Positions 1 to 64,000 of a DNA stretch of 64,000 bases are shown here, one piece after another; positions within the stretch are counted from its first letter, which is position 1; each line of letters opens with the position of its first letter. The translations under genes and the position numbers were made by a program. The notes under the pieces were generated by a model, which was given only the letters and a program-made list of their open reading frames with translations, was not told the origin of the DNA and ran no database searches. Source of the DNA: Sphingomonadales bacterium (GTDB lineage Bacteria; Pseudomonadota; Alphaproteobacteria; Sphingomonadales; Sphingomonadaceae); the NCBI GenBank assembly GCA_017309275.1, contig JAFKLT010000037.1, positions 35,657 to 99,656 of the forward strand, in the 5' to 3' direction.

Positions 1-929
1 CCGAAGGCGACGAGGGCGACGACGTCTATGTCGTGCGTTCGGGCTCGATGGTCGTCGAGAAGGATATCGGCGGCAAGTCGATCTTTCTCCGCTATCTGCC
101 CGCCGGCAGCTATTTCGGCGAAATGGCGGTGCTGAGCGGCGCGCCGCGCAACGCGACGGTCAAGGCGGCGGTGGCGAGCGAGGTCATCCGGCTGAAGGGG
201 CAGCAGTTCAAGGAAATGCTGGCCAAGCGCCCGCAGGTGCGCGCCGCGACCGAAGCCGCGGTGGCCGAACGCGCGGCGATGAACAGCTTCATCGAATCGC
301 GCAAGGCAAGCTATTCGAGCGCGGTCGATCTCTATTCGGACACCGCAGGCTTCATCATGAAGGAAGGCCTGGGCGAGGCGACCGACGCGCTGCTGATCGA
401 CGAGAATCTGTGCGTCGGGTGCGACAATTGCGAAAAGGCCTGCGCCGACAGCCACGAAGGCCTGTCGCGGCTCGACCGCGAAGCCGGCAAGACCTTTGCG
501 CATTTGCATGTGCCGACGAGTTGCCGTCACTGCGAGCATCCGCATTGCATGGCCGACTGTCCGCCGAACGTGATCCACCGCGGCCCGGACGGCGAAGTCT
601 TCATGGAGCCGGGCTGCATCGGCTGCGGCAACTGCATGCGCAACTGCCCCTATGGCGTGATCCGCATGGAGGCAGCACCGCCCGAGAAGCCGGGTCTGCT
701 GCGCTGGTTGCTCACCGGCTTTGGACCAGGGCCGGGCGAACCGTCGCCCAAGTGGACCAAGAAAAAGCTGGGCGAGGAAAAGCCCAAGAAGATCGCGGTC
801 AAATGCGACATGTGCAAGGGCATCGCCGGCGGACCCGCATGCGTGCGCGCTTGCCCGACCGGCGCCGCGATCCGTGTTTCGCCGGAAGAATTCCTGTCGA
901 TCGCGCGGCTTGAGGAGGATGCCGGCTGA
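1..929 (+). CDS. CNB-domain / four-cluster ferredoxin fusion (5' end outside window)
   Basis: The reading frame is open from base 3, so the gene starts before the window. An internal GTG at 33 is not a credible start because it would cut the domain. The visible N-terminal part is the end of a cyclic-nucleotide-binding domain. Its phosphate-binding cassette is intact: FGEM followed by PRNATV, with the Glu and Arg that contact the cyclic phosphate in CRP/PKA-type domains. After a linker come four cysteine groups of the HybA/DmsB/NrfC ferredoxin type (CVGCDNCEKAC, CRHCEHPHCMADC, CIGCGNCMRNC, CDMCKGIAGGPACVRAC), enough for four [4Fe-4S] clusters. There is no visible signal peptide or TM, so a cytoplasmic electron-transfer subunit gated by a cyclic nucleotide is the natural inference. 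Its stop overlaps the next start (TGATG), implying translational coupling. The missing N-terminus could carry another domain. Confidence 0.9.
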   Translation, partial: EGDEGDDVYVVRSGSMVVEKDIGGKSIFLRYLPAGSYFGEMAVLSGAPRNATVKAAVASEVIRLKGQQFKEMLAKRPQVRAATEAAVAERAAMNSFIESRKASYSSAVDLYSDTAGFIMKEGLGEATDALLIDENLCVGCDNCEKACADSHEGLSRLDREAGKTFAHLHVPTSCRHCEHPHCMADCPPNVIHRGPDGEVFMEPGCIGCGNCMRNCPYGVIRMEAAPPEKPGLLRWLLTGFGPGPGEPSPKWTKKKLGEEKPKKIAVKCDMCKGIAGGPACVRACPTGAAIRVSPEEFLSIARLEEDAG

Positions 930-1810
930 TGGCCAGTCTCTTCCAGCGTCGTCGCAGCAAGGCGACCCAGACCGAGCGCGTCCGCGAACGGCGGCACGAG
1001 GGTTTCCTCCGCTACGCCAATTTCCGCTGGGCCAAGATTTCGGGCGGACTCTGCCTGCTGATCATCGTCAGCTATGCACTGATCGACGTGACGCCGCGGC
1101 ACAATGGCGGCAGCTGGTACGGCTATACGCTGGGGACGATCGGCGCGGGCCTGATCCTGTGGCTGACGGCGCTCGGCTATCGCAAGCGCAAGATGACGAG
1201 CGATTACTGGTCGCTGAAGGCCTGGACGTCGGCGCACGTCTATCTGGGCCTCAGCCTGATCATCATCGGGACCTGGCACACCGGCTTTCAGCTCGGCTGG
1301 AATGTTCACACGCTCGCTTGGGCGCTGATGATATTGGTGATCCTGTCGGGGCTCTATGGCGTCATCGTCTATGCGACCTTGCCCGCCGCGCTGTCGAACA
1401 ACCGCGACGAGATGACGCAGATGCAGATGCTCGAAGCGATCCGCGCGTTCGACCGTCAGCTTCACGCCGCCGCGCAGCCGCTGACGCCGGAGGATACCGC
1501 GCCGGTGCTGGCGGCGCTCGACGAGGATCCGTTTGCGGGCGGTATCGGCGCGCGCCTGTCGGGTCGTTACCCCCGGTGCGCCACCGCGGCGGCGCTCCGC
1601 ACGCTGGGCATGTCGCGAAGCAGCGATGCGGAGGCGCGCGAAAAGGTGATCGGCCTGCTGTCACAAAAGGAGGCGGCGCTTGCCAGGCTGCGCAAGCATC
1701 TTCGTATCCGGGCGCTGCTCGAAATCTGGCTTTATGTGCATGTGCCGCTGACCTTTGCGCTGATCGCGGCGCTGTCGGCGCACATCATCAGCGTCTTCTT
1801 CTACTGGTAA
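929..1810 (+). CDS. Multi-pass membrane protein, probable cytochrome b-like subunit
   Basis: This 293-aa protein starts on the ATG that overlaps the upstream stop. Hydrophobic segments lie near residues 30-50, 65-85, 95-150 (two helices) and 270-292. Histidines sit in or next to these helices (AHVYLG, TWHTGF, NVHTLA, YVHVPL, SAHII), the pattern of a di-haem b-type membrane anchor. A soluble loop of roughly 110 residues separates the fourth helix from the last. I do not recognise a named family. Position between a cytoplasmic ferredoxin and a multihaem cytochrome suggests it passes electrons across the membrane or exchanges them with quinone. Haem ligation is inferred from histidine placement only. 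Confidence 0.75.
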   Translation: MASLFQRRRSKATQTERVRERRHEGFLRYANFRWAKISGGLCLLIIVSYALIDVTPRHNGGSWYGYTLGTIGAGLILWLTALGYRKRKMTSDYWSLKAWTSAHVYLGLSLIIIGTWHTGFQLGWNVHTLAWALMILVILSGLYGVIVYATLPAALSNNRDEMTQMQMLEAIRAFDRQLHAAAQPLTPEDTAPVLAALDEDPFAGGIGARLSGRYPRCATAAALRTLGMSRSSDAEAREKVIGLLSQKEAALARLRKHLRIRALLEIWLYVHVPLTFALIAALSAHIISVFFYW

Positions 1811-1826
1811 GGCGGGAGAGGGGACC

Positions 1827-3761
1827 ATGAGCTTCATCCTGCGCCGAATCTCGACGACGAAGACGGGCAAGCAGATCATCCGCGACCAGGCGCTGCCCGG
1901 CGACGCGATCACGCTTGGCCGCGAGGGCAGCAACGTCATCCACATCGCCGACCTGGCGGTGAACCCGCACCATGCGACGATCACCAGCGCCGACGGGCGT
2001 CATGTCCGCGTGCAGGCGAGCGAGGGGCTGGGTTTCGACATCAACGGCCGCACGGTCGATGCAGCGGACGTCGACAGCGCAGCGGGGGCCGAGCTGCGCT
2101 TTGGCGGGCACCGCCTGACGATCGCACGCGAAGGCGACAATATCATCCTGCTCGTCGAACGGATCGACGAACTGTCGCAATCGTCGAAGGACGTCGACGA
2201 AGCGAAGGCCTTTTCGCTTGCGGGCGTCATGCCCGGCAAGCGCGTGGGGGCATGGACGTTCGGCATATTGATGCTGCTCGCCTTCCTCGTCGGCCCGATC
2301 TGGGCGTGGTACAGCTACAAGAATGTCGATGAGCGGCCCGAGGGCTATCATGCCGACACGGCGTGGCTTTCCGGCCCGTTGTCGAGCGCGCACGCGAACC
2401 TCAAGAACGATTGCCAGTCGTGCCACGTCGAACCCTTCGTCGCGGTGACCGACAAGGCATGCGTCGGCTGTCACACCGGCGAGCACAAGGCGATGAGCAC
2501 GGCGCATGCCAATGCGCCGGCGGCGATGCTGCTGGCCGCGCGGCATCCGCCGGGCATAGGCGAAAAGGTGCTCGCGGGTTTCGCCAAGACCTTCAACCGG
2601 CCGCAGGGGCGCTGCGTCGACTGCCACACCGAGCATGAGGGGGCGGGGCCGATGCCCGCGACGCCGCAGAAATTCTGCGCCGACTGCCACGATGGCATGT
2701 CCGCGCGGTTGCTCGATGCCGGGTTCAAGTCGACGGTCGCCGACGCCGCCGATTTCGGCACCAGCCACCCCGAATTCCGCCCGCTGGTCCGTGCGGCACC
2801 CGGTGCGAAGCCCGTGCGCACGACGCTGACCAAGGGAGTGGTGGATTATAACGGGCTGAAATTCCCGCACGACATCCACCTGCAGGCGACAGGCGGCGTC
2901 GCGCGCATGGCCGCGAGTTTCCGCGGACGCTATGACTTCGGCAACAAGCTGGAATGCGAGAATTGCCACCGCGTCGAATCTGACGGCGTGCGGGTGAAGC
3001 CGGTCGAGATGGAGCGCGACTGCGCAATGTGCCACAGCCTGGCGTTCGAGACCGTCGGCGGCGTGACGCGCACGCTGCGTCACGGCGAGCCCGACCAGGT
3101 GGTCGCCGACCTGACCGCCTATTATCGATCGACACCCCCGTCGCGCCCGCTGCAGCTTGGCGGGATGGAACGGCGGCGGCCGGGCGCCTATGCCGAGGGG
3201 CAGGTCTATAACATCTATTTCCGCGAGGTCGCGGTTCGCCCAAACCGTGCAGAGGATGCGGTGCGCGCGGTCTTTTCGAAGGGCGGGGCCTGTTACGATT
3301 GCCATACGATCTTCGCGCCGCAGGCGGGCAAGAGCTGGCGCGTGATGGCGGTCGACCAGACGCCGCGGTTCCTGCAGAAGGGCTGGTTCGACCATGACGC
3401 GCACAAGGAAACCGATTGCGCCGACTGTCACACCGCAGCGCCCGGCTCCAAGCAGGCGACCGATTTCCTGGTCCCCGGCGTTCGCCAGTGCCGCGATTGT
3501 CACGTGGGCGAGAGCGGGGCGCGGGTGGTAAAGGTAAAGACCGCGACCGAATCGCCTTGCGCAATGTGTCACGAATATCATTCGGATGGGGGCAAACCGT
3601 GGATGCCAGCGCGTCAGCGTAAGGTAAACGCCGCGGCAATCACAAATAAACCTCTTGGCGCTATCTATGGTGTGAGCATGGTCACAGGCTCGCAGGGGCG
3701 GGGCCTCTATGATGTGACTTGGCGCACACCCGCCCTGCACGGGGCACGGCGGGGCGGCTAG
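1827..3761 (+). CDS. FHA-domain, TM-anchored ten-haem cytochrome c
   Basis: The protein has 644 residues. Residues about 10-105 resemble a forkhead-associated domain (LGREGSN start, an HHATI strand and a conserved NGR near residue 72). The usual Ser of the SxxH motif is replaced by Asn (NPHH), so phosphopeptide binding is uncertain. A single TM helix follows at about 137-163. The rest holds ten CxxCH c-type haem motifs (CQSCH, CVGCH, CVDCH, CADCH, CENCH, CAMCH, CYDCH, CADCH, CRDCH, CAMCH) between about residues 193 and 581, so this part should be periplasmic. It lies 16 bp after the cytochrome b-like gene with RBS GGGAGAGGGG. The last 45 residues contain no haem motif, and the DNA there is AT-richer and carries a CRP-type site, so the tail may be dispensable. 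It is probably the terminal periplasmic electron carrier of the cluster. Confidence 0.88.
   Translation: MSFILRRISTTKTGKQIIRDQALPGDAITLGREGSNVIHIADLAVNPHHATITSADGRHVRVQASEGLGFDINGRTVDAADVDSAAGAELRFGGHRLTIAREGDNIILLVERIDELSQSSKDVDEAKAFSLAGVMPGKRVGAWTFGILMLLAFLVGPIWAWYSYKNVDERPEGYHADTAWLSGPLSSAHANLKNDCQSCHVEPFVAVTDKACVGCHTGEHKAMSTAHANAPAAMLLAARHPPGIGEKVLAGFAKTFNRPQGRCVDCHTEHEGAGPMPATPQKFCADCHDGMSARLLDAGFKSTVADAADFGTSHPEFRPLVRAAPGAKPVRTTLTKGVVDYNGLKFPHDIHLQATGGVARMAASFRGRYDFGNKLECENCHRVESDGVRVKPVEMERDCAMCHSLAFETVGGVTRTLRHGEPDQVVADLTAYYRSTPPSRPLQLGGMERRRPGAYAEGQVYNIYFREVAVRPNRAEDAVRAVFSKGGACYDCHTIFAPQAGKSWRVMAVDQTPRFLQKGWFDHDAHKETDCADCHTAAPGSKQATDFLVPGVRQCRDCHVGESGARVVKVKTATESPCAMCHEYHSDGGKPWMPARQRKVNAAAITNKPLGAIYGVSMVTGSQGRGLYDVTWRTPALHGARRGG
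3671..3721 (+). promoter_or_regulatory. CRP-type site and candidate promoter of the phosphodiesterase gene
   Basis: TGTGAGCATGGTCACA at 3671-3686 is a perfect match to the CRP consensus TGTGA-N6-TCACA. A TATGAT hexamer at 3709-3714 could be a -10. Transcription would then begin near 3721, putting the palindrome centre at about -42, the classical class II activator position. The site lies inside the 3' end of the cytochrome gene and about 115 bp before the phosphodiesterase start. The sequence match is direct; the regulator and start point are inferred. Confidence 0.55.
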
Positions 3762-3801
3762 CTATTTGGACCGGGTCGGCCGGCGGGGAGCAGGAACGGA
3801 T

Positions 3802-4650
3802 ATGCTGATCGCGCAGATCACCGATATCCATATCGGGTTCGATCCCGACAATCCGGCGGAGTATAACCGCAAACGGCTCGATGACGTCCTCGACGTGCTT
3901 ATCGAGGGGCCGAACCGTCCCGACTTGTTGCTCGCGACGGGCGATATCACCGACCGCGGCGATCCCGACAGCTATCGGCGCTTGTCGACCGCCTTTTCGC
4001 GCTGCCCTTTCCCGGTGTGGCCCAGCGTCGGCAATCATGACCTGCGCGACAATTTCCACGCCCAATTCCCAGGCTTCGATGATGGCAACGGCTTCATCCA
4101 ATATGTGATCGAACTGCCCGAACTACGGCTGGTCACCGTCGACACGCTGGAGGAAGGGCGGCACGGCGGCGCGTTCTGCGAGCAAAGGTCGGCGTGGCTG
4201 GATGCCGAGCTGTCGAAGGATCCGACGAAGCCGACCTATATCGTGATGCACCACCCGCCGGTCGAAAGCGGCATCGAGTGGATGAACACCGATCCCAACG
4301 AACCGTGGGTCGCCGCCTTTACCGCGGTCATCCGGCGCCATCCGCAAGTGCGCGGCCTGATCTGCGGTCATCTTCACCGCAGCGTCACCGTGTCGTGGGA
4401 AGGGCGCACCGTCGCCATCTGTTCGTCGACCGCGCCGCAGGTCTCGCTCGACCTGCGCCCGATCGACGAGAACAAGCCCGACGACCGCCCGATGATCGTC
4501 GCCGAAGACCCCGCCTATGCGCTGCACCGCTGGAACGGGCGCGAACTGGTCAGTTTCTATGACCATGCCGGCGCGCACACGATGCTCGCCAAATATGACG
4601 AGCGGCTGCAGCCGCTGGTGCGCGAATTGAAGGCCGAACGGCCGGCCTAA
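3802..4650 (+). CDS. Class III cyclic-nucleotide phosphodiesterase-like metallophosphoesterase (CpdA/GpdQ type)
   Basis: This 282-aa dinuclear metallophosphoesterase has all the family metal-ligand motifs in order: TDIH near the start, GDITDRGD, GNHD, HHPP and GHLHR. Family members hydrolyse phosphodiesters, notably 3',5'-cAMP (CpdA, Rv0805) or glycerophosphodiesters (GpdQ); the sequence alone does not separate these. ATG 3802 was chosen over an in-frame upstream codon at 3766 because the protein then begins directly with the first beta strand, and GGGGAG lies at 3785-3790. It follows the CNB-ferredoxin cluster and has a CRP-type site upstream, which favours cAMP as substrate. Its stop overlaps the stop of the convergent dehydrogenase gene. 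Confidence 0.85.
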   Translation: MLIAQITDIHIGFDPDNPAEYNRKRLDDVLDVLIEGPNRPDLLLATGDITDRGDPDSYRRLSTAFSRCPFPVWPSVGNHDLRDNFHAQFPGFDDGNGFIQYVIELPELRLVTVDTLEEGRHGGAFCEQRSAWLDAELSKDPTKPTYIVMHHPPVESGIEWMNTDPNEPWVAAFTAVIRRHPQVRGLICGHLHRSVTVSWEGRTVAICSSTAPQVSLDLRPIDENKPDDRPMIVAEDPAYALHRWNGRELVSFYDHAGAHTMLAKYDERLQPLVRELKAERPA

Positions 4651-5591
4651 TATCCCAGCGACAGGTCGACGCGCGGCTCGACGTCGCCGCCTTGCCGCCA
4701 GCGATCCAGATTCTCCAGGAAGCGGGCGGCGGCGCGGACGAACATCTTGTCCTGCGCGCGGCCCGACAGGTGCATCGTGATATGCGCGTTGTCGAGGCTC
4801 CAAAGCGGATCGTCGGAAGGGAGCGGCTCCGGCGTCGTCACGTCGAGAAAGGCCGCGGCGATCTGCTGCGTGTCGAGCGCGCTGACCAAGGCCGCCTGGT
4901 CGACCACGGCGCCGCGCGCGATGTTGATCAGCGTCGCAGTCGGCTTCATCGCGGCAAGCTCTGCCGCCCCGATCATGCCGTCGGTCTCGGCCGTCGCGGG
5001 CACGGCCAGAATGACCCAGTCGAACTCGCCCAGCCGGCCGCGCCACTGGTCGGGCGTCAGCGTGTTCGCGCCGGGCGAACGGCGCACGACGGTCACGTCG
5101 ACGGCAAAGGCCGCCAGCCGTTCCTCGATCAGCTTGCCGATCGCGCCATAGCCGAGCAGCAGCGCCTTCGACCCGAACAGTTCGACCTTGCCGGGCGAAT
5201 CGATCAGCCACTCGCGCCGTTCCTGCGCGCGCACGACGTCGCGATACCCCTTGGCGACGGTCAGCATCCCCATCACCACATATTCGGCGATGGTGATCGC
5301 ATTGATCCCCGCGCCGTTGGTCAGCACCGTTCCGCGCTCGCGGAGCAAGTCGAGCGGAAGGCCGTCGACCCCGGCGTAGATGGAGTTCAGCCACTTCATC
5401 TGCGTCGCCGCGGTGACCGCCGCCGCCATGTCGCGCTTGTCGTACATGTCGAACCAGCCGATCTCGGCCTCGGGCGCCAGCTCCATCGCCTCTTCCTTGG
5501 ACATGAAGAAACGGGGTTCGACCCAGTCGGGAAGGCGGCCTTCGACCAGCGGGCGGATCATGCCGGACAGGACAGTGATGGTCTTTGTCAT
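4647..5591 (-). CDS. D-2-hydroxyacid dehydrogenase (NAD-binding)
   Basis: This 314-aa oxidoreductase of the D-isomer-specific 2-hydroxyacid dehydrogenase family starts MTKTITVL. The Rossmann motif is GYGAIG near residue 145. The late NIARGAVVD strand and HITMHLSGR carry the conserved region around the catalytic His. Substrate cannot be told from sequence; relatives reduce glyoxylate, hydroxypyruvate or phenylpyruvate. ATG 5591 was chosen because the 23 in-frame codons upstream do not resemble the family and run into the neighbouring gene. It lies 7 bp downstream of the small membrane protein gene on the same strand and is probably co-transcribed with it. Confidence 0.87.
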   Translation of the reverse strand: MTKTITVLSGMIRPLVEGRLPDWVEPRFFMSKEEAMELAPEAEIGWFDMYDKRDMAAAVTAATQMKWLNSIYAGVDGLPLDLLRERGTVLTNGAGINAITIAEYVVMGMLTVAKGYRDVVRAQERREWLIDSPGKVELFGSKALLLGYGAIGKLIEERLAAFAVDVTVVRRSPGANTLTPDQWRGRLGEFDWVILAVPATAETDGMIGAAELAAMKPTATLINIARGAVVDQAALVSALDTQQIAAAFLDVTTPEPLPSDDPLWSLDNAHITMHLSGRAQDKMFVRAAARFLENLDRWRQGGDVEPRVDLSLGY

Positions 5592-5598
5592 GGTCTTC

Positions 5599-5955
5599 CT
5601 ATTGTTGAAAAGCGTGCCAGCCCGCCCACGCGAGCGGCGCCAGGCCGATCGTGTCGGCAAGCGCGATCGTGCTTAGCGAAGCCGGACGCCGATTCCGGTG
5701 ATAGAGAAACAGGAAACTGAGCATGCTGATCGCCGCGAGCAGCGTCGCCAACTTGCGTCCGTCGGGGTCGAAGGCGGCCCACAGGCACGCGACGAGCACG
5801 GCAAAGAACAGCGCCGCGCGGTGGTGCATCAAAAGGAAGACGGGGCTGTCGGGCGCGACGCCGTAAAGCCGCGTGATCAATCCGGGCCGGAACAGCGCCA
5901 GCGCCGGGACCAGATGGACAAGACCGACGAGAAGCCAGCAGATCAGTTGCGACAT
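5599..5955 (-). CDS. Small four-helix membrane protein, unknown function
   Basis: This 118-aa protein is almost entirely hydrophobic, with likely TM segments at about 4-22, 42-62, 68-85 and 95-113. A short charged FDPDGRK loop separates helices two and three, and an MHHR motif opens the second. I do not recognise the family. It sits between cysS (38 bp upstream) and a hydroxyacid dehydrogenase (7 bp downstream) on the minus strand, so it is probably the middle gene of an operon. The length and compact spacing make it a real gene, but nothing in the sequence indicates a reaction. Confidence 0.7.
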   Translation of the reverse strand: MSQLICWLLVGLVHLVPALALFRPGLITRLYGVAPDSPVFLLMHHRAALFFAVLVACLWAAFDPDGRKLATLLAAISMLSFLFLYHRNRRPASLSTIALADTIGLAPLAWAGWHAFQQ

Positions 5956-5993
5956 GCAATGAAGCTAACAGCCGGCGGCATCGGAGCAAGCCT

Positions 5994-7457
5994 CTAATTT
6001 CCTTCCGGCCGCCAATCCCAGCCGAGCGGGTCGCCGTCCATGACCTCGACCCCCGCAGCGATCAGTTCGTCCCGCAGGGCATCCGATGCGGCGAAATCCT
6101 TGGCCGCGCGCGCGTCGCGGCGCCGGGCGAGCGTCGCCTCGATCGCGTCGGCATCGATCGTCGCGGCCTTTGGCCGGACGCGCAGATCCTGGCGCGACAG
6201 CGTGAGAAGCTGGAGGCCGAGTACCGCGTCCATCGCCTCGATCGCCGCGCGCTTCTGGCCCGCGTCGACCTTTTTCATCGCCACCGCTTCCTCGAGCAGG
6301 GTGAGGGCGATCGGCGTGTTGAGGTCGTCCGACATGGCGGCGTCGAATTTCCCCAGCAAGTCGGCAAGGCGGCGGTCGTCGACGACGGCGGCGGAGGCGG
6401 CGTCGCACACCGATGCGGCGGCCATCACCAGACGCTTCAGCCGCGTCAGCGCCGCGCCCAGACCGTCCCAATTGAACTCCAGCTCGCTGCGATAATGCGC
6501 CTGCAGGCACATCAGGCGATAGGCGAGCGGGTGATAGCCCCCGTCGATCAGCAACTGGACGCGCAGGAAATTCCCGCTCGACTTCGACATCTTGCCGCTG
6601 CGTTCGACCAGGAAGTTGTTGTGCATCCACATGCGCGCGCCACTGTCGGTCGAGCAGCTATGCGCCTGGTTTTGCGCGATCTCGTTCGGATGGTGAATCT
6701 CGCGGTGATCGATGCCGCCGGTGTGAATGTCGAAGGGGAAGCCAAGCAACGCCTCCGACATGACCGAGCATTCGAGGTGCCAGCCCGGCGCGCCGCGGCC
6801 CCAGGGCGAGTCCCACTCCATCTGGCGCTTTTCGCCCGGCGGCGTCCTGCGCCAGATGGCGAAGTCGGCGGGGTGGCGCTTGCCGTCGACGGGGTCGATG
6901 CGGCTTTCGCCCTCGTCGGTGCCGTGGCGCGCGAGGCGGCCGTAATCGGTGACCGTCGTCGTGTCGAAATAGAGACCGCTTTCCAGTTCGTAGCAATGCT
7001 CGTCGGCGATCGCCTTCGCAAATTCGATCATCTGCGGGACATAGTCGGTCGCGATCGACCAGTGCGCCGGCTGGCGAATGCCGAGCGCCTTGATGTCGGC
7101 CCAATAGGCCTCGGTATAATGGCGCGCGATGTCCCAGATCGACTGGGCGCGTTCCGCCGCCGCCTTTTCCAGCTTGTCCTCGCCGGCGTCGGCGTCGTCG
7201 GTCAGGTGGCCGACGTCGGTGATGTTGATGACGTGGGTGAGCCTGTACCCCTTGTACGACAGCGTCCGCCCGAGCGTGTCGGCAAAGACATAGGCGCGCA
7301 TATTGCCGATATGCGAGTAATTATAGACCGTCGGCCCGCAGCTGTAGACGCGCGCCTCGCCAGGGTGGACGGGCTGGAATTCTTCCAGGCTGCGCGTCAG
7401 GCTGTTGAACAGCTTCAGCGGCGTCGGGGCATGGGCGTCAGTCATGACCGCGCCCAT
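5994..7457 (-). CDS. cysS: Cysteine--tRNA ligase
   Basis: This class I aminoacyl-tRNA synthetase charges tRNA-Cys in the cytoplasm. The HIGH signature appears as HIGN in CGPTVYNYSHIGNMR near residue 50 and the KMSKS loop as KMSKSSGN near residue 293. The Cys of CGPTVY and a later Cys/His set (LECS, GGIDHREIHHPNE) supply the Zn site that discriminates cysteine. The C-terminal DALR-type helical domain ends in a WRPEGN tail. Length (487 aa) is normal. An alternative start four codons in (ATG 7445) is equally plausible because neither has a strong RBS. It lies only 34 bp after the giant TpsA gene on the same strand, so its promoter is either inside that gene or upstream of the secretion block. 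Confidence 0.97.
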   Translation of the reverse strand: MGAVMTDAHAPTPLKLFNSLTRSLEEFQPVHPGEARVYSCGPTVYNYSHIGNMRAYVFADTLGRTLSYKGYRLTHVINITDVGHLTDDADAGEDKLEKAAAERAQSIWDIARHYTEAYWADIKALGIRQPAHWSIATDYVPQMIEFAKAIADEHCYELESGLYFDTTTVTDYGRLARHGTDEGESRIDPVDGKRHPADFAIWRRTPPGEKRQMEWDSPWGRGAPGWHLECSVMSEALLGFPFDIHTGGIDHREIHHPNEIAQNQAHSCSTDSGARMWMHNNFLVERSGKMSKSSGNFLRVQLLIDGGYHPLAYRLMCLQAHYRSELEFNWDGLGAALTRLKRLVMAAASVCDAASAAVVDDRRLADLLGKFDAAMSDDLNTPIALTLLEEAVAMKKVDAGQKRAAIEAMDAVLGLQLLTLSRQDLRVRPKAATIDADAIEATLARRRDARAAKDFAASDALRDELIAAGVEVMDGDPLGWDWRPEGN

Positions 7458-7491
7458 GCCTTGCGCCGGGGTAATCCGTCAACCGAAAGGG

Positions 7492-10400
7492 TCAGGGCGT
7501 CTGACTGTCGGTGGTCGGGGTCCACAGGTCGTCGTTGCCCGCGCCCGTCACCGGATCGTCGAGCAAGGGCTCGCCGGTCAGCGGATCTAGGTCGCGCATG
7601 GTGATCAGCGCGGTGGGCAGCGTCGTGCCGTCGCCGCTGTCGTCGCTGTCCTCGTCCTCGATCACATCCTGAACGGGGAACATGCGGTCGATCTCGACCG
7701 ACGACATGCTGCAGGAGGTGACATTGGCGATGAAGCAGCCGTTCAGCGTCGATCGCGGATCAAAGCCGAGCGAACCCGTCGCGCCGGTCGGCACCGGGCT
7801 GCCGCCGATCGTCAGCAGCGAGATCGTGTCGATCCCGGTCACCTGGCCGTTGGCGCCAAGATGGACGCCGTTCAGAACGATCCGCGACGGCCCCTCCGTC
7901 AGCACATCGAGCCCGCCGGCACCGAAGGTCAGGCCGCGGCGCTGGCCGAAATCGGTGCCCGCGCCGCTGTTCTGGACATAGACGCCGCCGACGACGTCGA
8001 ACGCGATACGGCGAGCGAACAGCGCACCCTCGTCCAGTACGACGCCGTCGTTCTGGGCAAGGCGGCTGCTGATCGCATCGATCGAGGTCGCGTTGGCGAC
8101 ATCGGTGATCGCGGCGGTGGTTGCGACGATGATATCGTCCGATTCCATCGTGAGCACGCCGCCCGGTGCGTTGTTGGCGCCGAGCAGGCGTATCGTGCCC
8201 TGGCCCAGAATGACCTCCAGCGCATTGTCGGCGACCAGGTTCAGGGCGTTCGTGTCGGTCAGGCCGGTAAGCTGGACATTGCCGATCACGCGCATCTTGC
8301 CGGGCGTCGAGATGGTCAGCGAACCGTTCGCGCCGATGTTCGACCCCGAACTGCCGCCCGTCATTGTGAAGGTGTCGACGACGACGTCGGGCAGCGCGCT
8401 GCCGCCCAGCGACGCCGGCTGGATCGCGCTGACTTCGGGCGCGAAGATCTGGACGTCGCGGCCGAAGATGCGCGTCAGTTCGTCGGCGTCGATATGGAAG
8501 CCGTTGCGCGTGCCGGTCCCGCCGACAAAGGTCTGGTTGTCATTGTCGTTGTTTTCGATCGACAGCGCCTGCGTCACGCCCGCGGTCCCGACGCGGCCGT
8601 TCGAGGCGATCGTGATGTCACCCGATGCCAGAGAAATATTCTGGCCGGTGACGACGCCGTTGACCAGGATCATCCCGCCCGCATCCGCATCGATATTGTT
8701 CGTCGCGGTGACGTTGGTCATCGTGATCATCTCGTTCGCGTCGAAATCGACATTCGCCGCATTGAGGCTGACGATGATCATATGTTCGCCGGTGTTGCTG
8801 AAGCGTGCCGTGCCGGCGATGCTGGCGCTGTCGACGATGAGACGGTTGTTTGATCGGATGACGGCATCGCCGACATCGGTGACGATGCTGGCGAATTCGA
8901 TCGGGCCGTTGGTCCCGATGTTCAGGCTGTCTGCGATGACGCTGACATTACCGAGCGAATTCAGGTTATTGACCTGAATGGCGCCGTCGTTGGCGGTCAA
9001 TGTGGTGACGCCGCGGCTGTATAGTTGGTCGGCGGATATGCCCGTCGCGCCGGTCAGGGTCATCGAGGCGCCGTCGCCGGATTCGCCCTGGTTGATCGCG
9101 ATCATGCCGTCGGCGGTCAGCGTCAGGTCGCCCCCGGCTGTGAGCGCGCCGCCGGTGATGTCGTTGGCCGAAGTGATCGCGATGCTGCCGCCGGCGGCGA
9201 TCGTGTCGAACACCTGGCTGCTCACGACGATGTCGGCGATCGTCACGTCGTTGGCGTCGATCGTGACGTCGCGGCCCGCATCGACCGTGCCCGCGATATT
9301 TGCCGTGCCGGTCGAGTTGACCACGACGTCGGAAAAGGCGTCGAGGTTCGCCAGCGTCGTGTCGCCGCCGGTGGTGCGGATGCTGCTGTCGCCGCCGGTC
9401 GTTCCGAAGCCGAGCGTCGTTGCGCCGTTGACGCCGATCGTTCCGTTCGCGCTCAACAGGATGTCATCGCCCGCCGAGAGGCCGGTGGCGTCGATCGAGC
9501 CGGCCGAAGAGGTCAGCGTCAGGTCGGATCCGTTGATGGCGGAGTTGCCTTCGCCCTGCGAGATCGTGAAGCCGCTTGCCGGCAGATAGCTGAGGATATG
9601 GGTGTCGGGCCCCGAACCGGTCGTGCGCACGTTCGTCGCGGTTATGTTGCCGACGGCCCGAACGTCGAGATCGTCGCCGACCGAGACGTTGGCGAGCGTC
9701 GCCGTGCCCTGCGACAGGATCAACATATCCTCGCCGACGGCCGCGCCGTCGATATCGACCGATCCGCCCGCGTTCACGCCGAACATGCCCGTTGCCTGGC
9801 TGTTCGTCATGATGATGTCGCCCCCGGCGGTCGCGTACACGCTGGCCGTGGTGGGGAAGCCGCTGCTGCTGCTGCTGCCGTTGCCGATGGCGGCGGCGCT
9901 GGCGATGATGTCGCCGCCCGCGCTGAGGAAGATATCCTCGCCGCCGGCATAACTGCCGGTAATGTCGCCCTGCGCCTGGACGCCGATACCGAACCTGGCC
10001 GTCGCCTGATCGATGGCGACATTGCCGCCGCTAGCGGTCGCCGACAGGAAGCCGTCGGAGTCGACGAGGTCGATATCGATGCTGTTGCCGCTGAGGAAGA
10101 CGCTGCTTCCCGAGTTTATCGCTGCGCCGCGAATACCCTCGGCACCGGTGGCGGTGCCGTTTGCGGTGAGGTCGACGAAGAAGCCCGCATTGATGTTGTT
10201 GAAGACGATCGACTGGCCGTCGACCCGGACATATCCGCCCGCTGTCGAATTGCCGAGGTCCACGGCGCCGACCGAGGTGATGTCGATGTCGCCGCCGGTG
10301 ATGATCGAATTGAGCCCGGTCCGGAAGCTGCCGACATTGGCGGTGAAGTCGTTGACCGCCTCGGAATGTTCGACGCTGACGCTGCCGCCGGCCGTTATGC

Positions 10401-13400
10401 TGATGTCGGTACCGTCGAGCCGGTCGACTGCAATGCGGCCGGTCGGCGTCGTCGTCGCGAGCGTCAGCGTGTTGCCGGCGCCGAGCAGCGAGCCCTGTCC
10501 GCCGACGATGCTGTTCGCGGCCGAAATCGACAGGTTGCCCGTCGCATAAAGCGTCGGGTTCGCTGCGTCGCCGCGCATGTCATGCCGCAGGTGGACCTGG
10601 TCGCCTGCTTCGATGGTCAGGTTGCCGCCGGCGTTCACACGTCCGCTGCCTTGCATATAGGCGCCGACCGAGCTGCCCGTCCGCAGCGTCATGTCGCCGG
10701 TCGCGCGGATCGTGCCGCCATTGGCGCTGAGGAAAATGCCGGCGGGCTGCACGTCGATGTCGTTGTTCGTCGCGAAGGCGAAGCCGAAGGCGTCGGCCGC
10801 CAGGCTGGCCATCGTGATGTTGCCCTGCGCAAACATGTCGATCCGGCCGGCAAGTCCGCCGTTCGCCTGGATGACCGTATCGCCCAGCAGAATGCTGCCC
10901 GTGCCGCCGGACGTCGTAAGCGCCTGGAAAACAACGCGTCCGCCGGTGTCGATGAAGCGGGTGCAGCAGTTGCCGGCGCCGGCAAGTCCGCTGCCGCCAT
11001 CGCCGCCATTGCCCGAAACGCCGCTGACCGCGATGTTGACCGGGGCGCCGTTCGACGTGATCGTGCCGCCGTTGGCGATCAGCGAGACGATACCGCCGGT
11101 GCCGCCGCCGCCGATGCCGCCGTTACCGCCGCGAAGGCCCTGGGTCACGTCGTCCGGGGTGCCGGGGATGCCGTCGGGGCCGGGCAGGGTGATCGTACCC
11201 GGATTGTCGGCGCCGCGACCGCCGGTGCCGCCCGTGCCGATGCTGTTGAAGGTGCCGCCGCTGCTGGAGACTTCGCCGAGGCCGACCGTCGCGCCGTTGG
11301 TCGCGACGATCTCTATCTCGCCGCCGATGCCGTCGCCGCCGTTGCCGCCGCTGCCGCCGACCGCGGGACGGGAGAAGAAGTCGGTGTAGGCCGTGCCGCC
11401 GTTGCCGCCGGTGCCGCCGGTTTCGAAGTTCGATTGCGAGACGCGGATCGATGCGTTCGGTCCGATCGCTTCGATCCGCGAGCGTCCGCCTTGTGCAAGG
11501 CCGCCGCCGCCGGCATCGCCATCGAAGCCGTCGCCGCCATTGCCGCCGAATGCGCTGGTGTCGAGTATCAGCGCGAGCGAGCCGGCATCATAATCGTTGA
11601 CGATCGCCTGAGCCACGCCACCGAATGCATTGCCGCCGTTTCCACCGACGGAGCCGGAACCGCCGTTGCCGCCGCTGGCGCCCGATCGGCTGCCCAGGCT
11701 TTCGCTGACGTTGAGCAGCGTGCCGCCGAGGTTCACCGTCGCAGTGCCACCCTGGCCGTTGCCGCCGCTGCCGCCGACCCCCGCGCCGGTCGAGAAGCCC
11801 GAGCTGCTCGAAACCAGGATGCTGCCGCCGCGACCGCCGAAGCCGCCCGCATCGGCGAAGGCGGCGTCGGTGTCGAGTTCGCCCGCGATGAGGTTGATCG
11901 TCGCCGTGCCGCCGGTTCCCGTACCGCCGATTCCGCCGGTGCCCGGCGTGCCGTTGAAGCTGAAGAAATTGCCGCCAACGCCGCCGTTGCCGCTGGCATA
12001 AGCGGCAAGAACGGCCGTATCGACGACCGCGTCGCCATCGATGTTGATCGTGGCGGTGCCGCCCTGGCCATTGCCCGCGCTGCCCGGCGTCAGGGGATTG
12101 GCGGAATCGAAGTCGTCGCCGTTGAAGCCGTCACCACCGATGCCGCTTGCCGACACGCTGACGTCGGATCCGGTGAAGGTGCCGCCCTGCAGCGTCAGCG
12201 TCGCGGTGCCGCCGAAGCCATCGCCGGACTGCGTCATCGCAAAGCCGCCATAGCCGTTGGCGCTGATCGACAGGTCGCCGACCTGCACCGCGCCGCCGAT
12301 CTGGGTGAAGGTCGCGGTGCCGCCGCGGCCGGTCGTTCCGCGTCCGATGCCGCCGGTGCCGTCGGCCGACAGGTTCATCGGGCCAAAGGCCGTGAAGCCA
12401 CCGCCATTCGCCTCGACCGTGATGGTGCCGCCCTGGCCGTCGCCAGCGGGTTCGAATTCGTTGCCGGCGCCTTCGACGAAGGCCTGGGTCAGGCCGTCGG
12501 CTTCCGCGTTGAGGCTGCCGAAGCTGATCTGGCTGCTTGAATCGAAGCCGGTTCGGATGATGATGTTGCCGCCGGTCCCGATCGGAATGGCCGCGTTGGG
12601 ACCCAATGCGCCGCCCGAGACGCCGCTGGCTTGGATATCGGGATTCGCAAGGGCGATGCTGCCTTCGTTCGCGAAAATGGTGATGTCGCCACCGTTCGCC
12701 GAGCTGCCCGTGTTGCTGTAGCCCGTCTGAGCACTGACGCTGAAGAAGTCGATTCCGTCGCTGGTCGATTCGATCAGGCCGCCGTTGAGCGAGGTCAGCG
12801 TGATCCGGCCACCGCGCGCGGCGCCGTTGGTGCCCACGACATTGGCGACGCCGCCGCGCGCATCGACGCTGTAATTGGCGGCGCTGATCGTTCCGCTGAG
12901 GTCGGCAAGGAAATCGACGTTACCGCCGGTTCCGGTGCCCGCGGACTGGGGCAGGCCCGCAGCGAAGCTGCCGCCGAAGACATTCACCGAAAGCACGTCG
13001 TTGATGGTGATCGCCGAACCGCCGGTCGCGGTGATCGCGACGTTCCCTCCGGCGCCGCTACCGCTATTCTCTCCATTCGACGTGTTGCCGCTGGCGTCGA
13101 TGAAGACGGCGTTGCCCACCTGGAGCGTCGATCCGCCCTGTACCGTGACATCGACGTTGCCGCCGATGCCATTGCCCGAGCGTCCCGTCAGCCCGGTCGG
13201 ACTCGTCGCGCTGCCGCCATCGGCGCGGGCGTTGATACCGAGCCCCGTAAGCTGGACATTCGCGCCGCCATCAATCGAGACATTCGCCGTGCCGGCCTCT
13301 GCGTCGCCGGCGGTCGTGTTTTCCGCATTGCCCGCGCCGCCACCGGCCGCGACGACATTCAGCCCGACGTCGCCCAGGCTGAGCGACGTGCTCGCGTTGG

Positions 13401-15363
13401 TGTTGATCAGCAGTTCGGCGGTGCCGCCGGTCCCGTCACCGCCATTGGCCGAGAAAAGCCCGCTGGGTGAGCGCTGCGATACGCCGCCGCCATAGCCGGC
13501 GGCATTGATCAGCGTGCTCGGCGTAGTGAACGCGGTGCCTGCACCGTTGATGCTGACGCGGCCGGTGCCGCCGGTGCCGTTGCCTGACTGGACATTGCCG
13601 ATTTCGCCGAAGCCGCTGGCGTCCACGTTGACGCTTGTCGATGCGTTCAGGCTTCCGGCCGTATCGACCGTCAGAAGCGCGGTGCCGCCGACCCCGTCGC
13701 CGCCATTGTCCGCCGCTGTCGTCACGCCCGACACATCCGTCGTCAGGCCGCCGCCGAAGCCGCGCGCGTCGACCGAAAGCGAGCTCGCGCTGAGCTGGGT
13801 ACCCGTGCCGCTGACGTTGATCCGCGCGGTGCCGCCGGTGCCGGTGCCGCCCGCGCCCGTCGCTGAAACGCCGCCGTTGCCGACCGCTGAAACCAGCAGG
13901 GCGTTGGTGATCGCCGTCGCGCCGCCGCTGACCGTAAGCGCGGCGGTGCCGCCGCGGCCATTGCCCGTCGTTGCGTCGGCCGCCCCGTCGGCGATCACCG
14001 ACAGGCCGCCGACCGTCAGCAGCAGGCCGCCGTCAACGTTGACGCTGGCGTTGCCGGGCACGCCGCCGCGGCCGCCGGACTGGATCGTCAGCACCCCGCT
14101 CGCCCCCGCAAGGCGATTACCGGTGATGTTCAGCGTCGAGCTTGCGTCGCCGATGAAGGTGCCGTTGCCCTGGACAAGGAAGCGGCCGAGGTGCGGTGGC
14201 GGTACCGCGGTGACCGGGCCGCCGACCGCCGGCAATGTCGCAAGCGGTTGCGCCAGGAAAGCGCCGCTTGCGTGGGCCAGCGTGTTGCTGCGCAGGATGA
14301 TGTCGTTGATCGTGATGTTCGCGGCGGTTGCGTTGACCGGCGTCGTGTTGATCGCGCCGGCGCTGACATTGTAACCGGCTGAAAGGACGATCGAGCCGTC
14401 GGAATTGGTGATGGCAGTGGTGGCGCCATCCTGATAGCCGACCTGGCCCGACACCAGCATGCCGACCGCGACATTCTTCGGAATGGCGACCATGTAGATG
14501 CGCTGCGCGAGGCCGCCCGTCTGTTGTTCGGGGCCGGTCGTCGTCCCGGTGTGCGTGATGACGTTTCCGCCCTCGGCCCCGACAAGCACGTTGATGTCGA
14601 AAAGGCCGCCGTTGATGCGGATGTCGGCCTGTTCGGCCGCGACATAGGCGGCCGATCCGTTGACGCTGACCGCGCCTGCCTGGACGATGCGCGGCGCGAC
14701 GAGCGCGACGTAGCTGCTGCCAGCCTGGGCGAGCGCCTGTTCCGCGTTGATCGCGCCGTTGACCGTTACGGTCGAGTTGCTGCCCGACGCGCCGCGGAAG
14801 CGGATCGCGCCGGTCGTGGGGTCGAGCAGGCCACCGGTCGTTTGAATGTCGTTGCTGGTCAGGACCAGGCTGCCGACGTTGATCACGCCGGTGTTGCCGA
14901 TCAGGAGGCCGCCGGCATTATAGAACCAGATGCTGCCGCCCTGCCCACCCGAAGTGGCAGTGTTCGTGCTGTTGATCGTGCCGTTGAGCGCGACCTGGCG
15001 GCTGAGCGCACCGCCCGCGCCGTTTACGAAGCGGTTGAGGACGATGTAACTGCCGCTGCCGTTGAAGTTCCAAATGCTGTCGGAGGGCAGGACGTTGATA
15101 TCGCCGCCGGTCGCCGCCGTGTCGGTCGGGATCCAGTTGATGATGGTTTGCGCCGCCGTGACGTTGACCGTCGTCGTCTTTGTGCCGCCGTTGCTGTTGA
15201 TCGAAGTGCCCGCGCCGGCGCTGACGTAAACCGGATTGGCCGCGACCTGCGCCAGCGCCGGGCCACCATAGGCGAGCGCCATCATGCCGGCGGTTATCGC
15301 GCAGCCGTTCAGCAGCCGCTGTTTGCCTTTGCGGACGAGCGAGGGTGTGGCGGTGGCACGCAT
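7492..15363 (-). CDS. Giant filamentous-haemagglutinin-like TpsA exoprotein
   Basis: About 2,623 aa. I chose ATG 15363 over ATG 15390 because GAGGA stands 8 bases before it and the protein then starts with a clean signal peptide ending PALAQ. A TPS-type secretion domain follows: a beta-strand pattern with NRFVNG, NGTINS and GGSIWFYNAGGLLIG, where the usual NPNGI is degenerate. Residues about 430-1480 are Gly/Asn/Ala-rich repeats of roughly 45-50 residues with a recurring GxGxGGTA core. The next 800 or so are short beta-helix repeats (GDITI-like). The end has a Cys pair spaced by seven residues (codons at 7735-7737 and 7711-7713), then an acidic tail. It is expected to form a long surface beta-helix exported by the TpsB encoded just upstream. 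The passenger's activity is unknown. Confidence 0.9.
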   Translation of the reverse strand: MRATATPSLVRKGKQRLLNGCAITAGMMALAYGGPALAQVAANPVYVSAGAGTSINSNGGTKTTTVNVTAAQTIINWIPTDTAATGGDINVLPSDSIWNFNGSGSYIVLNRFVNGAGGALSRQVALNGTINSTNTATSGGQGGSIWFYNAGGLLIGNTGVINVGSLVLTSNDIQTTGGLLDPTTGAIRFRGASGSNSTVTVNGAINAEQALAQAGSSYVALVAPRIVQAGAVSVNGSAAYVAAEQADIRINGGLFDINVLVGAEGGNVITHTGTTTGPEQQTGGLAQRIYMVAIPKNVAVGMLVSGQVGYQDGATTAITNSDGSIVLSAGYNVSAGAINTTPVNATAANITINDIILRSNTLAHASGAFLAQPLATLPAVGGPVTAVPPPHLGRFLVQGNGTFIGDASSTLNITGNRLAGASGVLTIQSGGRGGVPGNASVNVDGGLLLTVGGLSVIADGAADATTGNGRGGTAALTVSGGATAITNALLVSAVGNGGVSATGAGGTGTGGTARINVSGTGTQLSASSLSVDARGFGGGLTTDVSGVTTAADNGGDGVGGTALLTVDTAGSLNASTSVNVDASGFGEIGNVQSGNGTGGTGRVSINGAGTAFTTPSTLINAAGYGGGVSQRSPSGLFSANGGDGTGGTAELLINTNASTSLSLGDVGLNVVAAGGGAGNAENTTAGDAEAGTANVSIDGGANVQLTGLGINARADGGSATSPTGLTGRSGNGIGGNVDVTVQGGSTLQVGNAVFIDASGNTSNGENSGSGAGGNVAITATGGSAITINDVLSVNVFGGSFAAGLPQSAGTGTGGNVDFLADLSGTISAANYSVDARGGVANVVGTNGAARGGRITLTSLNGGLIESTSDGIDFFSVSAQTGYSNTGSSANGGDITIFANEGSIALANPDIQASGVSGGALGPNAAIPIGTGGNIIIRTGFDSSSQISFGSLNAEADGLTQAFVEGAGNEFEPAGDGQGGTITVEANGGGFTAFGPMNLSADGTGGIGRGTTGRGGTATFTQIGGAVQVGDLSISANGYGGFAMTQSGDGFGGTATLTLQGGTFTGSDVSVSASGIGGDGFNGDDFDSANPLTPGSAGNGQGGTATINIDGDAVVDTAVLAAYASGNGGVGGNFFSFNGTPGTGGIGGTGTGGTATINLIAGELDTDAAFADAGGFGGRGGSILVSSSSGFSTGAGVGGSGGNGQGGTATVNLGGTLLNVSESLGSRSGASGGNGGSGSVGGNGGNAFGGVAQAIVNDYDAGSLALILDTSAFGGNGGDGFDGDAGGGGLAQGGRSRIEAIGPNASIRVSQSNFETGGTGGNGGTAYTDFFSRPAVGGSGGNGGDGIGGEIEIVATNGATVGLGEVSSSGGTFNSIGTGGTGGRGADNPGTITLPGPDGIPGTPDDVTQGLRGGNGGIGGGGTGGIVSLIANGGTITSNGAPVNIAVSGVSGNGGDGGSGLAGAGNCCTRFIDTGGRVVFQALTTSGGTGSILLGDTVIQANGGLAGRIDMFAQGNITMASLAADAFGFAFATNNDIDVQPAGIFLSANGGTIRATGDMTLRTGSSVGAYMQGSGRVNAGGNLTIEAGDQVHLRHDMRGDAANPTLYATGNLSISAANSIVGGQGSLLGAGNTLTLATTTPTGRIAVDRLDGTDISITAGGSVSVEHSEAVNDFTANVGSFRTGLNSIITGGDIDITSVGAVDLGNSTAGGYVRVDGQSIVFNNINAGFFVDLTANGTATGAEGIRGAAINSGSSVFLSGNSIDIDLVDSDGFLSATASGGNVAIDQATARFGIGVQAQGDITGSYAGGEDIFLSAGGDIIASAAAIGNGSSSSSGFPTTASVYATAGGDIIMTNSQATGMFGVNAGGSVDIDGAAVGEDMLILSQGTATLANVSVGDDLDVRAVGNITATNVRTTGSGPDTHILSYLPASGFTISQGEGNSAINGSDLTLTSSAGSIDATGLSAGDDILLSANGTIGVNGATTLGFGTTGGDSSIRTTGGDTTLANLDAFSDVVVNSTGTANIAGTVDAGRDVTIDANDVTIADIVVSSQVFDTIAAGGSIAITSANDITGGALTAGGDLTLTADGMIAINQGESGDGASMTLTGATGISADQLYSRGVTTLTANDGAIQVNNLNSLGNVSVIADSLNIGTNGPIEFASIVTDVGDAVIRSNNRLIVDSASIAGTARFSNTGEHMIIVSLNAANVDFDANEMITMTNVTATNNIDADAGGMILVNGVVTGQNISLASGDITIASNGRVGTAGVTQALSIENNDNDNQTFVGGTGTRNGFHIDADELTRIFGRDVQIFAPEVSAIQPASLGGSALPDVVVDTFTMTGGSSGSNIGANGSLTISTPGKMRVIGNVQLTGLTDTNALNLVADNALEVILGQGTIRLLGANNAPGGVLTMESDDIIVATTAAITDVANATSIDAISSRLAQNDGVVLDEGALFARRIAFDVVGGVYVQNSGAGTDFGQRRGLTFGAGGLDVLTEGPSRIVLNGVHLGANGQVTGIDTISLLTIGGSPVPTGATGSLGFDPRSTLNGCFIANVTSCSMSSVEIDRMFPVQDVIEDEDSDDSGDGTTLPTALITMRDLDPLTGEPLLDDPVTGAGNDDLWTPTTDSQTP
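10920..14080 (-). repeat. Degenerate Gly-rich tandem repeats inside the TpsA gene
   Basis: On the minus strand this stretch encodes repeated units of about 45-50 residues built on GxGxGGTAxVxVxG followed by a short LxVxAxGxGG segment. On the plus strand it reads as runs of gccgccgttgccgcc-like triplets. Units are related but not identical, so this is an ancient, diverged array and not a recent expansion. Boundaries are approximate. The composition recalls mycobacterial PGRS proteins, but that likeness is only compositional. Confidence 0.7.
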
Positions 15364-15393
15364 GGCAAGGGTCCTCGATGCAAAAGTCATGGG

Positions 15394-17211
15394 TCAGCGC
15401 GCCTTCACGCCGAATTGGGTAGTGAACGACACCAGAAAGCGGGGGTCGGGTTTCTGGGCCAGGAAGCCGCCCTTGTTGAGCGGGGCCGCAACGGTCAGGT
15501 CGAGCCGCGCGACGTCGCCATAGGCGACGCGCAGGCCGCCGCCCGCCGAATAGAGTTTCTGCGGATTGATGCCGTTGAACGCCGTATCCTTGTTCCACAC
15601 CCACGCGGCATCGAAGAAGACGAAGGGCTGGACCGCGAATGCCTTGGTATTGGCGGGAACGAACGAGCCATAACGCGCCTCGACCGCGACGCCGACGCCG
15701 CTGTCGCCGATGATCGTGCCGGGGTCGAAACCGCGTCCGACCGTGAAGTTGCCGCCCGAAAATTCTTCATAGGCGACGAGCAGATCGCTGGCCCATTGTG
15801 CGCGCGGCGCGACGGCGAGGGTGAACAGCTTGTGCGGCCGCCATTCCGCCTGCGCCTGCGCGCGGACAAGGAAGGCGTCGGGCTTGGCCTCGATGCGGGT
15901 CAGCGGGACCGCGCCGGGCAGGAAGCAGCTTGCGCCGCCCGGGCCGCAATCGTCGCTGGCGCCAAGGAAGTTCACGCCCTGACGCGCCTCGATCGAGGTC
16001 GCGATGCCCCAGCGGGGTTCGGACGGGCTGTACCCGCCCTTGCCCGCGACTGAGGCCGGGTCGACCCAGCTTGCATCGGCGCGCAGGTTGAAGACGCGGA
16101 TGCGGTCGCGGTTCAGCGGCACGCCGCCAAGCTTGATATCCTGGTCGATGATGTCGAGCCCGCCTCCTACCGTCAGGCGCCGCGCCTGGGTCAGAACCAG
16201 CGGATAAGAGGCGAACAGGCTGACGATCTGGGTGTTCGACTTGACCGGAAAATTGGCAATGTCGGGCCGCGTCCAGGCATAGGTATAGCTGGCGCCGAGC
16301 CGCAGCCCTTCGCCGCCCACGCGAACCTCATGCGCGAGTTGCAGCACATTCTGCTCGTCGAAATCGGGGGTCGAATAGAAGCTGGCGGTCGTCAGGTCGC
16401 CCATGCCGGTCAGCCCCGCAAAGCGAACCCGCGCGACCCCGCCCCAACGGCCGACATCCTTCGACCCGAAGTTCTGGATGTTGGTGTCGAGGAGGAGGGG
16501 GGTTTGGGTTATGGTTATTTCGCCAACGACCTCTCCTGGAACCGCGCCGGGGCGGAGCGTCAGGCGGGCGTCCATGCCGGGAATGTCCCGCGCGAGAAGG
16601 AGATAGCGTTCGGCGTCGACGATGTTGAACACCGGCTGGTCATCGAGCCGCGAGAGGTAGCGTTGCAAAAGTCGTTCGTTTGCACCCGCATTGCCGCGCA
16701 CTTCGATGCGAGTCATGCGCGCCGAGAGGATTTCGAGCTGGACGACGCCGTCGCTGCCGATCGTCTGCGGCGGGACGCGGACGGCGGCGAGATAGCCCTT
16801 TGCGCGCAGCATGGTCGCCGCGCGGTCGCGAATGTCGCAGACGACCGAGATCGGCAGGTCCTGGCCGACCTTGTCCGACCAGCTGGCGGTCAGCATCGAC
16901 GTGTCGATCCCCTCGACCGGGGTGAACCGGACGTCGCGGACGGTCACGCGGACATTGGCGAATTCGGGATTGGCGAGCGGGCAGGGCGCGCGTTCGATGC
17001 TATCGTCAGCGGTGACCACCTGTTCGCCGGGCGGGCTGGCGGGCGGCAGATTCGGGCGCTGGATTTCCTCGCGGGTCGGAACGACCTGGGCCTGGGCGAC
17101 GGCGGAGAGCGACAGGGCGGCGAGTCCGACCGAGCAGCCAAGCGTCGTACGGATCGCCACTCGCGTGCGCGCCGCGCAACCGATAGCGTCGAAAAACCCC
17201 ATCTTGATCAT
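15394..17211 (-). CDS. TpsB outer-membrane transporter (ShlB/FhaC/HecB family)
   Basis: This 605-aa Omp85-superfamily transporter should export the adjacent TpsA. A signal peptide ends near SAVAQAQ. Two POTRA-type domains follow at about residues 60-235 (for example VTVRDVRFTPVEG and ARMTRIEVRGNAG). The remainder is a beta barrel starting at NIQNFGSKDVG, with VGRGFDPG corresponding to the lid-loop VRGY/F motif of FhaC. It ends with an aromatic-containing strand (SFTTQFGVKAR). ATG 17211 is preceded by AAGGGG seven bases away; the longer frame to 17304 reads through the intergenic region and is not convincing. TpsA begins about 30 bp after the stop, the normal tpsB-tpsA order. Confidence 0.93.
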   Translation of the reverse strand: MIKMGFFDAIGCAARTRVAIRTTLGCSVGLAALSLSAVAQAQVVPTREEIQRPNLPPASPPGEQVVTADDSIERAPCPLANPEFANVRVTVRDVRFTPVEGIDTSMLTASWSDKVGQDLPISVVCDIRDRAATMLRAKGYLAAVRVPPQTIGSDGVVQLEILSARMTRIEVRGNAGANERLLQRYLSRLDDQPVFNIVDAERYLLLARDIPGMDARLTLRPGAVPGEVVGEITITQTPLLLDTNIQNFGSKDVGRWGGVARVRFAGLTGMGDLTTASFYSTPDFDEQNVLQLAHEVRVGGEGLRLGASYTYAWTRPDIANFPVKSNTQIVSLFASYPLVLTQARRLTVGGGLDIIDQDIKLGGVPLNRDRIRVFNLRADASWVDPASVAGKGGYSPSEPRWGIATSIEARQGVNFLGASDDCGPGGASCFLPGAVPLTRIEAKPDAFLVRAQAQAEWRPHKLFTLAVAPRAQWASDLLVAYEEFSGGNFTVGRGFDPGTIIGDSGVGVAVEARYGSFVPANTKAFAVQPFVFFDAAWVWNKDTAFNGINPQKLYSAGGGLRVAYGDVARLDLTVAAPLNKGGFLAQKPDPRFLVSFTTQFGVKAR

Positions 17212-17410
17212 TACCACCCCTTGTGTACGCGCACGTCCGCAACCGCTGACGCACAAAAAATCCGGTGCCCGCCGCTGGTCCGGCGATGCGAATTTTCGAC
17301 CCAAGGAAAGGAGCTACCGCTTTCTTGCGGCAGCTTTTCTTACAATTGTTATCAGATGGTCAGAGTGGGTTCAATGCCCGCCCAATTTTGTTAACCACCA
17401 TTAATCGGCA
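17212..17410 (-). other. 199-bp gap ahead of tpsB with a hairpin
   Basis: The gap is AT-richer than its surroundings. It contains the inverted repeat AGCTACCGC (17312-17320) and GCGGCAGCT (17327-17335) with a six-base loop. Read on the plus strand it is followed by TTTTCTT. On the minus-strand transcript it would lie between the FecR-like gene and tpsB, where it could attenuate or stabilise the message, or the gap could hold a separate tpsBA promoter. I cannot decide between these. Confidence 0.35.
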
Positions 17411-18169
17411 TTAGCCACCACTTGTTTCAGCTTCGGACATCGACTCGGCCAGACGGTTGATCTGCGCCGTGCAGCCCTTTGCCATCAGCATGTCGACCGA
17501 CCCCTCGACCGTGTCCGGGATCGCGCCCATTTCGGTGAAGCGAACGGTGATCGGACCGGCCAGGCCCGCGCCCGAAAGCCGGTAGTCTACGCCATATTGC
17601 AGGGCCAGCGTGTCGGTCGGCCATTTGCGGAAGTTCGCGCCGTCGGGAATGTCGGCATAGGCGCTTTTCGAACCCTGATCGATGCGCAGGATCTCCTTGC
17701 TCTCCATGTCAGGGCGCCACAGCATCAGCGTCGCGGGATTGGCGACGCAGAAGGTGCCGCCTTCGCGATAGTCGAGCAGCCAGATGTTCGGCGCGCGCGC
17801 GTCGACCGGCAGGTCGCCGGGGCCGCGGGTGGCCCCGCCGCGGGGACGCATCGGGCTGGGCGAGAGCATCCGCGTAACGGTGGCACCCATCGTGTTGCTG
17901 GCCTGGATCGTACCGGTCGCGCCAAAGGTGCCGGGCCCCGACAGCGTGCGGGTCTTGCCCGCCTGCATCAGGATCACACGGTCGCCGGCCGCCAAGGTGA
18001 GCTTGTCGGTCGACTTCAGCTTGGTGCCGGTCGGATATTTGCTGGCCGACGGTCCGGTTGAACGAACCACCATGGATTGGGCGGCGGCGGTTCCGGTTAC
18101 GGCGATCGCCATGACGGCAGCGGCGGCGGTCAGGCTGATGCGGCGCATCGAGATATCAGGAAAGGACAT
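17411..18169 (-). CDS. Small exported protein, FecR-like, CHASE2/TPS-associated
   Basis: This 252-aa protein begins MSFPDISMRRIS and has a signal peptide ending TGTAAAQS. The region after it (GTKLKSTDKLTLAAGDRVILMQAG then TRTLSGPGTF) has the short beta-strand rhythm of FecR-type domains; this likeness is weak and my own reading. A Cys pair in the second half (TFCVAN and KGCTAQ) could form a disulphide. There is no TM besides the signal. ATG 18169 was chosen because GGAG stands six bases before it; the gene then overlaps the cyclase stop by 14 bp, which implies coupled translation. It lies between a CHASE2 cyclase and tpsB, so a periplasmic helper or sensor role in the secretion block is likely. 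Confidence 0.7.
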   Translation of the reverse strand: MSFPDISMRRISLTAAAAVMAIAVTGTAAAQSMVVRSTGPSASKYPTGTKLKSTDKLTLAAGDRVILMQAGKTRTLSGPGTFGATGTIQASNTMGATVTRMLSPSPMRPRGGATRGPGDLPVDARAPNIWLLDYREGGTFCVANPATLMLWRPDMESKEILRIDQGSKSAYADIPDGANFRKWPTDTLALQYGVDYRLSGAGLAGPITVRFTEMGAIPDTVEGSVDMLMAKGCTAQINRLAESMSEAETSGG

Positions 18170-20243
18170 AGCTTTCTCCACTTTCGGTCTCGTTCAGTCG
18201 TTCTATCAGAAACATTATGGATGGTTCCTGACTGAATTCTTTGCCCAGCGCTGTGGCGCAGGTCACATAGGCCTTTTTATCGCCTGATGCGTGCACGGCG
18301 ACAAGGTCCGCGACCCGCGCGCGCTGTTCGGGCGAGAGGTCGGGGCGCGGCGTCAGGACGTCGACCGGCTGCGCGCGGCCGCGCAGCGTGACGCGGCCCA
18401 TCTGGACCAGGTCGTCGCGCTCGGCACGGGCGGCCGCCTCGGCCGAAATCAGGACGCCGGTCTTGAGGCTCTTGTTCGCCGATTCCAGGCGCGAGGCGGT
18501 GTTCATGCTGTCGCCGAGCGCGGTATATTGAATGCGATCCTCGCCGCCGAAATTGCCGACGATCGCATCGCCGACATGCAGGCCGACGCGCGTCATGCCC
18601 AGCGGCGGTACATCCTCGCCGGCCAGATCGACCCGGAACTTCTCGCCGGCTTCGTACATGGCGAGTGCGGCGGCGGCGGCCTGCGGGCCGTCGTTCGGCC
18701 GGCTGAGCGGCGCGCCCCAAAAGGCGACGACCGCGTCGCCGACGAATTTGTCGATCGTCCCGCCATGTTCGAGCACGACGTCGGACAGACGGTCGAGATA
18801 TTCGTTGAGCAGGCGCGCGACGGTTTCCGGCGTCGTCGCATGGCTGAGCTTCGTGAACCCCTCCAGGTCGGTGAAGACGCAGAAGATGTTGCGCCGTTCG
18901 CCGTGGAGCGAAAGCTGGTCGGGATCGCGCATGATCTGCGCGGCGACGTCGGCGGGCAGATATTTGCCGAGCGCCGACTGGGCAAAGGCGCGCTGGCGCG
19001 ACCCGACCGTGCGCGCCGCGGTGCCCACCGCCGCATAGCCGAGCAGCCAGCCGAGCGCCCATCCGAACGCCGGAAGCGTCGTCGTGTCGACGCCATGCCC
19101 CTGCAGCCAGAAGGGGAAGGCGACGAAGAAGGCCATCTGGCCGAGAAAGGCGACCGCGACCCAGCGCGCGCGCATGTCGACCAGGCTGGTCAGCCCGCCC
19201 GCCAGCACGACGAGCGCGGCGAGCAGCCACAGCGACGGACCGGGAAGCTTGGTCGACCAATCCTTGTCGAGCTGCTGCGCCAGCATATTGGCGTGCACTT
19301 CCAGCCCGATCATCGTTTCATGCTGGCCGGTGATCGCGTCGACGAAGCGGCTGAGCGGCGTATTGAACTGGTCGGTGTCGATGATGTCGCCGCCGATCAG
19401 GACATAGCGGTCCTTGATCAGGTCGGCGAAGCCCGCGCGCATTTCCGCATCCATCGGCACCGCGAAGGTATCGATCGGAATATTGGCGAACACGGGTTCC
19501 TCCTGTCCCTTCGCCGCGCGGGCGGGGAGCAGGAAACGGATATTGCCCTGATAGGCGGCGTGCGCGGGATCGACCGGCGCCATCGCATTGGCCATCAGCG
19601 GCGGCAGATTCTTGGGCCGGTCGGGCCAGCTTCGGATCACGCTATCGGAATCGGTGCTGAAGCGGACCGAGGTCGGCTTCGTCTTGGCCGTCGTCACCTC
19701 GGCCAGATAGGATTCCAGATATTTCTGCTGTTCGAAGAAGATGGTGTTCGGATTGCTCGCCTGTTCGACATAGGCGAGCCAGGTCGGCGTCTGCATCGCG
19801 CGCAACTGCGCCTTCAGCAGGTCGTCGTCGGGACGCGGCGAGTCGAGCAGAATATCGATCCCGATCGCCTTTGCCCCCATCTGGTCGAGGTTGGCGAGCG
19901 CATTGGTCAGCAGCGTGCGGTCCAGCGGCGAGCGGATGCCGGTATTGAACAGCGTTTCGTCGTTATAGGTGATCATGATGATGCGCTTGTCCTGTCCGAC
20001 ATGCGGCGCCATCACCATCGCGCGTGCGTCGTAGAGCGCGCGTTCGGCATCGCCGACGAGCGGCATCTGCCAGCTGAAACGTGCGATCAGCGTCGCGACG
20101 ATCAGGAACAGGATCGTCGCGGCCATGCGCGACGGCCCAAGCTGCATCACCAGCCGGCGCAACCGCTTGCGCAGCGGAACGGCGGCGGGCCGCCCGTCGG
20201 ACGTCGCGGTGTCCGGCGCGATATCGATTGCCTTCGTCGCCAT
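18156..20243 (-). CDS. CHASE2-domain class III adenylate cyclase
   Basis: About 695 aa. A cytoplasmic N-terminus leads to a first TM helix (ILFLIVATLIARF). A periplasmic CHASE2 domain of about 270 residues follows (IGIDILLDSPRPDDD motif), then three TM helices and a C-terminal class III cyclase domain. All catalytic positions are visible: metal aspartates in FTDLEGFT and KFVGDAVVAF, the substrate Lys in TIDKFVGD, and the Asn and Arg in GDSMNTASRLE. The Thr in QYTALGD indicates class IIIb, so it should make cAMP. It should sense something in the periplasm. The start at 20243 directly follows the CHAT-gene stop; an ORF runs upstream but overlaps that gene. The stop overlaps the FecR-like gene. 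Confidence 0.9.
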   Translation of the reverse strand: MATKAIDIAPDTATSDGRPAAVPLRKRLRRLVMQLGPSRMAATILFLIVATLIARFSWQMPLVGDAERALYDARAMVMAPHVGQDKRIIMITYNDETLFNTGIRSPLDRTLLTNALANLDQMGAKAIGIDILLDSPRPDDDLLKAQLRAMQTPTWLAYVEQASNPNTIFFEQQKYLESYLAEVTTAKTKPTSVRFSTDSDSVIRSWPDRPKNLPPLMANAMAPVDPAHAAYQGNIRFLLPARAAKGQEEPVFANIPIDTFAVPMDAEMRAGFADLIKDRYVLIGGDIIDTDQFNTPLSRFVDAITGQHETMIGLEVHANMLAQQLDKDWSTKLPGPSLWLLAALVVLAGGLTSLVDMRARWVAVAFLGQMAFFVAFPFWLQGHGVDTTTLPAFGWALGWLLGYAAVGTAARTVGSRQRAFAQSALGKYLPADVAAQIMRDPDQLSLHGERRNIFCVFTDLEGFTKLSHATTPETVARLLNEYLDRLSDVVLEHGGTIDKFVGDAVVAFWGAPLSRPNDGPQAAAAALAMYEAGEKFRVDLAGEDVPPLGMTRVGLHVGDAIVGNFGGEDRIQYTALGDSMNTASRLESANKSLKTGVLISAEAAARAERDDLVQMGRVTLRGRAQPVDVLTPRPDLSPEQRARVADLVAVHASGDKKAYVTCATALGKEFSQEPSIMFLIERLNETESGESYVLS

Positions 20244-20247
20244 CAGA

Positions 20248-23200
20248 TCAGCGAGCCGCGCGGCCTGCTGTCTCTCCGGTTTGCGCGGTCGCGGTCGCGC
20301 CATGCAGCAGCGCCTGGCCGCCATCGCCGATGATCGCGAAGCCCGCCCAATAATATGGATGCGACGTCTGCTTTTCGTCCATCAGCTTGGTCTGCGTCGC
20401 CCACAGCGCGTCGGCGATGCTTTCCCCCTGCCGGGCCTCGAACAGCCCGCCGATCAGGCGCGTGGTCGCGTCGAAATCGTCGGGCGCCGGCCAGTGGCTG
20501 GCGATGACCGAACGGCCGCCCGCGCCGATGAAGCTGCGCACCAGCCCGTCGAGCGCATTGCCGCCGCCGCTGGCGACGCCGGCTTCGCGCGTTGCGGCGA
20601 CCGAGGCTGCGCCGGCGGTGTCGCAGGCCGACAGGATGACCAGATCGGCGTTGATCTTGAGGTCGAAGATTTCCTGGAAGGTCAGCAGACCGTCCGAATC
20701 CTGATCGCCGAACGAGGTGACGAGGGCCGGGCGGGCCGGGCACGACGGGCGCGGCGCGGTGACCAGGCCGTGGGTCGCGAAATGGATGATGCGATAGTCG
20801 GACAGGTCGGTCCGATTCTTGACCGCCGTGTCGGTGAACGCCCCGCCGGTCAGCAGCGTCGCCGCGTCGCGGTTCATCGTGCGGCTGGCGGTGACCAGTT
20901 CGTCGGCGGAGATCGGACGGCTCCACTGGCTGACGTCCCAGTGGCAATTGCCATCGACGCCGCCGGTAACGGCGCCGCGCGTGCCGGTCGACGGCAGGAC
21001 GCCGCCGACGACGGGCAGGTTCTGGCCCAGGCCGAAATATTCGCGGGTTCCGGTCGACGGCGCCGTCTGGCGCGCGTTGCGGAACGACAGTGCCGACACT
21101 GCGGTGCTCGGCCGCGTCGCCCGGCCGAGCCAGGCGATGTTGCGCATGTCGAAGGCGTCGGCATTCGGATCGGTGATCCGCTGCTCATATTCGGCGAGCC
21201 CCGCGTCCGAGGTGATCAGCAGGTTGATCGGCAGACGCAGCATCGCGCCGTCGGGTTCGAAGATCAGGTGCGGCACCGACGGCAGGCGGTCGGCGACGGG
21301 GGCGAAAAGCTGCGTATAGAGTTTGCGCGCGGTCGCGGCGTCGAAGGGATAGGTGACGCGGCGGCCGTTCTCGACGATCGAGATGGTCGACCGGATGCTG
21401 TCGACCGCATTTTCAAGGCCCTGGTTGCTGACGTCGGCGCGCCAGAGCTGCGCATCCTTGTTGCCGATCAACATGCCGTACACCGAATCGCCGACGACGA
21501 GCATCTTCAGATAGGCCTCGTCGGGTTTTAGCACCTGCTGCAGTTCGGCGAGGTCGAGCTTGCCCGGCGCAACGACGCGATATTGCGGATAGGCTGACAG
21601 CTTCACCACGGTTTCGGACTGCTGGAACGACAGATTGTCGAGCTGGGTCTTGAGGTCGGCGCGCAGCGCGTTGACTTCGGGCGAAACGGGAAGCTGCGCC
21701 AGGCGGGCATCCTCGATCCGCGCGCGTTCGATGTCGCGATTGAGCGTCGTCGCCTGGCGGAAGAGGCGCGCGCCATCGTCGCTGCCCGCCGACAGTTCGC
21801 GTGCCAGCACCGCCTGCGTATCGGCGACGCCGGGGCGAACCTGAAGCTGGCTGGCGACGAAGAAGTCGCTCACCGCCGACGGATCGGTCGCGGCGCGGCT
21901 GGCGAGCAGCCGGTAATAGGGCGCCATCATGTTCGCCATGCCGGTGGTCGAACGCTGCGACCCCGCGAGCGCGGTCACGACATCGCGGTAGATGCCGAGT
22001 GCCTTGTCGTCCTGGCCATGCCGCGTGAGAAAGGCGGCGTAGCGCGCACGGGCCGAGGCGAGGGCATTGGTTTCGGGATATTCGACCGCAAGCGCGTTGA
22101 TCGATTCCTGGAAGCGCGCGTCGGCGGAGGCGGTGTCGCCAAGCGCTTCTTCGGCAAGCGCCAGTTCGCCGAGCATCTGCGACCGCAGGCGGACGATCGA
22201 GGTGACGCGGCCTTCGCGGACCGCCAGCGCATCGCCGAGCCCCTTGATCTGGGCCGCCTTCGCCGCCTGGGGATTGCCGCGCAGCCGTTCGACCGTACCG
22301 AGCAGATGGACCGCCTGCGCGTCGATGATCTGCGCGCGCTCGAGCGGGGTCAGCCGTTCGCGATCGCCGGTCTGGCGTACCGCGCGGGCGCTGCTGCCGC
22401 TGTTGACGCCGGCGACGATCTCCGGCGTCAGCGTGACCGCGCCTTGCTCGATCGTCACGGCGTTGGTCAGCGGCGGGATCGGCGTCTGCAGCAGCGCCGC
22501 CGCGCCGTCATAGTCGCGCTGGTTGAGCGCGTGGATGGCGCGGAAATTGCGGCGCAGGCGAAGCTGGACCGGATCGCTGGTGGGGATCGCCTCGACCTCT
22601 GCGAACAGGCGCTCGGCCTCGGCGAATTCGCCCAGGTTCGAACGTTGCAGCGCGCGGTTCAGCGTGAATTCGGTGGGATCGAGGTCGGCTGCGGCCTGTT
22701 CCTCGACCGCGCGGCGCGACAGTGCCTCGAAAAACTCGGCGGCCTCGGCATAGTCGCCGCTGTGGTTGCGGCGATATCCCTCGGCCAGCGCCTTGTCGAC
22801 GTCGATGGTGCCGGCGAGGGTGCGGGCGAAACCGTCGTTGCCGCCGACCGATGTCGTCGCGACCTTGATCTGTCCGGGCACGACCTTGCGCTGGCGGATC
22901 GATTCGAGCGCGATGTTGAGCGCGTCATTATAAGCGGTGAAGCCCTCGACCGCATAAGCGGTGTTGCCGTCGACCTCGATTCGCGTCGTCCAGCCGATAT
23001 TGCCGTCCTTGACCGTGCACGCGTCGGGGGCGGTGCAGACGATCGTGCCGCTGCGCCCCTGGTCGATCCGCGCGCGCGCATCGGCCGCGTCGGCGCGAAG
23101 CATGCGGACATAGCCGACCGGCTGGCTCGCGTCGCGGCAGACGATCAGCCACGCGCGGTCGAACATGCCCTTGATCACGGAATCGCGAACGGTCGCCTGC

Positions 23201-23355
23201 ACCTCGCACAGCGAGCCGCCCTGATCGCCGATCGAAAAACTGTTGCGGAGCGTCGGGTCGCTGACCTGCGCCTGCGCGCTTCCCGGCACGGCCAGCGCCA
23301 ACATGGGCACCAGCGCAGCCAGAATCGGCGCAAAATACGGACGTCGAGCGGTCAT
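20248..23355 (-). CDS. Exported TPR-CHAT protease-like protein
   Basis: This 1,035-aa protein starts MTARRPYF, with GGGGA seven bases upstream. A signal peptide ending GSAQAQ places it in the periplasm or outside. About 100 residues of unknown beta-rich sequence with several Cys come next. A helical middle follows in which TPR-like repeats are recognisable (EAAEFFEALSRRA, EAERLFAEV, LALAEEALGDTASADARF). The C-terminal CHAT domain (caspase-like, clan CD) keeps both catalytic residues: His862 in RIIHFATHG and Cys911 in LVILSACDTA. It ends with the conserved SHWPAPD and YWAGFAIIGD. It is the first gene of the minus-strand secretion block. CHAT proteins usually cleave or sense partner proteins; TpsA, TpsB or the cyclase's periplasmic domain are candidate partners by position only. 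Confidence 0.9.
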   Translation of the reverse strand: MTARRPYFAPILAALVPMLALAVPGSAQAQVSDPTLRNSFSIGDQGGSLCEVQATVRDSVIKGMFDRAWLIVCRDASQPVGYVRMLRADAADARARIDQGRSGTIVCTAPDACTVKDGNIGWTTRIEVDGNTAYAVEGFTAYNDALNIALESIRQRKVVPGQIKVATTSVGGNDGFARTLAGTIDVDKALAEGYRRNHSGDYAEAAEFFEALSRRAVEEQAAADLDPTEFTLNRALQRSNLGEFAEAERLFAEVEAIPTSDPVQLRLRRNFRAIHALNQRDYDGAAALLQTPIPPLTNAVTIEQGAVTLTPEIVAGVNSGSSARAVRQTGDRERLTPLERAQIIDAQAVHLLGTVERLRGNPQAAKAAQIKGLGDALAVREGRVTSIVRLRSQMLGELALAEEALGDTASADARFQESINALAVEYPETNALASARARYAAFLTRHGQDDKALGIYRDVVTALAGSQRSTTGMANMMAPYYRLLASRAATDPSAVSDFFVASQLQVRPGVADTQAVLARELSAGSDDGARLFRQATTLNRDIERARIEDARLAQLPVSPEVNALRADLKTQLDNLSFQQSETVVKLSAYPQYRVVAPGKLDLAELQQVLKPDEAYLKMLVVGDSVYGMLIGNKDAQLWRADVSNQGLENAVDSIRSTISIVENGRRVTYPFDAATARKLYTQLFAPVADRLPSVPHLIFEPDGAMLRLPINLLITSDAGLAEYEQRITDPNADAFDMRNIAWLGRATRPSTAVSALSFRNARQTAPSTGTREYFGLGQNLPVVGGVLPSTGTRGAVTGGVDGNCHWDVSQWSRPISADELVTASRTMNRDAATLLTGGAFTDTAVKNRTDLSDYRIIHFATHGLVTAPRPSCPARPALVTSFGDQDSDGLLTFQEIFDLKINADLVILSACDTAGAASVAATREAGVASGGGNALDGLVRSFIGAGGRSVIASHWPAPDDFDATTRLIGGLFEARQGESIADALWATQTKLMDEKQTSHPYYWAGFAIIGDGGQALLHGATATAQTGETAGRAAR

Positions 23356-23567
23356 TACCAATCCCCCAAAGCCAAGCCTAGAGGCGCCCTGCCGGCGATG
23401 TCGGCGGCAAGGCGCAGTCTTCAATGCTGCGGTACGACCCATTCCCGTCGGCGCGGACCCTAACTCCATCGTTTGAAAAAGGGAAGTGATCTGCGGCACA
23501 CCGCCTTGCGCCCTTCGGCGCGGGGACCTATCTGGACGGGGACACCATATTTCCTGCGAGGACAAAA

Positions 23568-23894
23568 ATGAGCGGATTCGACGATCGTGAACGGGCATTC
23601 GAGGCAAAGTTCGCCCGCGACCAGGAAGTGCAGTTCCGCATCACGGCCCGCCGCAACCGGCTGGTCGGCGAATGGGCGGCCGCGCGCATGGGGCTGACCC
23701 CCGAAGAAACCGACGCCTATGCCAAGGCGGTCGTGCAGGCCGATTTCGAGGAAGCGGGCGACGAGGACGTCATCCGCAAGCTGGCCGGCGACCTGACCGC
23801 CGCGCAGGTCGAGATCAGCGATGCCGAGATTCGCGGGGTCCTGAACGACAAGACCGCCGAGGCGCGGCGCCAGTTCATGGACAGCCAGAACTGA
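23568..23894 (+). CDS. DUF1476 family, F1Fo-ATPase inhibitor (zeta) subunit
   Basis: This 108-aa helical protein starts MSGFDDRERAFEAKFARDQE, the N-terminal inhibitory helix typical of the alphaproteobacterial DUF1476 family. In Paracoccus denitrificans this family is the zeta subunit that blocks ATP hydrolysis by F1. The rest is a charged four-helix bundle ending FMDSQN. Length is normal. It is followed 10 bp later by a bolA-type gene and then a glutaredoxin, probably as one operon. The shared promoter region with the divergent CHAT gene is 212 bp (23356-23567), in which I see no clear operator. Confidence 0.9.
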   Translation: MSGFDDRERAFEAKFARDQEVQFRITARRNRLVGEWAAARMGLTPEETDAYAKAVVQADFEEAGDEDVIRKLAGDLTAAQVEISDAEIRGVLNDKTAEARRQFMDSQN

Positions 23895-23904
23895 GGCGGT
23901 CGAC

Positions 23905-24138
23905 ATGGGCATGCGCGAAGACGATCTGAAGGCGATGATCGAGGCGGCGTTTCCGGGCGCCATCGTCTCGATCACCGACCTGGCGGGCGACAACGACCAT
24001 TATTCGGCGCATGTCGTCAGCGAATCCTTTCGCGGCATGACGCGCGTCGCGCAGCACAAGGCGGTCTATGCCGCGCTCGGCGGACGCATGGGCGGCGAAC
24101 TTCATGCCTTGCAATTGACGACCGCCGTTCCTTCATAG
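23905..24138 (+). CDS. BolA family protein
   Basis: This 77-aa BolA-type protein has the class II KH-like fold. The hallmarks are DLAGDNDHYSAHVVSESFRGM and a VYAALGGRMGGELHAL helix with the conserved His. BolA proteins bind an Fe-S cluster jointly with CGFS monothiol glutaredoxins and take part in iron handling and cluster trafficking. The very next gene encodes exactly such a glutaredoxin, which supports the pairing. It lies between DUF1476 (10 bp) and grxD (49 bp). The invariant His is present, so cluster-bridging should be possible. Confidence 0.92.
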   Translation: MGMREDDLKAMIEAAFPGAIVSITDLAGDNDHYSAHVVSESFRGMTRVAQHKAVYAALGGRMGGELHALQLTTAVPS

Positions 24139-24187
24139 GGACGAGAAGCGAAACATTTTCGGCGCGACGCGCCACCGGAGACGAATA

Positions 24188-24520
24188 ATGAGCGATCCCG
24201 CCACCCACGACCGCATTGCCAAGCTGGTCGCCGATCACCCCGTGCTGCTCTTCATGAAGGGCACGCCGCTTTTTCCGCAGTGCGGATTCTCGTCGCGCGC
24301 GATCGCGATGCTCGACCGCCTGGGCGTCGAATATGACAGCGTCGACGTGCTGCAGGACATGGAAATCCGCCAGGGCATCAAGGAATTCTCCGACTGGCCG
24401 ACGATCCCCCAGCTTTATGTGAAGGGCGAATTCGTCGGCGGCAGCGACATCATGATGGAGATGTGGGAAGCCGGCGAGCTGCACCAGCTCGTCGACGGCA
24501 TCCCGACGCGCGCGGAATAA
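24188..24520 (+). CDS. grxD: CGFS monothiol glutaredoxin Grx4
   Basis: This 110-aa monothiol glutaredoxin has the active site QCGFSSR near residue 38, preceded by the KGTPLFP loop that binds glutathione. WPTIPQLYVKGEFVGGSDI is the conserved cis-Pro and GSH-binding stretch. CGFS glutaredoxins carry [2Fe-2S] clusters for delivery and sensing of iron. The RBS (GGAG, 24178) is well placed. It is the last gene of the DUF1476-bolA-grxD group and is closed by a strong intrinsic terminator beginning 23 bp after the stop. Confidence 0.95.
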   Translation: MSDPATHDRIAKLVADHPVLLFMKGTPLFPQCGFSSRAIAMLDRLGVEYDSVDVLQDMEIRQGIKEFSDWPTIPQLYVKGEFVGGSDIMMEMWEAGELHQLVDGIPTRAE

Positions 24521-24543
24521 GGGCGGCCCCTCAAGGCTGAGAC

Positions 24544-24571
24544 AAAAGGGCGGCCGCGTGCCGCCCTTTTT
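24544..24571 (+). terminator. Intrinsic terminator after grxD
   Basis: AAAAGGGCGGC, a five-base loop and GCCGCCCTTTTT form an 11-bp stem followed by a T run, a textbook rho-independent terminator 23 bp after the grxD stop. Confidence 0.88.
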
Positions 24572-24899
24572 CATGCGCGGCGTCAAATTCCTGGCGAGGC
24601 GATGGAAATGCATCCGGGGGGCGGGGCCATCGGGCCGCTCCGCCCCCCGTTTGCGTCGGGGGCAAGTGGGGATTTCCTGAGTGGGGGCAGGGGACATCAG
24701 GGACCAGACTGATGTCCCCCACCGCTCCATTGAGCGGAACACTCGGGAACGATGAATACCATACAAGGTGCGTGCCAATTCGCGGGCTTCGCGGTTTCCG
24801 GCGGGGGACGCTGGTTAGCGATTCCTTACCGGCCCGCGACCCTGTCAAAATTCCCGACACTCCCCCGTTCCGTTTCGTTCAGGGAGCGTTCAGCCGATT
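24572..24899. repeat. Gene-free stretch with three successive hairpins
   Basis: No gene is visible here. Three separate perfect inverted repeats lie within 123 bp: CGGGGGGCGG (24615-24624) with CCGCCCCCCG (24640-24649); GGGGACATCAG (24690-24700) with CTGATGTCCCC (24709-24719); and CCGCTC (24722-24727) with GAGCGG (24732-24737). None is followed by a T run. They could be a small RNA, remnants of a REP-like or mobile repeat, or part of the BlaI-gene leader. The remaining 160 bp up to the BlaI operator should hold the blaI promoter; I see no clear -35/-10. Confidence 0.5.
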
Positions 24900-24915
24900 G
24901 ACTACATTTGTAGTC
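24900..24915. promoter_or_regulatory. BlaI/MecI-type operator
   Basis: GACTACATTTGTAGTC is a 7-bp perfect inverted repeat around a 2-bp centre with TACA/TGTA half-sites, the known recognition pattern of BlaI/MecI/CopY-family repressors. It lies 37 bp before the blaI-like start, as expected for autoregulation. Confidence 0.8.
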
Positions 24916-24952
24916 GTATTGCAGATCAGCGCCGAAGGGAGGGGTTTCCGAC

Positions 24953-25321
24953 ATGGCGGAGCGAGCAAGCGAGTCCGAGATGCAGGTGCTGTCGGCGCTG
25001 TGGGAGGAAGCCCCGCAGACCGCGGCCGACCTGACCCAACGCATCGGCAAGATCAACGGCTGGACGCAGGCGACGGTGAAGACGTTGCTGGCGCGGCTGG
25101 TCCAGAAGGGCGCGGTGACGGCAGAGGCCGACGGCCGCCGATACCTCTATCGCCCCGCGGTCGAGCGCGCCGACGCCGTCGGTGAGGAATCGCAGCGCTT
25201 CGTCGACCGCCTCTTCGGCGGCCGGGTGAGCCCGCTGATCGCCCACCTGGCTGAGCGCGAGGCCCTGTCCGACAGCGACATCGCCGAGATCGAGGCGCTG
25301 CTCCGGAAGCTCAAGTCATGA
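24953..25321 (+). CDS. BlaI/MecI/CopY-family transcriptional repressor
   Basis: This 122-aa winged-helix repressor begins SESEMQVLSALWEEAPQTAADL. The recognition-helix segment (INGWTQATVKTLLARLVQKG) matches the family pattern for binding TACA/TGTA operators as a dimer. The C-terminal helices (EERLFG-like and SDIAEIEALLRKL) dimerise. In the classical system a membrane M56 protease cleaves the repressor to lift repression; the partner here is the next gene, whose ATG overlaps this stop (ATGA). A matching operator lies 37 bp upstream, so both genes are probably autoregulated. Confidence 0.93.
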   Translation: MAERASESEMQVLSALWEEAPQTAADLTQRIGKINGWTQATVKTLLARLVQKGAVTAEADGRRYLYRPAVERADAVGEESQRFVDRLFGGRVSPLIAHLAEREALSDSDIAEIEALLRKLKS

Positions 25322-27018
25322 GCGCCGACATGATCATGCAGGTGTGGGGTGACACGATGATCACCACCGCCGCGCTCGTCCTTGCGGTGCTTCTGATCCG
25401 CAAGCCCTTTGCCCGCCATTTCGGCCCGCAGCTCACTTATATGCTGTGGCTGGTGCCCGCGTTGCGGCTTTTCCTGCCGCCGCTGCCCTTTGCCGACCCG
25501 GTTCCCGCCGCCAGCGCGCCAGGGCTGAGCGACGCGCTGTACCTGGTACCGGTCGACGCGATGACCGAGACGGTAACGACGACCGCCGAACCGCTGTGGT
25601 CGTTCGCCGACCTTTTGCCCTATGTTTTCGCGCTGTGGGTCGCGGGCGTCGCCTTCGTGCTCGTCTCGGCCTGGGTATCGCACCGGCGTTTCCGCCGCGA
25701 GGTGCTGGGCGGCGCGGTCGAGCTGGAGCCGATCGGCAAGGTCCGGCTGGTGATGACCGGCGCGGTCGACGGCCCGGTAGCATTCGGCCTATGGCGGCGT
25801 TTCGTCGCCGTGCCGCACGACTTTTTCGCCCGCTATGCCGCCGAGGAGCGCGCCCTCGCGATCGATCACGAGCTGGCGCACCATCGCCACGGCGACCTGT
25901 GGGCGAATGCCGCCGCGCTGCTGCTGCTCGCGTCGCAATGGTTCAACCCCTTTGCCTGGCGGGCGATCCGCGCCTTTCGTTTCGACCAGGAGGCGGCGTG
26001 CGACGCCCGCGTCCTGACCATGGCCGACGAGGCCCCCCGCGACCTGCGTACCGCCCGCTATGCCACGGCCATTGCCAAGGCGGCGGTCGGATCGCGGCTG
26101 TCGCTGGCGGCGCCGATGGCGGTCCACGACAATCTGCAGGAGAGACTGACGATGCTGACGAGGGAGGATATTTCGAAGAAGCGCGGCCTGATCGGCAAGC
26201 TGCTGGTCGGCGGCGCGACGCTGGCGGTGCTGGCGACGACCGCGACGCTGGTGCCGGCGGCCACGGCAAGTGTGCAGGCCGACATCGCGCCGCCCGCGCC
26301 GCCGTCCGCTCCGGATGCGCCGACCCCGCCCGATGCGCCGACGCCGCCCGAAGCGCCCGGCTTCATGATCTTCACCGAACGGCAGGACGGCGATGCCGCC
26401 GCCAAGGATGGCAAGAAGCGCGAGGTCCACCGCATCGTGATCCGCCGCGACGGCGAGGGTGAGGGGCATCCGGCGATGCTGTTCGCACCCGGCGACAACA
26501 AGGACGGCAAGGCGCGCCGGATCGAAATCCGGACCCCCGGCGGCCTGTCGCGCGACGATGTGATCGCGACGCTGAAGGAACAGGGCATCACTGGCGCAAA
26601 GGCCGAGGCGATCGCCGACAAGCTGGAGGCACGGCGCAAGGAACGCATCCGCACGGCAATGGCGCCGATGCCGCCGATGCCCCCGATGCCGTCCATGCCG
26701 CCGATGGCCGCGATGCCGCACGCCGCCTGGGGCACGATGGATGGCAAGGCGATGATCGTCCACAAATGCGGCGACGGCACGAAGACGGCGCCGGTGGTCA
26801 ATCGCGAGGAAGTCGACGGCAACAAGCGCCAGCGGATCGTGATGATCCAGTGCGGCGACACGGCCGAAAACAGGGCGGCCCGCCTGAACGCGCTCAAGAA
26901 GGCGCGCGACAGTTTCGGCAAGGGACAATCGGCGCGCGGCCTGTCCGAAGAGATGCGCGCAAAGGTGGCCGCCGATCTCGACAAGGCCATCGCGGACCTG
27001 GAAAAACCGGCCGAATAA
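25318..27018 (+). CDS. M56 (BlaR1-type) membrane metallopeptidase without a beta-lactam sensor domain
   Basis: This 566-aa protein has membrane helices near residues 10-30, 37-52, 100-120 and 290-315. The zinc-binding motif HELAH (in IDHELAHHRHGD) is near residue 183, on the cytoplasmic side in relatives. After the last helix comes a Pro-rich linker (PPAPPSAPDAPTPPDAP), a charged region, a Met/Pro stretch (MAPMPPMPPMPSMPPM) and a lysine-rich end. None of it resembles the penicillin-binding sensor domain of BlaR1/MecR1. It should cleave the neighbouring repressor, but the signal is something other than a beta-lactam bound in the usual way. The start overlaps the blaI-like stop. Confidence 0.88.
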   Translation: MSADMIMQVWGDTMITTAALVLAVLLIRKPFARHFGPQLTYMLWLVPALRLFLPPLPFADPVPAASAPGLSDALYLVPVDAMTETVTTTAEPLWSFADLLPYVFALWVAGVAFVLVSAWVSHRRFRREVLGGAVELEPIGKVRLVMTGAVDGPVAFGLWRRFVAVPHDFFARYAAEERALAIDHELAHHRHGDLWANAAALLLLASQWFNPFAWRAIRAFRFDQEAACDARVLTMADEAPRDLRTARYATAIAKAAVGSRLSLAAPMAVHDNLQERLTMLTREDISKKRGLIGKLLVGGATLAVLATTATLVPAATASVQADIAPPAPPSAPDAPTPPDAPTPPEAPGFMIFTERQDGDAAAKDGKKREVHRIVIRRDGEGEGHPAMLFAPGDNKDGKARRIEIRTPGGLSRDDVIATLKEQGITGAKAEAIADKLEARRKERIRTAMAPMPPMPPMPSMPPMAAMPHAAWGTMDGKAMIVHKCGDGTKTAPVVNREEVDGNKRQRIVMIQCGDTAENRAARLNALKKARDSFGKGQSARGLSEEMRAKVAADLDKAIADLEKPAE

Positions 27019-27077
27019 CGGTCCACATCTTCCTAGCCGACCCCCATTCCCCGGTGGGGTCGGCGGCAGGGGCGGGG

Positions 27078-27109
27078 AAAGGGAGCGGCGTCATGACCGC
27101 TCCCTTTTT
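27078..27109 (+). terminator. Intrinsic terminator after the BlaI/M56 pair
   Basis: AAAGGGAGCGG and CCGCTCCCTTT form an 11-bp perfect stem with an eight-base loop and continue into TTTTT, 60 bp after the M56 stop. Confidence 0.88.
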
Positions 27110-27147
27110 CGCATCCTGCCCTTTTCCTTTGCCGGGTGCGATGCCAC

Positions 27148-28077
27148 ATGGCCGATATGAGCGAAGAAAAGCCCTGGCCCGACACGATCCGCGCCGGCGA
27201 TTGCGAACAGCATGAGCCGCTCGTCCGCCGCGTGCTCGCGCCGAACCCGTCGCCCTATACCTTCACCGGCACGCAGACGTGGATCGTCGGCGCGGGCAGC
27301 GATGTCGCGGTGATCGATCCCGGCCCGACCGGCAGCGGCATGAGCATCGGCGATCCGCCCGACGCCAATGGCACCGGGCATGTCGATGCGATCCTGCGCG
27401 CGACCCAGGGCCAGCGGATCGTCGCGATCCTCTGTACGCACACGCACCGCGACCATTCGCCCGCCGCCGCGCCGCTGAAAGCCGCGACCGGCGCGCCGAT
27501 CGTCGGATGCGCCCCGCTGGCGCTGTCCGACGACGGGCCGCGCGCCGATTCCGCCTTCGACCCCGATTATGCGCCCGATCGCGTGCTGGCCGACGGCGAA
27601 CGGATTTCGGGCGACGGCTGGACGCTCGAGGCGGTCGCGACGCCGGGCCACACGTCGAACCATCTTTGCTTTGGGCTGGTCGAAAGCGGCGCGCTGTTCA
27701 CCGGCGACCATGTGATGGCCTGGTCGACCAGCGTCGTCAGCCCGCCCGACGGCGACATGGCGGCCTATATGGCCAGCCTGTCGAAGCTCTACGATCGCGA
27801 CGACCGCGTCTATTATCCCGCGCACGGCCCGGCGGTGACCAAGCCGAAGCAGCTCGTCCGCGGGATGCTGGGGCACCGCAAGCAGCGCGAACGACAGATT
27901 CTTCGGGAACTCGAAAAGGGGACGAACGTCATCCCCGACATGGTAACGCATATGTACAAGGGCCTGGACCCGCGCCTGACGGGCGCCGCGGGCCGTTCGG
28001 TGCTCGCGCATCTTCTCGATCTGGAAAATCGCGGCCGCGTCGCGCGCGACGAGGATCGCTGGAGGCTGGTCGCATGA
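27148..28077 (+). CDS. MBL-fold metallo-hydrolase
   Basis: About 309 aa. The metallo-beta-lactamase-fold signature THTHRDHSPA is at residues about 95-104. Later ligands are in TPGHTSNHL, FTGDHVMAW and YPAHGP. The C-terminal winged-helix-like region (VLAHLLDLENRGRVARDEDRW) is typical of the LACTB2-like subgroup, many of which act on nucleic acids or thioesters. Substrate cannot be assigned. ATG 27148 is preferred to the GTG at 27136; ATG 27157 is also possible, and none has a strong RBS. The stop overlaps the next start (ATGA), so it is coupled to the DUF4230 gene. Confidence 0.88.
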   Translation: MADMSEEKPWPDTIRAGDCEQHEPLVRRVLAPNPSPYTFTGTQTWIVGAGSDVAVIDPGPTGSGMSIGDPPDANGTGHVDAILRATQGQRIVAILCTHTHRDHSPAAAPLKAATGAPIVGCAPLALSDDGPRADSAFDPDYAPDRVLADGERISGDGWTLEAVATPGHTSNHLCFGLVESGALFTGDHVMAWSTSVVSPPDGDMAAYMASLSKLYDRDDRVYYPAHGPAVTKPKQLVRGMLGHRKQRERQILRELEKGTNVIPDMVTHMYKGLDPRLTGAAGRSVLAHLLDLENRGRVARDEDRWRLVA

Positions 28078-28679
28078 GCAAGGGCGTGTTCCGTTTCGCC
28101 ATCGTCGCGGTCCTCGCGCTGGCGCTTTTCCTTGGCTGGCGCGCGTGGGACGGCTGGCAACGAAGCTATGATCCCGAAACGGTCGTCGCCGCCAGCCTGC
28201 AGGGACTGCAGGAACAGAATGTCCTGGTTCCCTTCACCGCGCGCTATGTCGCGGTCGTCACCTCGACGCAGACGCGGCTGGGGCTGGAGGCGAAGAAGAC
28301 GCTGATCATGCCTGGCACGGTGCGATACGAGCTGGATCTGGCAAAGCTGCGGCAGTCCGATCTGGACTGGGATACCGCGACGGGGTCGCTGACTGTCACG
28401 CTGCCCCCGCTGCGGCTCGCCGGACCGGAAATCGACATCGACGCGATCAGCGAGTTTCGCGACGGCGCCATCCTGTTGACCCTGACCGATGCCGAAAAGA
28501 CGCTCGACGCCGCGAACCGCAAGGCCGCGCAGGAAGAGTTGATCAAGCAGGCGAAAGGCACCACGCCGATGCGTCTCGCACGCTCGGCGGCGCGCACCGC
28601 GGTGGAGCAGAGCTTTGCCATGCCGCTGAAGGCCGCGGGGATCGATGCCAAGGTGACGGCGCGCTTCACGGGCGAATAA
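28074..28679 (+). CDS. DUF4230 domain protein, membrane-anchored
   Basis: This 201-aa protein has one N-terminal TM/signal anchor (residues about 5-23) and the rest should be periplasmic. The body matches what I know of DUF4230: VLVPFTARYVAVVTS near residue 42, a beta-rich middle, and the helix with KTLDAANRKAAQEELIKQA towards the end. The family has no known biochemical role. It starts on the ATG overlapping the MBL-hydrolase stop. It lies inside a longer spurious frame that runs through the MBL gene; only the part from 28074 is credible. Confidence 0.85.
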   Translation: MSKGVFRFAIVAVLALALFLGWRAWDGWQRSYDPETVVAASLQGLQEQNVLVPFTARYVAVVTSTQTRLGLEAKKTLIMPGTVRYELDLAKLRQSDLDWDTATGSLTVTLPPLRLAGPEIDIDAISEFRDGAILLTLTDAEKTLDAANRKAAQEELIKQAKGTTPMRLARSAARTAVEQSFAMPLKAAGIDAKVTARFTGE

Positions 28680-28741
28680 TCTTTCCCGATGGGCGCCGCT
28701 GCGCTATTTTAACCCCGTTCAGGCCAAACGGGGGGTGCGGC

Positions 28742-29455
28742 ATGGCGACTATGGCAGAGGGCGCACCACGCGCCACGCGATTCTGGCAGCGCATGGCGAT
28801 CGGCCTTGCTGTCTTCATCATCTTCGGTTTCCTGCAGTTCGCGCTGCGCGGCTTCGTCGATCCGGCGCGGGCGCCGTGGTGGGTGCATCTGCACGGCGTG
28901 GCGATGCTGGGCTGGTTGGGCTTGCTGGTCGCACAGCCGACGCTGGAGGCGCGCGGCAATCTGGACCTGCATCGGCGCCTCGGCTGGGTCGGCGCCGGGC
29001 TGGCGACCGCGATCGTCATCCTCGGCATCTATGTCGGGCTCGCCTCGCTGGTCCTGCACCGCTTTCCGCCCTTTTTCACGCCGCCCTATTTTCTGGCGCT
29101 GACGGTCGTCGAGGCGCTGACCTTTGGCCTGGTCGTCATGGCCGCGATCCGGAAGCGCCGCGATACCGAATGGCACCGGCGGCTGATGATCGGCGCGACG
29201 ATCGTGATCCTGGAACCCGCGCTCGGCCGCCTGTTGCCGATGCCGTTGATGATCGGCTGGTCCGACATTCCCGTCGGCCTGATCCAGCTGGGCGTCGTCG
29301 GCATCATCGCGCTGCACGACCGGCGTACGCTGGGCCGCGTGCATCCGGCGACAAAGGCAATCGCGCTGCTTGTGATCGCGGTGCGCATCACCATCTATCT
29401 GGCGGCGCTGGCGCCCCCGGTGATTGCCCTGGCGAGCAAACTGGCGGGCGGCTGA
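28742..29455 (+). CDS. Multi-pass membrane protein, unknown function
   Basis: This 237-aa protein has about six to seven TM helices. Histidines recur at helix ends: WWVHLHG, DLHRRLGW, VLHRF, TEWHRRLM and LHDRR. The HLHG...LHRRLG pattern resembles DUF2306-type predicted membrane proteins, some of which bind haem; this is a guess. An alternative ATG lies three codons in. A hairpin (CCCCGTT 28713-28719 with AACGGGG 28727-28733) ends just before the start and overlaps the G-rich RBS, so translation might be modulated by folding. It stands alone between the DUF4230 gene and nadA. Confidence 0.78.
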   Translation: MATMAEGAPRATRFWQRMAIGLAVFIIFGFLQFALRGFVDPARAPWWVHLHGVAMLGWLGLLVAQPTLEARGNLDLHRRLGWVGAGLATAIVILGIYVGLASLVLHRFPPFFTPPYFLALTVVEALTFGLVVMAAIRKRRDTEWHRRLMIGATIVILEPALGRLLPMPLMIGWSDIPVGLIQLGVVGIIALHDRRTLGRVHPATKAIALLVIAVRITIYLAALAPPVIALASKLAGG

Positions 29456-29518
29456 TTGCCCTGTCCGCGGGGGCCGTGTAGAGGGGCGCCCAAGGCAAAA
29501 GCCAGATAAGGAAACGCC

Positions 29519-30508
29519 ATGACTGCTCCCATCCGCGAGAATCTCTCCGGCCTCGACCTGCGCGCCGAAATCGAGCGCCTTCGCAAGGAACGCAACGCCG
29601 TCATCCTGGCGCATTATTATCAGAAGCCGGAGATACAGGATCTGGCCGATTTCGTCGGCGACAGCCTGGAGCTGTCGCGCAAGGCGGCCGAAACCGACGC
29701 CGACGTCATCGCCTTTTGCGGCGTGAAGTTCATGGCGGAGACGGCAAAGATCCTGTCGCCGCAAAAGACGGTGATCCTGCCCGACATGGATGCCGGCTGC
29801 AGCCTGGAGGACAGTTGCCCGCCGGAGCAGTTCAAGCGTTTTCGCGAACAGCACCCCGACCATATCGCGCTGACCTATATCAACTGCTCGGCGGCGGTTA
29901 AGGCGCTCAGCGACATCATCGTCACCTCGTCGAGCGCGGAGACGATCATCAGCCAGATTCCCGAAAGCCAGAAGATCATCTTTGGCCCCGACCGCCACCT
30001 CGGCGGATATCTGAACCGCAAGTTCGGCCGCGAGATGCTGTTGTGGCCCGGCGTGTGCATCGTGCACGAGGCGTTCAGCGAGACCGAGCTGCTGAAGCTG
30101 AAGGCGCAGCACCCGGACGCGCCGGTCGCCGCGCACCCCGAATGCCCGCCGCATATCGTCGACCATGCGGACTATGTCGGGTCGACCAGCGGCATCCTGC
30201 AATTCGCCAAGAGCTTTCCCGGCGACACGCTGATCGTCGCGACCGAGCCGCACATCATCCACCAGATGGAACTGGCGCTGCCCGAAAAGACCTTCATCGG
30301 CGCGCCGGGCGCGGACGGAAACTGCAACTGCAACATCTGTCCGTACATGGCGCTCAACACGATGGAGAAACTCTATCTGGCGCTGCGCGATCTGAAGCCG
30401 CAGATCGAGATGGACGAAGATCTGCGCCTCGCCGCGCGCAAGAGCCTGGACCGGATGCTCGACATGGCGTCGGGAACGGTCGGCAAGGGCGACCTCGGCC
30501 GCGCCTGA
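29519..30508 (+). CDS. nadA: Quinolinate synthase
   Basis: This 329-aa NadA condenses iminoaspartate with dihydroxyacetone phosphate to quinolinate in de novo NAD synthesis, using a [4Fe-4S] cluster. Visible signatures are AHYYQKPEIQDLADFVGDSL near the N-terminus, FCGVKFMAETAKIL, DMDAGCSLEDSCP, VHPECPP as AAHPECPP, YVGSTSGIL and a late CNCNICPYMALNTMEKL. The conserved cluster cysteines are present. RBS AAGGAAAC precedes the ATG. nadB and nadC are not adjacent, so the pathway genes are scattered here. No intrinsic terminator with a T run follows; a GGCGGACG/CGTCCGCC hairpin (30533-30561) may serve. Confidence 0.97.
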   Translation: MTAPIRENLSGLDLRAEIERLRKERNAVILAHYYQKPEIQDLADFVGDSLELSRKAAETDADVIAFCGVKFMAETAKILSPQKTVILPDMDAGCSLEDSCPPEQFKRFREQHPDHIALTYINCSAAVKALSDIIVTSSSAETIISQIPESQKIIFGPDRHLGGYLNRKFGREMLLWPGVCIVHEAFSETELLKLKAQHPDAPVAAHPECPPHIVDHADYVGSTSGILQFAKSFPGDTLIVATEPHIIHQMELALPEKTFIGAPGADGNCNCNICPYMALNTMEKLYLALRDLKPQIEMDEDLRLAARKSLDRMLDMASGTVGKGDLGRA

Positions 30509-30965
30509 TCCGGCGACTCGGCGACTCGATTCGGCGGACGTGACGGCGAGTCGCGTCCGCCATTCCAATGCTGCATCGCGGAAATCGAATCCGAAAATGC
30601 TGCGGTCTTGTTACAAAAATGCTGCAGCGAATCCGCATGTTGCTAATGCCGGACTTATCCACAAGCGCGGAGGCCTCCGAGGGCTTTTCCGCGCATTTTT
30701 TGTTGGCGTGAAAATCGGTTCGTGACAGCTTCAAATCATCGGACGACAGAGACGTCGGACCGCCGGGAAATGAAGGGTGGTTGCAAGACTAGCCTGAAGA
30801 TAACGGATTGGTTTAGCGAGGAAATCGACCGATAGCTTGATCACGGAACGCAGCGATTCCCACGAGTTGAGGCGAACCAGATCGGGCATATGAAAGACAG
30901 TCCATCGCTCTGAAAGCGCAGCTGTTTCGGCAGAGGCTCGGACAAGATGATGAAGGGTCTTTCAG

Positions 30966-31141
30966 GTGAGGCCGGCCCCCGAAAGGGGGCCGACCAAACC
31001 ATCGCCGGACTGAGCCGGCGCGCGCCGCAGCGTATCATTTGCGGACTGCAGGCCTTCGGGCCGGCGGACCCCGATGAAGCGAGGCGGAGGCCCGCGGGAG
31101 CAATTACCGGATAGTGGGGGTTAGCAGCGATGCTGGCCCCC
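30966..31141 (+). ncRNA. Probable structured RNA, family not recognised
   Basis: Three stems close on the most stable RNA tetraloops: CGGCCCCC-GAAA-GGGGGCCG (30973-30992, GNRA loop); GGCC-TTCG-GGCC (31051-31062, UUCG loop closed by C-G); and GGGGGTTAGCA-GCGA-TGCTGGCCCCC (31116-31141, GNRA loop with two G-U pairs, only stable as RNA in this sense). The G-U pairs favour plus-strand transcription. I looked for the conserved cores of RNase P, tmRNA, SRP and common riboswitches and saw none; 6S RNA could not be excluded. Ends are approximate, and the 5' end could lie up to 200 bp earlier. Confidence 0.45.
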
Positions 31142-31207
31142 ATTTCGTTTGCGCGCGATATTCGTTCGCACGCGATCTTTTCCGAACCGCCGAAAAAATT
31201 CTTCAGG

Positions 31208-31223
31208 TGTGACGCTCGTCACA
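31208..31223. promoter_or_regulatory. CRP-type palindrome
   Basis: TGTGACGCTCGTCACA is a perfect TGTGA-N6-TCACA with 7-bp fully symmetric arms. It lies about 70 bp after the putative RNA and 340 bp before the GlsB-type gene, so its target is unclear. Confidence 0.5.
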
Positions 31224-31298
31224 TCGCGGTCAAACTCGCCTGCTTATTGCTGCTCCTGCGACCCGGAGCAGTTCCCCGACCGGAACTGATCCCCCTTA

Positions 31299-31337
31299 TT
31301 CCCGGCCGCGCCTTTCGGGCCGGCCGGGAACCTTTTT
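31299..31337 (+). terminator. Terminator-like hairpin in the gene-free region
   Basis: TTCCCGGCCG (31299-31308) pairs with CGGCCGGGAA (31321-31330), followed by CCTTTTT. It could end a transcript that begins at or near the CRP-type site or the structured RNA. Confidence 0.5.
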
Positions 31338-31565
31338 CCCCGACTGCGATTATCTTGCTGTTGCAGCGCGCGGCGTGCGTGCGGGGAGCAGGCTCATGGG
31401 TCCGATCATCGCCCTTGTCGATTCTCTTGCGTCGCGGCTGCATCCCGTCAGCGGTCTTCGGGCCGCCGCACGGTCGCCGCCATTTTGCTATGCGGTTGAA
31501 AATATTTGAGGTAAAACTTTCAAGCCTGCAGCGTCAGGCGTCAATGATCGTAGGGGGTCACACAC

Positions 31566-31838
31566 ATGATCAGCTTCATTATCGCAATCGTCATGGGCGG
31601 CGTCATCGGCTGGCTCGCCAGCATCGTAATGCGTACCGATGCCCAGCAGGGCATCTTCCTGAACATCATCGTCGGCTGCCTCGGGTCGATCCTGGGCCGT
31701 GTCCTGCTCGGCGGCGTCATCGGCGGCGGCCACCTTCGCGGCGACGCCTTCGACTGGCGGACGCTGGTGACGGCCTTCATCGGCGCGATCATCCTGCTTG
31801 CCATCGTCAACCTGTTCCGGCGCGGCCGGGTTCGCTGA
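31566..31838 (+). CDS. GlsB/YeaQ/YmgE family stress-response membrane protein
   Basis: This 90-aa protein has three TM helices rich in glycine. The family signature GGVIGWLASIVMRTDAQQGIFLNIIVG opens the protein, and GALLGG-like GSILGRVLLGG and a final FIGAIILLAIVNLF helix follow. Family members are transglycosylase-associated or general-stress proteins of unknown activity. RBS AGGGGG stands nine bases before the ATG. It is a single-gene unit bounded by the gene-free region and an intrinsic terminator. Confidence 0.9.
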   Translation: MISFIIAIVMGGVIGWLASIVMRTDAQQGIFLNIIVGCLGSILGRVLLGGVIGGGHLRGDAFDWRTLVTAFIGAIILLAIVNLFRRGRVR

Positions 31839-31883
31839 CGCGGCATCGACCGTCCGGTCCGCTTTGGACCGGGGCGGAAAATA

Positions 31884-31915
31884 GGGCGGCCGGATCGTTC
31901 CGGTCGCCCATTTTT
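31884..31915 (+). terminator. Intrinsic terminator after the GlsB-type gene
   Basis: GGGCGGCCGGA (31884-31894) pairs with TCCGGTCGCCC (31899-31909, one G-U), followed by ATTTTT, about 45 bp after the stop. Confidence 0.85.
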
Positions 31916-32110
31916 ATGTCCTAAGCACTGGAAATCCCGCGAATAGCCCTCTAAGGCCGCGCGCCCGGAAGGCAGGGTTGTCGGGGGCTTTCGCCTCTTG
32001 CAAGCGGTGATTTAATAAGGTAATACACCTGCCAAGGGATTTTCCTGCCCATGCGGGCTCGATCGCCGCCGTGCGGTCGATGCGGCCGCGGGCGGCAGAG
32101 GGGATGTGGC

Positions 32111-33310
32111 GTGAACTACGAGCGGAAAGTGGATGCGATGGACAGCCTGGCGGGGACGCAAAGCTATTACGAAGAGCAGGATAACCGCCGCAAGCGGATG
32201 CTGACGATCGCCGCCGTGGCGCTGATCGCGGTGGTCCTGCTCGGCGTGTGGTACGCCTTTACGCACAACAAGGGCGCCGATGAGGCGGCCGGCGCCGGCG
32301 GCGCGGGCGCGCAGAACATACCCAGCGTCACCGTCGTGATCCCCGGCCGCGTTTCGGTGCAGTCGGCGATCTCCGCGAACGGCACGATCGCCGCGCGGCG
32401 CGAAATGCCCGTCGGCATCGCGGGCGAGGGCGGGCAGGTCGTTCGCGTGCTCGTCGAACCCGGCCAGTGGGTCGGCGCGGGCCAGACGCTCGCGATCATC
32501 GACCGCTCGGTCCAGTCGCAGCAGGCGGCGAGCCTCGCCGCCTCGATCAAGGTGGCGCAGGCCGACGCCGACCTGGCGCAGGCCGAGCTGGAACGTGCGC
32601 AGGCGCTCGTCGGTCGGGGCTTCATCTCGAAGGCCGACATGGACCGCAAGCGGGCGACCCGCGACGCCGCCAACGCGCGTGTCCGCGTCGCGCAGGCGCA
32701 GTATCAGGAAGCCACGGCGCGCAACAACCGCCTCAACATCGTCGCCCCGGCGGCGGGCCTCGTCCTGACGCGTCAGGTCGAACCCGGCCAGGTCGTCGGC
32801 GCGGGCAGCGGCGTGCTGTTCCGCATGGCCAAGGGCGGCGAGATGGAAATGCTGGCGCAGATGGCGGAAGCCGATCTCCAGCGGATCAAGGTCGGCACCC
32901 GCGCGACGATCACGCCGGTCGGCACCAGCCTGCAGATCGCGGGCGATGTGTGGCAGGTCGCGCCTATCGTCAACATGGACACGCGCCAGGGCACGGTGCG
33001 CATCGCGATTCCGTACAGCACGGCGCTGCGCCCCGGCGGCTTCGCCGACGCGCGGCTCGTTTCGGGCACCGAACAAGCGCCGCTTCTTCCCGAAAGCGCG
33101 GTGCAGAGCAGCCCCGAGGGCAATTTCGTGCTGGTCGTCGACGACAAGAATGTGATCCAGCGCCGCGCCGTGAAGGTCGGCTCCATCACCGACGGCGGCG
33201 TGGCGATCGCGTCGGGCCTGACCGGCACCGAAAAGGTCGTCATGCTCGCGGGCGCCTTCCTCAACGCCGGCGACAAGGTGAAGCCGGTGGTCCAGAAATC
33301 GTCGCAGTAA
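32111..33310 (+). CDS. RND efflux periplasmic adaptor (membrane-fusion protein)
   Basis: About 399 aa. GTG 32111 (MNYERKVDAM) is chosen because AGAGGGGA stands seven bases before it; ATG 32138 is the alternative and has a poor RBS. One N-terminal TM helix (LTIAAVALIAVVLLGVWYAF) is followed by a periplasmic adaptor: first half-lipoyl (GQVVRVLVEPGQWVGAGQTLA), an alpha-hairpin with Ala/Gln/Asp repeats, second half-lipoyl (IVAPAAGLVLTRQVEPGQVV), beta-barrel and membrane-proximal domains. It couples the inner-membrane pump encoded 54 bp downstream to an outer-membrane channel, which is not encoded here. No TetR or two-component regulator is adjacent. Confidence 0.92.
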   Translation: MNYERKVDAMDSLAGTQSYYEEQDNRRKRMLTIAAVALIAVVLLGVWYAFTHNKGADEAAGAGGAGAQNIPSVTVVIPGRVSVQSAISANGTIAARREMPVGIAGEGGQVVRVLVEPGQWVGAGQTLAIIDRSVQSQQAASLAASIKVAQADADLAQAELERAQALVGRGFISKADMDRKRATRDAANARVRVAQAQYQEATARNNRLNIVAPAAGLVLTRQVEPGQVVGAGSGVLFRMAKGGEMEMLAQMAEADLQRIKVGTRATITPVGTSLQIAGDVWQVAPIVNMDTRQGTVRIAIPYSTALRPGGFADARLVSGTEQAPLLPESAVQSSPEGNFVLVVDDKNVIQRRAVKVGSITDGGVAIASGLTGTEKVVMLAGAFLNAGDKVKPVVQKSSQ

Positions 33311-33364
33311 GGCCGCAGTAACCAGGCCGGGTTTCGGGCAGCGCGCACAAAAGGCGTTTGAATC

Positions 33365-36300
33365 ATGAGCTTTCGCAATATTTCCGCCTGGTGCATCCGC
33401 AATCCGGTGCCGCCGATCGTCCTGTTCGTCCTGCTGTTGCTGGCCGGCGTCGTCAGCTTCAACCGGATGGACGTGAACGACCAGCCCGACGTCGAGTTTC
33501 CGGCGGTCCAGATCGTCGTGGCACAGCCGGGCGCCGCGCCGTCGGAGCTGGAGACGCAGGTCACCCAGCGCGTCGAGGCCGCGGTGCGCGGGGTCAGCGG
33601 CGTCGACGAAATGTCCTCCTATGTCAGCGAGGGTAACAGCCGGACCTTCGTGCAGTTCGCGATCGGCACGCCGATCGACCGCGCGTACAACGACGTCAAC
33701 CAGGCGGTGCAGCAAATCCGCAGCGACCTGCCCGACGGCATCCTCGAGCCGCAGGTCGTGCGCGTCGATATCGCGGGCGGCCCGATCACCTTTTTCGCGG
33801 CCGAAACCCGCGACATGACGCTGGAACAGCTTTCGTGGTTCGTCGACAATACGGTCGCGAAGGAACTGCTTTCGATCCCGGGCATGAGCCAGGTGCGCCG
33901 CTCGGGCGGCGTCGACCGCGAAATCCGCGTGATCCTCGATCCCGCGCGGATGCAGAGCTATGGCCTGACCGCCAGCCAGGTGAACCAGCAGCTACGCCAG
34001 GTGAACGTCAACGCCGCGGGCGGCCGGACCGAGATCGCGGGCTCCGAACAGGCGGTTCGCGTGCTCGGCAACGCGGCCAACGCCTTCCAGCTTGGCGAGA
34101 CGCGCATCTCGATCGGCAACGGCCGGACGATCCGCCTGTCGGACGTCGCAAAGGTCACCGACGGCTATGCCGAACAGCGCAACCTCGCGAAAATCGGCGG
34201 CAAGCAGGTACTGGGCTTCTCGATCGAAAAGGCCAAGGGCTCGTCCGACGTCACCGTCCATGACGCGGCGATGAAGAAGCTGGAAGAGATCCAGAGGAAC
34301 AATCCGAAGGTCAATTTCAAGATCCTCTTCACGCGCACCGAATATACGAAGGAGCAATATCGCAGCTCGATGGCCGCGATGGTCGAGGGCGCGGTGCTGG
34401 CCGTCGTCGTCGTGTTCCTGTTCCTGCGCGACTGGCGCGCGACGCTGATCAGCGCCCTGGCGATCCCGCTGTCGGCGATCCCGACCTTCTGGTTCATGGA
34501 CATGATGGGCTTTTCGCTGAACGGCCTGTCGCTGCTGGCGCTCAGCCTGGTCGCGGGCGTGCTCGTCGACGATGCGATCGTGGAGATCGAGAATATCGTC
34601 AGACATATGCGCATGGGCAAGACCGCCTATCAGGCGTCGATCGACGCCGCCGACGAAATCGGTCTGGCAGTCGTCGCGACGACCATGTCGATCGTCGCGG
34701 TCTTTCTGCCCGTCGCGCTGATGCCCGGCATTTCCGGCCAGTTCTTCATCCAGTTCGGCATGACCGTCGTGTTCGCGGTGCTCGTCAGCCTGGCGGTCGC
34801 GCGAATGATCACACCGATGATCGCGGCCTATTTCCTGTCGGCGCAGGGCGAACAGGATCACGCGTCGGGTCCGTGGGTCGATCGTTACGAACGCCTCCTC
34901 GCGTGGACGCTCGACAGCACGAAGCAGAAGGCGAAGCGCGCGGGCTATACGCAGGTGCCGACGCGCCTCGTATATCTTAGCCCGCCTTTGGTGGCGGCCG
35001 CGATTGGTGGTCTGGTGATGGCGGCAAGCTATTTCCGGACACTTCCTACCGGACAGGATGCCCCGAATGCTGCGCTGCATTTCCTGCTGCTGACGCCGCT
35101 GACGGTCATCGTGACCTATCTGGTCGTCGGTTTGCTCCAGATCGCCTTCGGCGCATTCATGGCCTGGATCAGCGATGCCCGGCCGGGAAAAATCCTTGTA
35201 GCCTATGCCTGGTACGGCGCGGCCGTCGCCGCAGTGTGCCTGCTTCTCCTGTTGATCGGCATGCTGTCGGCATTTGCAGTCGTTCTGACGGCCTGGGCGG
35301 GCGCGATGGCGATCGCCATATTGCTCGGGGTTCTGGCCTGGGTTCTGGGGCGGCCCTTGGGTCTTCAGCATTGGTCCTGGACTCACTGGACCACCTTCAT
35401 GGCGCAGCGCGCCCGGGCGCGGCTTTCCGACCATCGGGTCTGGATCGTGGGCATCGGGTTGACGGCGTTTTTGTCGAGCATCCTCTTGTTCACTTTCCTG
35501 CCGCAGCAGTTTCAGCCGACGACGAACAGCGACTACAGCCAGATCAAATATGAACTGCCGCCGGGGTCGACGCTGGCGCAGAGCGAGCATGTGTCGAACG
35601 AGATCAATGCGATCCTGTCGAAGAACCCGACCGTCGAAAACGCCTTTTACGACGTCAATGTCGGCAGCGGCAGCGTCTACATCACGCTCAAGAAAAAGCG
35701 CGAGACGAGCAGCGTCGACTGGGAGCGCGGGCTCCAGCCCAAGATGGCGGCGATCCCCGACGCGCGCGTGTCGTTCCAGAGCCAGTCGGGCGGCTTCTCC
35801 GGCCGCGACATCACCTTCATCATCGGCGGCGACGATCCGGCGCAGCTCGAAAAACATGCGCTGAAGATCGTCGAAGAGATGCGGGGCGTGAAGGAACTGC
35901 GCTCGCCGCGTGTCGAGGGCGACATTCCGCGTCCGGAAATCATCGTGAAGCCGCGCCTCGACCTGGCGGCCGAACTGGGCGTCACGACCGCGGCGCTCAG
36001 CCAGACGATCCGCATCGCGACGATCGGCGACATCGATCAGAATGCGGCGAAATTCTCGCTGTCCGATCGCCAGATTCCGATCCGCGTCCTTCTGTCGGAG
36101 GATTCGCGCCGGGCGCTCGCGACGATCGAGAATCTGCCGGTTCCGACGTCGCGCGGGACGACGGTGCCGCTGAAGTCGGTTGCCGAGATCGGTTTCGGCG
36201 CCGGCCCGACCGAACTGCGCCGCTATAACCAGACGCGGCGTATCGTGATCGGCGCCGACCTGGCCCCCGGCCTGGTCACGGGCGACGCGCAGAAGAAGAT

Positions 36301-36970
36301 CGATCAGCTTCCGGCGATCAAGAACATGCCGCAGGGCGTCCGCAAGATCGTCCAGGGCGAGGCGAAGTGGCAGGCCGAACTGGCGATGAACTTCCTCATC
36401 GCGGTCGTGTCGGGCCTGATGCTCGTCTTCTCGACGCTGGTGCTGCTCTATCGCCGCTTCCTGTCGCCGCTGGTCAACATGTCCTCGCTGCTGCTGGCGC
36501 CGCTCGGCGGTCTGCTGGGGCTGTGGGTGGCCGGGATGGAAATCTCCATGCCCGTCTACATCGGCCTGCTGATGCTGCTCGGCATCGTCGCGAAAAACTC
36601 CATCCTGCTCGTCGATTTCGCGATCGAGGAGATGGAGCATGGCGTCGGCAAGATGGAGGCGCTGCTGGATGCGGGCCGCAAGCGTGCCCAGCCGATCGTC
36701 ATGACCACGGTCGCGATGGTTGCGGGCATGGTTCCGACCGCGCTGTCGCTGTCGGGCGACGGGGCATGGCGCGCGCCGATGGGCGTCGTCGTGATCGGCG
36801 GCCTGGCGCTGTCGACGCTGCTCACGCTGCTGATCGTTCCGGCGGGCTTCAGCCTGGCCGACAGCATCGAAAAGCGGCTTGGTCGTTTCTTCTCCCGCAA
36901 CCTGCTGACCTATCGAAAGGGCGACGACACCAAGCCGCACGCCGCCTCGGCCCCTGAGCCGGCGGAGTAG
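33365..36970 (+). CDS. RND efflux permease with an extra membrane insert
   Basis: This 1,201-aa member of the AcrB/HAE-1 superfamily has the proton-relay aspartates in [18 protein letters not shown] (TM4). The usual porter and docking repeats are present, as are the late RND signatures [23 protein letters not shown] and [15 protein letters not shown]. It is about 150 residues longer than the roughly 1,040-1,060 expected. The excess is at residues about 527-678 (roughly 34,945-35,400), between TM6 and TM7, and contains about four added hydrophobic helices. Codon use inside the insert has more T in third positions than the flanks. It pairs with the adaptor 54 bp upstream. Substrates are unknown. 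Confidence 0.92.
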
Positions 36971-37042
36971 GATCATGGTCGACCGGCGCAGTAACCGACT
37001 GCGCCGGTTGCAACCTTTGCGGTGTTTCGCCATTTGGTTCGC

Positions 37043-38308
37043 ATGACCGACCGCGTTCTCCCCCGGCCGATTGGGGTTTCGATTCCGACGAAAGGCTCCA
37101 ACATCCGTGTCGTGGCGACCGGATTGCTCGTCGTCATGGCGGCGGTGTTCATCGCCGCCAAATATTATCAGGACGTCCACCCGGCGGTCGGCTTCATCCG
37201 CGCCTTTGCCGAGGCGGCGATGGTCGGCGGGCTTGCCGACTGGTTCGCGGTGACCGCGCTGTTCCGCCATCCGATGGGGCTGCCGATCCCGCACACCGCG
37301 ATCGTGCCGCGCAACAAGAACCGCATCGGCGACACGCTCGCCCGCTTCCTGCTCACCAACTTCCTGCTGCCGCGCCTGATCGCGCGCAAGATGCAGACGG
37401 TCGATGTCGCGGGCGCGGTCGGGAAATTCCTGGCGCAGCCGGCCGAGGGCGGCGGGCGGCTCAAGCTGGGGGCCTCGCGCATCATCGCCGACGGGCTAGG
37501 CGCACTCGATCAGGAACGGCTGGGCGGCATGGTCAAGTCGGCGATTGCCGATCGCCTGCGCGACCTGGACGTCGCGCCGCTGCTGGGGCAGGCGCTGCAG
37601 GCCGCGCTGGCCGAGGGGCGTCACCAGCCGCTGCTCGACGCGATGGTCAAATGGGGATCGAAGACGCTCGAACTCAACGAGCATCTGATCCACCAGATGG
37701 TGCACGACAATTCGAACGCGATCGTGCGTTTCACCGGGCTCGACGAAAGCATCTCAAACCGCATCGTCGCCGGGCTGTCGAAGCTGCTGAGCGAGATGGC
37801 GGTCGACGAGACCCACCCGCTGCGCATTCGCGTCGAGGAAGGGCTCGCGAAGATGGCGCTCGACCTGCAGCATGATCCCGAGGTGAAGGCAAAGGTCGCG
37901 CGCGTCCGCGACGAGCTGCTCGAAAACAAGGCGGTGAAGCGCTGGCTCGACGGTCTGTGGGAACAGGGCCGCTCCGCGCTGCTGAAGGCCGCGCGCGATC
38001 CCGAAACGATGCTGGCGGGCCGTATCGGCGAATTGTTCACGCAGTTCGGCGCGATGCTGGGCGAAGACGCGCATATCAAGCGCACGCTGAACCGCTATGC
38101 GCGCCGCGCGGTGGTCGGCATGGTCGACAGCTATGGCGAGACCGCGCTGAAACTGGTGTCGGACACGATCCGCGGCTGGGATGCGAAGACGATCACCGAC
38201 CGGCTGGAAAATGCTGTGGGCGACGACCTGCAATATATCCGCATCAACGGGACGCTGGTGGGCGGGCTGGTCGGCGTCCTGATCCACACGATCGATATCC
38301 TGATCTGA
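37043..38308 (+). CDS. DUF445 family membrane-associated protein
   Basis: About 421 aa. The DUF445 hallmarks are clear: an N-terminal TM (LLVVMAAVFIAAKYY), AEAAMVGGLADWFAVTALFRHP, IPHTAIVPRNKNRIGDTLARF, and a final hydrophobic hairpin NGTLVGGLVGVLIHTIDIL. Between them lies a long amphipathic helical domain. The function of the family is not established. ATG 37043 is preferred over GTG 37022; neither has a clear RBS. It follows the RND pump by about 70 bp on the same strand and could be co-transcribed, though the functions are not obviously linked. Confidence 0.87.
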   Translation: MTDRVLPRPIGVSIPTKGSNIRVVATGLLVVMAAVFIAAKYYQDVHPAVGFIRAFAEAAMVGGLADWFAVTALFRHPMGLPIPHTAIVPRNKNRIGDTLARFLLTNFLLPRLIARKMQTVDVAGAVGKFLAQPAEGGGRLKLGASRIIADGLGALDQERLGGMVKSAIADRLRDLDVAPLLGQALQAALAEGRHQPLLDAMVKWGSKTLELNEHLIHQMVHDNSNAIVRFTGLDESISNRIVAGLSKLLSEMAVDETHPLRIRVEEGLAKMALDLQHDPEVKAKVARVRDELLENKAVKRWLDGLWEQGRSALLKAARDPETMLAGRIGELFTQFGAMLGEDAHIKRTLNRYARRAVVGMVDSYGETALKLVSDTIRGWDAKTITDRLENAVGDDLQYIRINGTLVGGLVGVLIHTIDILI

Positions 38309-38364
38309 TCTGATCGCTTCGCCTTTGCGCGCGATGAGCCCGCGTCACGCCCCCAGCGACGCGA

Positions 38365-39156
38365 TCAGGCGAGGCTCGCCAGCCCCTCGCGAAACGTCGG
38401 ATAGCGCGGGGTCCATCCCAGCAGCCGTTTGGCCTTGCCGTTCGCGACCCGGCGGTTCTCCGCGTAAAAGGCGCGCGCCGCGGACGACAGTCCGGCTTCG
38501 TCCAGCGTCTGCAACGGGGGCAGGGGGGCGGAGAGCATCGTGCAGCCCCATTCGACCAGCCGGTTCTGGTGACAGGGTTCGTCGTCGGCCAGATTATAGA
38601 CCCCGGGCGGCCCCCGGAACGATGCGATCACGCCGCCCGCGATGTCGTCGACATGGACGCGGCTGAAGACCTGGTGCGGCAGGTCGATACGGTGCGCGCG
38701 GCCCTCGCGGATGCGATCCAGGATCGAACGGCCGGGGCCATAGATGCCGGGCAGGCGGAACAGGCGCACGTCGCCCCGCAGCGCCTGCCACGCCGCGTCG
38801 GCGGCATTGCGGTCGGGGCGGCGGCCCGCGATGGGCGCGCTTTCGTCGACCCAGGCGCCGCCGGTGTCGCCATAGACGCCGGTCGACGACAGATAGCCGA
38901 CCCACGTCGCCGGCGCGACCGCGAGCGCCTGAGCATAGCGGTCCAGCACCGGATCGCCGCCATCGACCGGCGGGACGGACGACAGGATGTGCGTCGCCGA
39001 CCGCAGCGCGTCGATCACCGCGCGCTCGTCGCCCAGCGCGATGCTGCCCGCGCGGCCGTCGCGGGTCGTGCCCTCGACGTCCCATCCGCGCGCGCGCAGC
39101 CGGTCGGCAAGGTGTCCCGCCGCATAGCCCAGTCCGAAAATCAGCATCTTTGCCAT
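38365..39156 (-). CDS. NAD(P)-dependent epimerase/short-chain reductase-like protein
   Basis: This 263-aa Rossmann-fold protein of the extended/atypical SDR group (YeeZ-like) has the dinucleotide motif FGLGYAAGHLA at the N-terminus and an SSTGVYGDTGG active-site strand with Tyr. The classical YxxxK Lys is not obvious. The late PRYPTFREGLASL end is typical of YeeZ-type proteins, whose substrates are unknown. It is transcribed divergently from pepN with 47 bp between the starts. Confidence 0.83.
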   Translation of the reverse strand: MAKMLIFGLGYAAGHLADRLRARGWDVEGTTRDGRAGSIALGDERAVIDALRSATHILSSVPPVDGGDPVLDRYAQALAVAPATWVGYLSSTGVYGDTGGAWVDESAPIAGRRPDRNAADAAWQALRGDVRLFRLPGIYGPGRSILDRIREGRAHRIDLPHQVFSRVHVDDIAGGVIASFRGPPGVYNLADDEPCHQNRLVEWGCTMLSAPLPPLQTLDEAGLSSAARAFYAENRRVANGKAKRLLGWTPRYPTFREGLASLA

Positions 39157-39203
39157 CGCGCGCCTTATTGCGCGCCTTTCGCGCCGCGCCTAGACCTTCA
39201 TGA

Positions 39204-41792
39204 ATGACCGACGCCTCTTCCTCGCCGCCCGTCCCCGTTACCATCCACCGCGGCGACTATCGCCCACCCGAATGGCAGGTGCCCGACATCGCGCTCGACT
39301 TCGCGCTGGGCGTCGAGCGGACGCTCGTGTCGGCCGCGCTTTCGGTCGTGCGCCACGCCGATGCGCCCGCGCCGCTGACGCTGCGCGGTGACGGGCTGAC
39401 CGCGCTGGAGGTGCGCGTCGACGGCCAGGTCTGGAACGACTGGCGCATGGATGGCCCCGACCTGATCGTCGATCTGGGCGACCGCAGCGCGGCGGTGGTC
39501 GAGGTCGACACCGCGATCGATCCGCAAGCGAACACGCAGTTGATGGGCCTTTATGCCTCCAACGGCATGCTGTGCACCCAGTGCGAGGCGGAGGGGTTCC
39601 GCCGCATCACCTTTCACCCCGACCGGCCCGACGTGCTCAGCCGCTACAAGGTGCGGATGGCGGGCGACAAGGCCGCCTTTCCCATCCTGCTGTCGAACGG
39701 CAATTGCGTCGCTTCGGGCGAGGAGGGCAGCGACCATTGGGCGCTGTGGGAAGATCCGTGGCCGAAGCCGTCCTATCTCTTCGCGCTCGTCGCGGGCGAC
39801 CTGGTCGTCAACCGCGACGAATTCGTCACCATGTCGGGGCGCAAGGTCGAGCTGGGCATCTGGGTGCGCGAGGGCGACGTCGATCGCACGCATCACGCGA
39901 TGCAGGCGCTGAAGAACAGCATGGCGTGGGACGAGCGCGTCTATGGCCGCGAATATGACCTCGACCTGTTCAACATCGTCGCAGTCAGCGACTTCAACAT
40001 GGGGGCGATGGAGAACAAGGGCCTCAACATCTTCAACACCCGCTATATCCTGGCCGATCCCGATACCGCGACCGACCTGGATTATGACGGGGTCGAGGGG
40101 GTCGTCGCGCACGAATATTTCCACAACTGGTCGGGCAATCGCGTCACCTGCCGCGACTGGTTCCAGCTGAGCCTGAAAGAGGGGTTCACCGTCTTTCGCG
40201 ACCAGAATTTCTCGGCCGACATGGGGTCGCCCCCGGTCAAGCGCATCGAGGATGTCCGCCTGCTTCGCGCCGCGCAGTTTCCGGAGGATGCGGGGCCGCT
40301 CGCGCATCCGATCCGGCCCGACAGCTATCAGGAAATCTCGAACTTCTATACCGCGACCATCTATAACAAGGGGGCGGAGATCATCCGCATGATGGCGACG
40401 CTGCTGGGGCCCGAGCGGTTCCGCAAGGGCACCGACCTCTATTTCGACCGCCACGACGGCGAGGCCGCGACCTGCGAGGATTTCGTCCGCGCGATGGAGG
40501 AGGGCGGCGGGATCGACCTGACGCTGTTCCGCCGCTGGTACGAACAGGCGGGGACGCCGAAGCTGAAGCTGTCGCTTGCCGAACAGGATGGCGCCTGGTT
40601 CCTCGACGTCGCGCAGACGGTGCCGCCGACGCCGGGGCAGCCCGACAAGCGGCCGGCGATGATGCCGCTACGCGTCGCGGCGTTCGCGATGGACGGCGAC
40701 GCGCGGCTGCCCGACACGCTGGTGACGCTGACCGGCGCGACCCAGCGTATCGCGCTCGGCCAATTCGCGGCGCGCCCGGCGCTGTCGGTCAATCGCGGCT
40801 TTTCGGCGCCGGTGATCATCGATTTCGAGCGGGCTCCGGGCGAACTGGCCTGGCTGGCCGCGCACGACGACGATCCCTTTGCGCGGTACGAGGCGTTGCA
40901 GCAGCTGATGCTCGACACGCTCGTCGCCGCGGTTTCGGGTGAGCAGGTCGACCACCGCGCCGTGATCGACGCGGTCGGGCTGACGCTGCGCGGCCGCGCG
41001 GCCGATCCCGCCTTCGTCGCCGAGGCGGTGCTGCTGCCGAGCGAGGCCTTCATCGGCGACCAGATGGTGACGGTCGATCCCGACGCGATCCGCCGCGAGC
41101 GGCTCGCGCTGCAGGCGGCGATCGGCGGGGCGCTCGAAAGCGAGTGGCGCGCGATCCTGGGCGAGGTGGCGCCGCCCGCGGCGATCCTGTCGCGCAAGGC
41201 GAAGGGCGGCCGTCGCCTGCGCGGCGTCGCGCTCGCCTATCTGGCCGCGACCGGCATCGCCGACGTTCCGGCGCTGGCGTTCGGCATATTCTCGGGCGCC
41301 GACGGCATGACCGAGCGGCAGGCCGCGCTCGCGACATTGGCGCATGGCGACAGCGACGAGCGCGTCGCGGCGCTCGACATCTTCTATCAGCGCTATCGCG
41401 ACAATCCACTCGTGCTCGACAAATGGTTCCAGGTGCAGGCGTGGTCGATGCGGTCCGACACGGTCGACGCGGTCAAGGAACTGGCGGGGCATCCCGACTT
41501 CACGCTTGGCAACCCGAACCGCGTCCGCTCGCTCTATGGCGCGCTGACGGGCAATCAGGCGGCGTTCCACCAGGCCGACGGCGCGGGTTATCGCCTGATC
41601 GCCGACCTGGTGATCGCGCTCGATCCCAAGAACCCGCAGACGTCGGCGCGGATGATCCCGCCGCTCGGCCGCTGGAAGCGGTTCGACGAGGCGCGGGCGG
41701 CGATGATGCGGGCGGAGCTCGAGCGCATTCTGGCGCGGCCCGGCCTGTCGCGCGACGTGACCGAACAGGCGTCGAAGAGCCTGCTGGGGTAA
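39204..41792 (+). CDS. pepN: Aminopeptidase N
   Basis: This 862-aa M1-family zinc aminopeptidase has the exopeptidase motif GAMEN (NMGAMENKGLNIFN) near residue 270. The zinc site HEYFH, followed by NWSGNRVTC and the distal Glu in LKEGFTVFRD, is near residues 305-330. CTQCEAEGFRRITFHPDRPD in the N-terminal domain and the alpha-solenoid C-terminal domain (TLGNPNRVRSLYG) match the E. coli PepN type, and length is normal. It degrades peptides in the cytoplasm. It is a single gene, divergent from the SDR gene and closed by a palindromic hairpin shared with the convergent mla operon. Confidence 0.96.
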   Translation: MTDASSSPPVPVTIHRGDYRPPEWQVPDIALDFALGVERTLVSAALSVVRHADAPAPLTLRGDGLTALEVRVDGQVWNDWRMDGPDLIVDLGDRSAAVVEVDTAIDPQANTQLMGLYASNGMLCTQCEAEGFRRITFHPDRPDVLSRYKVRMAGDKAAFPILLSNGNCVASGEEGSDHWALWEDPWPKPSYLFALVAGDLVVNRDEFVTMSGRKVELGIWVREGDVDRTHHAMQALKNSMAWDERVYGREYDLDLFNIVAVSDFNMGAMENKGLNIFNTRYILADPDTATDLDYDGVEGVVAHEYFHNWSGNRVTCRDWFQLSLKEGFTVFRDQNFSADMGSPPVKRIEDVRLLRAAQFPEDAGPLAHPIRPDSYQEISNFYTATIYNKGAEIIRMMATLLGPERFRKGTDLYFDRHDGEAATCEDFVRAMEEGGGIDLTLFRRWYEQAGTPKLKLSLAEQDGAWFLDVAQTVPPTPGQPDKRPAMMPLRVAAFAMDGDARLPDTLVTLTGATQRIALGQFAARPALSVNRGFSAPVIIDFERAPGELAWLAAHDDDPFARYEALQQLMLDTLVAAVSGEQVDHRAVIDAVGLTLRGRAADPAFVAEAVLLPSEAFIGDQMVTVDPDAIRRERLALQAAIGGALESEWRAILGEVAPPAAILSRKAKGGRRLRGVALAYLAATGIADVPALAFGIFSGADGMTERQAALATLAHGDSDERVAALDIFYQRYRDNPLVLDKWFQVQAWSMRSDTVDAVKELAGHPDFTLGNPNRVRSLYGALTGNQAAFHQADGAGYRLIADLVIALDPKNPQTSARMIPPLGRWKRFDEARAAMMRAELERILARPGLSRDVTEQASKSLLG

Positions 41793-41813
41793 CCTGCAGG
41801 GGCAAGGGCGCAC

Positions 41814-41835
41814 CCTCTCCCGCATGCGGGAGGGG
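41814..41835. terminator. Bidirectional hairpin between pepN and the mla operon
   Basis: CTCCCGCATGCGGGAG (41817-41832) is a perfect palindrome extended outward by C-G and T-G pairs. It lies between two convergent stops and can fold on either transcript. There is no T run, so termination strength is uncertain. Confidence 0.55.
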
Positions 41836-41845
41836 AGGGCCGGCG

Positions 41846-42457
41846 CTAGCCGCCCAGCCAGCCCGCGACGTCGACCGCGACCTTGTTGGCGGCGCGGGTC
41901 AGCGCTTCGCCGACGGGCTTTGCCTCGACCTTGCCGCCGATCGCCTCGCGCACTTCGAAGCGGCGCTGGGTGACGGTCTTGCCGCCCGCCGAGACGAGCA
42001 TCGCCTGAAAGACGACGACCGCCTCGTTCGAGCGCGCGTCGACGCCGAATTCCATCAGCTGCCCGGCAAGTTGCTCGCCCGGCGCGGTCAGATATTGCCC
42101 CTCGTCCAGGACGACGCGCGCGGTGCGGGCCGCGACGGTTTCGGATACCAGCCGCTGGAACAGGCGCGACGGCGCCTCGACCCACTGCGCATCCTTCACA
42201 TAGGTGACGCTGGCGTCGTCCTGCTGCACCGGAATGCGCGTCGTGCGCAGCTTTTGCGGCGCGGTCGGGATCAGGATCGTCAGCGTCGCCGCCTCGGCCG
42301 CGGTCCGCGCGGTGCCCGCTTGCGGCGCGGCATCGGGATCGAGCGTCAGGAGAAAGGGCGGGGTCTTGCCGCCCAGCCCGATGCAGCCCGACAGCGTCAC
42401 GGCAGCGGCGGCGATCAGCAACGGCGCGCGGAGGTTTCGCAGGAGCGATAGGGGCAT
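41846..42457 (-). CDS. ABC-type transport auxiliary lipoprotein (PqiC/LptE-like)
   Basis: About 203 aa. The lipoprotein signal ends LSGC (lipobox near residue 25 from this start), so it should be a lipid-anchored outer-membrane-facing protein. The body matches the ABC-type transport auxiliary lipoprotein family (LTILIPTAPQKLRTTRI, VQQDDASVTYVKDAQWVEAPSRLFQRLV, ending DVAGWLGG). ATG 42457 is preferred because GAGGA stands nine bases before it; ATG 42472, which overlaps the mlaD stop, has no RBS. It is the last gene of the mlaE-F-D operon and probably provides the outer-membrane end of the lipid bridge. Confidence 0.87.
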   Translation of the reverse strand: MPLSLLRNLRAPLLIAAAAVTLSGCIGLGGKTPPFLLTLDPDAAPQAGTARTAAEAATLTILIPTAPQKLRTTRIPVQQDDASVTYVKDAQWVEAPSRLFQRLVSETVAARTARVVLDEGQYLTAPGEQLAGQLMEFGVDARSNEAVVVFQAMLVSAGGKTVTQRRFEVREAIGGKVEAKPVGEALTRAANKVAVDVAGWLGG

Positions 42458-42468
42458 AGGGGGCTTCC

Positions 42469-43410
42469 TCATTGCTTGTAATCGGGCAGCTTGCTGCCGC
42501 CCAGAACCGCGCCCGCACCCTGCTGGTCGAGCTTGTCGGTCAGGCTGGACAGCGAGGCGGAGGTACGGCGCAGGTCGCGGATCAGCGCATTGGCTTCGGG
42601 AATCGTGGTCTCGCTGAAGGTCTTGAGCCCCGGCCGCGCGTCGGAGATTGCGGACTCCAGCGTCTTGATCGAATTGTTCGCGGACTTCAGCGTATCGCGC
42701 AAATTCGCCATCGCCGGGTCGACGTTGCGATCGATCGTGCCCTGCGTCGCGGCGGCGAGGTTGCCGATCTGCTCGGCGGCGTTGCCCGCCTGCTGAATCG
42801 CGATGCGGGTGTCGGCCAGCGCCTTTTCGAGCGCGGGACCATTGCGCGCAAGCGTCGCAGTGGTTGCCTCGACATTGTCGAGGATGTTCGCGAAGCTCTC
42901 CTGATTCTTGTCGTCGGCAAGCTCGGCGAGCCGTTCGGTCAGCGTCGACAGGCGCTGAAGCAATTGCGGCGCGGTGTTGAGCAGTTCGCCCAGGCCGCCG
43001 ACGCGCGTCGGGATGACGGGCTTGCCCGCCGGCCCCTTGTCGGTGATCGCCGGCGCGCCCTTGACCGCGCCGTCGAGCGAGATTTGCGACACGCCGGTAA
43101 AGCCGACGCCTTCCAGCGCCGCCGTCGTGCCCTGCAGGATCGGCACACCCTCGTTCACCTCGATGCGGACCCGCACGAATTGCGGATCGTCGGGCCACAG
43201 CGCGATCTCGCGCACCTGTCCCGCAGGAACGCCGGAGAACTGAACCTGCGCGCCCTTGTTCAGGCCGTCGACCGACTGCTTGAAGAATATGTCATATTCG
43301 CGCTTCGTGCCGCCGCTGTCGTTGGCCAGCCACACGACGAAGATCGCGAGCGCGGCCATGAAGAAGAGGACGAACGCGCCGACAAGCACATTGTTCGAGC
43401 GTGTTTCCAT
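42469..43410 (-). CDS. mlaD: MlaD/MCE-domain lipid-transport protein
   Basis: This 313-aa protein has one N-terminal TM (VLVGAFVLFFMAALAIFVVWLA) followed by a single MCE domain (VQFSGVPAGQVREIALWPDDPQFVRVRIEV, GFTGVSQISLDG). A long, heptad-like helical tail with repeated NNSIKTLESAI and RLSTLTERLAELAD segments follows. The tail is longer than in E. coli MlaD and would build a periplasmic tunnel or spacer. ATG 43410 overlaps the mlaF stop (TGATG). With MlaE and MlaF it forms the inner-membrane phospholipid transporter complex. Confidence 0.9.
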   Translation of the reverse strand: METRSNNVLVGAFVLFFMAALAIFVVWLANDSGGTKREYDIFFKQSVDGLNKGAQVQFSGVPAGQVREIALWPDDPQFVRVRIEVNEGVPILQGTTAALEGVGFTGVSQISLDGAVKGAPAITDKGPAGKPVIPTRVGGLGELLNTAPQLLQRLSTLTERLAELADDKNQESFANILDNVEATTATLARNGPALEKALADTRIAIQQAGNAAEQIGNLAAATQGTIDRNVDPAMANLRDTLKSANNSIKTLESAISDARPGLKTFSETTIPEANALIRDLRRTSASLSSLTDKLDQQGAGAVLGGSKLPDYKQ

Positions 43411-44276
43411 CAGCTTTTCCCATCCTGCCGTTCGATCGCCTGCTTGCAGCTTGCCGCAGCACGGCCACGCGGTCCGTTGAAATAGTCCTGTATCCACGGA
43501 TGCTCGGTGGCAAGCAGTTCCGGGATCGTGCCGACCGCGATCACCCGCTTTTCAGCCAATACCGCAACCCGGTCGCAGGTTGCATAAAGCGAGTCGAGAT
43601 CGTGGGTGATCAGAAAGACGGTCAGCCCCATTGTGTCGGCCAGCTCGCGGATCAGCTCGTCGAACTTGGCGGCGCCGATCGGGTCGAGGCCGGCGGTCGG
43701 TTCGTCCAGGAACAGCAGCGCGGGATCGAGCGCGAGCGCGCGCGCCAGCCCGGCGCGCTTGACCATGCCCCCCGACAGCTCCGCCGGAAATTTGGGCCCG
43801 GCGTCGGGCGGCAGGCCGACCATCGACACCTTGTAGGCGGCGATCTCGTCGAGCAGCTTCTGGTCGAGCCGCGGATAATATTCGCGCAGCGGAACCTGGA
43901 TATTCTCGGCGACGCTGAGCGTGGAGAACAGCGCGCCGCCCTGGAACATCACACCCCACCGGCGCCGCAGGTCGCGCGATTCCTCCTGGTCGGTGATCGC
44001 GTCCAGCGTCTTGCCGTACACCTCGATCTCGCCCTCGGTCGGCGTCTGCAGCCCGACGATCGAACGCAGCAGCACCGACTTGCCGGTGCCCGACCCGCCG
44101 ACGATGCCCAGAATCTCGCCCGACCGCACGTCGAGGTCCAGATTTTCGTGGATCACCGCATCGCCGAACTGGTTCTTGAGCCCGCGAATGCGGATCGCGA
44201 ATTCGAACTTTTCGGGCCGCACGGCCTCCGCCGCCGCCAGCTCTTCCTGAATCTCGGCCTGGATTTCGTCGGTCAT
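43410..44276 (-). CDS. mlaF: MlaF-type ABC ATPase
   Basis: This 288-aa ABC transporter ATPase has Walker A GGSGTGKSVLLRS, the Q-loop region, signature LSGGMVKRAGLARAL, Walker B LLFLDEPTAGLDP and the switch His in LITHDLDSL. The MKR in the signature (GGMVKR) is characteristic of MlaF. ATG 44276 overlaps the permease stop (TGATG); an in-frame ATG at 44285 is less likely. It energises lipid transport by MlaE/MlaD. The C-terminal extension after the H-loop is longer than in most ABC ATPases, also as in MlaF. Confidence 0.93.
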   Translation of the reverse strand: MTDEIQAEIQEELAAAEAVRPEKFEFAIRIRGLKNQFGDAVIHENLDLDVRSGEILGIVGGSGTGKSVLLRSIVGLQTPTEGEIEVYGKTLDAITDQEESRDLRRRWGVMFQGGALFSTLSVAENIQVPLREYYPRLDQKLLDEIAAYKVSMVGLPPDAGPKFPAELSGGMVKRAGLARALALDPALLFLDEPTAGLDPIGAAKFDELIRELADTMGLTVFLITHDLDSLYATCDRVAVLAEKRVIAVGTIPELLATEHPWIQDYFNGPRGRAAASCKQAIERQDGKS

Positions 44277-45382
44277 CAGTTCCATCCCAGCGAGGAAAAG
44301 AAGACCGCGAAAAAGGCGTCGAGCACGATCACGAGGAAGATCGCGGCGACGACGGCGGAGGTCGTCCGCTTGCCCACTTCCTCGGCGTTCTGGCGCACCT
44401 GCATGCCTTCGTAACAGCCGGTCACGCCGATCAATATGCCGAACACCGGCGCCTTGATCAGCATGATGTAGAAATCATGCATCGGAATGATCTCGCGCAG
44501 CCGCTGAACATAGGTCAGCGGCGGAATGTCCAGCCCGACCCAACAGAAAACGCCGCCGCCGATGATCGCACAGATACTGGCGTAAAAGCCCAGCAGCGGC
44601 ATGGTGATCGTCGACGCGGCGACGCGGGGCAGCACGATCGCCTCCATCGGCGACACGCCGATCGTCCGCATCGCGTCGACCTCTTCGGTCAGCTTCATCG
44701 TGCCGATCTGCGCGGCGAAGGCCGATCCCGATCGGCCCGCGACCATGATCGCGGTCATCAGCAGGCCGAGCTCGCGCAGCGACGCGCGGCCGACCAGGTT
44801 GATCGTGAATACCTCCAGCCCGAATTGTTCGAGCTGCACCGCGCCCTGCTGCGCGATCACGATGCCGATCAGGAAACTCATCAGGCCGATGATCGGCAGC
44901 GCGTCGACGCCGACAGTCTGGAACCGCGTGACGACCGCATGCCAGCGCAGCCTGCGCCGCGCGCGAATCTGGATGCCCAGCGCGACGATCATCGCGCCGA
45001 AGAAATCGATGATGCCGACCAGCTCGCGCCAGATCGCCAGGCTGGCGGTGCCGACCTGGTCGAGCATGCGTTCGATCGCCGAACGGCGGTCGCGATGGAC
45101 GCGATATTCGCTCTTGTCGTCCTTCAGCGCTTCCAGAAGCCGCTCGGCCTCGGGGCTGGCGCCGACGACTTTCGCGCCATGTTCGTTGACGGTGCGGGTG
45201 ACGATCCAGGCGCCGACGGTGTCGATGCGCTCGATGCCCGACAGGTCGATCGATTCGATCGGTCCCAGTTCGTCGAGCCGTGCGGGAACGTCGCCAAGGC
45301 GGGCAAGCGTCAGGCGGCCGGTAAAGCGGACCGCAGCGCCATTGGCACCGTCGCTATAGTCGAAGTCCGCCCGGGCCACCAT
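44276..45382 (-). CDS. mlaE: MlaE-type permease with N-terminal STAS domain
   Basis: This 368-aa protein starts with a STAS-like domain of about 100 residues (SIDLSGIERIDTVGAWIV) that takes the place of a separate MlaB. The MlaE core follows: five or six TM helices with QVVRQ-like GIVIAQQGAVQLEQFG, RELGLLMTAIMVAGRSGSAFAAQIGTMK, the VSPMEAIVLPRV coupling helix and CYEGMQVRQNAEEVG. This STAS-MlaE fusion is known in other alphaproteobacteria. It is the first gene of the operon, and its promoter lies in the 78-bp gap shared with the divergent HAD gene. Confidence 0.92.
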   Translation of the reverse strand: MVARADFDYSDGANGAAVRFTGRLTLARLGDVPARLDELGPIESIDLSGIERIDTVGAWIVTRTVNEHGAKVVGASPEAERLLEALKDDKSEYRVHRDRRSAIERMLDQVGTASLAIWRELVGIIDFFGAMIVALGIQIRARRRLRWHAVVTRFQTVGVDALPIIGLMSFLIGIVIAQQGAVQLEQFGLEVFTINLVGRASLRELGLLMTAIMVAGRSGSAFAAQIGTMKLTEEVDAMRTIGVSPMEAIVLPRVAASTITMPLLGFYASICAIIGGGVFCWVGLDIPPLTYVQRLREIIPMHDFYIMLIKAPVFGILIGVTGCYEGMQVRQNAEEVGKRTTSAVVAAIFLVIVLDAFFAVFFSSLGWN

Positions 45383-45460
45383 CTCGCGGGGGACATTGTA
45401 TTATTTGCCCTGTCACAGCAAGCAATTCCCGCCCCCTTGGCCGTGGCGGCATGCGCGCCT

Positions 45461-46192
45461 ATGGACACAGGCATGGAAACGCCGCCGATTTCGCTGCCGA
45501 CCGATTATGCGCATCGTGTCGCGATGTATGACATGGATCGAACGATAACGCGTTCAGGGACTTACAGCGGATTCCTGATGCATGTTGCCAGGCGGCGTCA
45601 GCAATGGCGGCTGATGTTTCTGCCGCTCGTCGGGCTGGCCGGACTCGGCTACAGCCTGCGGCTGATCGACCGATCGAAGCTGAAGGCGATCAATCTGCGC
45701 CTGCTGGTCGGCAAACGTTTCAGCCGCACCGAAATCGCGCCGCTCGCCGAAAGCTATGCCGACAAGGTGATCGCGCGCGGGCTGCACAGCGCGGCGCTCG
45801 ATCAGATCGCGGCCGACCGCGAGGCGGGATACCGGCTTCTGCTCGCGACCGCCTCTTTCCACCTCTATGTCGACGCGATCGCCCGGCGGCTCGGGATCGA
45901 CGATGTGCTCGCGACGCGGCTCGACGAGCCCGATGGCGCCGACCATATCCACGCGCGGCTGGCGGGCGACAATTGCTATGGCGAGGCGAAGTTCGCGCGC
46001 ATTTCCGACTGGCTGGCGGCGAATGAAATCACGCGCGATCAGGCGCATATTCGCGCCTATTCGGACCATGTCTCCGATCATCCGATGCTGCATTTTGCCG
46101 ACGAGGCGGTCGCGACGACGCCGTCGCGCGGGCTGAAGCAGCTGGCGCCCAAGATGGGGTGGCAGGTCGTCGACTGGCGCGCCCGCAAATAG
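45461..46192 (+). CDS. HAD-IB family phosphatase
   Basis: This 243-aa haloacid-dehalogenase-superfamily hydrolase of the IB group (SerB-like cap) has motif I DMDRTIT near residue 24, motif II ATAS near 130, and motif III/IV represented by GEAKFARI and YSDHVSDHPML. The nucleophile and acid/base aspartates are both present, so it should be an active phosphatase; the substrate is unknown. Between motifs is a hydrophobic stretch (LMFLPLVGLAGLGYSL) that may touch the membrane. ATG 45461 and ATG 45473 are both possible starts. It is divergent from the mla operon. Confidence 0.87.
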   Translation: MDTGMETPPISLPTDYAHRVAMYDMDRTITRSGTYSGFLMHVARRRQQWRLMFLPLVGLAGLGYSLRLIDRSKLKAINLRLLVGKRFSRTEIAPLAESYADKVIARGLHSAALDQIAADREAGYRLLLATASFHLYVDAIARRLGIDDVLATRLDEPDGADHIHARLAGDNCYGEAKFARISDWLAANEITRDQAHIRAYSDHVSDHPMLHFADEAVATTPSRGLKQLAPKMGWQVVDWRARK

Positions 46193-46231
46193 GCGCTGTC
46201 CTGCAAAATACCGACCGATCAGACCCTGTGA

Positions 46232-46344
46232 CGATGGCGCCGCGGCCGTGCGTGGCGGCCGCCGCGGCCATCGCGTCGGTTGGTTCTTAAAGCGACAAAG
46301 GAGACAGTTTCGGCGTGCTCGTCCGTATCCTTTGTCGCTTTAAG
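46232..46344. repeat. Two hairpins, one a perfect 17-bp inverted repeat, between convergent genes
   Basis: CTTAAAGCGACAAAGGA (46286-46302) and TCCTTTGTCGCTTTAAG (46328-46344) are perfectly complementary with a 25-base loop. They end 5 bp from the stop of the minus-strand PLP-enzyme gene. An imperfect GC-rich hairpin (46232-46273) precedes them on the HAD-gene side. The likely role is bidirectional termination, but the long AT-containing arms and missing T run are atypical; an insertion-sequence remnant is an alternative. Confidence 0.55.
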
Positions 46345-46348
46345 GCGG

Positions 46349-47641
46349 TCAAACGGCGTCCAGCGCCTGGGCAAAGTCCGCGATCAGGTCGTCGGCGTCC
46401 TCGATCCCGATCGATACGCGCACCAGATTGTCGGTGATGCCCAGCGCCTTCTTGCGCTCTTCGGGAACCGACAGGTGCGTCATCGCGGCGGGGTGGCTCG
46501 CCAGCGTCTCGGTGCCGCCGAGGCTGACCGCCAGCTTCGCGATCTTCAGCGCGTCGAGAAAGCGGAAGCTTTCGGCTTCGCCGCCCTTGATGAACAGCGA
46601 AAAGGTCGACCCTGCGCCGCTGCAATGGCGGTCGTAGATGTCCTTTTGCCGCGCATCGGCGATGAAGCCGAGATAGCCGAGGCCGTCGACCTTCGGATGA
46701 TCGCGCAGGAAGGTGCAGACCTTCAGGGCATTTTCGCCCGCGCGGCTCATGCGCAGTTCCAGCGTCTCCAGGCTGCGCAGCAGCATCCACGAGGTGTTGG
46801 GGTCGCAGATCGTGCCGATCGTGTTGCGCATCGGACGGATCGCGTCGATCAGCTTCTGGTTGCCCGAAACGCCGCCGGCCACCAGGTCCGAATGGCCGCC
46901 GGCATATTTGGTGAGGCTGTAGACGACCAGTTCGGCGCCCTGCTTGATCGGCTGTTGCCACAGCGGGCCGAGGAACGTGTTGTCGATCGCGATCGCGGGC
47001 TTCTGATCGCCGGGGAAGGCGGCATCGCGGGCCGCGCGTACCGCCTCGACATCGACCAGCGCGTTGGTCGGGTTCGCCGGGCTTTCGAGATAGACGAGTG
47101 AGACCTTGCCGCCCTTTTCGGCGGCGAGCGCCTTGGCCCGCTCCAGCAGCGCGTCGATCTCCTCGCGCGTCGCACCCGCCGGGAAGTCGAGAAAGCTGAC
47201 GCCGAAGCGCGACAGGATGCGGGCGATCAGCGTTTCGGTCGCGGCATAGAGCGGCCCCGAATGGACGATGACGTCATTCTGGTTGCACAGCGCCAGAAGA
47301 AGCGTGGCGATCGCCGACATGCCGCTCGAAAAGACCAGGCTGTCGTCGGCGCCGTCCCAGACCGCGAGCCGGTCCTCCAGGATTTCCTGGTTGGGGCCGT
47401 TGAAGCGCGAATAGACGAGGCCGTCGGCGGGCCCCTCGCGCTTGCCGGTGATATGTTCGAAGAAACGCTTGCCCGCGGCAGCACTTTCAAAGGCAAAGGT
47501 CGAGGTAAGGAAAATCGGCGGCTTCAGCGATCCTTCGGACAGCGTCGGGTCGTAACCGAGCCCCATCATCAATGTCGCCGGGCTCAGATTCTTGTCGCCG
47601 ATCTTCTTGCTGTTCGTCTTGGGTTTGCCGCGCATGGCCAT
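46349..47641 (-). CDS. Cystathionine gamma-synthase family PLP enzyme
   Basis: This 430-aa Cys/Met-metabolism PLP-dependent enzyme has PPIFLTSTFAFES near residue 40, YSRFNGPNQEILEDRLA (binds PLP phosphate), FSSGMSAIATLLL, DNTFLGPLWQQP and SLTKYAGGHSD with the Schiff-base Lys. The C-terminus has SLGGTETLASHPAAMTHL and VRVSIGIEDADDLI. Family members do gamma-replacement or gamma/beta-elimination on Met, Cys, cystathionine or O-acylhomoserine; sequence alone does not choose. It follows the MHS transporter gene by 71 bp on the same strand. AGGAG precedes the ATG by ten bases. Confidence 0.9.
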   Translation of the reverse strand: MAMRGKPKTNSKKIGDKNLSPATLMMGLGYDPTLSEGSLKPPIFLTSTFAFESAAAGKRFFEHITGKREGPADGLVYSRFNGPNQEILEDRLAVWDGADDSLVFSSGMSAIATLLLALCNQNDVIVHSGPLYAATETLIARILSRFGVSFLDFPAGATREEIDALLERAKALAAEKGGKVSLVYLESPANPTNALVDVEAVRAARDAAFPGDQKPAIAIDNTFLGPLWQQPIKQGAELVVYSLTKYAGGHSDLVAGGVSGNQKLIDAIRPMRNTIGTICDPNTSWMLLRSLETLELRMSRAGENALKVCTFLRDHPKVDGLGYLGFIADARQKDIYDRHCSGAGSTFSLFIKGGEAESFRFLDALKIAKLAVSLGGTETLASHPAAMTHLSVPEERKKALGITDNLVRVSIGIEDADDLIADFAQALDAV

Positions 47642-47686
47642 TGGGGGGATGCTCCTGGTGATGGGATCACCCGTATAACAGCATCG

Positions 47687-47700
47687 GTTTCATTTGAAAC
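47687..47700. promoter_or_regulatory. Palindrome ahead of the PLP-enzyme gene
   Basis: GTTTCATTTGAAAC has 6-bp arms and a 2-bp centre, 46 bp upstream of the start. A second inverted repeat, GGTGAT-GGG-ATCACC, lies at 47657-47671. Either could be an operator or fold in the leader; no regulator is assigned. Confidence 0.3.
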
Positions 47701-47712
47701 TATGTTGCGCGC

Positions 47713-48996
47713 TCAATCTTCGACGATCAGGCTGCGGTCCTTGGTCTCCGGAAGCATCAGGGTCGCGACGCCGGCCATGCCGATGACCCCGGCGACATAG
47801 AAATAAAACACCCATTCCACGCCGGCGCCCTTCAGGCCCAGCGCGACCATTTCCAGCGTCCCCGCAAAGATCGCATTGCCGATCGCATAGGGCAGGGCGA
47901 CGCCGAGGCCGCGGATATGCGCCGGAAACAGCTCCGCCTTCACCAGCGCGTTGTTCGCGCTGTACCCCGCCTGCAGCGTCAGCGGGATCAGGATCAACAG
48001 CGTCGCGACGATCGGCGAGGTCACCGTCTCCAGCGTCATGAAGGTCGGCACCGCGACGATCGCACCGCCGATCCCGAACAGCAGCAGCATCGGCTTGCGC
48101 CCGAACCGATCGGCGAGCGCGCCGAAGACGGGCTGCATGATCGTGAACCAGATCAGCGCCGCGGCGATGATGTAGGTCGCGGTCGCCTTGTCGAACCCGA
48201 CGGTGTTGAACAGATATTTCTGCATGTAGCTGGTGTAGGTATAGGCCGCGAGCCCGCCGCCCGCCGACAGCATTCCGACCAGGATGCTTTCGCGCCGATG
48301 CTCCTGCCACAAACGCTTCGCGGTCGAGACGGGGCGGTCGACCGCCTGATTCTCGAACGACGGCGTCTCGGCCAGGTTGCGGCGAAGCAGATAGACCGCA
48401 AGCGCCAGGAACGCACCGATGACGAAGGGGATGCGCCAGCCCCATGCCGTCAGTTCGGCCTCGGTCAGAAAGGCCTGCAACACGACCGCGACGAAGATCG
48501 CGCAGAGCTGGCCGCCGATCAGCGTCATATATTGAAAGCTCGCCCAGAAGCCGCGATGTTCCTTGGGCGCCATTTCGGACAGATAGGTCGCGCTGGCGCC
48601 ATATTCGCCGCCCAGCGACAGGCCCTGCAGCATGCGCGCGACGAGCAGCGTCGCCGGGCCGAGCAGGCCGGCGACGGCATAGGTCGGCGCGACCGCGATC
48701 AACAGCGAGCCGCTGAACATCAGCGCGACCGACAGCGACAGCCCGGCCTTGCGGCCGCGCGTGTCGGCAAAGCGCCCCATCACCCATGCACCGATCGGCC
48801 GCATGACGAAGCCGACGGCAAAGATGGTCGCGGTGCTTAGCAACTGCGCGGTCGGGTCGGCCTTGGGAAAGAAGACGGGGGCGAAATAGATCGCAAAGGC
48901 GGCATAGGCGAACCAGTCGTACCATTCGACGAGGTTGCCCGCGGATCCGCCGACGATCGAAACGAGCCGCTTGCGCGGTATCGCCAGGGCTTTCAT
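47713..48996 (-). CDS. MHS-family MFS transporter (metabolite:H+ symporter)
   Basis: This 427-aa 12-TM major facilitator of the metabolite:H+ symport family has GSAGNLVEWYDWFAYAAFAIYF at the start, FAVGFVMRPIGAWVMGRFADTRGRK (loop 2-3 motif), LQGLSLGGEYGASATYLSEMAP and the second-half motif GALADRFGRKPMLL. Relatives carry proline/betaine, alpha-ketoglutarate, citrate or shikimate; the substrate here is unknown. It lies upstream of the PLP enzyme on the same strand, which hints at an amino-acid or sulfur-compound substrate, but this is only position. The leader to pgeF is 69 bp. Confidence 0.9.
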   Translation of the reverse strand: MKALAIPRKRLVSIVGGSAGNLVEWYDWFAYAAFAIYFAPVFFPKADPTAQLLSTATIFAVGFVMRPIGAWVMGRFADTRGRKAGLSLSVALMFSGSLLIAVAPTYAVAGLLGPATLLVARMLQGLSLGGEYGASATYLSEMAPKEHRGFWASFQYMTLIGGQLCAIFVAVVLQAFLTEAELTAWGWRIPFVIGAFLALAVYLLRRNLAETPSFENQAVDRPVSTAKRLWQEHRRESILVGMLSAGGGLAAYTYTSYMQKYLFNTVGFDKATATYIIAAALIWFTIMQPVFGALADRFGRKPMLLLFGIGGAIVAVPTFMTLETVTSPIVATLLILIPLTLQAGYSANNALVKAELFPAHIRGLGVALPYAIGNAIFAGTLEMVALGLKGAGVEWVFYFYVAGVIGMAGVATLMLPETKDRSLIVED

Positions 48997-49065
48997 CCGT
49001 CTCGTCTCCCCGCCTGTTATGGTCGCCGCCGCGGATCGAGCCCGGGCGACGATGAATGGACATGC

Positions 49066-49827
49066 TCAGCTGAGGCCGATCACCGATATCTGGCGGCCAT
49101 AGCTGTTCTCGTTTCGGTGGCACGCGCGGCGATAGCTGAAATAGTCCGCCTCCTCGGCATAGGTGTCCTGCCCGCCGATGGCAATTCGGGTGACGCCCGC
49201 GGCGGCAAGGCGCGCGGCGACATAGGCGGCGATGTCGAACATCGCGTGGCCCGGTTTTCCGGCGGCGAAGAAGCGTTCGTTGGCGGGCTCGTCGGCGACG
49301 AAGCGCGCGACGAAAGCTTCGTCGACCTCATAGGATGCGCGGCCGATGCAGGGGCCGATCGCGGCGGCGATGGCCGAGCGGCTGGCGCCGAGGCTTTCCA
49401 TCGCGTCGAGCGTCGCGTCGGTAATGCCCGCGATGGCGCCCTTCCAGCCGGCGTGCGCGGCTCCGACGACGCCCGCTTGCGTGTCGGCGAACAGCACCGG
49501 GACGCAGTCGGCGGTCAGGATGCCCAGCAGGATGCCGGGGGTGCGGGTCGCCAGCGCGTCGGCCTCCGGCCGCTGCGACAGGTCGGCGCCTTCGTCGACG
49601 ATCACGCAGCGGTTGCCGTGAACCTGATACAGCCCCGCAAGCGCCGCGCCGGGCAGCGCCGCCTCTGCCACGCGGCGGCGATTTTCGGCGATCAGCGCGG
49701 GATCGTCGTTCGACCCGAGCCCGCAATTGAGCGAGGCGAGGTCGCCGGTCGACACACCGCCCCGGCGACCGAAAAAGCCGTGTGCTATTCCCGTCAGCGT
49801 CGGCGCGGTAACGAAAGGCGTGGTCAC
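49066..49827 (-). CDS. pgeF: Peptidoglycan editing factor PgeF (laccase-domain protein)
   Basis: This 253-aa multicopper-polyphenol-oxidase-like protein (YfiH/PgeF) has SLNCGLGSNDDP, QVHGNRCVIVD, TADCVPVLFAD and AAHAGWKGAIAG, holding the conserved His-Cys-His site. A final YRRACHRNENSYGRQISVIGL follows. PgeF removes wrongly inserted L-Ser from peptidoglycan stem precursors. The start is GTG 49827, overlapping the GNAT stop (GTGA); the upstream frame runs through the GNAT gene and is not credible. It is the last gene of the lgt-midA-GNAT-pgeF chain of overlapping genes. Confidence 0.92.
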   Translation of the reverse strand: MTTPFVTAPTLTGIAHGFFGRRGGVSTGDLASLNCGLGSNDDPALIAENRRRVAEAALPGAALAGLYQVHGNRCVIVDEGADLSQRPEADALATRTPGILLGILTADCVPVLFADTQAGVVGAAHAGWKGAIAGITDATLDAMESLGASRSAIAAAIGPCIGRASYEVDEAFVARFVADEPANERFFAAGKPGHAMFDIAAYVAARLAAAGVTRIAIGGQDTYAEEADYFSYRRACHRNENSYGRQISVIGLS

Positions 49828-50342
49828 AGGTCGAGCCTGAAAAAGCGGTCCTCGTCGACATGATTGCCGACCCGAAACTGGTTCCGGCCGACGTCGTAGA
49901 AACCGTAACGGCGATAGAAGGCCTGCGCGCGATGGTTCTCGGTGAACACGGTCAGATACAGGATCGAGGCGCGTTCGCGTGCCCATGCGATGCCCCATTC
50001 CATCAGCGCGACCGCGACTCCCGTGCCCTTGGCGGCTTCGGCGACATAGAGCTGGTGCAACTCGACCGCGTCGTCGGTCGGTTGTTCGGGCGGCAGGTCG
50101 AATTCGACCGGCCCCATCTTGATATAGCCGAGGACGGCGCCGCCTTCGTCGCGCACCAGTGCGATGTCATGGTCGGTATCCTCGATCTGTGCCCGCACGC
50201 GCTCGGGCGGGTTCCAGCCGGCTAGGAAGGTCGACAGATCGGCGGGGTCATAGATATGGCCGAAGGTGTGGGTAAACGATCCGTTGGCGAACATCGCGAT
50301 CGCCTCGGCATCCTCGGGCCGGGCGAGTTGAATGGCGGTCAT
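49824..50342 (-). CDS. GNAT-family N-acetyltransferase
   Basis: This 172-aa protein has the GNAT fold. The acetyl-CoA-binding loop region is ELHQLYVAEAAKGTGVAVALMEWGIAWAR, followed by LYLTVFTENHRAQAFYRRYGFYDVGR (motif B). The start overlaps the midA stop (ATGA) and the stop overlaps the pgeF start (GTGA), so translation is coupled on both sides. The acceptor substrate is unknown. The RxxGxG/A loop appears as KGTGVA, slightly degenerate but usual for the family. Confidence 0.9.
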   Translation of the reverse strand: MTAIQLARPEDAEAIAMFANGSFTHTFGHIYDPADLSTFLAGWNPPERVRAQIEDTDHDIALVRDEGGAVLGYIKMGPVEFDLPPEQPTDDAVELHQLYVAEAAKGTGVAVALMEWGIAWARERASILYLTVFTENHRAQAFYRRYGFYDVGRNQFRVGNHVDEDRFFRLDL

Positions 50343-51403
50343 GCGGCTTCTCCTGTAAATCCTGCGGGGCTCGGCCAGCCGGGTGCGGTCAGGGCGAGCA
50401 GCTTGAACAGCTCGCCCATCGCATCGGCATCGACGAGCCGGTCGCGCTGGCCCTTCAATTCGTCGGCGCGGCCGGGCGCGGCGGTCGAGAGCGATTTCAG
50501 GCGCGCGTCGATGCCCAGGCGCTTCAGCCAGTCGCCCTGCGTCGCGGGGCCGCTGACCGCGACGCTTGCCGGGCGCGCTGCGTCGGCGAGCAGCGTGAAA
50601 TCGACATGCGCGGTCAGGTCGACCTCGCCCGGATCGTCGAAGGGATCAGCGAAATGATGCGCCTTCACCGCCTGCAGCGTGTCACCGGCGGCGGGGCCGC
50701 TATAGCCATAGTCGATCGTCAGCATCGCGCCGCCTTGCCGGGCGAGGCGGAACGCGCAGCGCTGCATGATCGCCGCCGACACCGGCGTCGTCTCGACGAT
50801 CGCGCCTTCCTGGCTGCCGCGAAGCGAGAGGGGAATGGCATCATCCGCCGGAATGTCTCCAGGCACCGGCCGCAGCCGGCCGTCGCCGCGCTCGACCATC
50901 CGCTCGCGCCAGCCGTCGGCGGTCTTCACATATTGGTGGATCGGCAGCGCGTCGAAAAACTCGTTCGCGACGATGATCAGCGGCGCGTCGTCGGGGAGGG
51001 CGTCGACCTCGTCATGATGCTCCGCGGTCGGCAGCCGCGCCGACTGCGCCGCGCGCAGGGTCGGGCTCGTTTCGACCAGATGCACTCCCATCGGGGCGCA
51101 GCCGAAACGCGACGCGGCGCGCAAGGCATCGACCGCCAGCGTGCCTCGGCCCGGCCCCAACTCGACATAGCGGAACGGCGGACTCCCGGCGCGGCTCCAC
51201 AGGTCGGCGATCCAGATGCCGATCAGCTCGCCGAACATCTGGCTGATCTCGGGCGCGGTGGTGAAATCGCCGGCCGCGCCCAGCGGATCGCGCGTCGCAT
51301 AATAATGCGCGTTCGCCGCCGCCATATAGTCGGCGATGGTCATCGGCCGGTTGGCGGCGATATCCTTCAGCAGTTGTTCGGGTGTCGGCGGACCGTCACG
51401 CAA
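50339..51403 (-). CDS. MidA/NDUFAF7-type SAM-dependent methyltransferase
   Basis: This 354-aa protein of the COG1565 family has the N-terminal [37 protein letters not shown] signature and the SAM-binding strand [14 protein letters not shown] near residue 80. [16 protein letters not shown] and [10 protein letters not shown] are the other family motifs. In mitochondria the homologue methylates an arginine of a complex I subunit (NDUFS2), so the bacterial protein may modify NuoD; this is transfer from the family. The start overlaps the lgt stop by 8 bp. Confidence 0.93.
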
Positions 51404-52274
51404 CGGCGTCGGGCCCCGCGATCGGTTCGACGCGCTGGCGGCGCTTCTTGGCGGTCGCGACGAGCCAGATGCCGATCAGGATCATCGGCACGGTGAGCCA
51501 CTGGCCCATCGAGAGGCCCGTCGCCTCGACGACGTTCATCCGCTGCACGTCGGGTTCGCGGAAATATTCGACGACGAAACGGCTGACGCCATAGATGATC
51601 GACGCCATGCCGACGAGCAAGCCGGGCTTGTAGCGCGCGTCGGTGCGCCAGAAGAGAAAGGCGAGGATCGCCATCATGAGGAGGCCTTCAAGGCCGGCCT
51701 CGTAAAGCTGGCTCGGGTGGCGCGGCATGTCGCCGCCGCGCGGAAAGATGATTGCCCACGGCACGTCGCTGACGCGACCCCACAGTTCGCCGTTCACGAA
51801 ATTGGCAAGGCGGCCGAGGAAGAGCCCAAAGGGAATGACGCAAGCGATATAGTCGCAGAAGCGCAGGAAACTGAGTTTTTCCTTGCGGGTCACATACCAG
51901 ATGGCAAGCAGGACGCCCAGCACGCCGCCATGCAGCGACATGCCGCCATCCCATAATTTGAAGATTTCGAGCGGCTTTCTTACATAGGTTTCGAGATTGT
52001 AGAAAAGGACATAACCCAGCCGGCCGCCGAGGATGATGCCGAGCATGGCATAGAAGATCATGTCGTCGGCATGACGGCGCGCCATCGGGGCGCCGGGCTG
52101 GGCGATCAGTTTCAGAAGATACCAGTAGCCGAGGAAGATACCGGCCAGATAGGCGAGCGCATACCAACGGATGGGCAAGCCGAAGACGCTGAACGCGATC
52201 TCGCTATGTTCACCCATCAGGTCGGTGAAGTTCACATATTGCGTCGCTTCGGCTAAGGTTGCAAAAAGAAACAT
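51396..52274 (-). CDS. lgt: Prolipoprotein diacylglyceryl transferase
   Basis: About 292 aa, the usual Lgt length, with about seven TM helices. Signatures: [43 protein letters not shown] (essential His) and [18 protein letters not shown] (Lgt signature with Arg, Asn and Glu), plus [14 protein letters not shown]. It transfers diacylglycerol to the lipobox Cys of prolipoproteins in the inner membrane. The start is uncertain between ATG 52274 and GTG 52235; the frame continues upstream to 52838 but that part antiparallels the acyl-CoA synthetase and is spurious. It is the first gene of the lgt-midA-GNAT-pgeF operon. Confidence 0.95.
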
Positions 52275-52352
52275 ATAGTCGCGCTGTCCTTCCCCAGGAG
52301 AGGCCTTCCCCATAGGGGGTAAGGCGAGCGAGACCAAGAGGAGAGATGCCCA

Positions 52353-54062
52353 ATGCCTTCCGCGCTCGATTTGCGCCTGGAGACCGCATATAATCTGATC
52401 ACGGGTCCGGGTGGCCCGATCCAGGTCGGCTCCGTCGAACGCTCCGGCCTCCAGCTGCCGTTCATTACCAATGCCCCGACGAATCTGGCCGATTACATCG
52501 CCTTTTTTTGTGCGCAGCATGGCGATGCGACCTTCCTGGTCGAAGGCGACGAGAGGCTGAGCTTTCGCCAGGTCTATGCCGCCGCGCGCAAGGTCGCGGC
52601 CGGGCTGGTCGACGGACATGGAGTAAAGCGCGGCGACCGCGTGGGGCTTGCGATGCGCAATGCCAACGCGTGGTGCGTGACCTATGTCGGCATTCTGCTG
52701 GCCGGAGGCTGCGCCACGCTGCTGAACGGCTGGTGGCAGGGCGGCGAGCTTGCTGCCGGGATCGACGATGCCGAGGCGAAGCTGGTGATCGCGGACGTTC
52801 AGCGCGCGGCGCGGCTCGAGGAACCGGGCATCACGCACGGTGCGAAGGTCGTGACGCTCGACATCACCAAGCCGATCGACGAGGCGATCGCGCCGATTTC
52901 CGATGGCGGCAGCGCCGATACGGTGCTGCCGGCCCTGACCGGGCAGGATCTAGCGACCATCCTCTTCACCTCCGGTTCGACCGGCCAGTCGAAGGGTGCC
53001 TATTCACGCCACGAAGCGGTGGTGCAGGCGATCTTCAACTATGTCACCCAGACCGCGAGCATCGTCCACCTGCTGACCGAAGACGGCCAGATGTCGGACA
53101 TCCAGCCCGCGACCCTGATCTGTACGCCGCTGTTTCATGTTACTGCGGAGATACCGGTCTTTCTCCAAAGCTTTGCGCTTGGCCGGAAGCTGGTGCTGAT
53201 GCCGAAGTGGAACGCGGACGAGGCGATGCGGCTGATCCAGGACGAGCAGGTCAACTATTTCGTCGGCGTGCCGCTGATGAGCTATGAGATCCTCGTCAGC
53301 CCGAACCGCAAGAATTACGACCTTTCGACCTGCAAGAGCTACGCAGGCGGAGGCGCGCCGCGACCGCCGGAACATGTGCGCCGCCTGGCGACCGAGATGG
53401 GCGACGGCAAGCCGCTGCTCGGCTATGGCCTCACCGAAACCAACGCGGTCGGTTGCGGCATCATCAACGAAAACTACCTGGAAAAGCCGACCTCGACCGG
53501 TCCCGCATCGAAACCGCTGGTCGATCTTGCGATCCTCGACGACCATGGTGAAGAGCTGCCGCAGGGCAGCGTCGGCGAGGTGTGCATCCGGTCGATCTGC
53601 AATTTCGAGGGCTATTGGAACAACGAGGCTGCGACCAAGGCGGCCTTCTTCGACAATGGTTATTTCCGATCCGGGGACCTCGGCTATGTCGACGCCGATG
53701 GCTATCTGTTCATTGTCGACCGCAAGAAGGACATCATCATCCGCGGCGGCGAGAATATCAGCTGTCAGGAGGTCGAGGCCGCGATCTATGAACATCCCGA
53801 GGCGAACGAATGCGCGGTCTTCGGACTGCCCGACGAGCGCCTGGGCGAATGCGTCGGCGCGGTCGTGTGGATGAAGCCCGGCAGCAGCGTGACCGCCGCC
53901 GACATGATCGCCTACCTCGGTCAGCGGCTCGCGCCTTACAAGGTGCCGTGCAAGATCTGGATGTCGAATGACGCCTTGCCGAAACTCGGCAGCGAAAAGA
54001 TCGACAAGGTATCTTTGCGCAATCGCTATCGTGAGGAATATAAGGCGGAGGTTGCAGCGTAG
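52353..54062 (+). CDS. Acyl-CoA synthetase (AMP-forming)
   Basis: This 569-aa adenylate-forming enzyme of the ANL superfamily has a P-loop [12 protein letters not shown] near residue 207, the acyl/AMP motif [10 protein letters not shown] near 358, [33 protein letters not shown] and the C-terminal catalytic Lys in LGSEKIDK. The last usually reads GKIxK, so the Gly-to-Glu change is unusual but the Lys is kept. It should activate a fatty or aromatic acid to its CoA thioester; the substrate is not predictable. GAGGAG stands nine bases before ATG 52353. It is divergent from lgt and 30 bp upstream of a cytochrome b gene. Confidence 0.92.
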
Positions 54063-54092
54063 CCGAAGCGAGCGGAGGAGCGAAGGAGGGAC

Positions 54093-54950
54093 ATGGCCGA
54101 GGCTGACTCTCCTGCCGCTCCGCCGGCGCCGCCGCTGGCTTCGTCCCGGCGCGTGTATCGCCATCGCCTGCCGACGCGCATCTGGCACTGGGTGAATGCC
54201 GTCACCCTGCTCGTCATGCTGATGAGCGGGCTGATGATCTTCAATGCCCACCCGCGCCTCTATTGGGGGCAATATGGCGCGAATCCCGATCGCGCGTGGT
54301 TCGCCATCGGGTCGACGGCCGACACCGGCTATGTGCGCTTCGGCGAGACGCGGATCGAGACCACCGGCGTGCTCGGGCGCTGGACCGACGCCAAGGGAAG
54401 GGAACAGACCTGGGCCTTTCCGGGCTGGGCGACGATCCCGACGAGCTATGACCTGGCGGCGGGGCGGCGCTGGCATCTGTTCTTTGCCTGGGTGCTGTCG
54501 ATCGGCCTGACGCTGTATATGCTGTGGAGCCTGATCGGCGGACATTTGCGCCGCGACCTGCATATTCGCCGCGCCGAATGGTCGCCGCGGCACATCTGGA
54601 CCGACATCAAGGATCACGCGCGGTTGCGCTTCCCCAGGGGAGAAGCGGCGGCGCGGTACGGCATTCTTCAGAAGCTCAGCTATATCGGCGTGATCTTCGT
54701 CCTGCTGCCGCTGATGATCTTCACCGGCCTGACGATGTCGCCGGGGATGGGGACCGCGTGGCCTTGGCTGCTCGATCTTTTCGGCGGCCGGCAATCCGCC
54801 CGGTCGATTCACTTCATCGCGGCGTGGCTGTTGGTCGCTTTCTTCCTCGTGCACATTGCGATGGTCGTGCTGGCGGGGCCGCTGAACGAACTGCGGTCGA
54901 TGATCGGCGGCTGGTTCACGCTGCCGCCTGAAAAAGAGCATGAGGCATGA
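54093..54950 (+). CDS. Cytochrome b/b6-type membrane subunit
   Basis: This 285-aa protein resembles di-haem cytochrome b561/hydrogenase b subunits. A first helix follows RHRLPTRIWHWVNAVTLLVMLMSGLMIF, with further helices at RRWHLFFAWVLSIGLTLYMLW, SYIGVIFVLLPLMIFTGLTMS and SIHFIAAWLLVAFFLVHIAMVVLAG; each has well placed His. A periplasmic loop of about 100 residues joins helices one and two. RBS AAGGAGG is strong. The stop overlaps the next start, which encodes a molybdopterin oxidoreductase, so it is the quinone/haem partner of that enzyme. Confidence 0.92.
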   Translation: MAEADSPAAPPAPPLASSRRVYRHRLPTRIWHWVNAVTLLVMLMSGLMIFNAHPRLYWGQYGANPDRAWFAIGSTADTGYVRFGETRIETTGVLGRWTDAKGREQTWAFPGWATIPTSYDLAAGRRWHLFFAWVLSIGLTLYMLWSLIGGHLRRDLHIRRAEWSPRHIWTDIKDHARLRFPRGEAAARYGILQKLSYIGVIFVLLPLMIFTGLTMSPGMGTAWPWLLDLFGGRQSARSIHFIAAWLLVAFFLVHIAMVVLAGPLNELRSMIGGWFTLPPEKEHEA

Positions 54951-55726
54951 GCGGGATCATCCTCCCGCGTCGCAAGCTGATCGCGCGTGCCGGCGGGCTC
55001 GTCGCGGCGGCGGGCGCGCTGCCGATCCTGGCGGGCTGCGACGCGATCAGCGAGGCGCCTGCGGTGCGCAAGATCCTGTCGATGGGCGAGGAGATGAACC
55101 GCGCGAGCCAGCGCGCACTGATGGATCGCGACGCGCTGGCCCGCGAATTTACCCAGGCCGATCTGTCGCCGGTGTTTCGTTCGAACGGAACGAAACTGCC
55201 CGAGGGCGAAGCCTATGCCGGTCATGTCGCGACGGGCTTTGCAAACTGGCGCGTCCAGGTGACCGGCCTCGTGACCCGGCCGCTGTCGCTGTCGATGGCC
55301 GATATTCGCGCGATGCCGCAGCGGACGCAAATCACGCGCCATGACTGCGTCGAGGGATGGAGCGCGATCGGCGGATGGACCGGGCCGCAGCTCAGCCGCG
55401 TCCTTGCCGCCGCCGGCGTGAGGGACAGCGCGCGGTTCATCGTCTTTCGCTGTGCCGACCGCATCGGCGACGCGCTCTATTACGAAAGCTGCGACATGGT
55501 CGACGCGCTGCATCCGCAGACGCTGCTTGCCTGGGCGTTGAACGGGGAGGTGCTGCCCATCGCCAATGGCGCACCGGTGCGGCTGCGGATCGAGCGGCAG
55601 CTTGGGTATAAGCACGCCAAATATCTGACGGGAATCGAAGCGGTTGCGAGCCTTGACGGGATCGGCGCGGGCAAGGGCGGCTTTTGGGAAGATCGCATCG
55701 ATTATGAATGGTATGCGGGCATCTGA
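54947..55726 (+). CDS. Exported molybdopterin oxidoreductase (sulfite oxidase/MsrP-like)
   Basis: This 259-aa protein has a twin-arginine signal (PRRKLIARAGG) that also ends in a lipobox-like LAGC, so it may be both Tat-exported and lipid-anchored. The sulfite-oxidase-fold molybdopterin domain follows. RHDCVEGWSAIGGWTG has the Cys that ligates Mo, and VFRCADRIGDALYYESCDMVDALHPQTLLAWALNGEVL and GAPVRLRIERQLGYKHAKYLTGIE are the other family motifs. Its start overlaps the cytochrome b stop. MsrP repairs oxidised periplasmic methionines with a haem b partner; the reaction here is unknown. Confidence 0.92.
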   Translation: MSGIILPRRKLIARAGGLVAAAGALPILAGCDAISEAPAVRKILSMGEEMNRASQRALMDRDALAREFTQADLSPVFRSNGTKLPEGEAYAGHVATGFANWRVQVTGLVTRPLSLSMADIRAMPQRTQITRHDCVEGWSAIGGWTGPQLSRVLAAAGVRDSARFIVFRCADRIGDALYYESCDMVDALHPQTLLAWALNGEVLPIANGAPVRLRIERQLGYKHAKYLTGIEAVASLDGIGAGKGGFWEDRIDYEWYAGI

Positions 55727-55768
55727 CCGCAACCAAAACTGCCGGCGGGACGTTCTGGCATCGCGCCC

Positions 55769-57007
55769 ATGTCGATCCTCAGTCCCTTCCTCTCGCGCGT
55801 CATTCGTCACGGCAGGCTGACCGTCATCGACCCCGACGGCGCCGCCGAACATTTCGGCGCGCCGGCGCCGGGTTTTCCCGAAGTCGGCGTTCGGTTCGCG
55901 ACGCGCCGCGCGATGCGCCGCGTCATCCTCGATCCGCGCCTGGGTGCCGGCGAAGCCTATATGGACGGAGAGATGGAGGTCGTCGAAGGCGACATCATGG
56001 CGCTGATCGGCCTGCTGCGGATGAACACGCCCTGGGATCGCGGTGCCAAGCTGAAGGACAAGACCCGGCTCGGCCGATGGATCGAGTGGCTGAAAACCCG
56101 GCTCGCCTCGCTGAACGGCGAACGCCGATCGCGCGCGAACGTCGCGCACCATTACGACATCGGCAACGATCTTTATCGCCTCTTCCTCGATCGCGACATG
56201 CAGTATAGCTGCGCCTATTGGACCCGGCCGGACATGACGCTGGACGAGGCGCAGGCGGCGAAAAAGGCGCATATCGCCGCGAAGCTGGCGCTCCGCCCCG
56301 GGCAGCGCATTCTGGACATCGGTTGCGGATGGGGCGGCATGGCGATCACGCTGGCGCAGCTCGAGGCGGTGGAGGTGCTGGGCATCACGCTATCGGTCGA
56401 GCAGCTCGACCTTGCGCAACAGCGTGCCGAGCAGGCGGGCGTCGCGGGGCGCGTGCGGTTCGAGCTGATCGACTATCGCGAGCTTGCCGCGCGAGAGGTC
56501 GGGCGCTTTGACCGTATCGTGTCGGTCGGAATGTTCGAACATGTCGGCGCCGCGAATTTCGAAACCTTCTTTCGCGCCTGCGCGAACATGCTGACCGCCG
56601 ATGGCGCGATGCTGCTCCACACGATCGGGCGTTTCGGAAAGCCGGGCGCGACCGATGCCTTCACGCGCAAATATATCTTCCCCGGCGGCTATATCCCGGC
56701 GCTGAGCGAGACCCTGGCGGCAAGCGAGCGGAGCCGGCTGATCGTCACCGACGTCGAGACGCTTCGCCTGCATTATGCGGCAACGCTTCGCCAATGGTAC
56801 GCGAACACGCTGGCGCACCAGGTCGAGATCGAAAAGATGATGGGGGCGCGCTTCTTTCGCATGTGGTGCTTCTACCTCGCCGGCGCGACCGCGGCGTTCG
56901 AGAGCGGGGGCATGGGAAATTATCAGACCCAGTTTGCGCGCAGCCGCCACGCGCTGCCGCTGACCCGCGATTATATGGCCGAAGCCGAGGCGCGCTATAC
57001 GGGATAG
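55769..57007 (+). CDS. cfa: Cyclopropane-fatty-acyl-phospholipid synthase family
   Basis: This 412-aa SAM-dependent methyltransferase adds a methylene bridge to unsaturated phospholipid acyl chains. Family motifs: NVAHHYDIGNDLYRLFLDRDMQYSCAYW near residue 130, SAM site RILDIGCGWGGMAITLAQ near 185, GITLSVEQLDLAQQRA, IVSVGMFEHVGAANFETFF and YIFPGGYIPALSE. The N-terminal beta-rich domain (LTVIDPDGAAEHFG) is present. It follows the Mo enzyme by 42 bp. The last 13 bp overlap the 3' end of the convergent DUF1801 gene. Confidence 0.93.
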   Translation: MSILSPFLSRVIRHGRLTVIDPDGAAEHFGAPAPGFPEVGVRFATRRAMRRVILDPRLGAGEAYMDGEMEVVEGDIMALIGLLRMNTPWDRGAKLKDKTRLGRWIEWLKTRLASLNGERRSRANVAHHYDIGNDLYRLFLDRDMQYSCAYWTRPDMTLDEAQAAKKAHIAAKLALRPGQRILDIGCGWGGMAITLAQLEAVEVLGITLSVEQLDLAQQRAEQAGVAGRVRFELIDYRELAAREVGRFDRIVSVGMFEHVGAANFETFFRACANMLTADGAMLLHTIGRFGKPGATDAFTRKYIFPGGYIPALSETLAASERSRLIVTDVETLRLHYAATLRQWYANTLAHQVEIEKMMGARFFRMWCFYLAGATAAFESGGMGNYQTQFARSRHALPLTRDYMAEAEARYTG

Positions 57008-57426
57008 CGTTCGTTCATGACCTCCCAACTCAGGCCGACAAGCTGTTCCAATATATCGAGATTCACGTCGGCGAGCTTGTTGACATAGAGGCAGGCCTTG
57101 CTGGTCTTGTGCTTGCCCAGCTTCGCGAACAGGGCGTCGGCCTCCGCCTGTCGGTCCTGGTAGTCGCCGATCAGATAGAGCGTGATCGCCGCCTTTCGGG
57201 GGCTGAAGCCCGCACGGCACATCGTGCCGGAATGGCCGCTGTCGTAGACATAGTCATAGCTGCCATATCCGATGATCGACGGCCCCCACATCTTGGGCTT
57301 TAGCCCTGTCACGCGCTGGTGCATCGCATCGATGGTCGATGCTTCTTCGCGCCGCCGCGCCTCGGGAATCGCGGCGATGAAATCCGACGTCTGCACCTCG
57401 GTCGCCTTGGTCTTGATCTCTGCCAT
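56995..57426 (-). CDS. DUF1801 family protein
   Basis: This 143-aa protein of the DUF1801 (YdhG/Frataxin-like) fold has VTGLKPKMWGPSIIGYGSYDYVYDSGHSG in the first half and ISLYL-like ITLYLIGDYQDRQAEADALFAKLGKHKTSKACLYVNKLADVNLDILEQLV in the second, both typical. No function is established. GGGAG stands eight bases before ATG 57426; the 17 codons upstream are not needed. It is the downstream gene of the WYL regulator on the same strand (51-bp gap). Confidence 0.88.
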   Translation of the reverse strand: MAEIKTKATEVQTSDFIAAIPEARRREEASTIDAMHQRVTGLKPKMWGPSIIGYGSYDYVYDSGHSGTMCRAGFSPRKAAITLYLIGDYQDRQAEADALFAKLGKHKTSKACLYVNKLADVNLDILEQLVGLSWEVMNERYPV

Positions 57427-57477
57427 CGCCAAATCTCCCACAGCGGGAAGGATAGCCGCTTTGGTGCGCCCCGCCAA

Positions 57478-58437
57478 TCATCGGTGAAGCGCGACAATGC
57501 CCCCGGCAAGCGCGGCGATGCGGCGGCGGAAGCTTTCGGGTGCGACGACTTCGACCTCCGCGCCCAGCGCGATCATTTCGCGCGCGCCATGGTCGCTGTC
57601 CTCGATCATCATTGCCATTTCGCGCCAGCCGTCGGCGGTCGGCGCGCTTGCGCCGGCGACCGCTTCGGCACCGCGCGGCGATTGGGCGGCCAGACGTTTG
57701 CAACCCTCGGCCGAGGCACGAAGGGTGGCGCGGGTCGAGAAGAGCTCGCTCTCGAAGCGTGCCTGTTCCGCTTGCCACCAGCGTGGCAGGTCGAAATCCG
57801 CCGGTCGTTCGAAGATGCTCTCCGCGAGCGTCGGTTCCCGGATGTTCGATACGCGAAAGACACGGATCTTGCCCATGCCGCGCGCCGCGAGATACCAGGT
57901 GCCGGCCTTGAGTATCAGCCCCAGCGGATCGACGCTCCATTCACCGGCGCCCTGCCAGCTTTCATAGTGCATCGACAGGCCGTTCTGATCGAGCACCGCA
58001 CGCGCGATCATGGGAAGATGGGGCAGGGTATCGGTGCCGCGGTACCAGTCTGCCGCGTCGAGATGGAAGCGCGTCGCCATCCGGTCGGCGATCGCGCCGC
58101 CATCGCCGGGGATCGCGGCAAGCAGCTTGTTGCGTGCCGCGCTCGTCGCCGCGCCGAGGCCGAGTTCGGCAGCGGGGCCGGGAAGGCCGATCATGGTGGC
58201 GGCCTCCGCCTCACTGGCCGAAAGGCCGGTCAGGCGCGTGCGATACCCGTCCAGAAGCTGAAATCCGCCGCCGGGGCCGCGGTCGCCATAGACGGGGACG
58301 CCCGCAGCGCTCAGCGCGTCGATATCGCGATAGATGGTGCGCTCCGACACCTCGAACTCCGCCGCCAGGTCTGCCGCCGTCAGCCGCTGCCGCAACTGCA
58401 GAAGGATCAGGATCGAAAGGAGTCGGCTCGCGCGCAT
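57478..58437 (-). CDS. YafY-type HTH/WYL-domain transcriptional regulator
   Basis: This 319-aa protein has an N-terminal HTH-11 winged helix (RLLSILILLQLRQRLTAADLAAEFEVSERTIYRDIDALSAAGVPV) followed by a WYL domain (LGLILKAGTWYLAARGMGKIRVFRVSNI) and a C-terminal extension. WYL domains bind small ligands or nucleic acids and switch DNA binding. A near-perfect palindrome (58461-58477) stands 23 bp before the start and is shared with the divergent secreted-protein gene, so it is probably an autoregulated control of both directions. DUF1801 follows. Confidence 0.9.
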   Translation of the reverse strand: MRASRLLSILILLQLRQRLTAADLAAEFEVSERTIYRDIDALSAAGVPVYGDRGPGGGFQLLDGYRTRLTGLSASEAEAATMIGLPGPAAELGLGAATSAARNKLLAAIPGDGGAIADRMATRFHLDAADWYRGTDTLPHLPMIARAVLDQNGLSMHYESWQGAGEWSVDPLGLILKAGTWYLAARGMGKIRVFRVSNIREPTLAESIFERPADFDLPRWWQAEQARFESELFSTRATLRASAEGCKRLAAQSPRGAEAVAGASAPTADGWREMAMMIEDSDHGAREMIALGAEVEVVAPESFRRRIAALAGGIVALHR

Positions 58438-58460
58438 ATTTTTATCGTAGCAGAAAATAG

Positions 58461-58477
58461 CTGACAGAAATTGTCAG
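58461..58477. promoter_or_regulatory. Palindromic operator between WYL regulator and secreted-protein gene
   Basis: CTGACAGAAATTGTCAG has perfect 6-bp arms around five bases, in the 82-bp divergent gap. The location favours binding by the neighbouring YafY-type regulator; the assignment is inferred. Confidence 0.6.
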
Positions 58478-58519
58478 GATCAGGGGCGTAGACCGGTCGG
58501 GCCACCAAGGGAGCGACGC

Positions 58520-59068
58520 ATGACCCCGATAAATCGCCGTACCGCCATCGCCCTTGGCGCAGGAGCCGCCATGTCCAGCCTGATCCCGCCCGCCGCCGCC
58601 GCCATCAATCCTGCCCCATTGGGCAAGCCCGGCGATTTCGATTTCCTGACCGGCGAATGGCGCATCCACAACCGATTCCGCGAGGGTGAGAAATGGATCG
58701 AGTTTCCCGGCGAGGCCACGGTCGTGGGCATTCTGGGCGGCATCGCGAGCATCGAGGAGCTGCGCATCCCGGCTCGCGGCTTTTCGGGCATGGGCCTTCG
58801 TCTGCTCGATATCGAACGGAAGATCTGGTCCGATCACTGGGTGAACAGCAAGTCGGGCGTCGTCGGCGTCCCCGGCCAGCTCGGCGTCTTCGAAAATGGG
58901 GTCGGCACCTTTCTGTCCGATGGCGAAGGCGACAAGGGCCCGGAACTGTATCGCGGCGTATGGGATCGGATCACGCCGAAGAGCTGTCGCTGGTTTCAGG
59001 GCGTGTCGCGCGACGGCGGCAAGACGTGGGATGACGGCTGGTTCATGGATTGGACGCGGGCCGGCTGA
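58520..59068 (+). CDS. Exported DUF1579-like protein
   Basis: This 182-aa protein has a signal peptide with NRRTAIALGAGAAM (two arginines, so possibly Tat) ending AAAA. The mature part starts GDFDFLTGEWRIHNRFREG, the opening seen in DUF1579-type lipocalin-like proteins. Further beta-strands follow (IWSDHWVNSKSG, GVFENGVGTFLSDGEGD) and a conserved end, WDDGWFMDWTRA. No function is known; related proteins may bind small hydrophobic ligands. It is divergent from the YafY-type regulator with a shared operator, and 75 bp upstream of argG. Confidence 0.78.
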   Translation: MTPINRRTAIALGAGAAMSSLIPPAAAAINPAPLGKPGDFDFLTGEWRIHNRFREGEKWIEFPGEATVVGILGGIASIEELRIPARGFSGMGLRLLDIERKIWSDHWVNSKSGVVGVPGQLGVFENGVGTFLSDGEGDKGPELYRGVWDRITPKSCRWFQGVSRDGGKTWDDGWFMDWTRAG

Positions 59069-59143
59069 TACCGCAAGCCGGTTGCACCGGGGGCAAGGGC
59101 CTGCTAGCCGCGCCCGCGTCTTTTCCGGCCAAAAGGTGCAGCC

Positions 59144-60361
59144 ATGTCCGATTCCATCAAGCGCGTTGTCCTCGCCTATTCGGGCGGCCTCGATACGAGT
59201 GTCATCCTGAAGTGGCTGCAGGTCACCTATGGTTGCGAAGTGGTGACCTTCACCGCCGACCTGGGGCAGGGCGAGGAGCTGGAACCCGCGCGAGCCAAGG
59301 CCGAGCTGATGGGGATCAAGCCCGAGCATATCTTCATCGACGATGTGCGCGAGGAATTCGTCCGCGATTTCGTCTTTCCGATGATGCGCGCCAATGCGCG
59401 GTACGAGGGCGATTATCTGCTCGGCACCTCGATCGCGCGGCCGCTGATTTCGAAGCGGCTCGTCGAGATTGCGAAAGAGGTCGGGGCCGACGCGGTCGCG
59501 CATGGCGCGACGGGCAAGGGCAATGACCAGGTTCGCTTCGAACTGTCGGCCTATGCGCTCAATCCGGAGATCAAGGTGATCGCGCCGTGGCGCGAGTGGG
59601 ACCTGACCAGCCGCACCGCGCTGATCGACTTCGCCGAAAAGAACCAGATTCCGGTCCCGAAGGACAAGCGCGGCGAAAGCCCGTTTTCGACCGATGCGAA
59701 TCTTCTGCACACCTCGTCGGAGGGCAAGGTGCTGGAGGATCCGTGGGAAGAAACGCCCGACTATGTCTATTCGCGCACGGTGAACCCGGAAGACGCGCCG
59801 GACACGCCCGAATATATCACGATCGATTTCGAAAAGGGCGACGGCGTCGCGCTGAATGGTCAGGCGATGTCGCCGGCGACCCTGCTGACCGCGCTCAACG
59901 AGCTGGGCCGCAAGCATGGCATCGGCCGCCTCGACCTGGTCGAGAACCGCTTCGTCGGCATGAAGTCGCGCGGCATGTATGAGACGCCGGGCGGCGAAAT
60001 CTATGCCCGCGCGCATCGCGGCATCGAAAGCATCACGCTCGATCGCGGCGCGGCGCACCTGAAGGACGAGCTGATGCCGAAATATGCGGAGCTCATCTAT
60101 AACGGCTTCTGGTTCGCGCCGGAGCGCGAGATGCTGCAGGCGGCGATCGACCACAGCCAGGCGAATGTGACCGGTACCGTCCGGCTCAAGCTGTACAAGG
60201 GCAACGCCAGCGTCGTCGGCCGCAAGTCGCCGGTCAGCCTGTACAGCGAGCGTCACGTGACGTTCGAGGATGACGCCGGCGCCTATGACCAGAAGGACGC
60301 GGCGGGCTTCATCAAGCTGAATGCGCTGCGCCTGAAGCTGCTGGCGAAGCAGGAGCGGTAA
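59144..60361 (+). CDS. argG: Argininosuccinate synthase
   Basis: This 405-aa enzyme joins citrulline and aspartate with ATP in arginine synthesis. The ATP-pyrophosphatase P-loop [17 protein letters not shown] is at the N-terminus. [17 protein letters not shown] and [16 protein letters not shown] (signature 2) follow, with citrulline/aspartate-site residues in [25 protein letters not shown]. Length is normal. It is transcribed alone; an inverted repeat 13 bp after the stop may terminate it. Confidence 0.97.
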
Positions 60362-60373
60362 ACACCGCCGGTC

Positions 60374-60399
60374 GGGCGCGCAGGCAGGCATGCGCGCCC
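60374..60399 (+). terminator. Hairpin after argG
   Basis: GGGCGCGC (60374-60381) and GCGCGCCC (60392-60399) with a ten-base loop, followed by TAAATAT. A plausible terminator although the T run is poor. Confidence 0.55.
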
Positions 60400-60771
60400 T
60401 AAATATGGGATAATGTGAAAGAAGGCGGGTCGGGCGCTGCGATAGGGTGGTGCCCGCCCATGCCATTCGACAAATCCTTCGCTGCCTCCGACTTTGAATG
60501 GCAGCCCTGCCGTTTGCGGTTGCCGCGTTTCGGCTTGTTGCTCGGCCAGCATGGCATTCATCGTCGGTTCCTGATGCCGGGACGCTATCTCGTGCGGCGT
60601 TCGCGCAGCTTGCGGCGCAAGCTGTACCGCGCTGACCATGGTTCGAAACTCACATGAGTTCGGGGCGAGCGGGTGCCGGCAGCGAGAGATGGCGGGCGCG
60701 ATCCTGCCGCTGGACAATCCAAATCTTAACGCGTTAGCGTGTTCCCAAATCCTGCGCTAAGGGGCGCCTCC
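60400..60771. other. Gene-free stretch with several palindromes ahead of the aldolase gene
   Basis: No convincing gene. It contains CAGCTTGC-GGC-GCAAGCTG (60606-60624), AACTCA-CA-TGAGTT (60647-60660) and TAACGCGTTA (60727-60736). The last lies 36 bp before the aldolase start, an operator-like position. A minus-strand frame from ATG 60561 has an AGGA RBS but runs antisense into argG and matches nothing I know. The plus-strand frame at 60415 is also unsupported. Confidence 0.45.
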
Positions 60772-61782
60772 ATGACCGCCGTTCGCTTCTTTTCCGACAA
60801 TGCCGCCACCGTGCATCCCGCGGTGATGGAAGCTCTTGCAGCCGCCAATCATGTCGACACGGCCTATGACGGCGATGCGCTCAGCCGCTCGCTCGATGCT
60901 GCCTTTTCGGATCTGTTCGAAACCGAGTGCGAAGTCGTGTGGATATCGACCGGCACCGCGGCGAACAGCATCATCCTCGCCCATTTCGTGCGGCCGTGGC
61001 AGGGTATCCTTTGCTATGAGGAAGCCCATATCGAGGTCGACGAATGCGGCGCGCCGACCTTCTTTTCCGGCGGCGCGCAGCTGATGACCCTGCCGGGTCC
61101 GGGCGCGAAGATCGACACCGACGCGCTGAAACGCCGCATCGCGGGCATCCGCAAGGATGTGCATCAGGTACAGCCGGCCGCGATCAGCATCACCAATGCC
61201 ACCGAATATGGCCTCGCCTGGCGCCCCGACGAGGTGCGCGAAATCAGCGAGATCGCCAAGTCCGGCGGGCTGAAGCTTCACATGGACGGCGCGCGGTTCG
61301 CCAATGCGGTGGCGTTCCTCGATTGCTCGCCCGCCGACGTGACGTGGCGCGCAGGGGTCGATGCGCTGTCCTTTGGTTTTACAAAGAATGGCGCGATGAT
61401 GGCCGAGGCGCTCGTCTTCTTCGGCGGTAGCGGCGGCGCGGGGGTTCGCGAACTCAAGAAGCGTGGCGGGCATCTGCTGAGCAAGGGGCGCTTCGTCGCG
61501 GCGCAGATCCGGGCGATGCTGAAGGACGATTTGTGGCTGGCCAATGCGCGGGCGGCGAACGCCGGCGCGGCGGCGCTCGCGGCGGCGTGCGGCAACCGGT
61601 TGATGTATCCGGTCGAGGCGAACGAGCTGTTCGTGCGGATCACCGCGGAGGAAGCGGCCGACCTGCGCGCCAAGGGTTTCGATTTCTATGACTGGGGTTC
61701 GGGTGCCGCGCGGCTGGTCGTTAGCTGGGATCAGGATGCCGCTGCGGTGGGGCCGCTAGCTGCCGCCATCGCGGCGCTATGA
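60772..61782 (+). CDS. Threonine aldolase family PLP enzyme (beta-eliminating lyase)
   Basis: This 336-aa PLP-dependent fold-type I enzyme resembles low-specificity L-threonine aldolase. FFSDNAATVHPAVMEAL opens the protein; WISTGTAANSIILAHF and LHMDGARFANAVAFL with the PLP-binding Asp follow. The Schiff-base Lys is in DALSFGFTKNGAMMAEALVFF. It splits L-threonine or allo-threonine to glycine and acetaldehyde. ATG 60772 is preceded by AAGGGG seven bases away, so the in-frame start at 60739 is rejected. Its stop overlaps the EamA transporter start (ATGA), implying coupled translation, perhaps amino-acid catabolism plus export. Confidence 0.92.
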   Translation: MTAVRFFSDNAATVHPAVMEALAAANHVDTAYDGDALSRSLDAAFSDLFETECEVVWISTGTAANSIILAHFVRPWQGILCYEEAHIEVDECGAPTFFSGGAQLMTLPGPGAKIDTDALKRRIAGIRKDVHQVQPAAISITNATEYGLAWRPDEVREISEIAKSGGLKLHMDGARFANAVAFLDCSPADVTWRAGVDALSFGFTKNGAMMAEALVFFGGSGGAGVRELKKRGGHLLSKGRFVAAQIRAMLKDDLWLANARAANAGAAALAAACGNRLMYPVEANELFVRITAEEAADLRAKGFDFYDWGSGAARLVVSWDQDAAAVGPLAAAIAAL

Positions 61783-62729
61783 GCCAGCCTGCATCGCTCC
61801 TCCAGCCGCGAGTCCTGTTACCTTTCGCACTGGTGACGTTGATCTGGGGATCGACCTGGATCGTCATCAAGGGGCAGCTCGGGATCGTTCCGCCCAGTTG
61901 GTCGGTCACCTATCGTTTCGCGGTGGCGGCGCTTGCGATGTTCGCATTTGCGCTGGTCCGCGGTGAGAAGCTTTGGCCTGGGGGGCGGGGGATTGCCTTT
62001 GCCGCGGTGCTTGGCGTGGCGCAGTTCGCGCTGAACTTCAACTTCGTCTACCGTGCCGAGCAGCATATCACCTCCGGCCTGGTCGCGGTGCTGTTCGCGC
62101 TGCTGATCGTTCCCAACACGCTGCTCGGGCGGCTGTTCCTGAAGACGCCGCTTGAGGGGCGTTTTCTTGCGGGGGCGGGTATTGCGATCGTTGGGGTCGG
62201 CATGATGATCCTGCACGAGTATCGGGCGGCGGAGCTTGGCGCCGACCAGGTTATCCTCGGCACCGTGCTGACGCTCATCGGCGTTCTTTGCGCGTCGACC
62301 GCCAACGTCATGCAGGGGACGAAGATTGCCCGCGCGCAGTCGATGGTCGTGATGATCGCCTGGGCGATGCTGTTCGGCGCGCTCGCCGACGGGACCTATG
62401 CCTGGATCACCACCGGTCCGCCGGCCATCGAGCCGACGCCGGCCTATATCGGCGGCGTGCTGTACCTGGGCATTGTTGCCAGCGCGGTGACCTTTCCGCT
62501 CTATTTCAACGTCATCCGCGCGGTGGGGCCGGGGCAGGCCGCCTGGTCGAGCGTCCTGATCCCGATCATCGCCATGGGCTTCTCGACGGCGTTCGAGGGC
62601 TATCGCTGGGCGACGCTGTCGATCGCCGGCGGTGTCGTGGCGCTGATCGGACTTGCGATCGCCGTCGCGAAACGGCCCGAGCGGCCGTCGGTCAGCGGCA
62701 ATATGGTCTCGTTGCCCGTCGAGGATTAG
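61779..62729 (+). CDS. EamA/DMT-family transporter
   Basis: This 316-aa drug/metabolite transporter has ten TM helices in two EamA repeats ([19 protein letters not shown] at the first helix; [18 protein letters not shown] in the second repeat). Relatives export amino acids or other metabolites. It starts on the ATG overlapping the aldolase stop, so amino-acid or glycine-related efflux is a reasonable guess. It ends convergent with murA, overlapping its stop by 4 bp (62726-62729). Confidence 0.9.
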
Positions 62730-64000
62730 CCCGCGCTGATCCGCTCGATATCCGCGCCGACCGCCTGCAGCTTTTCCTCCAGCCGCTCATAGCCGCGGTC
62801 GAGGTGATAGACGCGGTTGACCTCGGTCGTGCCCTGCGCGGCGAGGCCGGCGATGATCAGGCTCATCGAGGCGCGCAGATCGGTCGCCATCACCGGCGCG
62901 CCGACCAGATGGTCGACCCCGCGGACGATCGCGGTGCGGCCCTTGACCTGGATGTCGCAGCCCATGCGCGCCAGCTCGGGCACATGCATGTAACGGTTCT
63001 CGAAGATGGTTTCGGTGAACAGCGATGCGCCGCTGCCGAGCGTCGCCATCGCCATGAACTGCGCCTGCATGTCCGTCGCGAAGCCCGGATAGGGCGCGGT
63101 CGACAGCGTGACCGGCTCGGCGCGTCCCGACATGGCCACGCGGATACCTTGCTTGGTCTCTTCGACGGTCGCGCCGGCTTCGCGAAGCGCGGCGAGCGTC
63201 GCTTCCATCTCGTCGGCTTTGGCGCCGATAAGTTCGACATCGCCCTCGGTAATCACGGCGGCGCAGGCATAGCTGCCCGCCTCGATACGATCGGCCATCA
63301 CGCGATAGGTCGCGCCGTGGAGGCGGTCGACGCCCTCGATGGTCAGCGTTTCGGTGCCGATGCCCTCGATATGCGCGCCCATCGCGACAAGGCAGTTGCA
63401 CAGGTCGACGATTTCGGGCTCGCGCGCCGCATTTTCGAGCACGCAGGTGCCCTTGGCGAGAACCGCCGCCATGACGGCATTTTCGGTCGCACCGACCGAT
63501 ACGACGGGAAAGGTGAACTTGCCACCCGCGAGCCGGCCGCCGGGCGCGACGGCCCGGACATAGCCCGAGGCGAGCTCGATCTCGGCGCCAAAAGCTTCGA
63601 GCGCTTTCAGATGCAGGTCGATCGGGCGGTTGCCGATCGCGCAGCCGCCGGGAAGCGACACGGTCGCCTCGCCCGCCCGCGCAAGCAGCGGGCCGAGGAC
63701 GAGGATCGAGGCGCGCATCTTGCGGACGATGTCATAGGGGGCGACGGTCGAGGTCAGGGTGGTCGCGCGCGCGGTCATCACGCGGCCGAAATCCTCGGGC
63801 CGCGACCCCTCGATCGTGGTCGAACAGCCGAGCTGGTTGAGCAGGTGACCGAAGCCGTCGACGTCGGCGAGGCGCGGCAGGTTGCGCAGCGTCAGCGGCT
63901 CGTCGGTGAGCAGCGCACATGGCAACAAGGTCAGTGCGGCATTCTTGGCGCCTGAGATGGGGATACGGCCCTTGAGTCGCTGGCCGCCGCGAATGACGAT
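62726..64000 (-). CDS. murA: UDP-N-acetylglucosamine 1-carboxyvinyltransferase (5' end outside window)
   Basis: MurA catalyses the first committed step of peptidoglycan synthesis, adding enolpyruvate to UDP-GlcNAc. The frame is open to base 64000, where it reads [20 protein letters not shown], the second to about twentieth residues of MurA, so only a few codons lie beyond the edge; an internal TTG at 63928 is not the start. The catalytic Cys is in [16 protein letters not shown], so it is the fosfomycin-sensitive form. GYAAGVYACA-like [19 protein letters not shown] and [15 protein letters not shown] are other conserved regions. It ends convergent with the EamA gene. Confidence 0.96.

Follow-up and report, generated by a model that had tools for sequence, protein, structure and literature searches.

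What could bring an exported caspase-fold protein, a membrane cyclase, and a surface-protein secretion pair together in one locus? We addressed this question in a 64,000-nucleotide stretch of DNA (the window) from the Sphingopyxis-like genome of a bacterium of soil and water, in which five open reading frames on the minus strand encode a CHAT protein, a CHASE2 cyclase, a small exported protein, TpsB, and TpsA (Table 1). The coordinates bear out this order and strand, as originally predicted, together with the 4-bp gap between the CHAT and cyclase genes, the 14-bp overlap between the cyclase and small-protein genes, and the 199 bp between the latter and TpsB. The predicted spacing of about 30 bp between TpsB and TpsA holds from the second ATG of TpsA (15363, 30 bp) and fails from the first (15390, 3 bp). 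A consensus built from 12 TpsA N-termini includes both candidate start Met residues, so that either ATG could be the start. The cyclase was found in 32 of the 35 other genus genomes searched, and 15 of these 32 loci were fetched for comparison of gene order. The five-gene order is identical in 15/15, indicating that it is not due to chance.

Table 1. Features of the block and of the genes beyond TpsA, in window coordinates
Feature	Position	Strand	Basis and remarks
FAD/NAD oxidoreductase, 3' part	1..929	+	whole 811-aa gene at L031:14150-16585; two cNMP-binding and 4Fe-4S domains
Membrane protein, weak cytochrome b561 similarity	929..1810	+	Ni_hydr_CYTB 0.0028, below cut-off; same cassette in relatives
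FHA-like stretch and decahaem cytochrome c	1827..3761	+	Pfam Cytochrome_C7; 10 CXXCH
Calcineurin-like phosphoesterase, candidate cyclic-nucleotide phosphodiesterase	3766..4650	+	Pfam Metallophos; PDB matches; motifs
TpsA surface protein	7492..15390	-	2632 aa; N-terminal TPS domain by hhalign
TpsB outer-membrane transporter, ShlB/FhaC type	15394..17211	-	605 aa; Pfam ShlB
Leader 5' of TpsB, 199 bp	17212..17410	-	alignment of 16 genus loci; hairpin
Small exported protein	17411..18169	-	252 aa; alignments of 29 and 38 homologues
CHASE2 class III cyclase	18156..20243	-	695 aa; Pfam; catalytic residues; TM scan; PDB matches
CHAT protein, caspase fold	20248..23355	-	1035 aa; Pfam CHAT; His862/Cys911 dyad

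The CHAT protein matches Pfam CHAT (1.5e-50) and possesses the His/Cys dyad of a CHAT peptidase (clan CD), with His862 and Cys911 invariant in 32/32 aligned CHAT proteins. A signal peptide identified by eye suggests that the protein is exported, as had been proposed, and four Cys lie close to the N-terminus. A PDB sequence search with the CHAT profile returned TPR-type proteins only. We assign the protein as having a caspase fold with an intact dyad and a putative protease activity. To our knowledge, no periplasmic protease of the caspase fold has an established role in signalling.

The cyclase matches Pfam CHASE2 (2.6e-24) and Guanylate_cyc (4.5e-18), and a TM scan gives the order TM-like stretch, CHASE2, two further TM-like stretches, and cyclase domain. 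As predicted, the CHASE2 domain should face the periplasm. Asp486, Lys526, Asp530, Asp605, Asn608, and Arg612, which we take to comprise the metal Asp pair, the adenine Lys/Asp, and the Asn/Arg, are invariant in 29/29 aligned sequences, so that the claim of intact catalytic residues stands for both enzymes. Searched against PDB sequences, the protein matches adenylate cyclases best. The domains and residues, with roles assigned from general knowledge, are those of a class III adenylate cyclase with CHASE2, and retention of the presumed adenine-specifying residues is consistent with the proposal that it would signal by cAMP.

The small exported protein starts with a signal peptide (by eye) and contains two Cys, 141 and 233, that are invariant in both alignments. 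It had been termed FecR-like, a resemblance seen by eye only; Pfam FecR matches 0/38 homologues at E 0.05, and we have discarded the name. The best E in a PDB sequence search with this protein was only 0.4.

TpsB matches Pfam ShlB (1.7e-14; 54.5 bits, cut-off 22.7) and, just below the cut-off of 24, POTRA_2 (2.6e-4; 21.2 bits), the POTRA and FhaC/ShlB barrel of a type Vb transporter. A crude score of its strand alternation gives z 2.1. A Pfam search with the window's TpsA yielded no match; its N-terminus aligns to the Pfam-recognised TPS domain of a relative, L107 (hhalign 97.7%, E 2.3e-12), providing the N-terminal TPS domain expected of a type Vb substrate. The two proteins thus appear to form the predicted two-partner secretion pair. 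Upstream of TpsB, the leader contains ATTG, TCTGATA, and TCCYTGGGTCG blocks that are invariant among the aligned genus loci and, in the window's genome, a 9-bp hairpin. The position of this conserved leader, between the small-protein gene and TpsB, lowers our confidence in a single five-gene operon. We likewise do not treat a structured leader RNA as fact, as covariation is weak (covariation term -0.29) and the 12 terminator-like sites equal the mean of 11.9 in shuffles. An Rfam search of the window gave 0 matches.

We surveyed 196 Sphingomonadales genomes for four of the proteins (CHAT, cyclase, small exported protein, and TpsB), counting as strong matches those above floors of 406, 409, 59, and 418 bits, respectively. 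The weaker rows dropped include divergent contiguous blocks in G093 and G163, sister-type CHAT–TpsB pairs in G063, in G178, and at an additional locus of G179, as well as further genomes with TpsB matches of 237-335 bits. Strong matches to all four proteins were found in 39 genomes and an incomplete set in 3; the predicted co-occurrence across genera is seen in 39 of the 42 genomes with a strong match to any of the four. Counted as pairs, CHAT with TpsB and cyclase with small protein occur together in 39 genomes, alone in 1 and 1, and 155 genomes are without both. Genera g1, g24, g27, g33, and g36 each include genomes with and without the set. Among relatives, the entire set tends to be either retained or lost, even with its halves far apart.

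The two pairs are unlinked in 21/39 genomes: in 10 they share a contig but are separated by at least 115 kb, and in 11 they are on different contigs, which we counted as unlinked. Hitch-hiking alone is therefore insufficient as an explanation. A quick tree drawn from 73 named loci requires at least 12 changes in CHAT–cyclase linkage, or at least 9 once five long rows are removed, where a split is defined as no CHAT within 3 kb upstream. Shuffled gene order, named at the outset as evidence against the proposal, is partly borne out: in relatives the order is shuffled and linkage is lost, but the genes still co-occur, which strengthens the case for a functional link.

Beyond TpsA, positions 1-4650 of the window contain a cassette that was absent from the original prediction (Table 1). 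Its oxidoreductase matches Pfam cNMP_binding (3.7e-34) in two stretches, Pyr_redox_3, and Fer4, with motif evidence and PDB sequence matches to PKA regulatory subunits and YpdA. The decahaem cytochrome matches Cytochrome_C7 (3.5e-16), with FHA below the cut-off (0.0071). The phosphoesterase matches Metallophos (3.5e-17), and its best PDB sequence match is Rv0805 (1.6e-20), followed by Icc protein (3.2e-20). With the cNMP-binding oxidoreductase, the decahaem cytochrome, and the phosphodiesterase-like protein encoded here, cAMP likely has a local reader.

The outer multihaem cytochromes C554 and k4, by which we judged an Mtr/Ext-type conduit, are each found in 38/196 relatives and had no match in the window's assembly (G000; 121 contigs, 99.99% complete), and we do not assign such a conduit to this genome. 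The k4 protein of relatives matches an ExtM model. Their k1 protein, a candidate outer-membrane barrel, has a weak porin match (0.0019) and a final Tyr invariant in 13/13; its strand alternation (z 1.2, crude score) is not separated from shuffles. PDB sequence searches with k1 and k4 gave no match for either.

A cassette marker and the block occur together in 33 of the 196 genomes, alone in 6 and 6, and in 151 neither is present. The oxidoreductase was found in 10/10 marker-positive versus 0/25 marker-negative genomes tested. Marker and block lie within 25 kb of each other in 29/33 genomes and are not near in 4/33. Three Erythrobacteraceae loci carry one same-strand run of TpsB-TpsA-CHAT-cyclase-small protein-C554-HbpS-k1-k4. 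The set is thus usually accompanied by genes of a predicted cAMP-reading electron-transfer chain, which suggests a way to couple surface state to respiration. Electron transfer, if an output, cannot be the sole one, since six genomes, all of genus g33, hold the block without the cassette. In three genomes that carry the cassette but lack the full block, the island contains another, different CHASE2 cyclase; in G062, which has the cassette, no cyclase was found within the 40 kb fetched.

Outside the order, we fetched 20 of the 23 full-length class rows, which represent about 16 genera, so that the loci are not all independent. The small-protein and CHAT profiles were built from Sphingomonadales only. 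The small protein adjoins the cyclase in 19/20 of these close relatives versus 0/20 control cyclases, and CHAT does so in 10/20 versus 2/20 (p 0.014). TpsB is in view in 2/20 class loci and within 1.5 kb in 0/20, versus 1/20 controls. The C14 and cNMP profiles were built partly from loci then counted, and those counts lean upward; even so, cNMP proteins beside the cyclase are not enriched (6/20 versus 3/20, p 0.45), and we rejected such an enrichment beside non-order cyclases. In some other Alphaproteobacteria, a caspase-fold protease, a cyclase, and cNMP proteins, MscS-type included, adjoin one another.

Our tentative reading, to which we give slightly less than an even chance on the strength of gene content, intact catalytic residues, co-occurrence of unlinked modules, and proximity to the cassette, is that the block could act as the sensor portion of an envelope cAMP circuit whose output is electron transfer. 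The periplasm is where CHAT, the small exported protein, and the CHASE2 domain would be expected to come together and to read the outer-membrane state or TpsB/TpsA surface assembly. CHAT would probably switch the cyclase by trimming either TpsA or the small protein. The resulting cAMP may be read by the oxidoreductase, at the opposite end of the locus, through its paired cNMP domains, with electrons passing from this FAD/4Fe-4S enzyme through the b-type protein to the decahaem cytochrome, and the Rv0805-like phosphoesterase could remove cAMP. Most relatives with the cassette also carry the outer cytochrome set, which was not found in the window's assembly. A more far-reaching version is unlikely as a whole: protease-gated cAMP, with the periplasmic trio reading outer-membrane or surface-protein state, would directly gate an NAD(P)H-oxidising flavin/iron-sulphur protein feeding multihaem cytochromes towards the surface, and in other Alphaproteobacteria the targets of the same core would be cAMP-gated channels or CRP factors.

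Alternatively, CHAT could be a maturation protease for TpsA, the cyclase could regulate only secretion-gene expression (for example, through a CRP-type factor), and the electron-transfer genes could be a separate neighbour. CHAT does stay with TpsB where the cyclase pair is elsewhere, the sister-type pairs in G063 and G178 (CHAT 220-243 bits, TpsB 230-271) have no cyclase match, which also counts against the circuit, no cyclase is in view next to a second TpsB–CHAT pair of the window's genome (L028), and the leader 5' of TpsB is conserved. We nevertheless consider this explanation rather unlikely, as it does not account for the cyclase pair occurring with this CHAT–TpsB type in 39/40 genomes, 21 of them unlinked, or for CHAT adjoining the cyclase outside the order in half of the loci with so few TpsB genes in view. 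It is improbable that the genes share only a neighbourhood, as an old conserved order or genomic island without common function: in 5/7 genus genomes of the order draw with both, 11-15 kb separate the marker and the block, and these genomes are related, but both modules are kept where unlinked, and presence and absence vary inside the genera listed above. A regulated-death or anti-phage module, in which caspase-fold protease, cyclase, and cNMP effector act as in Pycsar or caspase-based defence, is very improbable: such genes are neighbours in those other Alphaproteobacteria and the PADLOC PycC model matches the cyclase at 1.4e-33, but this match is limited to residues 465-628, the catalytic domain, the presumed adenine-specifying residues are invariant, signal peptides can be recognised by eye at the start of both CHAT and its partner, and the cyclase is nearly ubiquitous in the genus genomes searched, unlike defence genes with their patchy spread. 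The same residues and the catalytic-domain-only match led us to reject Pycsar membership, that is, a cytidylate/uridylate cyclase with a dedicated effector.

The envelope cAMP circuit that we favour has partial precedents. In Sinorhizobium meliloti, the CHASE2 cyclases CyaD1, CyaD2, and CyaK receive an envelope signal via the outer-membrane barrel NsrA, which we count in favour of envelope sensing; the portion of the source available to us names no CHAT, small exported partner, or TPS gene, and gives the CRP-type factor Clr as output (PMC13001267). A metacaspase–CHASE2 fusion of Trichodesmium erythraeum likewise joins a caspase fold to this sensor, but as a single protein with its protease predicted to be cytoplasmic, and the main texts, as available, never use the word cyclase (PMC3501461, PMC2853523). 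Excerpted accounts present HetF of Anabaena as a CHAT-family putative protease with different partners, in heterocysts and the divisome (PMC8406250), and Csx29 TPR-CHAT as a CHAT-family protease partnered with a CRISPR effector. Compared with Mtr/Ext porin–cytochrome conduits, as partially described in the sources at hand, the window's relatives similarly carry several multihaem cytochromes and a possible outer-membrane barrel; they differ in their LVIVD-decahaem and HbpS-like parts and in the nearby cNMP-binding oxidoreductase and CHASE2 cyclase. TpsB and a TPS-domain TpsA in tandem resemble FhaC/FhaB-type secretion, but are held here with CHAT, a CHASE2 cyclase, and a small exported protein. 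Among the literature matches listed, no paper describes a conserved gene set that unites a CHAT/caspase protease with a CHASE2 cyclase. Many genomes are now at hand as test cases for the proposed path. If this path is true, an aerobic bacterium would couple the state of its surface to electron flow through cAMP, whose target would be an oxidoreductase and not a transcription factor alone.

All five block genes are open reading frames on the minus strand, spanning 23355 down to 7492 in the order originally predicted; the window comes from contig 35 of an assembly that totals 5.1 Mb in 121 contigs. The predicted spacings of 4 bp, a 14-bp overlap, and 199 bp were reproduced, but the last, put at about 30 bp between TpsB and TpsA, is 3 or 30 bp because two conserved ATGs are possible as the TpsA start. 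Pfam searches matched the CHAT gene product to CHAT (1.5e-50), the cyclase to CHASE2 (2.6e-24) and Guanylate_cyc (4.5e-18), and TpsB to ShlB (1.7e-14). The window TpsA had no Pfam match; its N-terminus aligns (hhalign, 97.7%) to the Pfam TPS domain of a relative. The catalytic residues claimed for both enzymes are indeed present. His862/Cys911 of CHAT are invariant in 32/32 aligned CHAT proteins, including three others from the same genome, and cyclase Asp486, Lys526, Asp530, Asp605, Asn608, and Arg612 (numbered from an ORF opening 27 codons ahead of the likely start), which we take to be metal, adenine, and transition-state residues, are invariant in 29/29. By eye, CHAT and the small protein carry N-terminal signal peptides, and a simple scan detects one hydrophobic stretch before the cyclase CHASE2 domain and two after it, suggesting that the periplasm is where CHAT and the small protein should encounter the CHASE2 domain. 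The cyclase is 79–85% identical to those of 10 Sphingopyxis contigs and 51% identical to that of an eleventh (L128); the organism is therefore Sphingopyxis-like.

The small exported protein had been labeled FecR-like. This name lacks model support, as Pfam FecR matched 0/38 homologues at 0.05; T2SSC was weakly matched by 3/38. The alignments show two invariant cysteines along with some invariant Gly, Trp, and Arg residues. Tandem duplication of the gene is seen at loci L051, L055, L125, L137, L142, L144, L162, and L180.

Within the genus, the cyclase was found in 32 of the 35 other genomes searched, and the 15 of these loci that were retrieved all follow the order CHAT–cyclase–small protein–TpsB–TpsA. 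TpsA is the least conserved member (44–69% identity in its matches, compared with 72–86% for CHAT and the cyclase). In the leader before TpsB, ATTG, TCTGATA, and TCCYTGGGTCG, together with a GGGG block at the ribosome site, do not vary across 16/16 genus loci. This leader, which contains a GC-rich hairpin in the window genome, may comprise a promoter and a regulated leader.

We searched for CHAT, cyclase, small protein, and TpsB in the same 196 Sphingomonadales genomes, counting strong matches only. All four are present in 39 genomes and none in 154; the partial sets are G205 (lacking only the cyclase), G150 (cyclase pair only), and G206 (cyclase only). The genes form two pairs, cyclase with small protein and CHAT with TpsB. 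These pairs are no more than 1 kb apart in only 17/39 genomes and 19 kb apart in a single one; the remaining 21 have them unlinked, 10 with at least 115 kb between them on one contig and 11 with them on different contigs. Gene order is CHAT–TpsB or TpsB–gap–CHAT, each with or without the attached cyclase pair. A quick tree built from 73 cyclases of named loci requires at least 12 changes in CHAT linkage (9 without five long rows), and set-positive and set-negative genomes both occur inside the coded genera g1, g24, g27, g33, and g36. G093 and G163, which the strict cut left out, carry divergent contiguous CHAT–small protein–cyclase–TpsB blocks. The predicted ordered five-gene set is thus kept at the genus loci retrieved but in part shuffled or unlinked across the order, where the four genes nevertheless co-occur.

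In a scan of named genomes, the best 80 of at least 561 relatives were kept; their titles include Sphingopyxis, Novosphingobium, Erythrobacter, Porphyrobacter, Sphingobium, Sphingomonas, and similar genera, some unclassified Alphaproteobacteria/Proteobacteria, and one MAG labeled Caulobacteraceae. With up to 10 kb in view on each side, 76 of these 80 loci have the small protein next to the cyclase, and 57 show a CHAT gene above 300 bits. No TpsA was called beside the CHAT–TpsB loci L051, L055, L063, L065, L067, and L083, most of which continue into runs of small genes; three of the proteins have no Pfam match. Genomes G063 and G178, in which a cyclase search gave no match, encode a sister-type CHAT (220–243 bits) and TpsB (230–271 bits) 7–11 kb apart on one strand. 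These sister pairs run counter to the pattern, since in them CHAT accompanies TPS in the absence of this cyclase; the coupling is thus to one CHAT–TpsB type, not all.

A search of 289 genomes of the class gave 23 rows from outside the order that align with the cyclase profile over almost its whole length and score at least 412 bits; 20 of these were retrieved. As controls we took 20 further class III cyclases returned by that search, including one from G062, which does belong to the order. Within 1.5 kb, the small protein accompanies 19/20 non-order cyclases and 0/20 controls (Fisher p = 3e-10), CHAT 10/20 and 2/20 (p = 0.014 for CHAT alone), and TpsB 0/20 and 1/20; TpsB is in view at 2/20 non-order loci. 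Using profiles built partly from the loci in which they were counted, we found caspase C14 proteases at 4/20 versus 0/20 (by Pfam, at L191, L207, and L208) and cNMP-binding proteins at 6/20 versus 3/20 (p = 0.45), the latter being, by Pfam, cNMP-only proteins, MscS-type channels with a cNMP domain, and a CRP-type regulator. The wider core therefore seems to consist of protease, small protein, and cyclase, to which some lineages have apparently added secretion and effector parts.

Features of the window, its genome, and related loci
Feature	Location	Strand	Remarks
811-aa protein, 3' end only in window	cassette, 1-4650	+	YpdA-like FAD/NAD oxidoreductase, two cNMP-binding stretches, 4Fe-4S domains
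Membrane protein	cassette	+	weak likeness to cytochrome b561
FHA-like decahaem cytochrome	cassette	+	decahaem marker
Calcineurin-like phosphoesterase	cassette	+	nearest PDB sequences Rv0805 (1.6e-20), 'Icc protein' (3.2e-20)
Leader before TpsB	17212-17410	-	alignment, 16 genus loci
Three further CHAT genes, same genome	L028:6156-10862, L027:9022-11907, L029:8725-11955
Second CHASE2 protein, same genome	L030:9440-11731		EAL domain
HbpS-like protein, ~660 aa	L072:9160-11142 and homologues		lipoprotein signal by eye
Cyclase-adjoining mechanosensitive-channel protein, C-terminal cNMP-binding domain	L197:6627-8069, L201:571-1995		other Alphaproteobacteria

The last gene of this putative electron-transfer cassette stops 2.8 kb short of TpsA, and cysS occupies the interval. 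A presumed phosphate-binding motif is found in at least one cNMP domain of the oxidoreductase in 9/9 homologues, and the two PDB sequences nearest the phosphoesterase are presumably class III cyclic-nucleotide phosphodiesterases. In relatives, the cassette faces a cytochrome-island run, C554–HbpS-like–k1–k4. The multihaem cytochrome k4 has 10 CXXCH motifs in 4/4 proteins and LVIVD repeats in the one scanned; k1 may be an outer-membrane barrel, though the signs of this are weak. The HbpS-like gene, usually between C554 and k1, was not called in L106. Erythrobacter dokdonensis DSW-74, E. fulvus, and one Erythrobacteraceae MAG carry TpsB–TpsA–CHAT–cyclase–small protein–C554–HbpS–k1–k4 on one strand, with TpsA placed by position and its ORF observed in L167 only. 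Searches for C554 and k4 in the window's own assembly gave no match, so we claim no outward conduit for it.

Across the 196 genomes, the decahaem marker occurs in 39 (plus one weak), C554 in 38, and k4 in 38 (plus one weak). Block and marker are found together in 33 genomes, the block only in 6, the marker only in 6, and neither in 151. In 29/33, no more than 25 kb separates the block from C554 or the marker; the exceptions are G002, G147, G099, and G151. Where marker genomes have non-adjacent block pairs, the cyclase pair is the nearer one in 12 of 16; CHAT–TpsB is the pair near the cassette in G157 and, via a second CHAT–TpsB copy, in G193. The oxidoreductase (at least 987 bits) is present in 10/10 marker-positive genomes tested, with no match above 35 bits in any of 25 marker-negative genomes tested, and of the 16 genomes with islands retrieved, 11 have a called phosphoesterase. 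The marker-only genomes are G093 and G163, with their divergent blocks; G206, G185, and G136, with another CHASE2 cyclase inside the island; and G062, with no cyclase within the 40 kb retrieved. The six block-only genomes, which all belong to g33, show that the block can also occur where this cassette is lacking.

One of the three further CHAT genes of the source genome directly follows a different TpsB, and one is beside an AMP-binding enzyme; its second CHASE2 protein has no cyclase match. Among the open-licence literature matches listed, none joins CHAT/caspase proteases, CHASE2 cyclases, and this small partner, and none describes the sphingomonad cytochrome island; the main text of PMC11475568 contains no occurrence of Sphingo- or Erythrobacter. 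A known case in Sinorhizobium meliloti has CHASE2 cyclases responding to a signal that reaches them via an outer-membrane barrel (PMC13001267).

The most economical reading is that one cAMP circuit joins block and cassette. An envelope sensor would be formed by CHAT and the small protein together with the CHASE2 domain, and TpsB/TpsA would be the surface pair that this sensor monitors or serves; should CHAT cut anything, its obvious candidate substrates would be TpsA and the small protein. The cyclase would be the source of cAMP, the phosphoesterase a candidate phosphodiesterase, and the oxidoreductase, on its electron-transfer chain, would be the cAMP reader.
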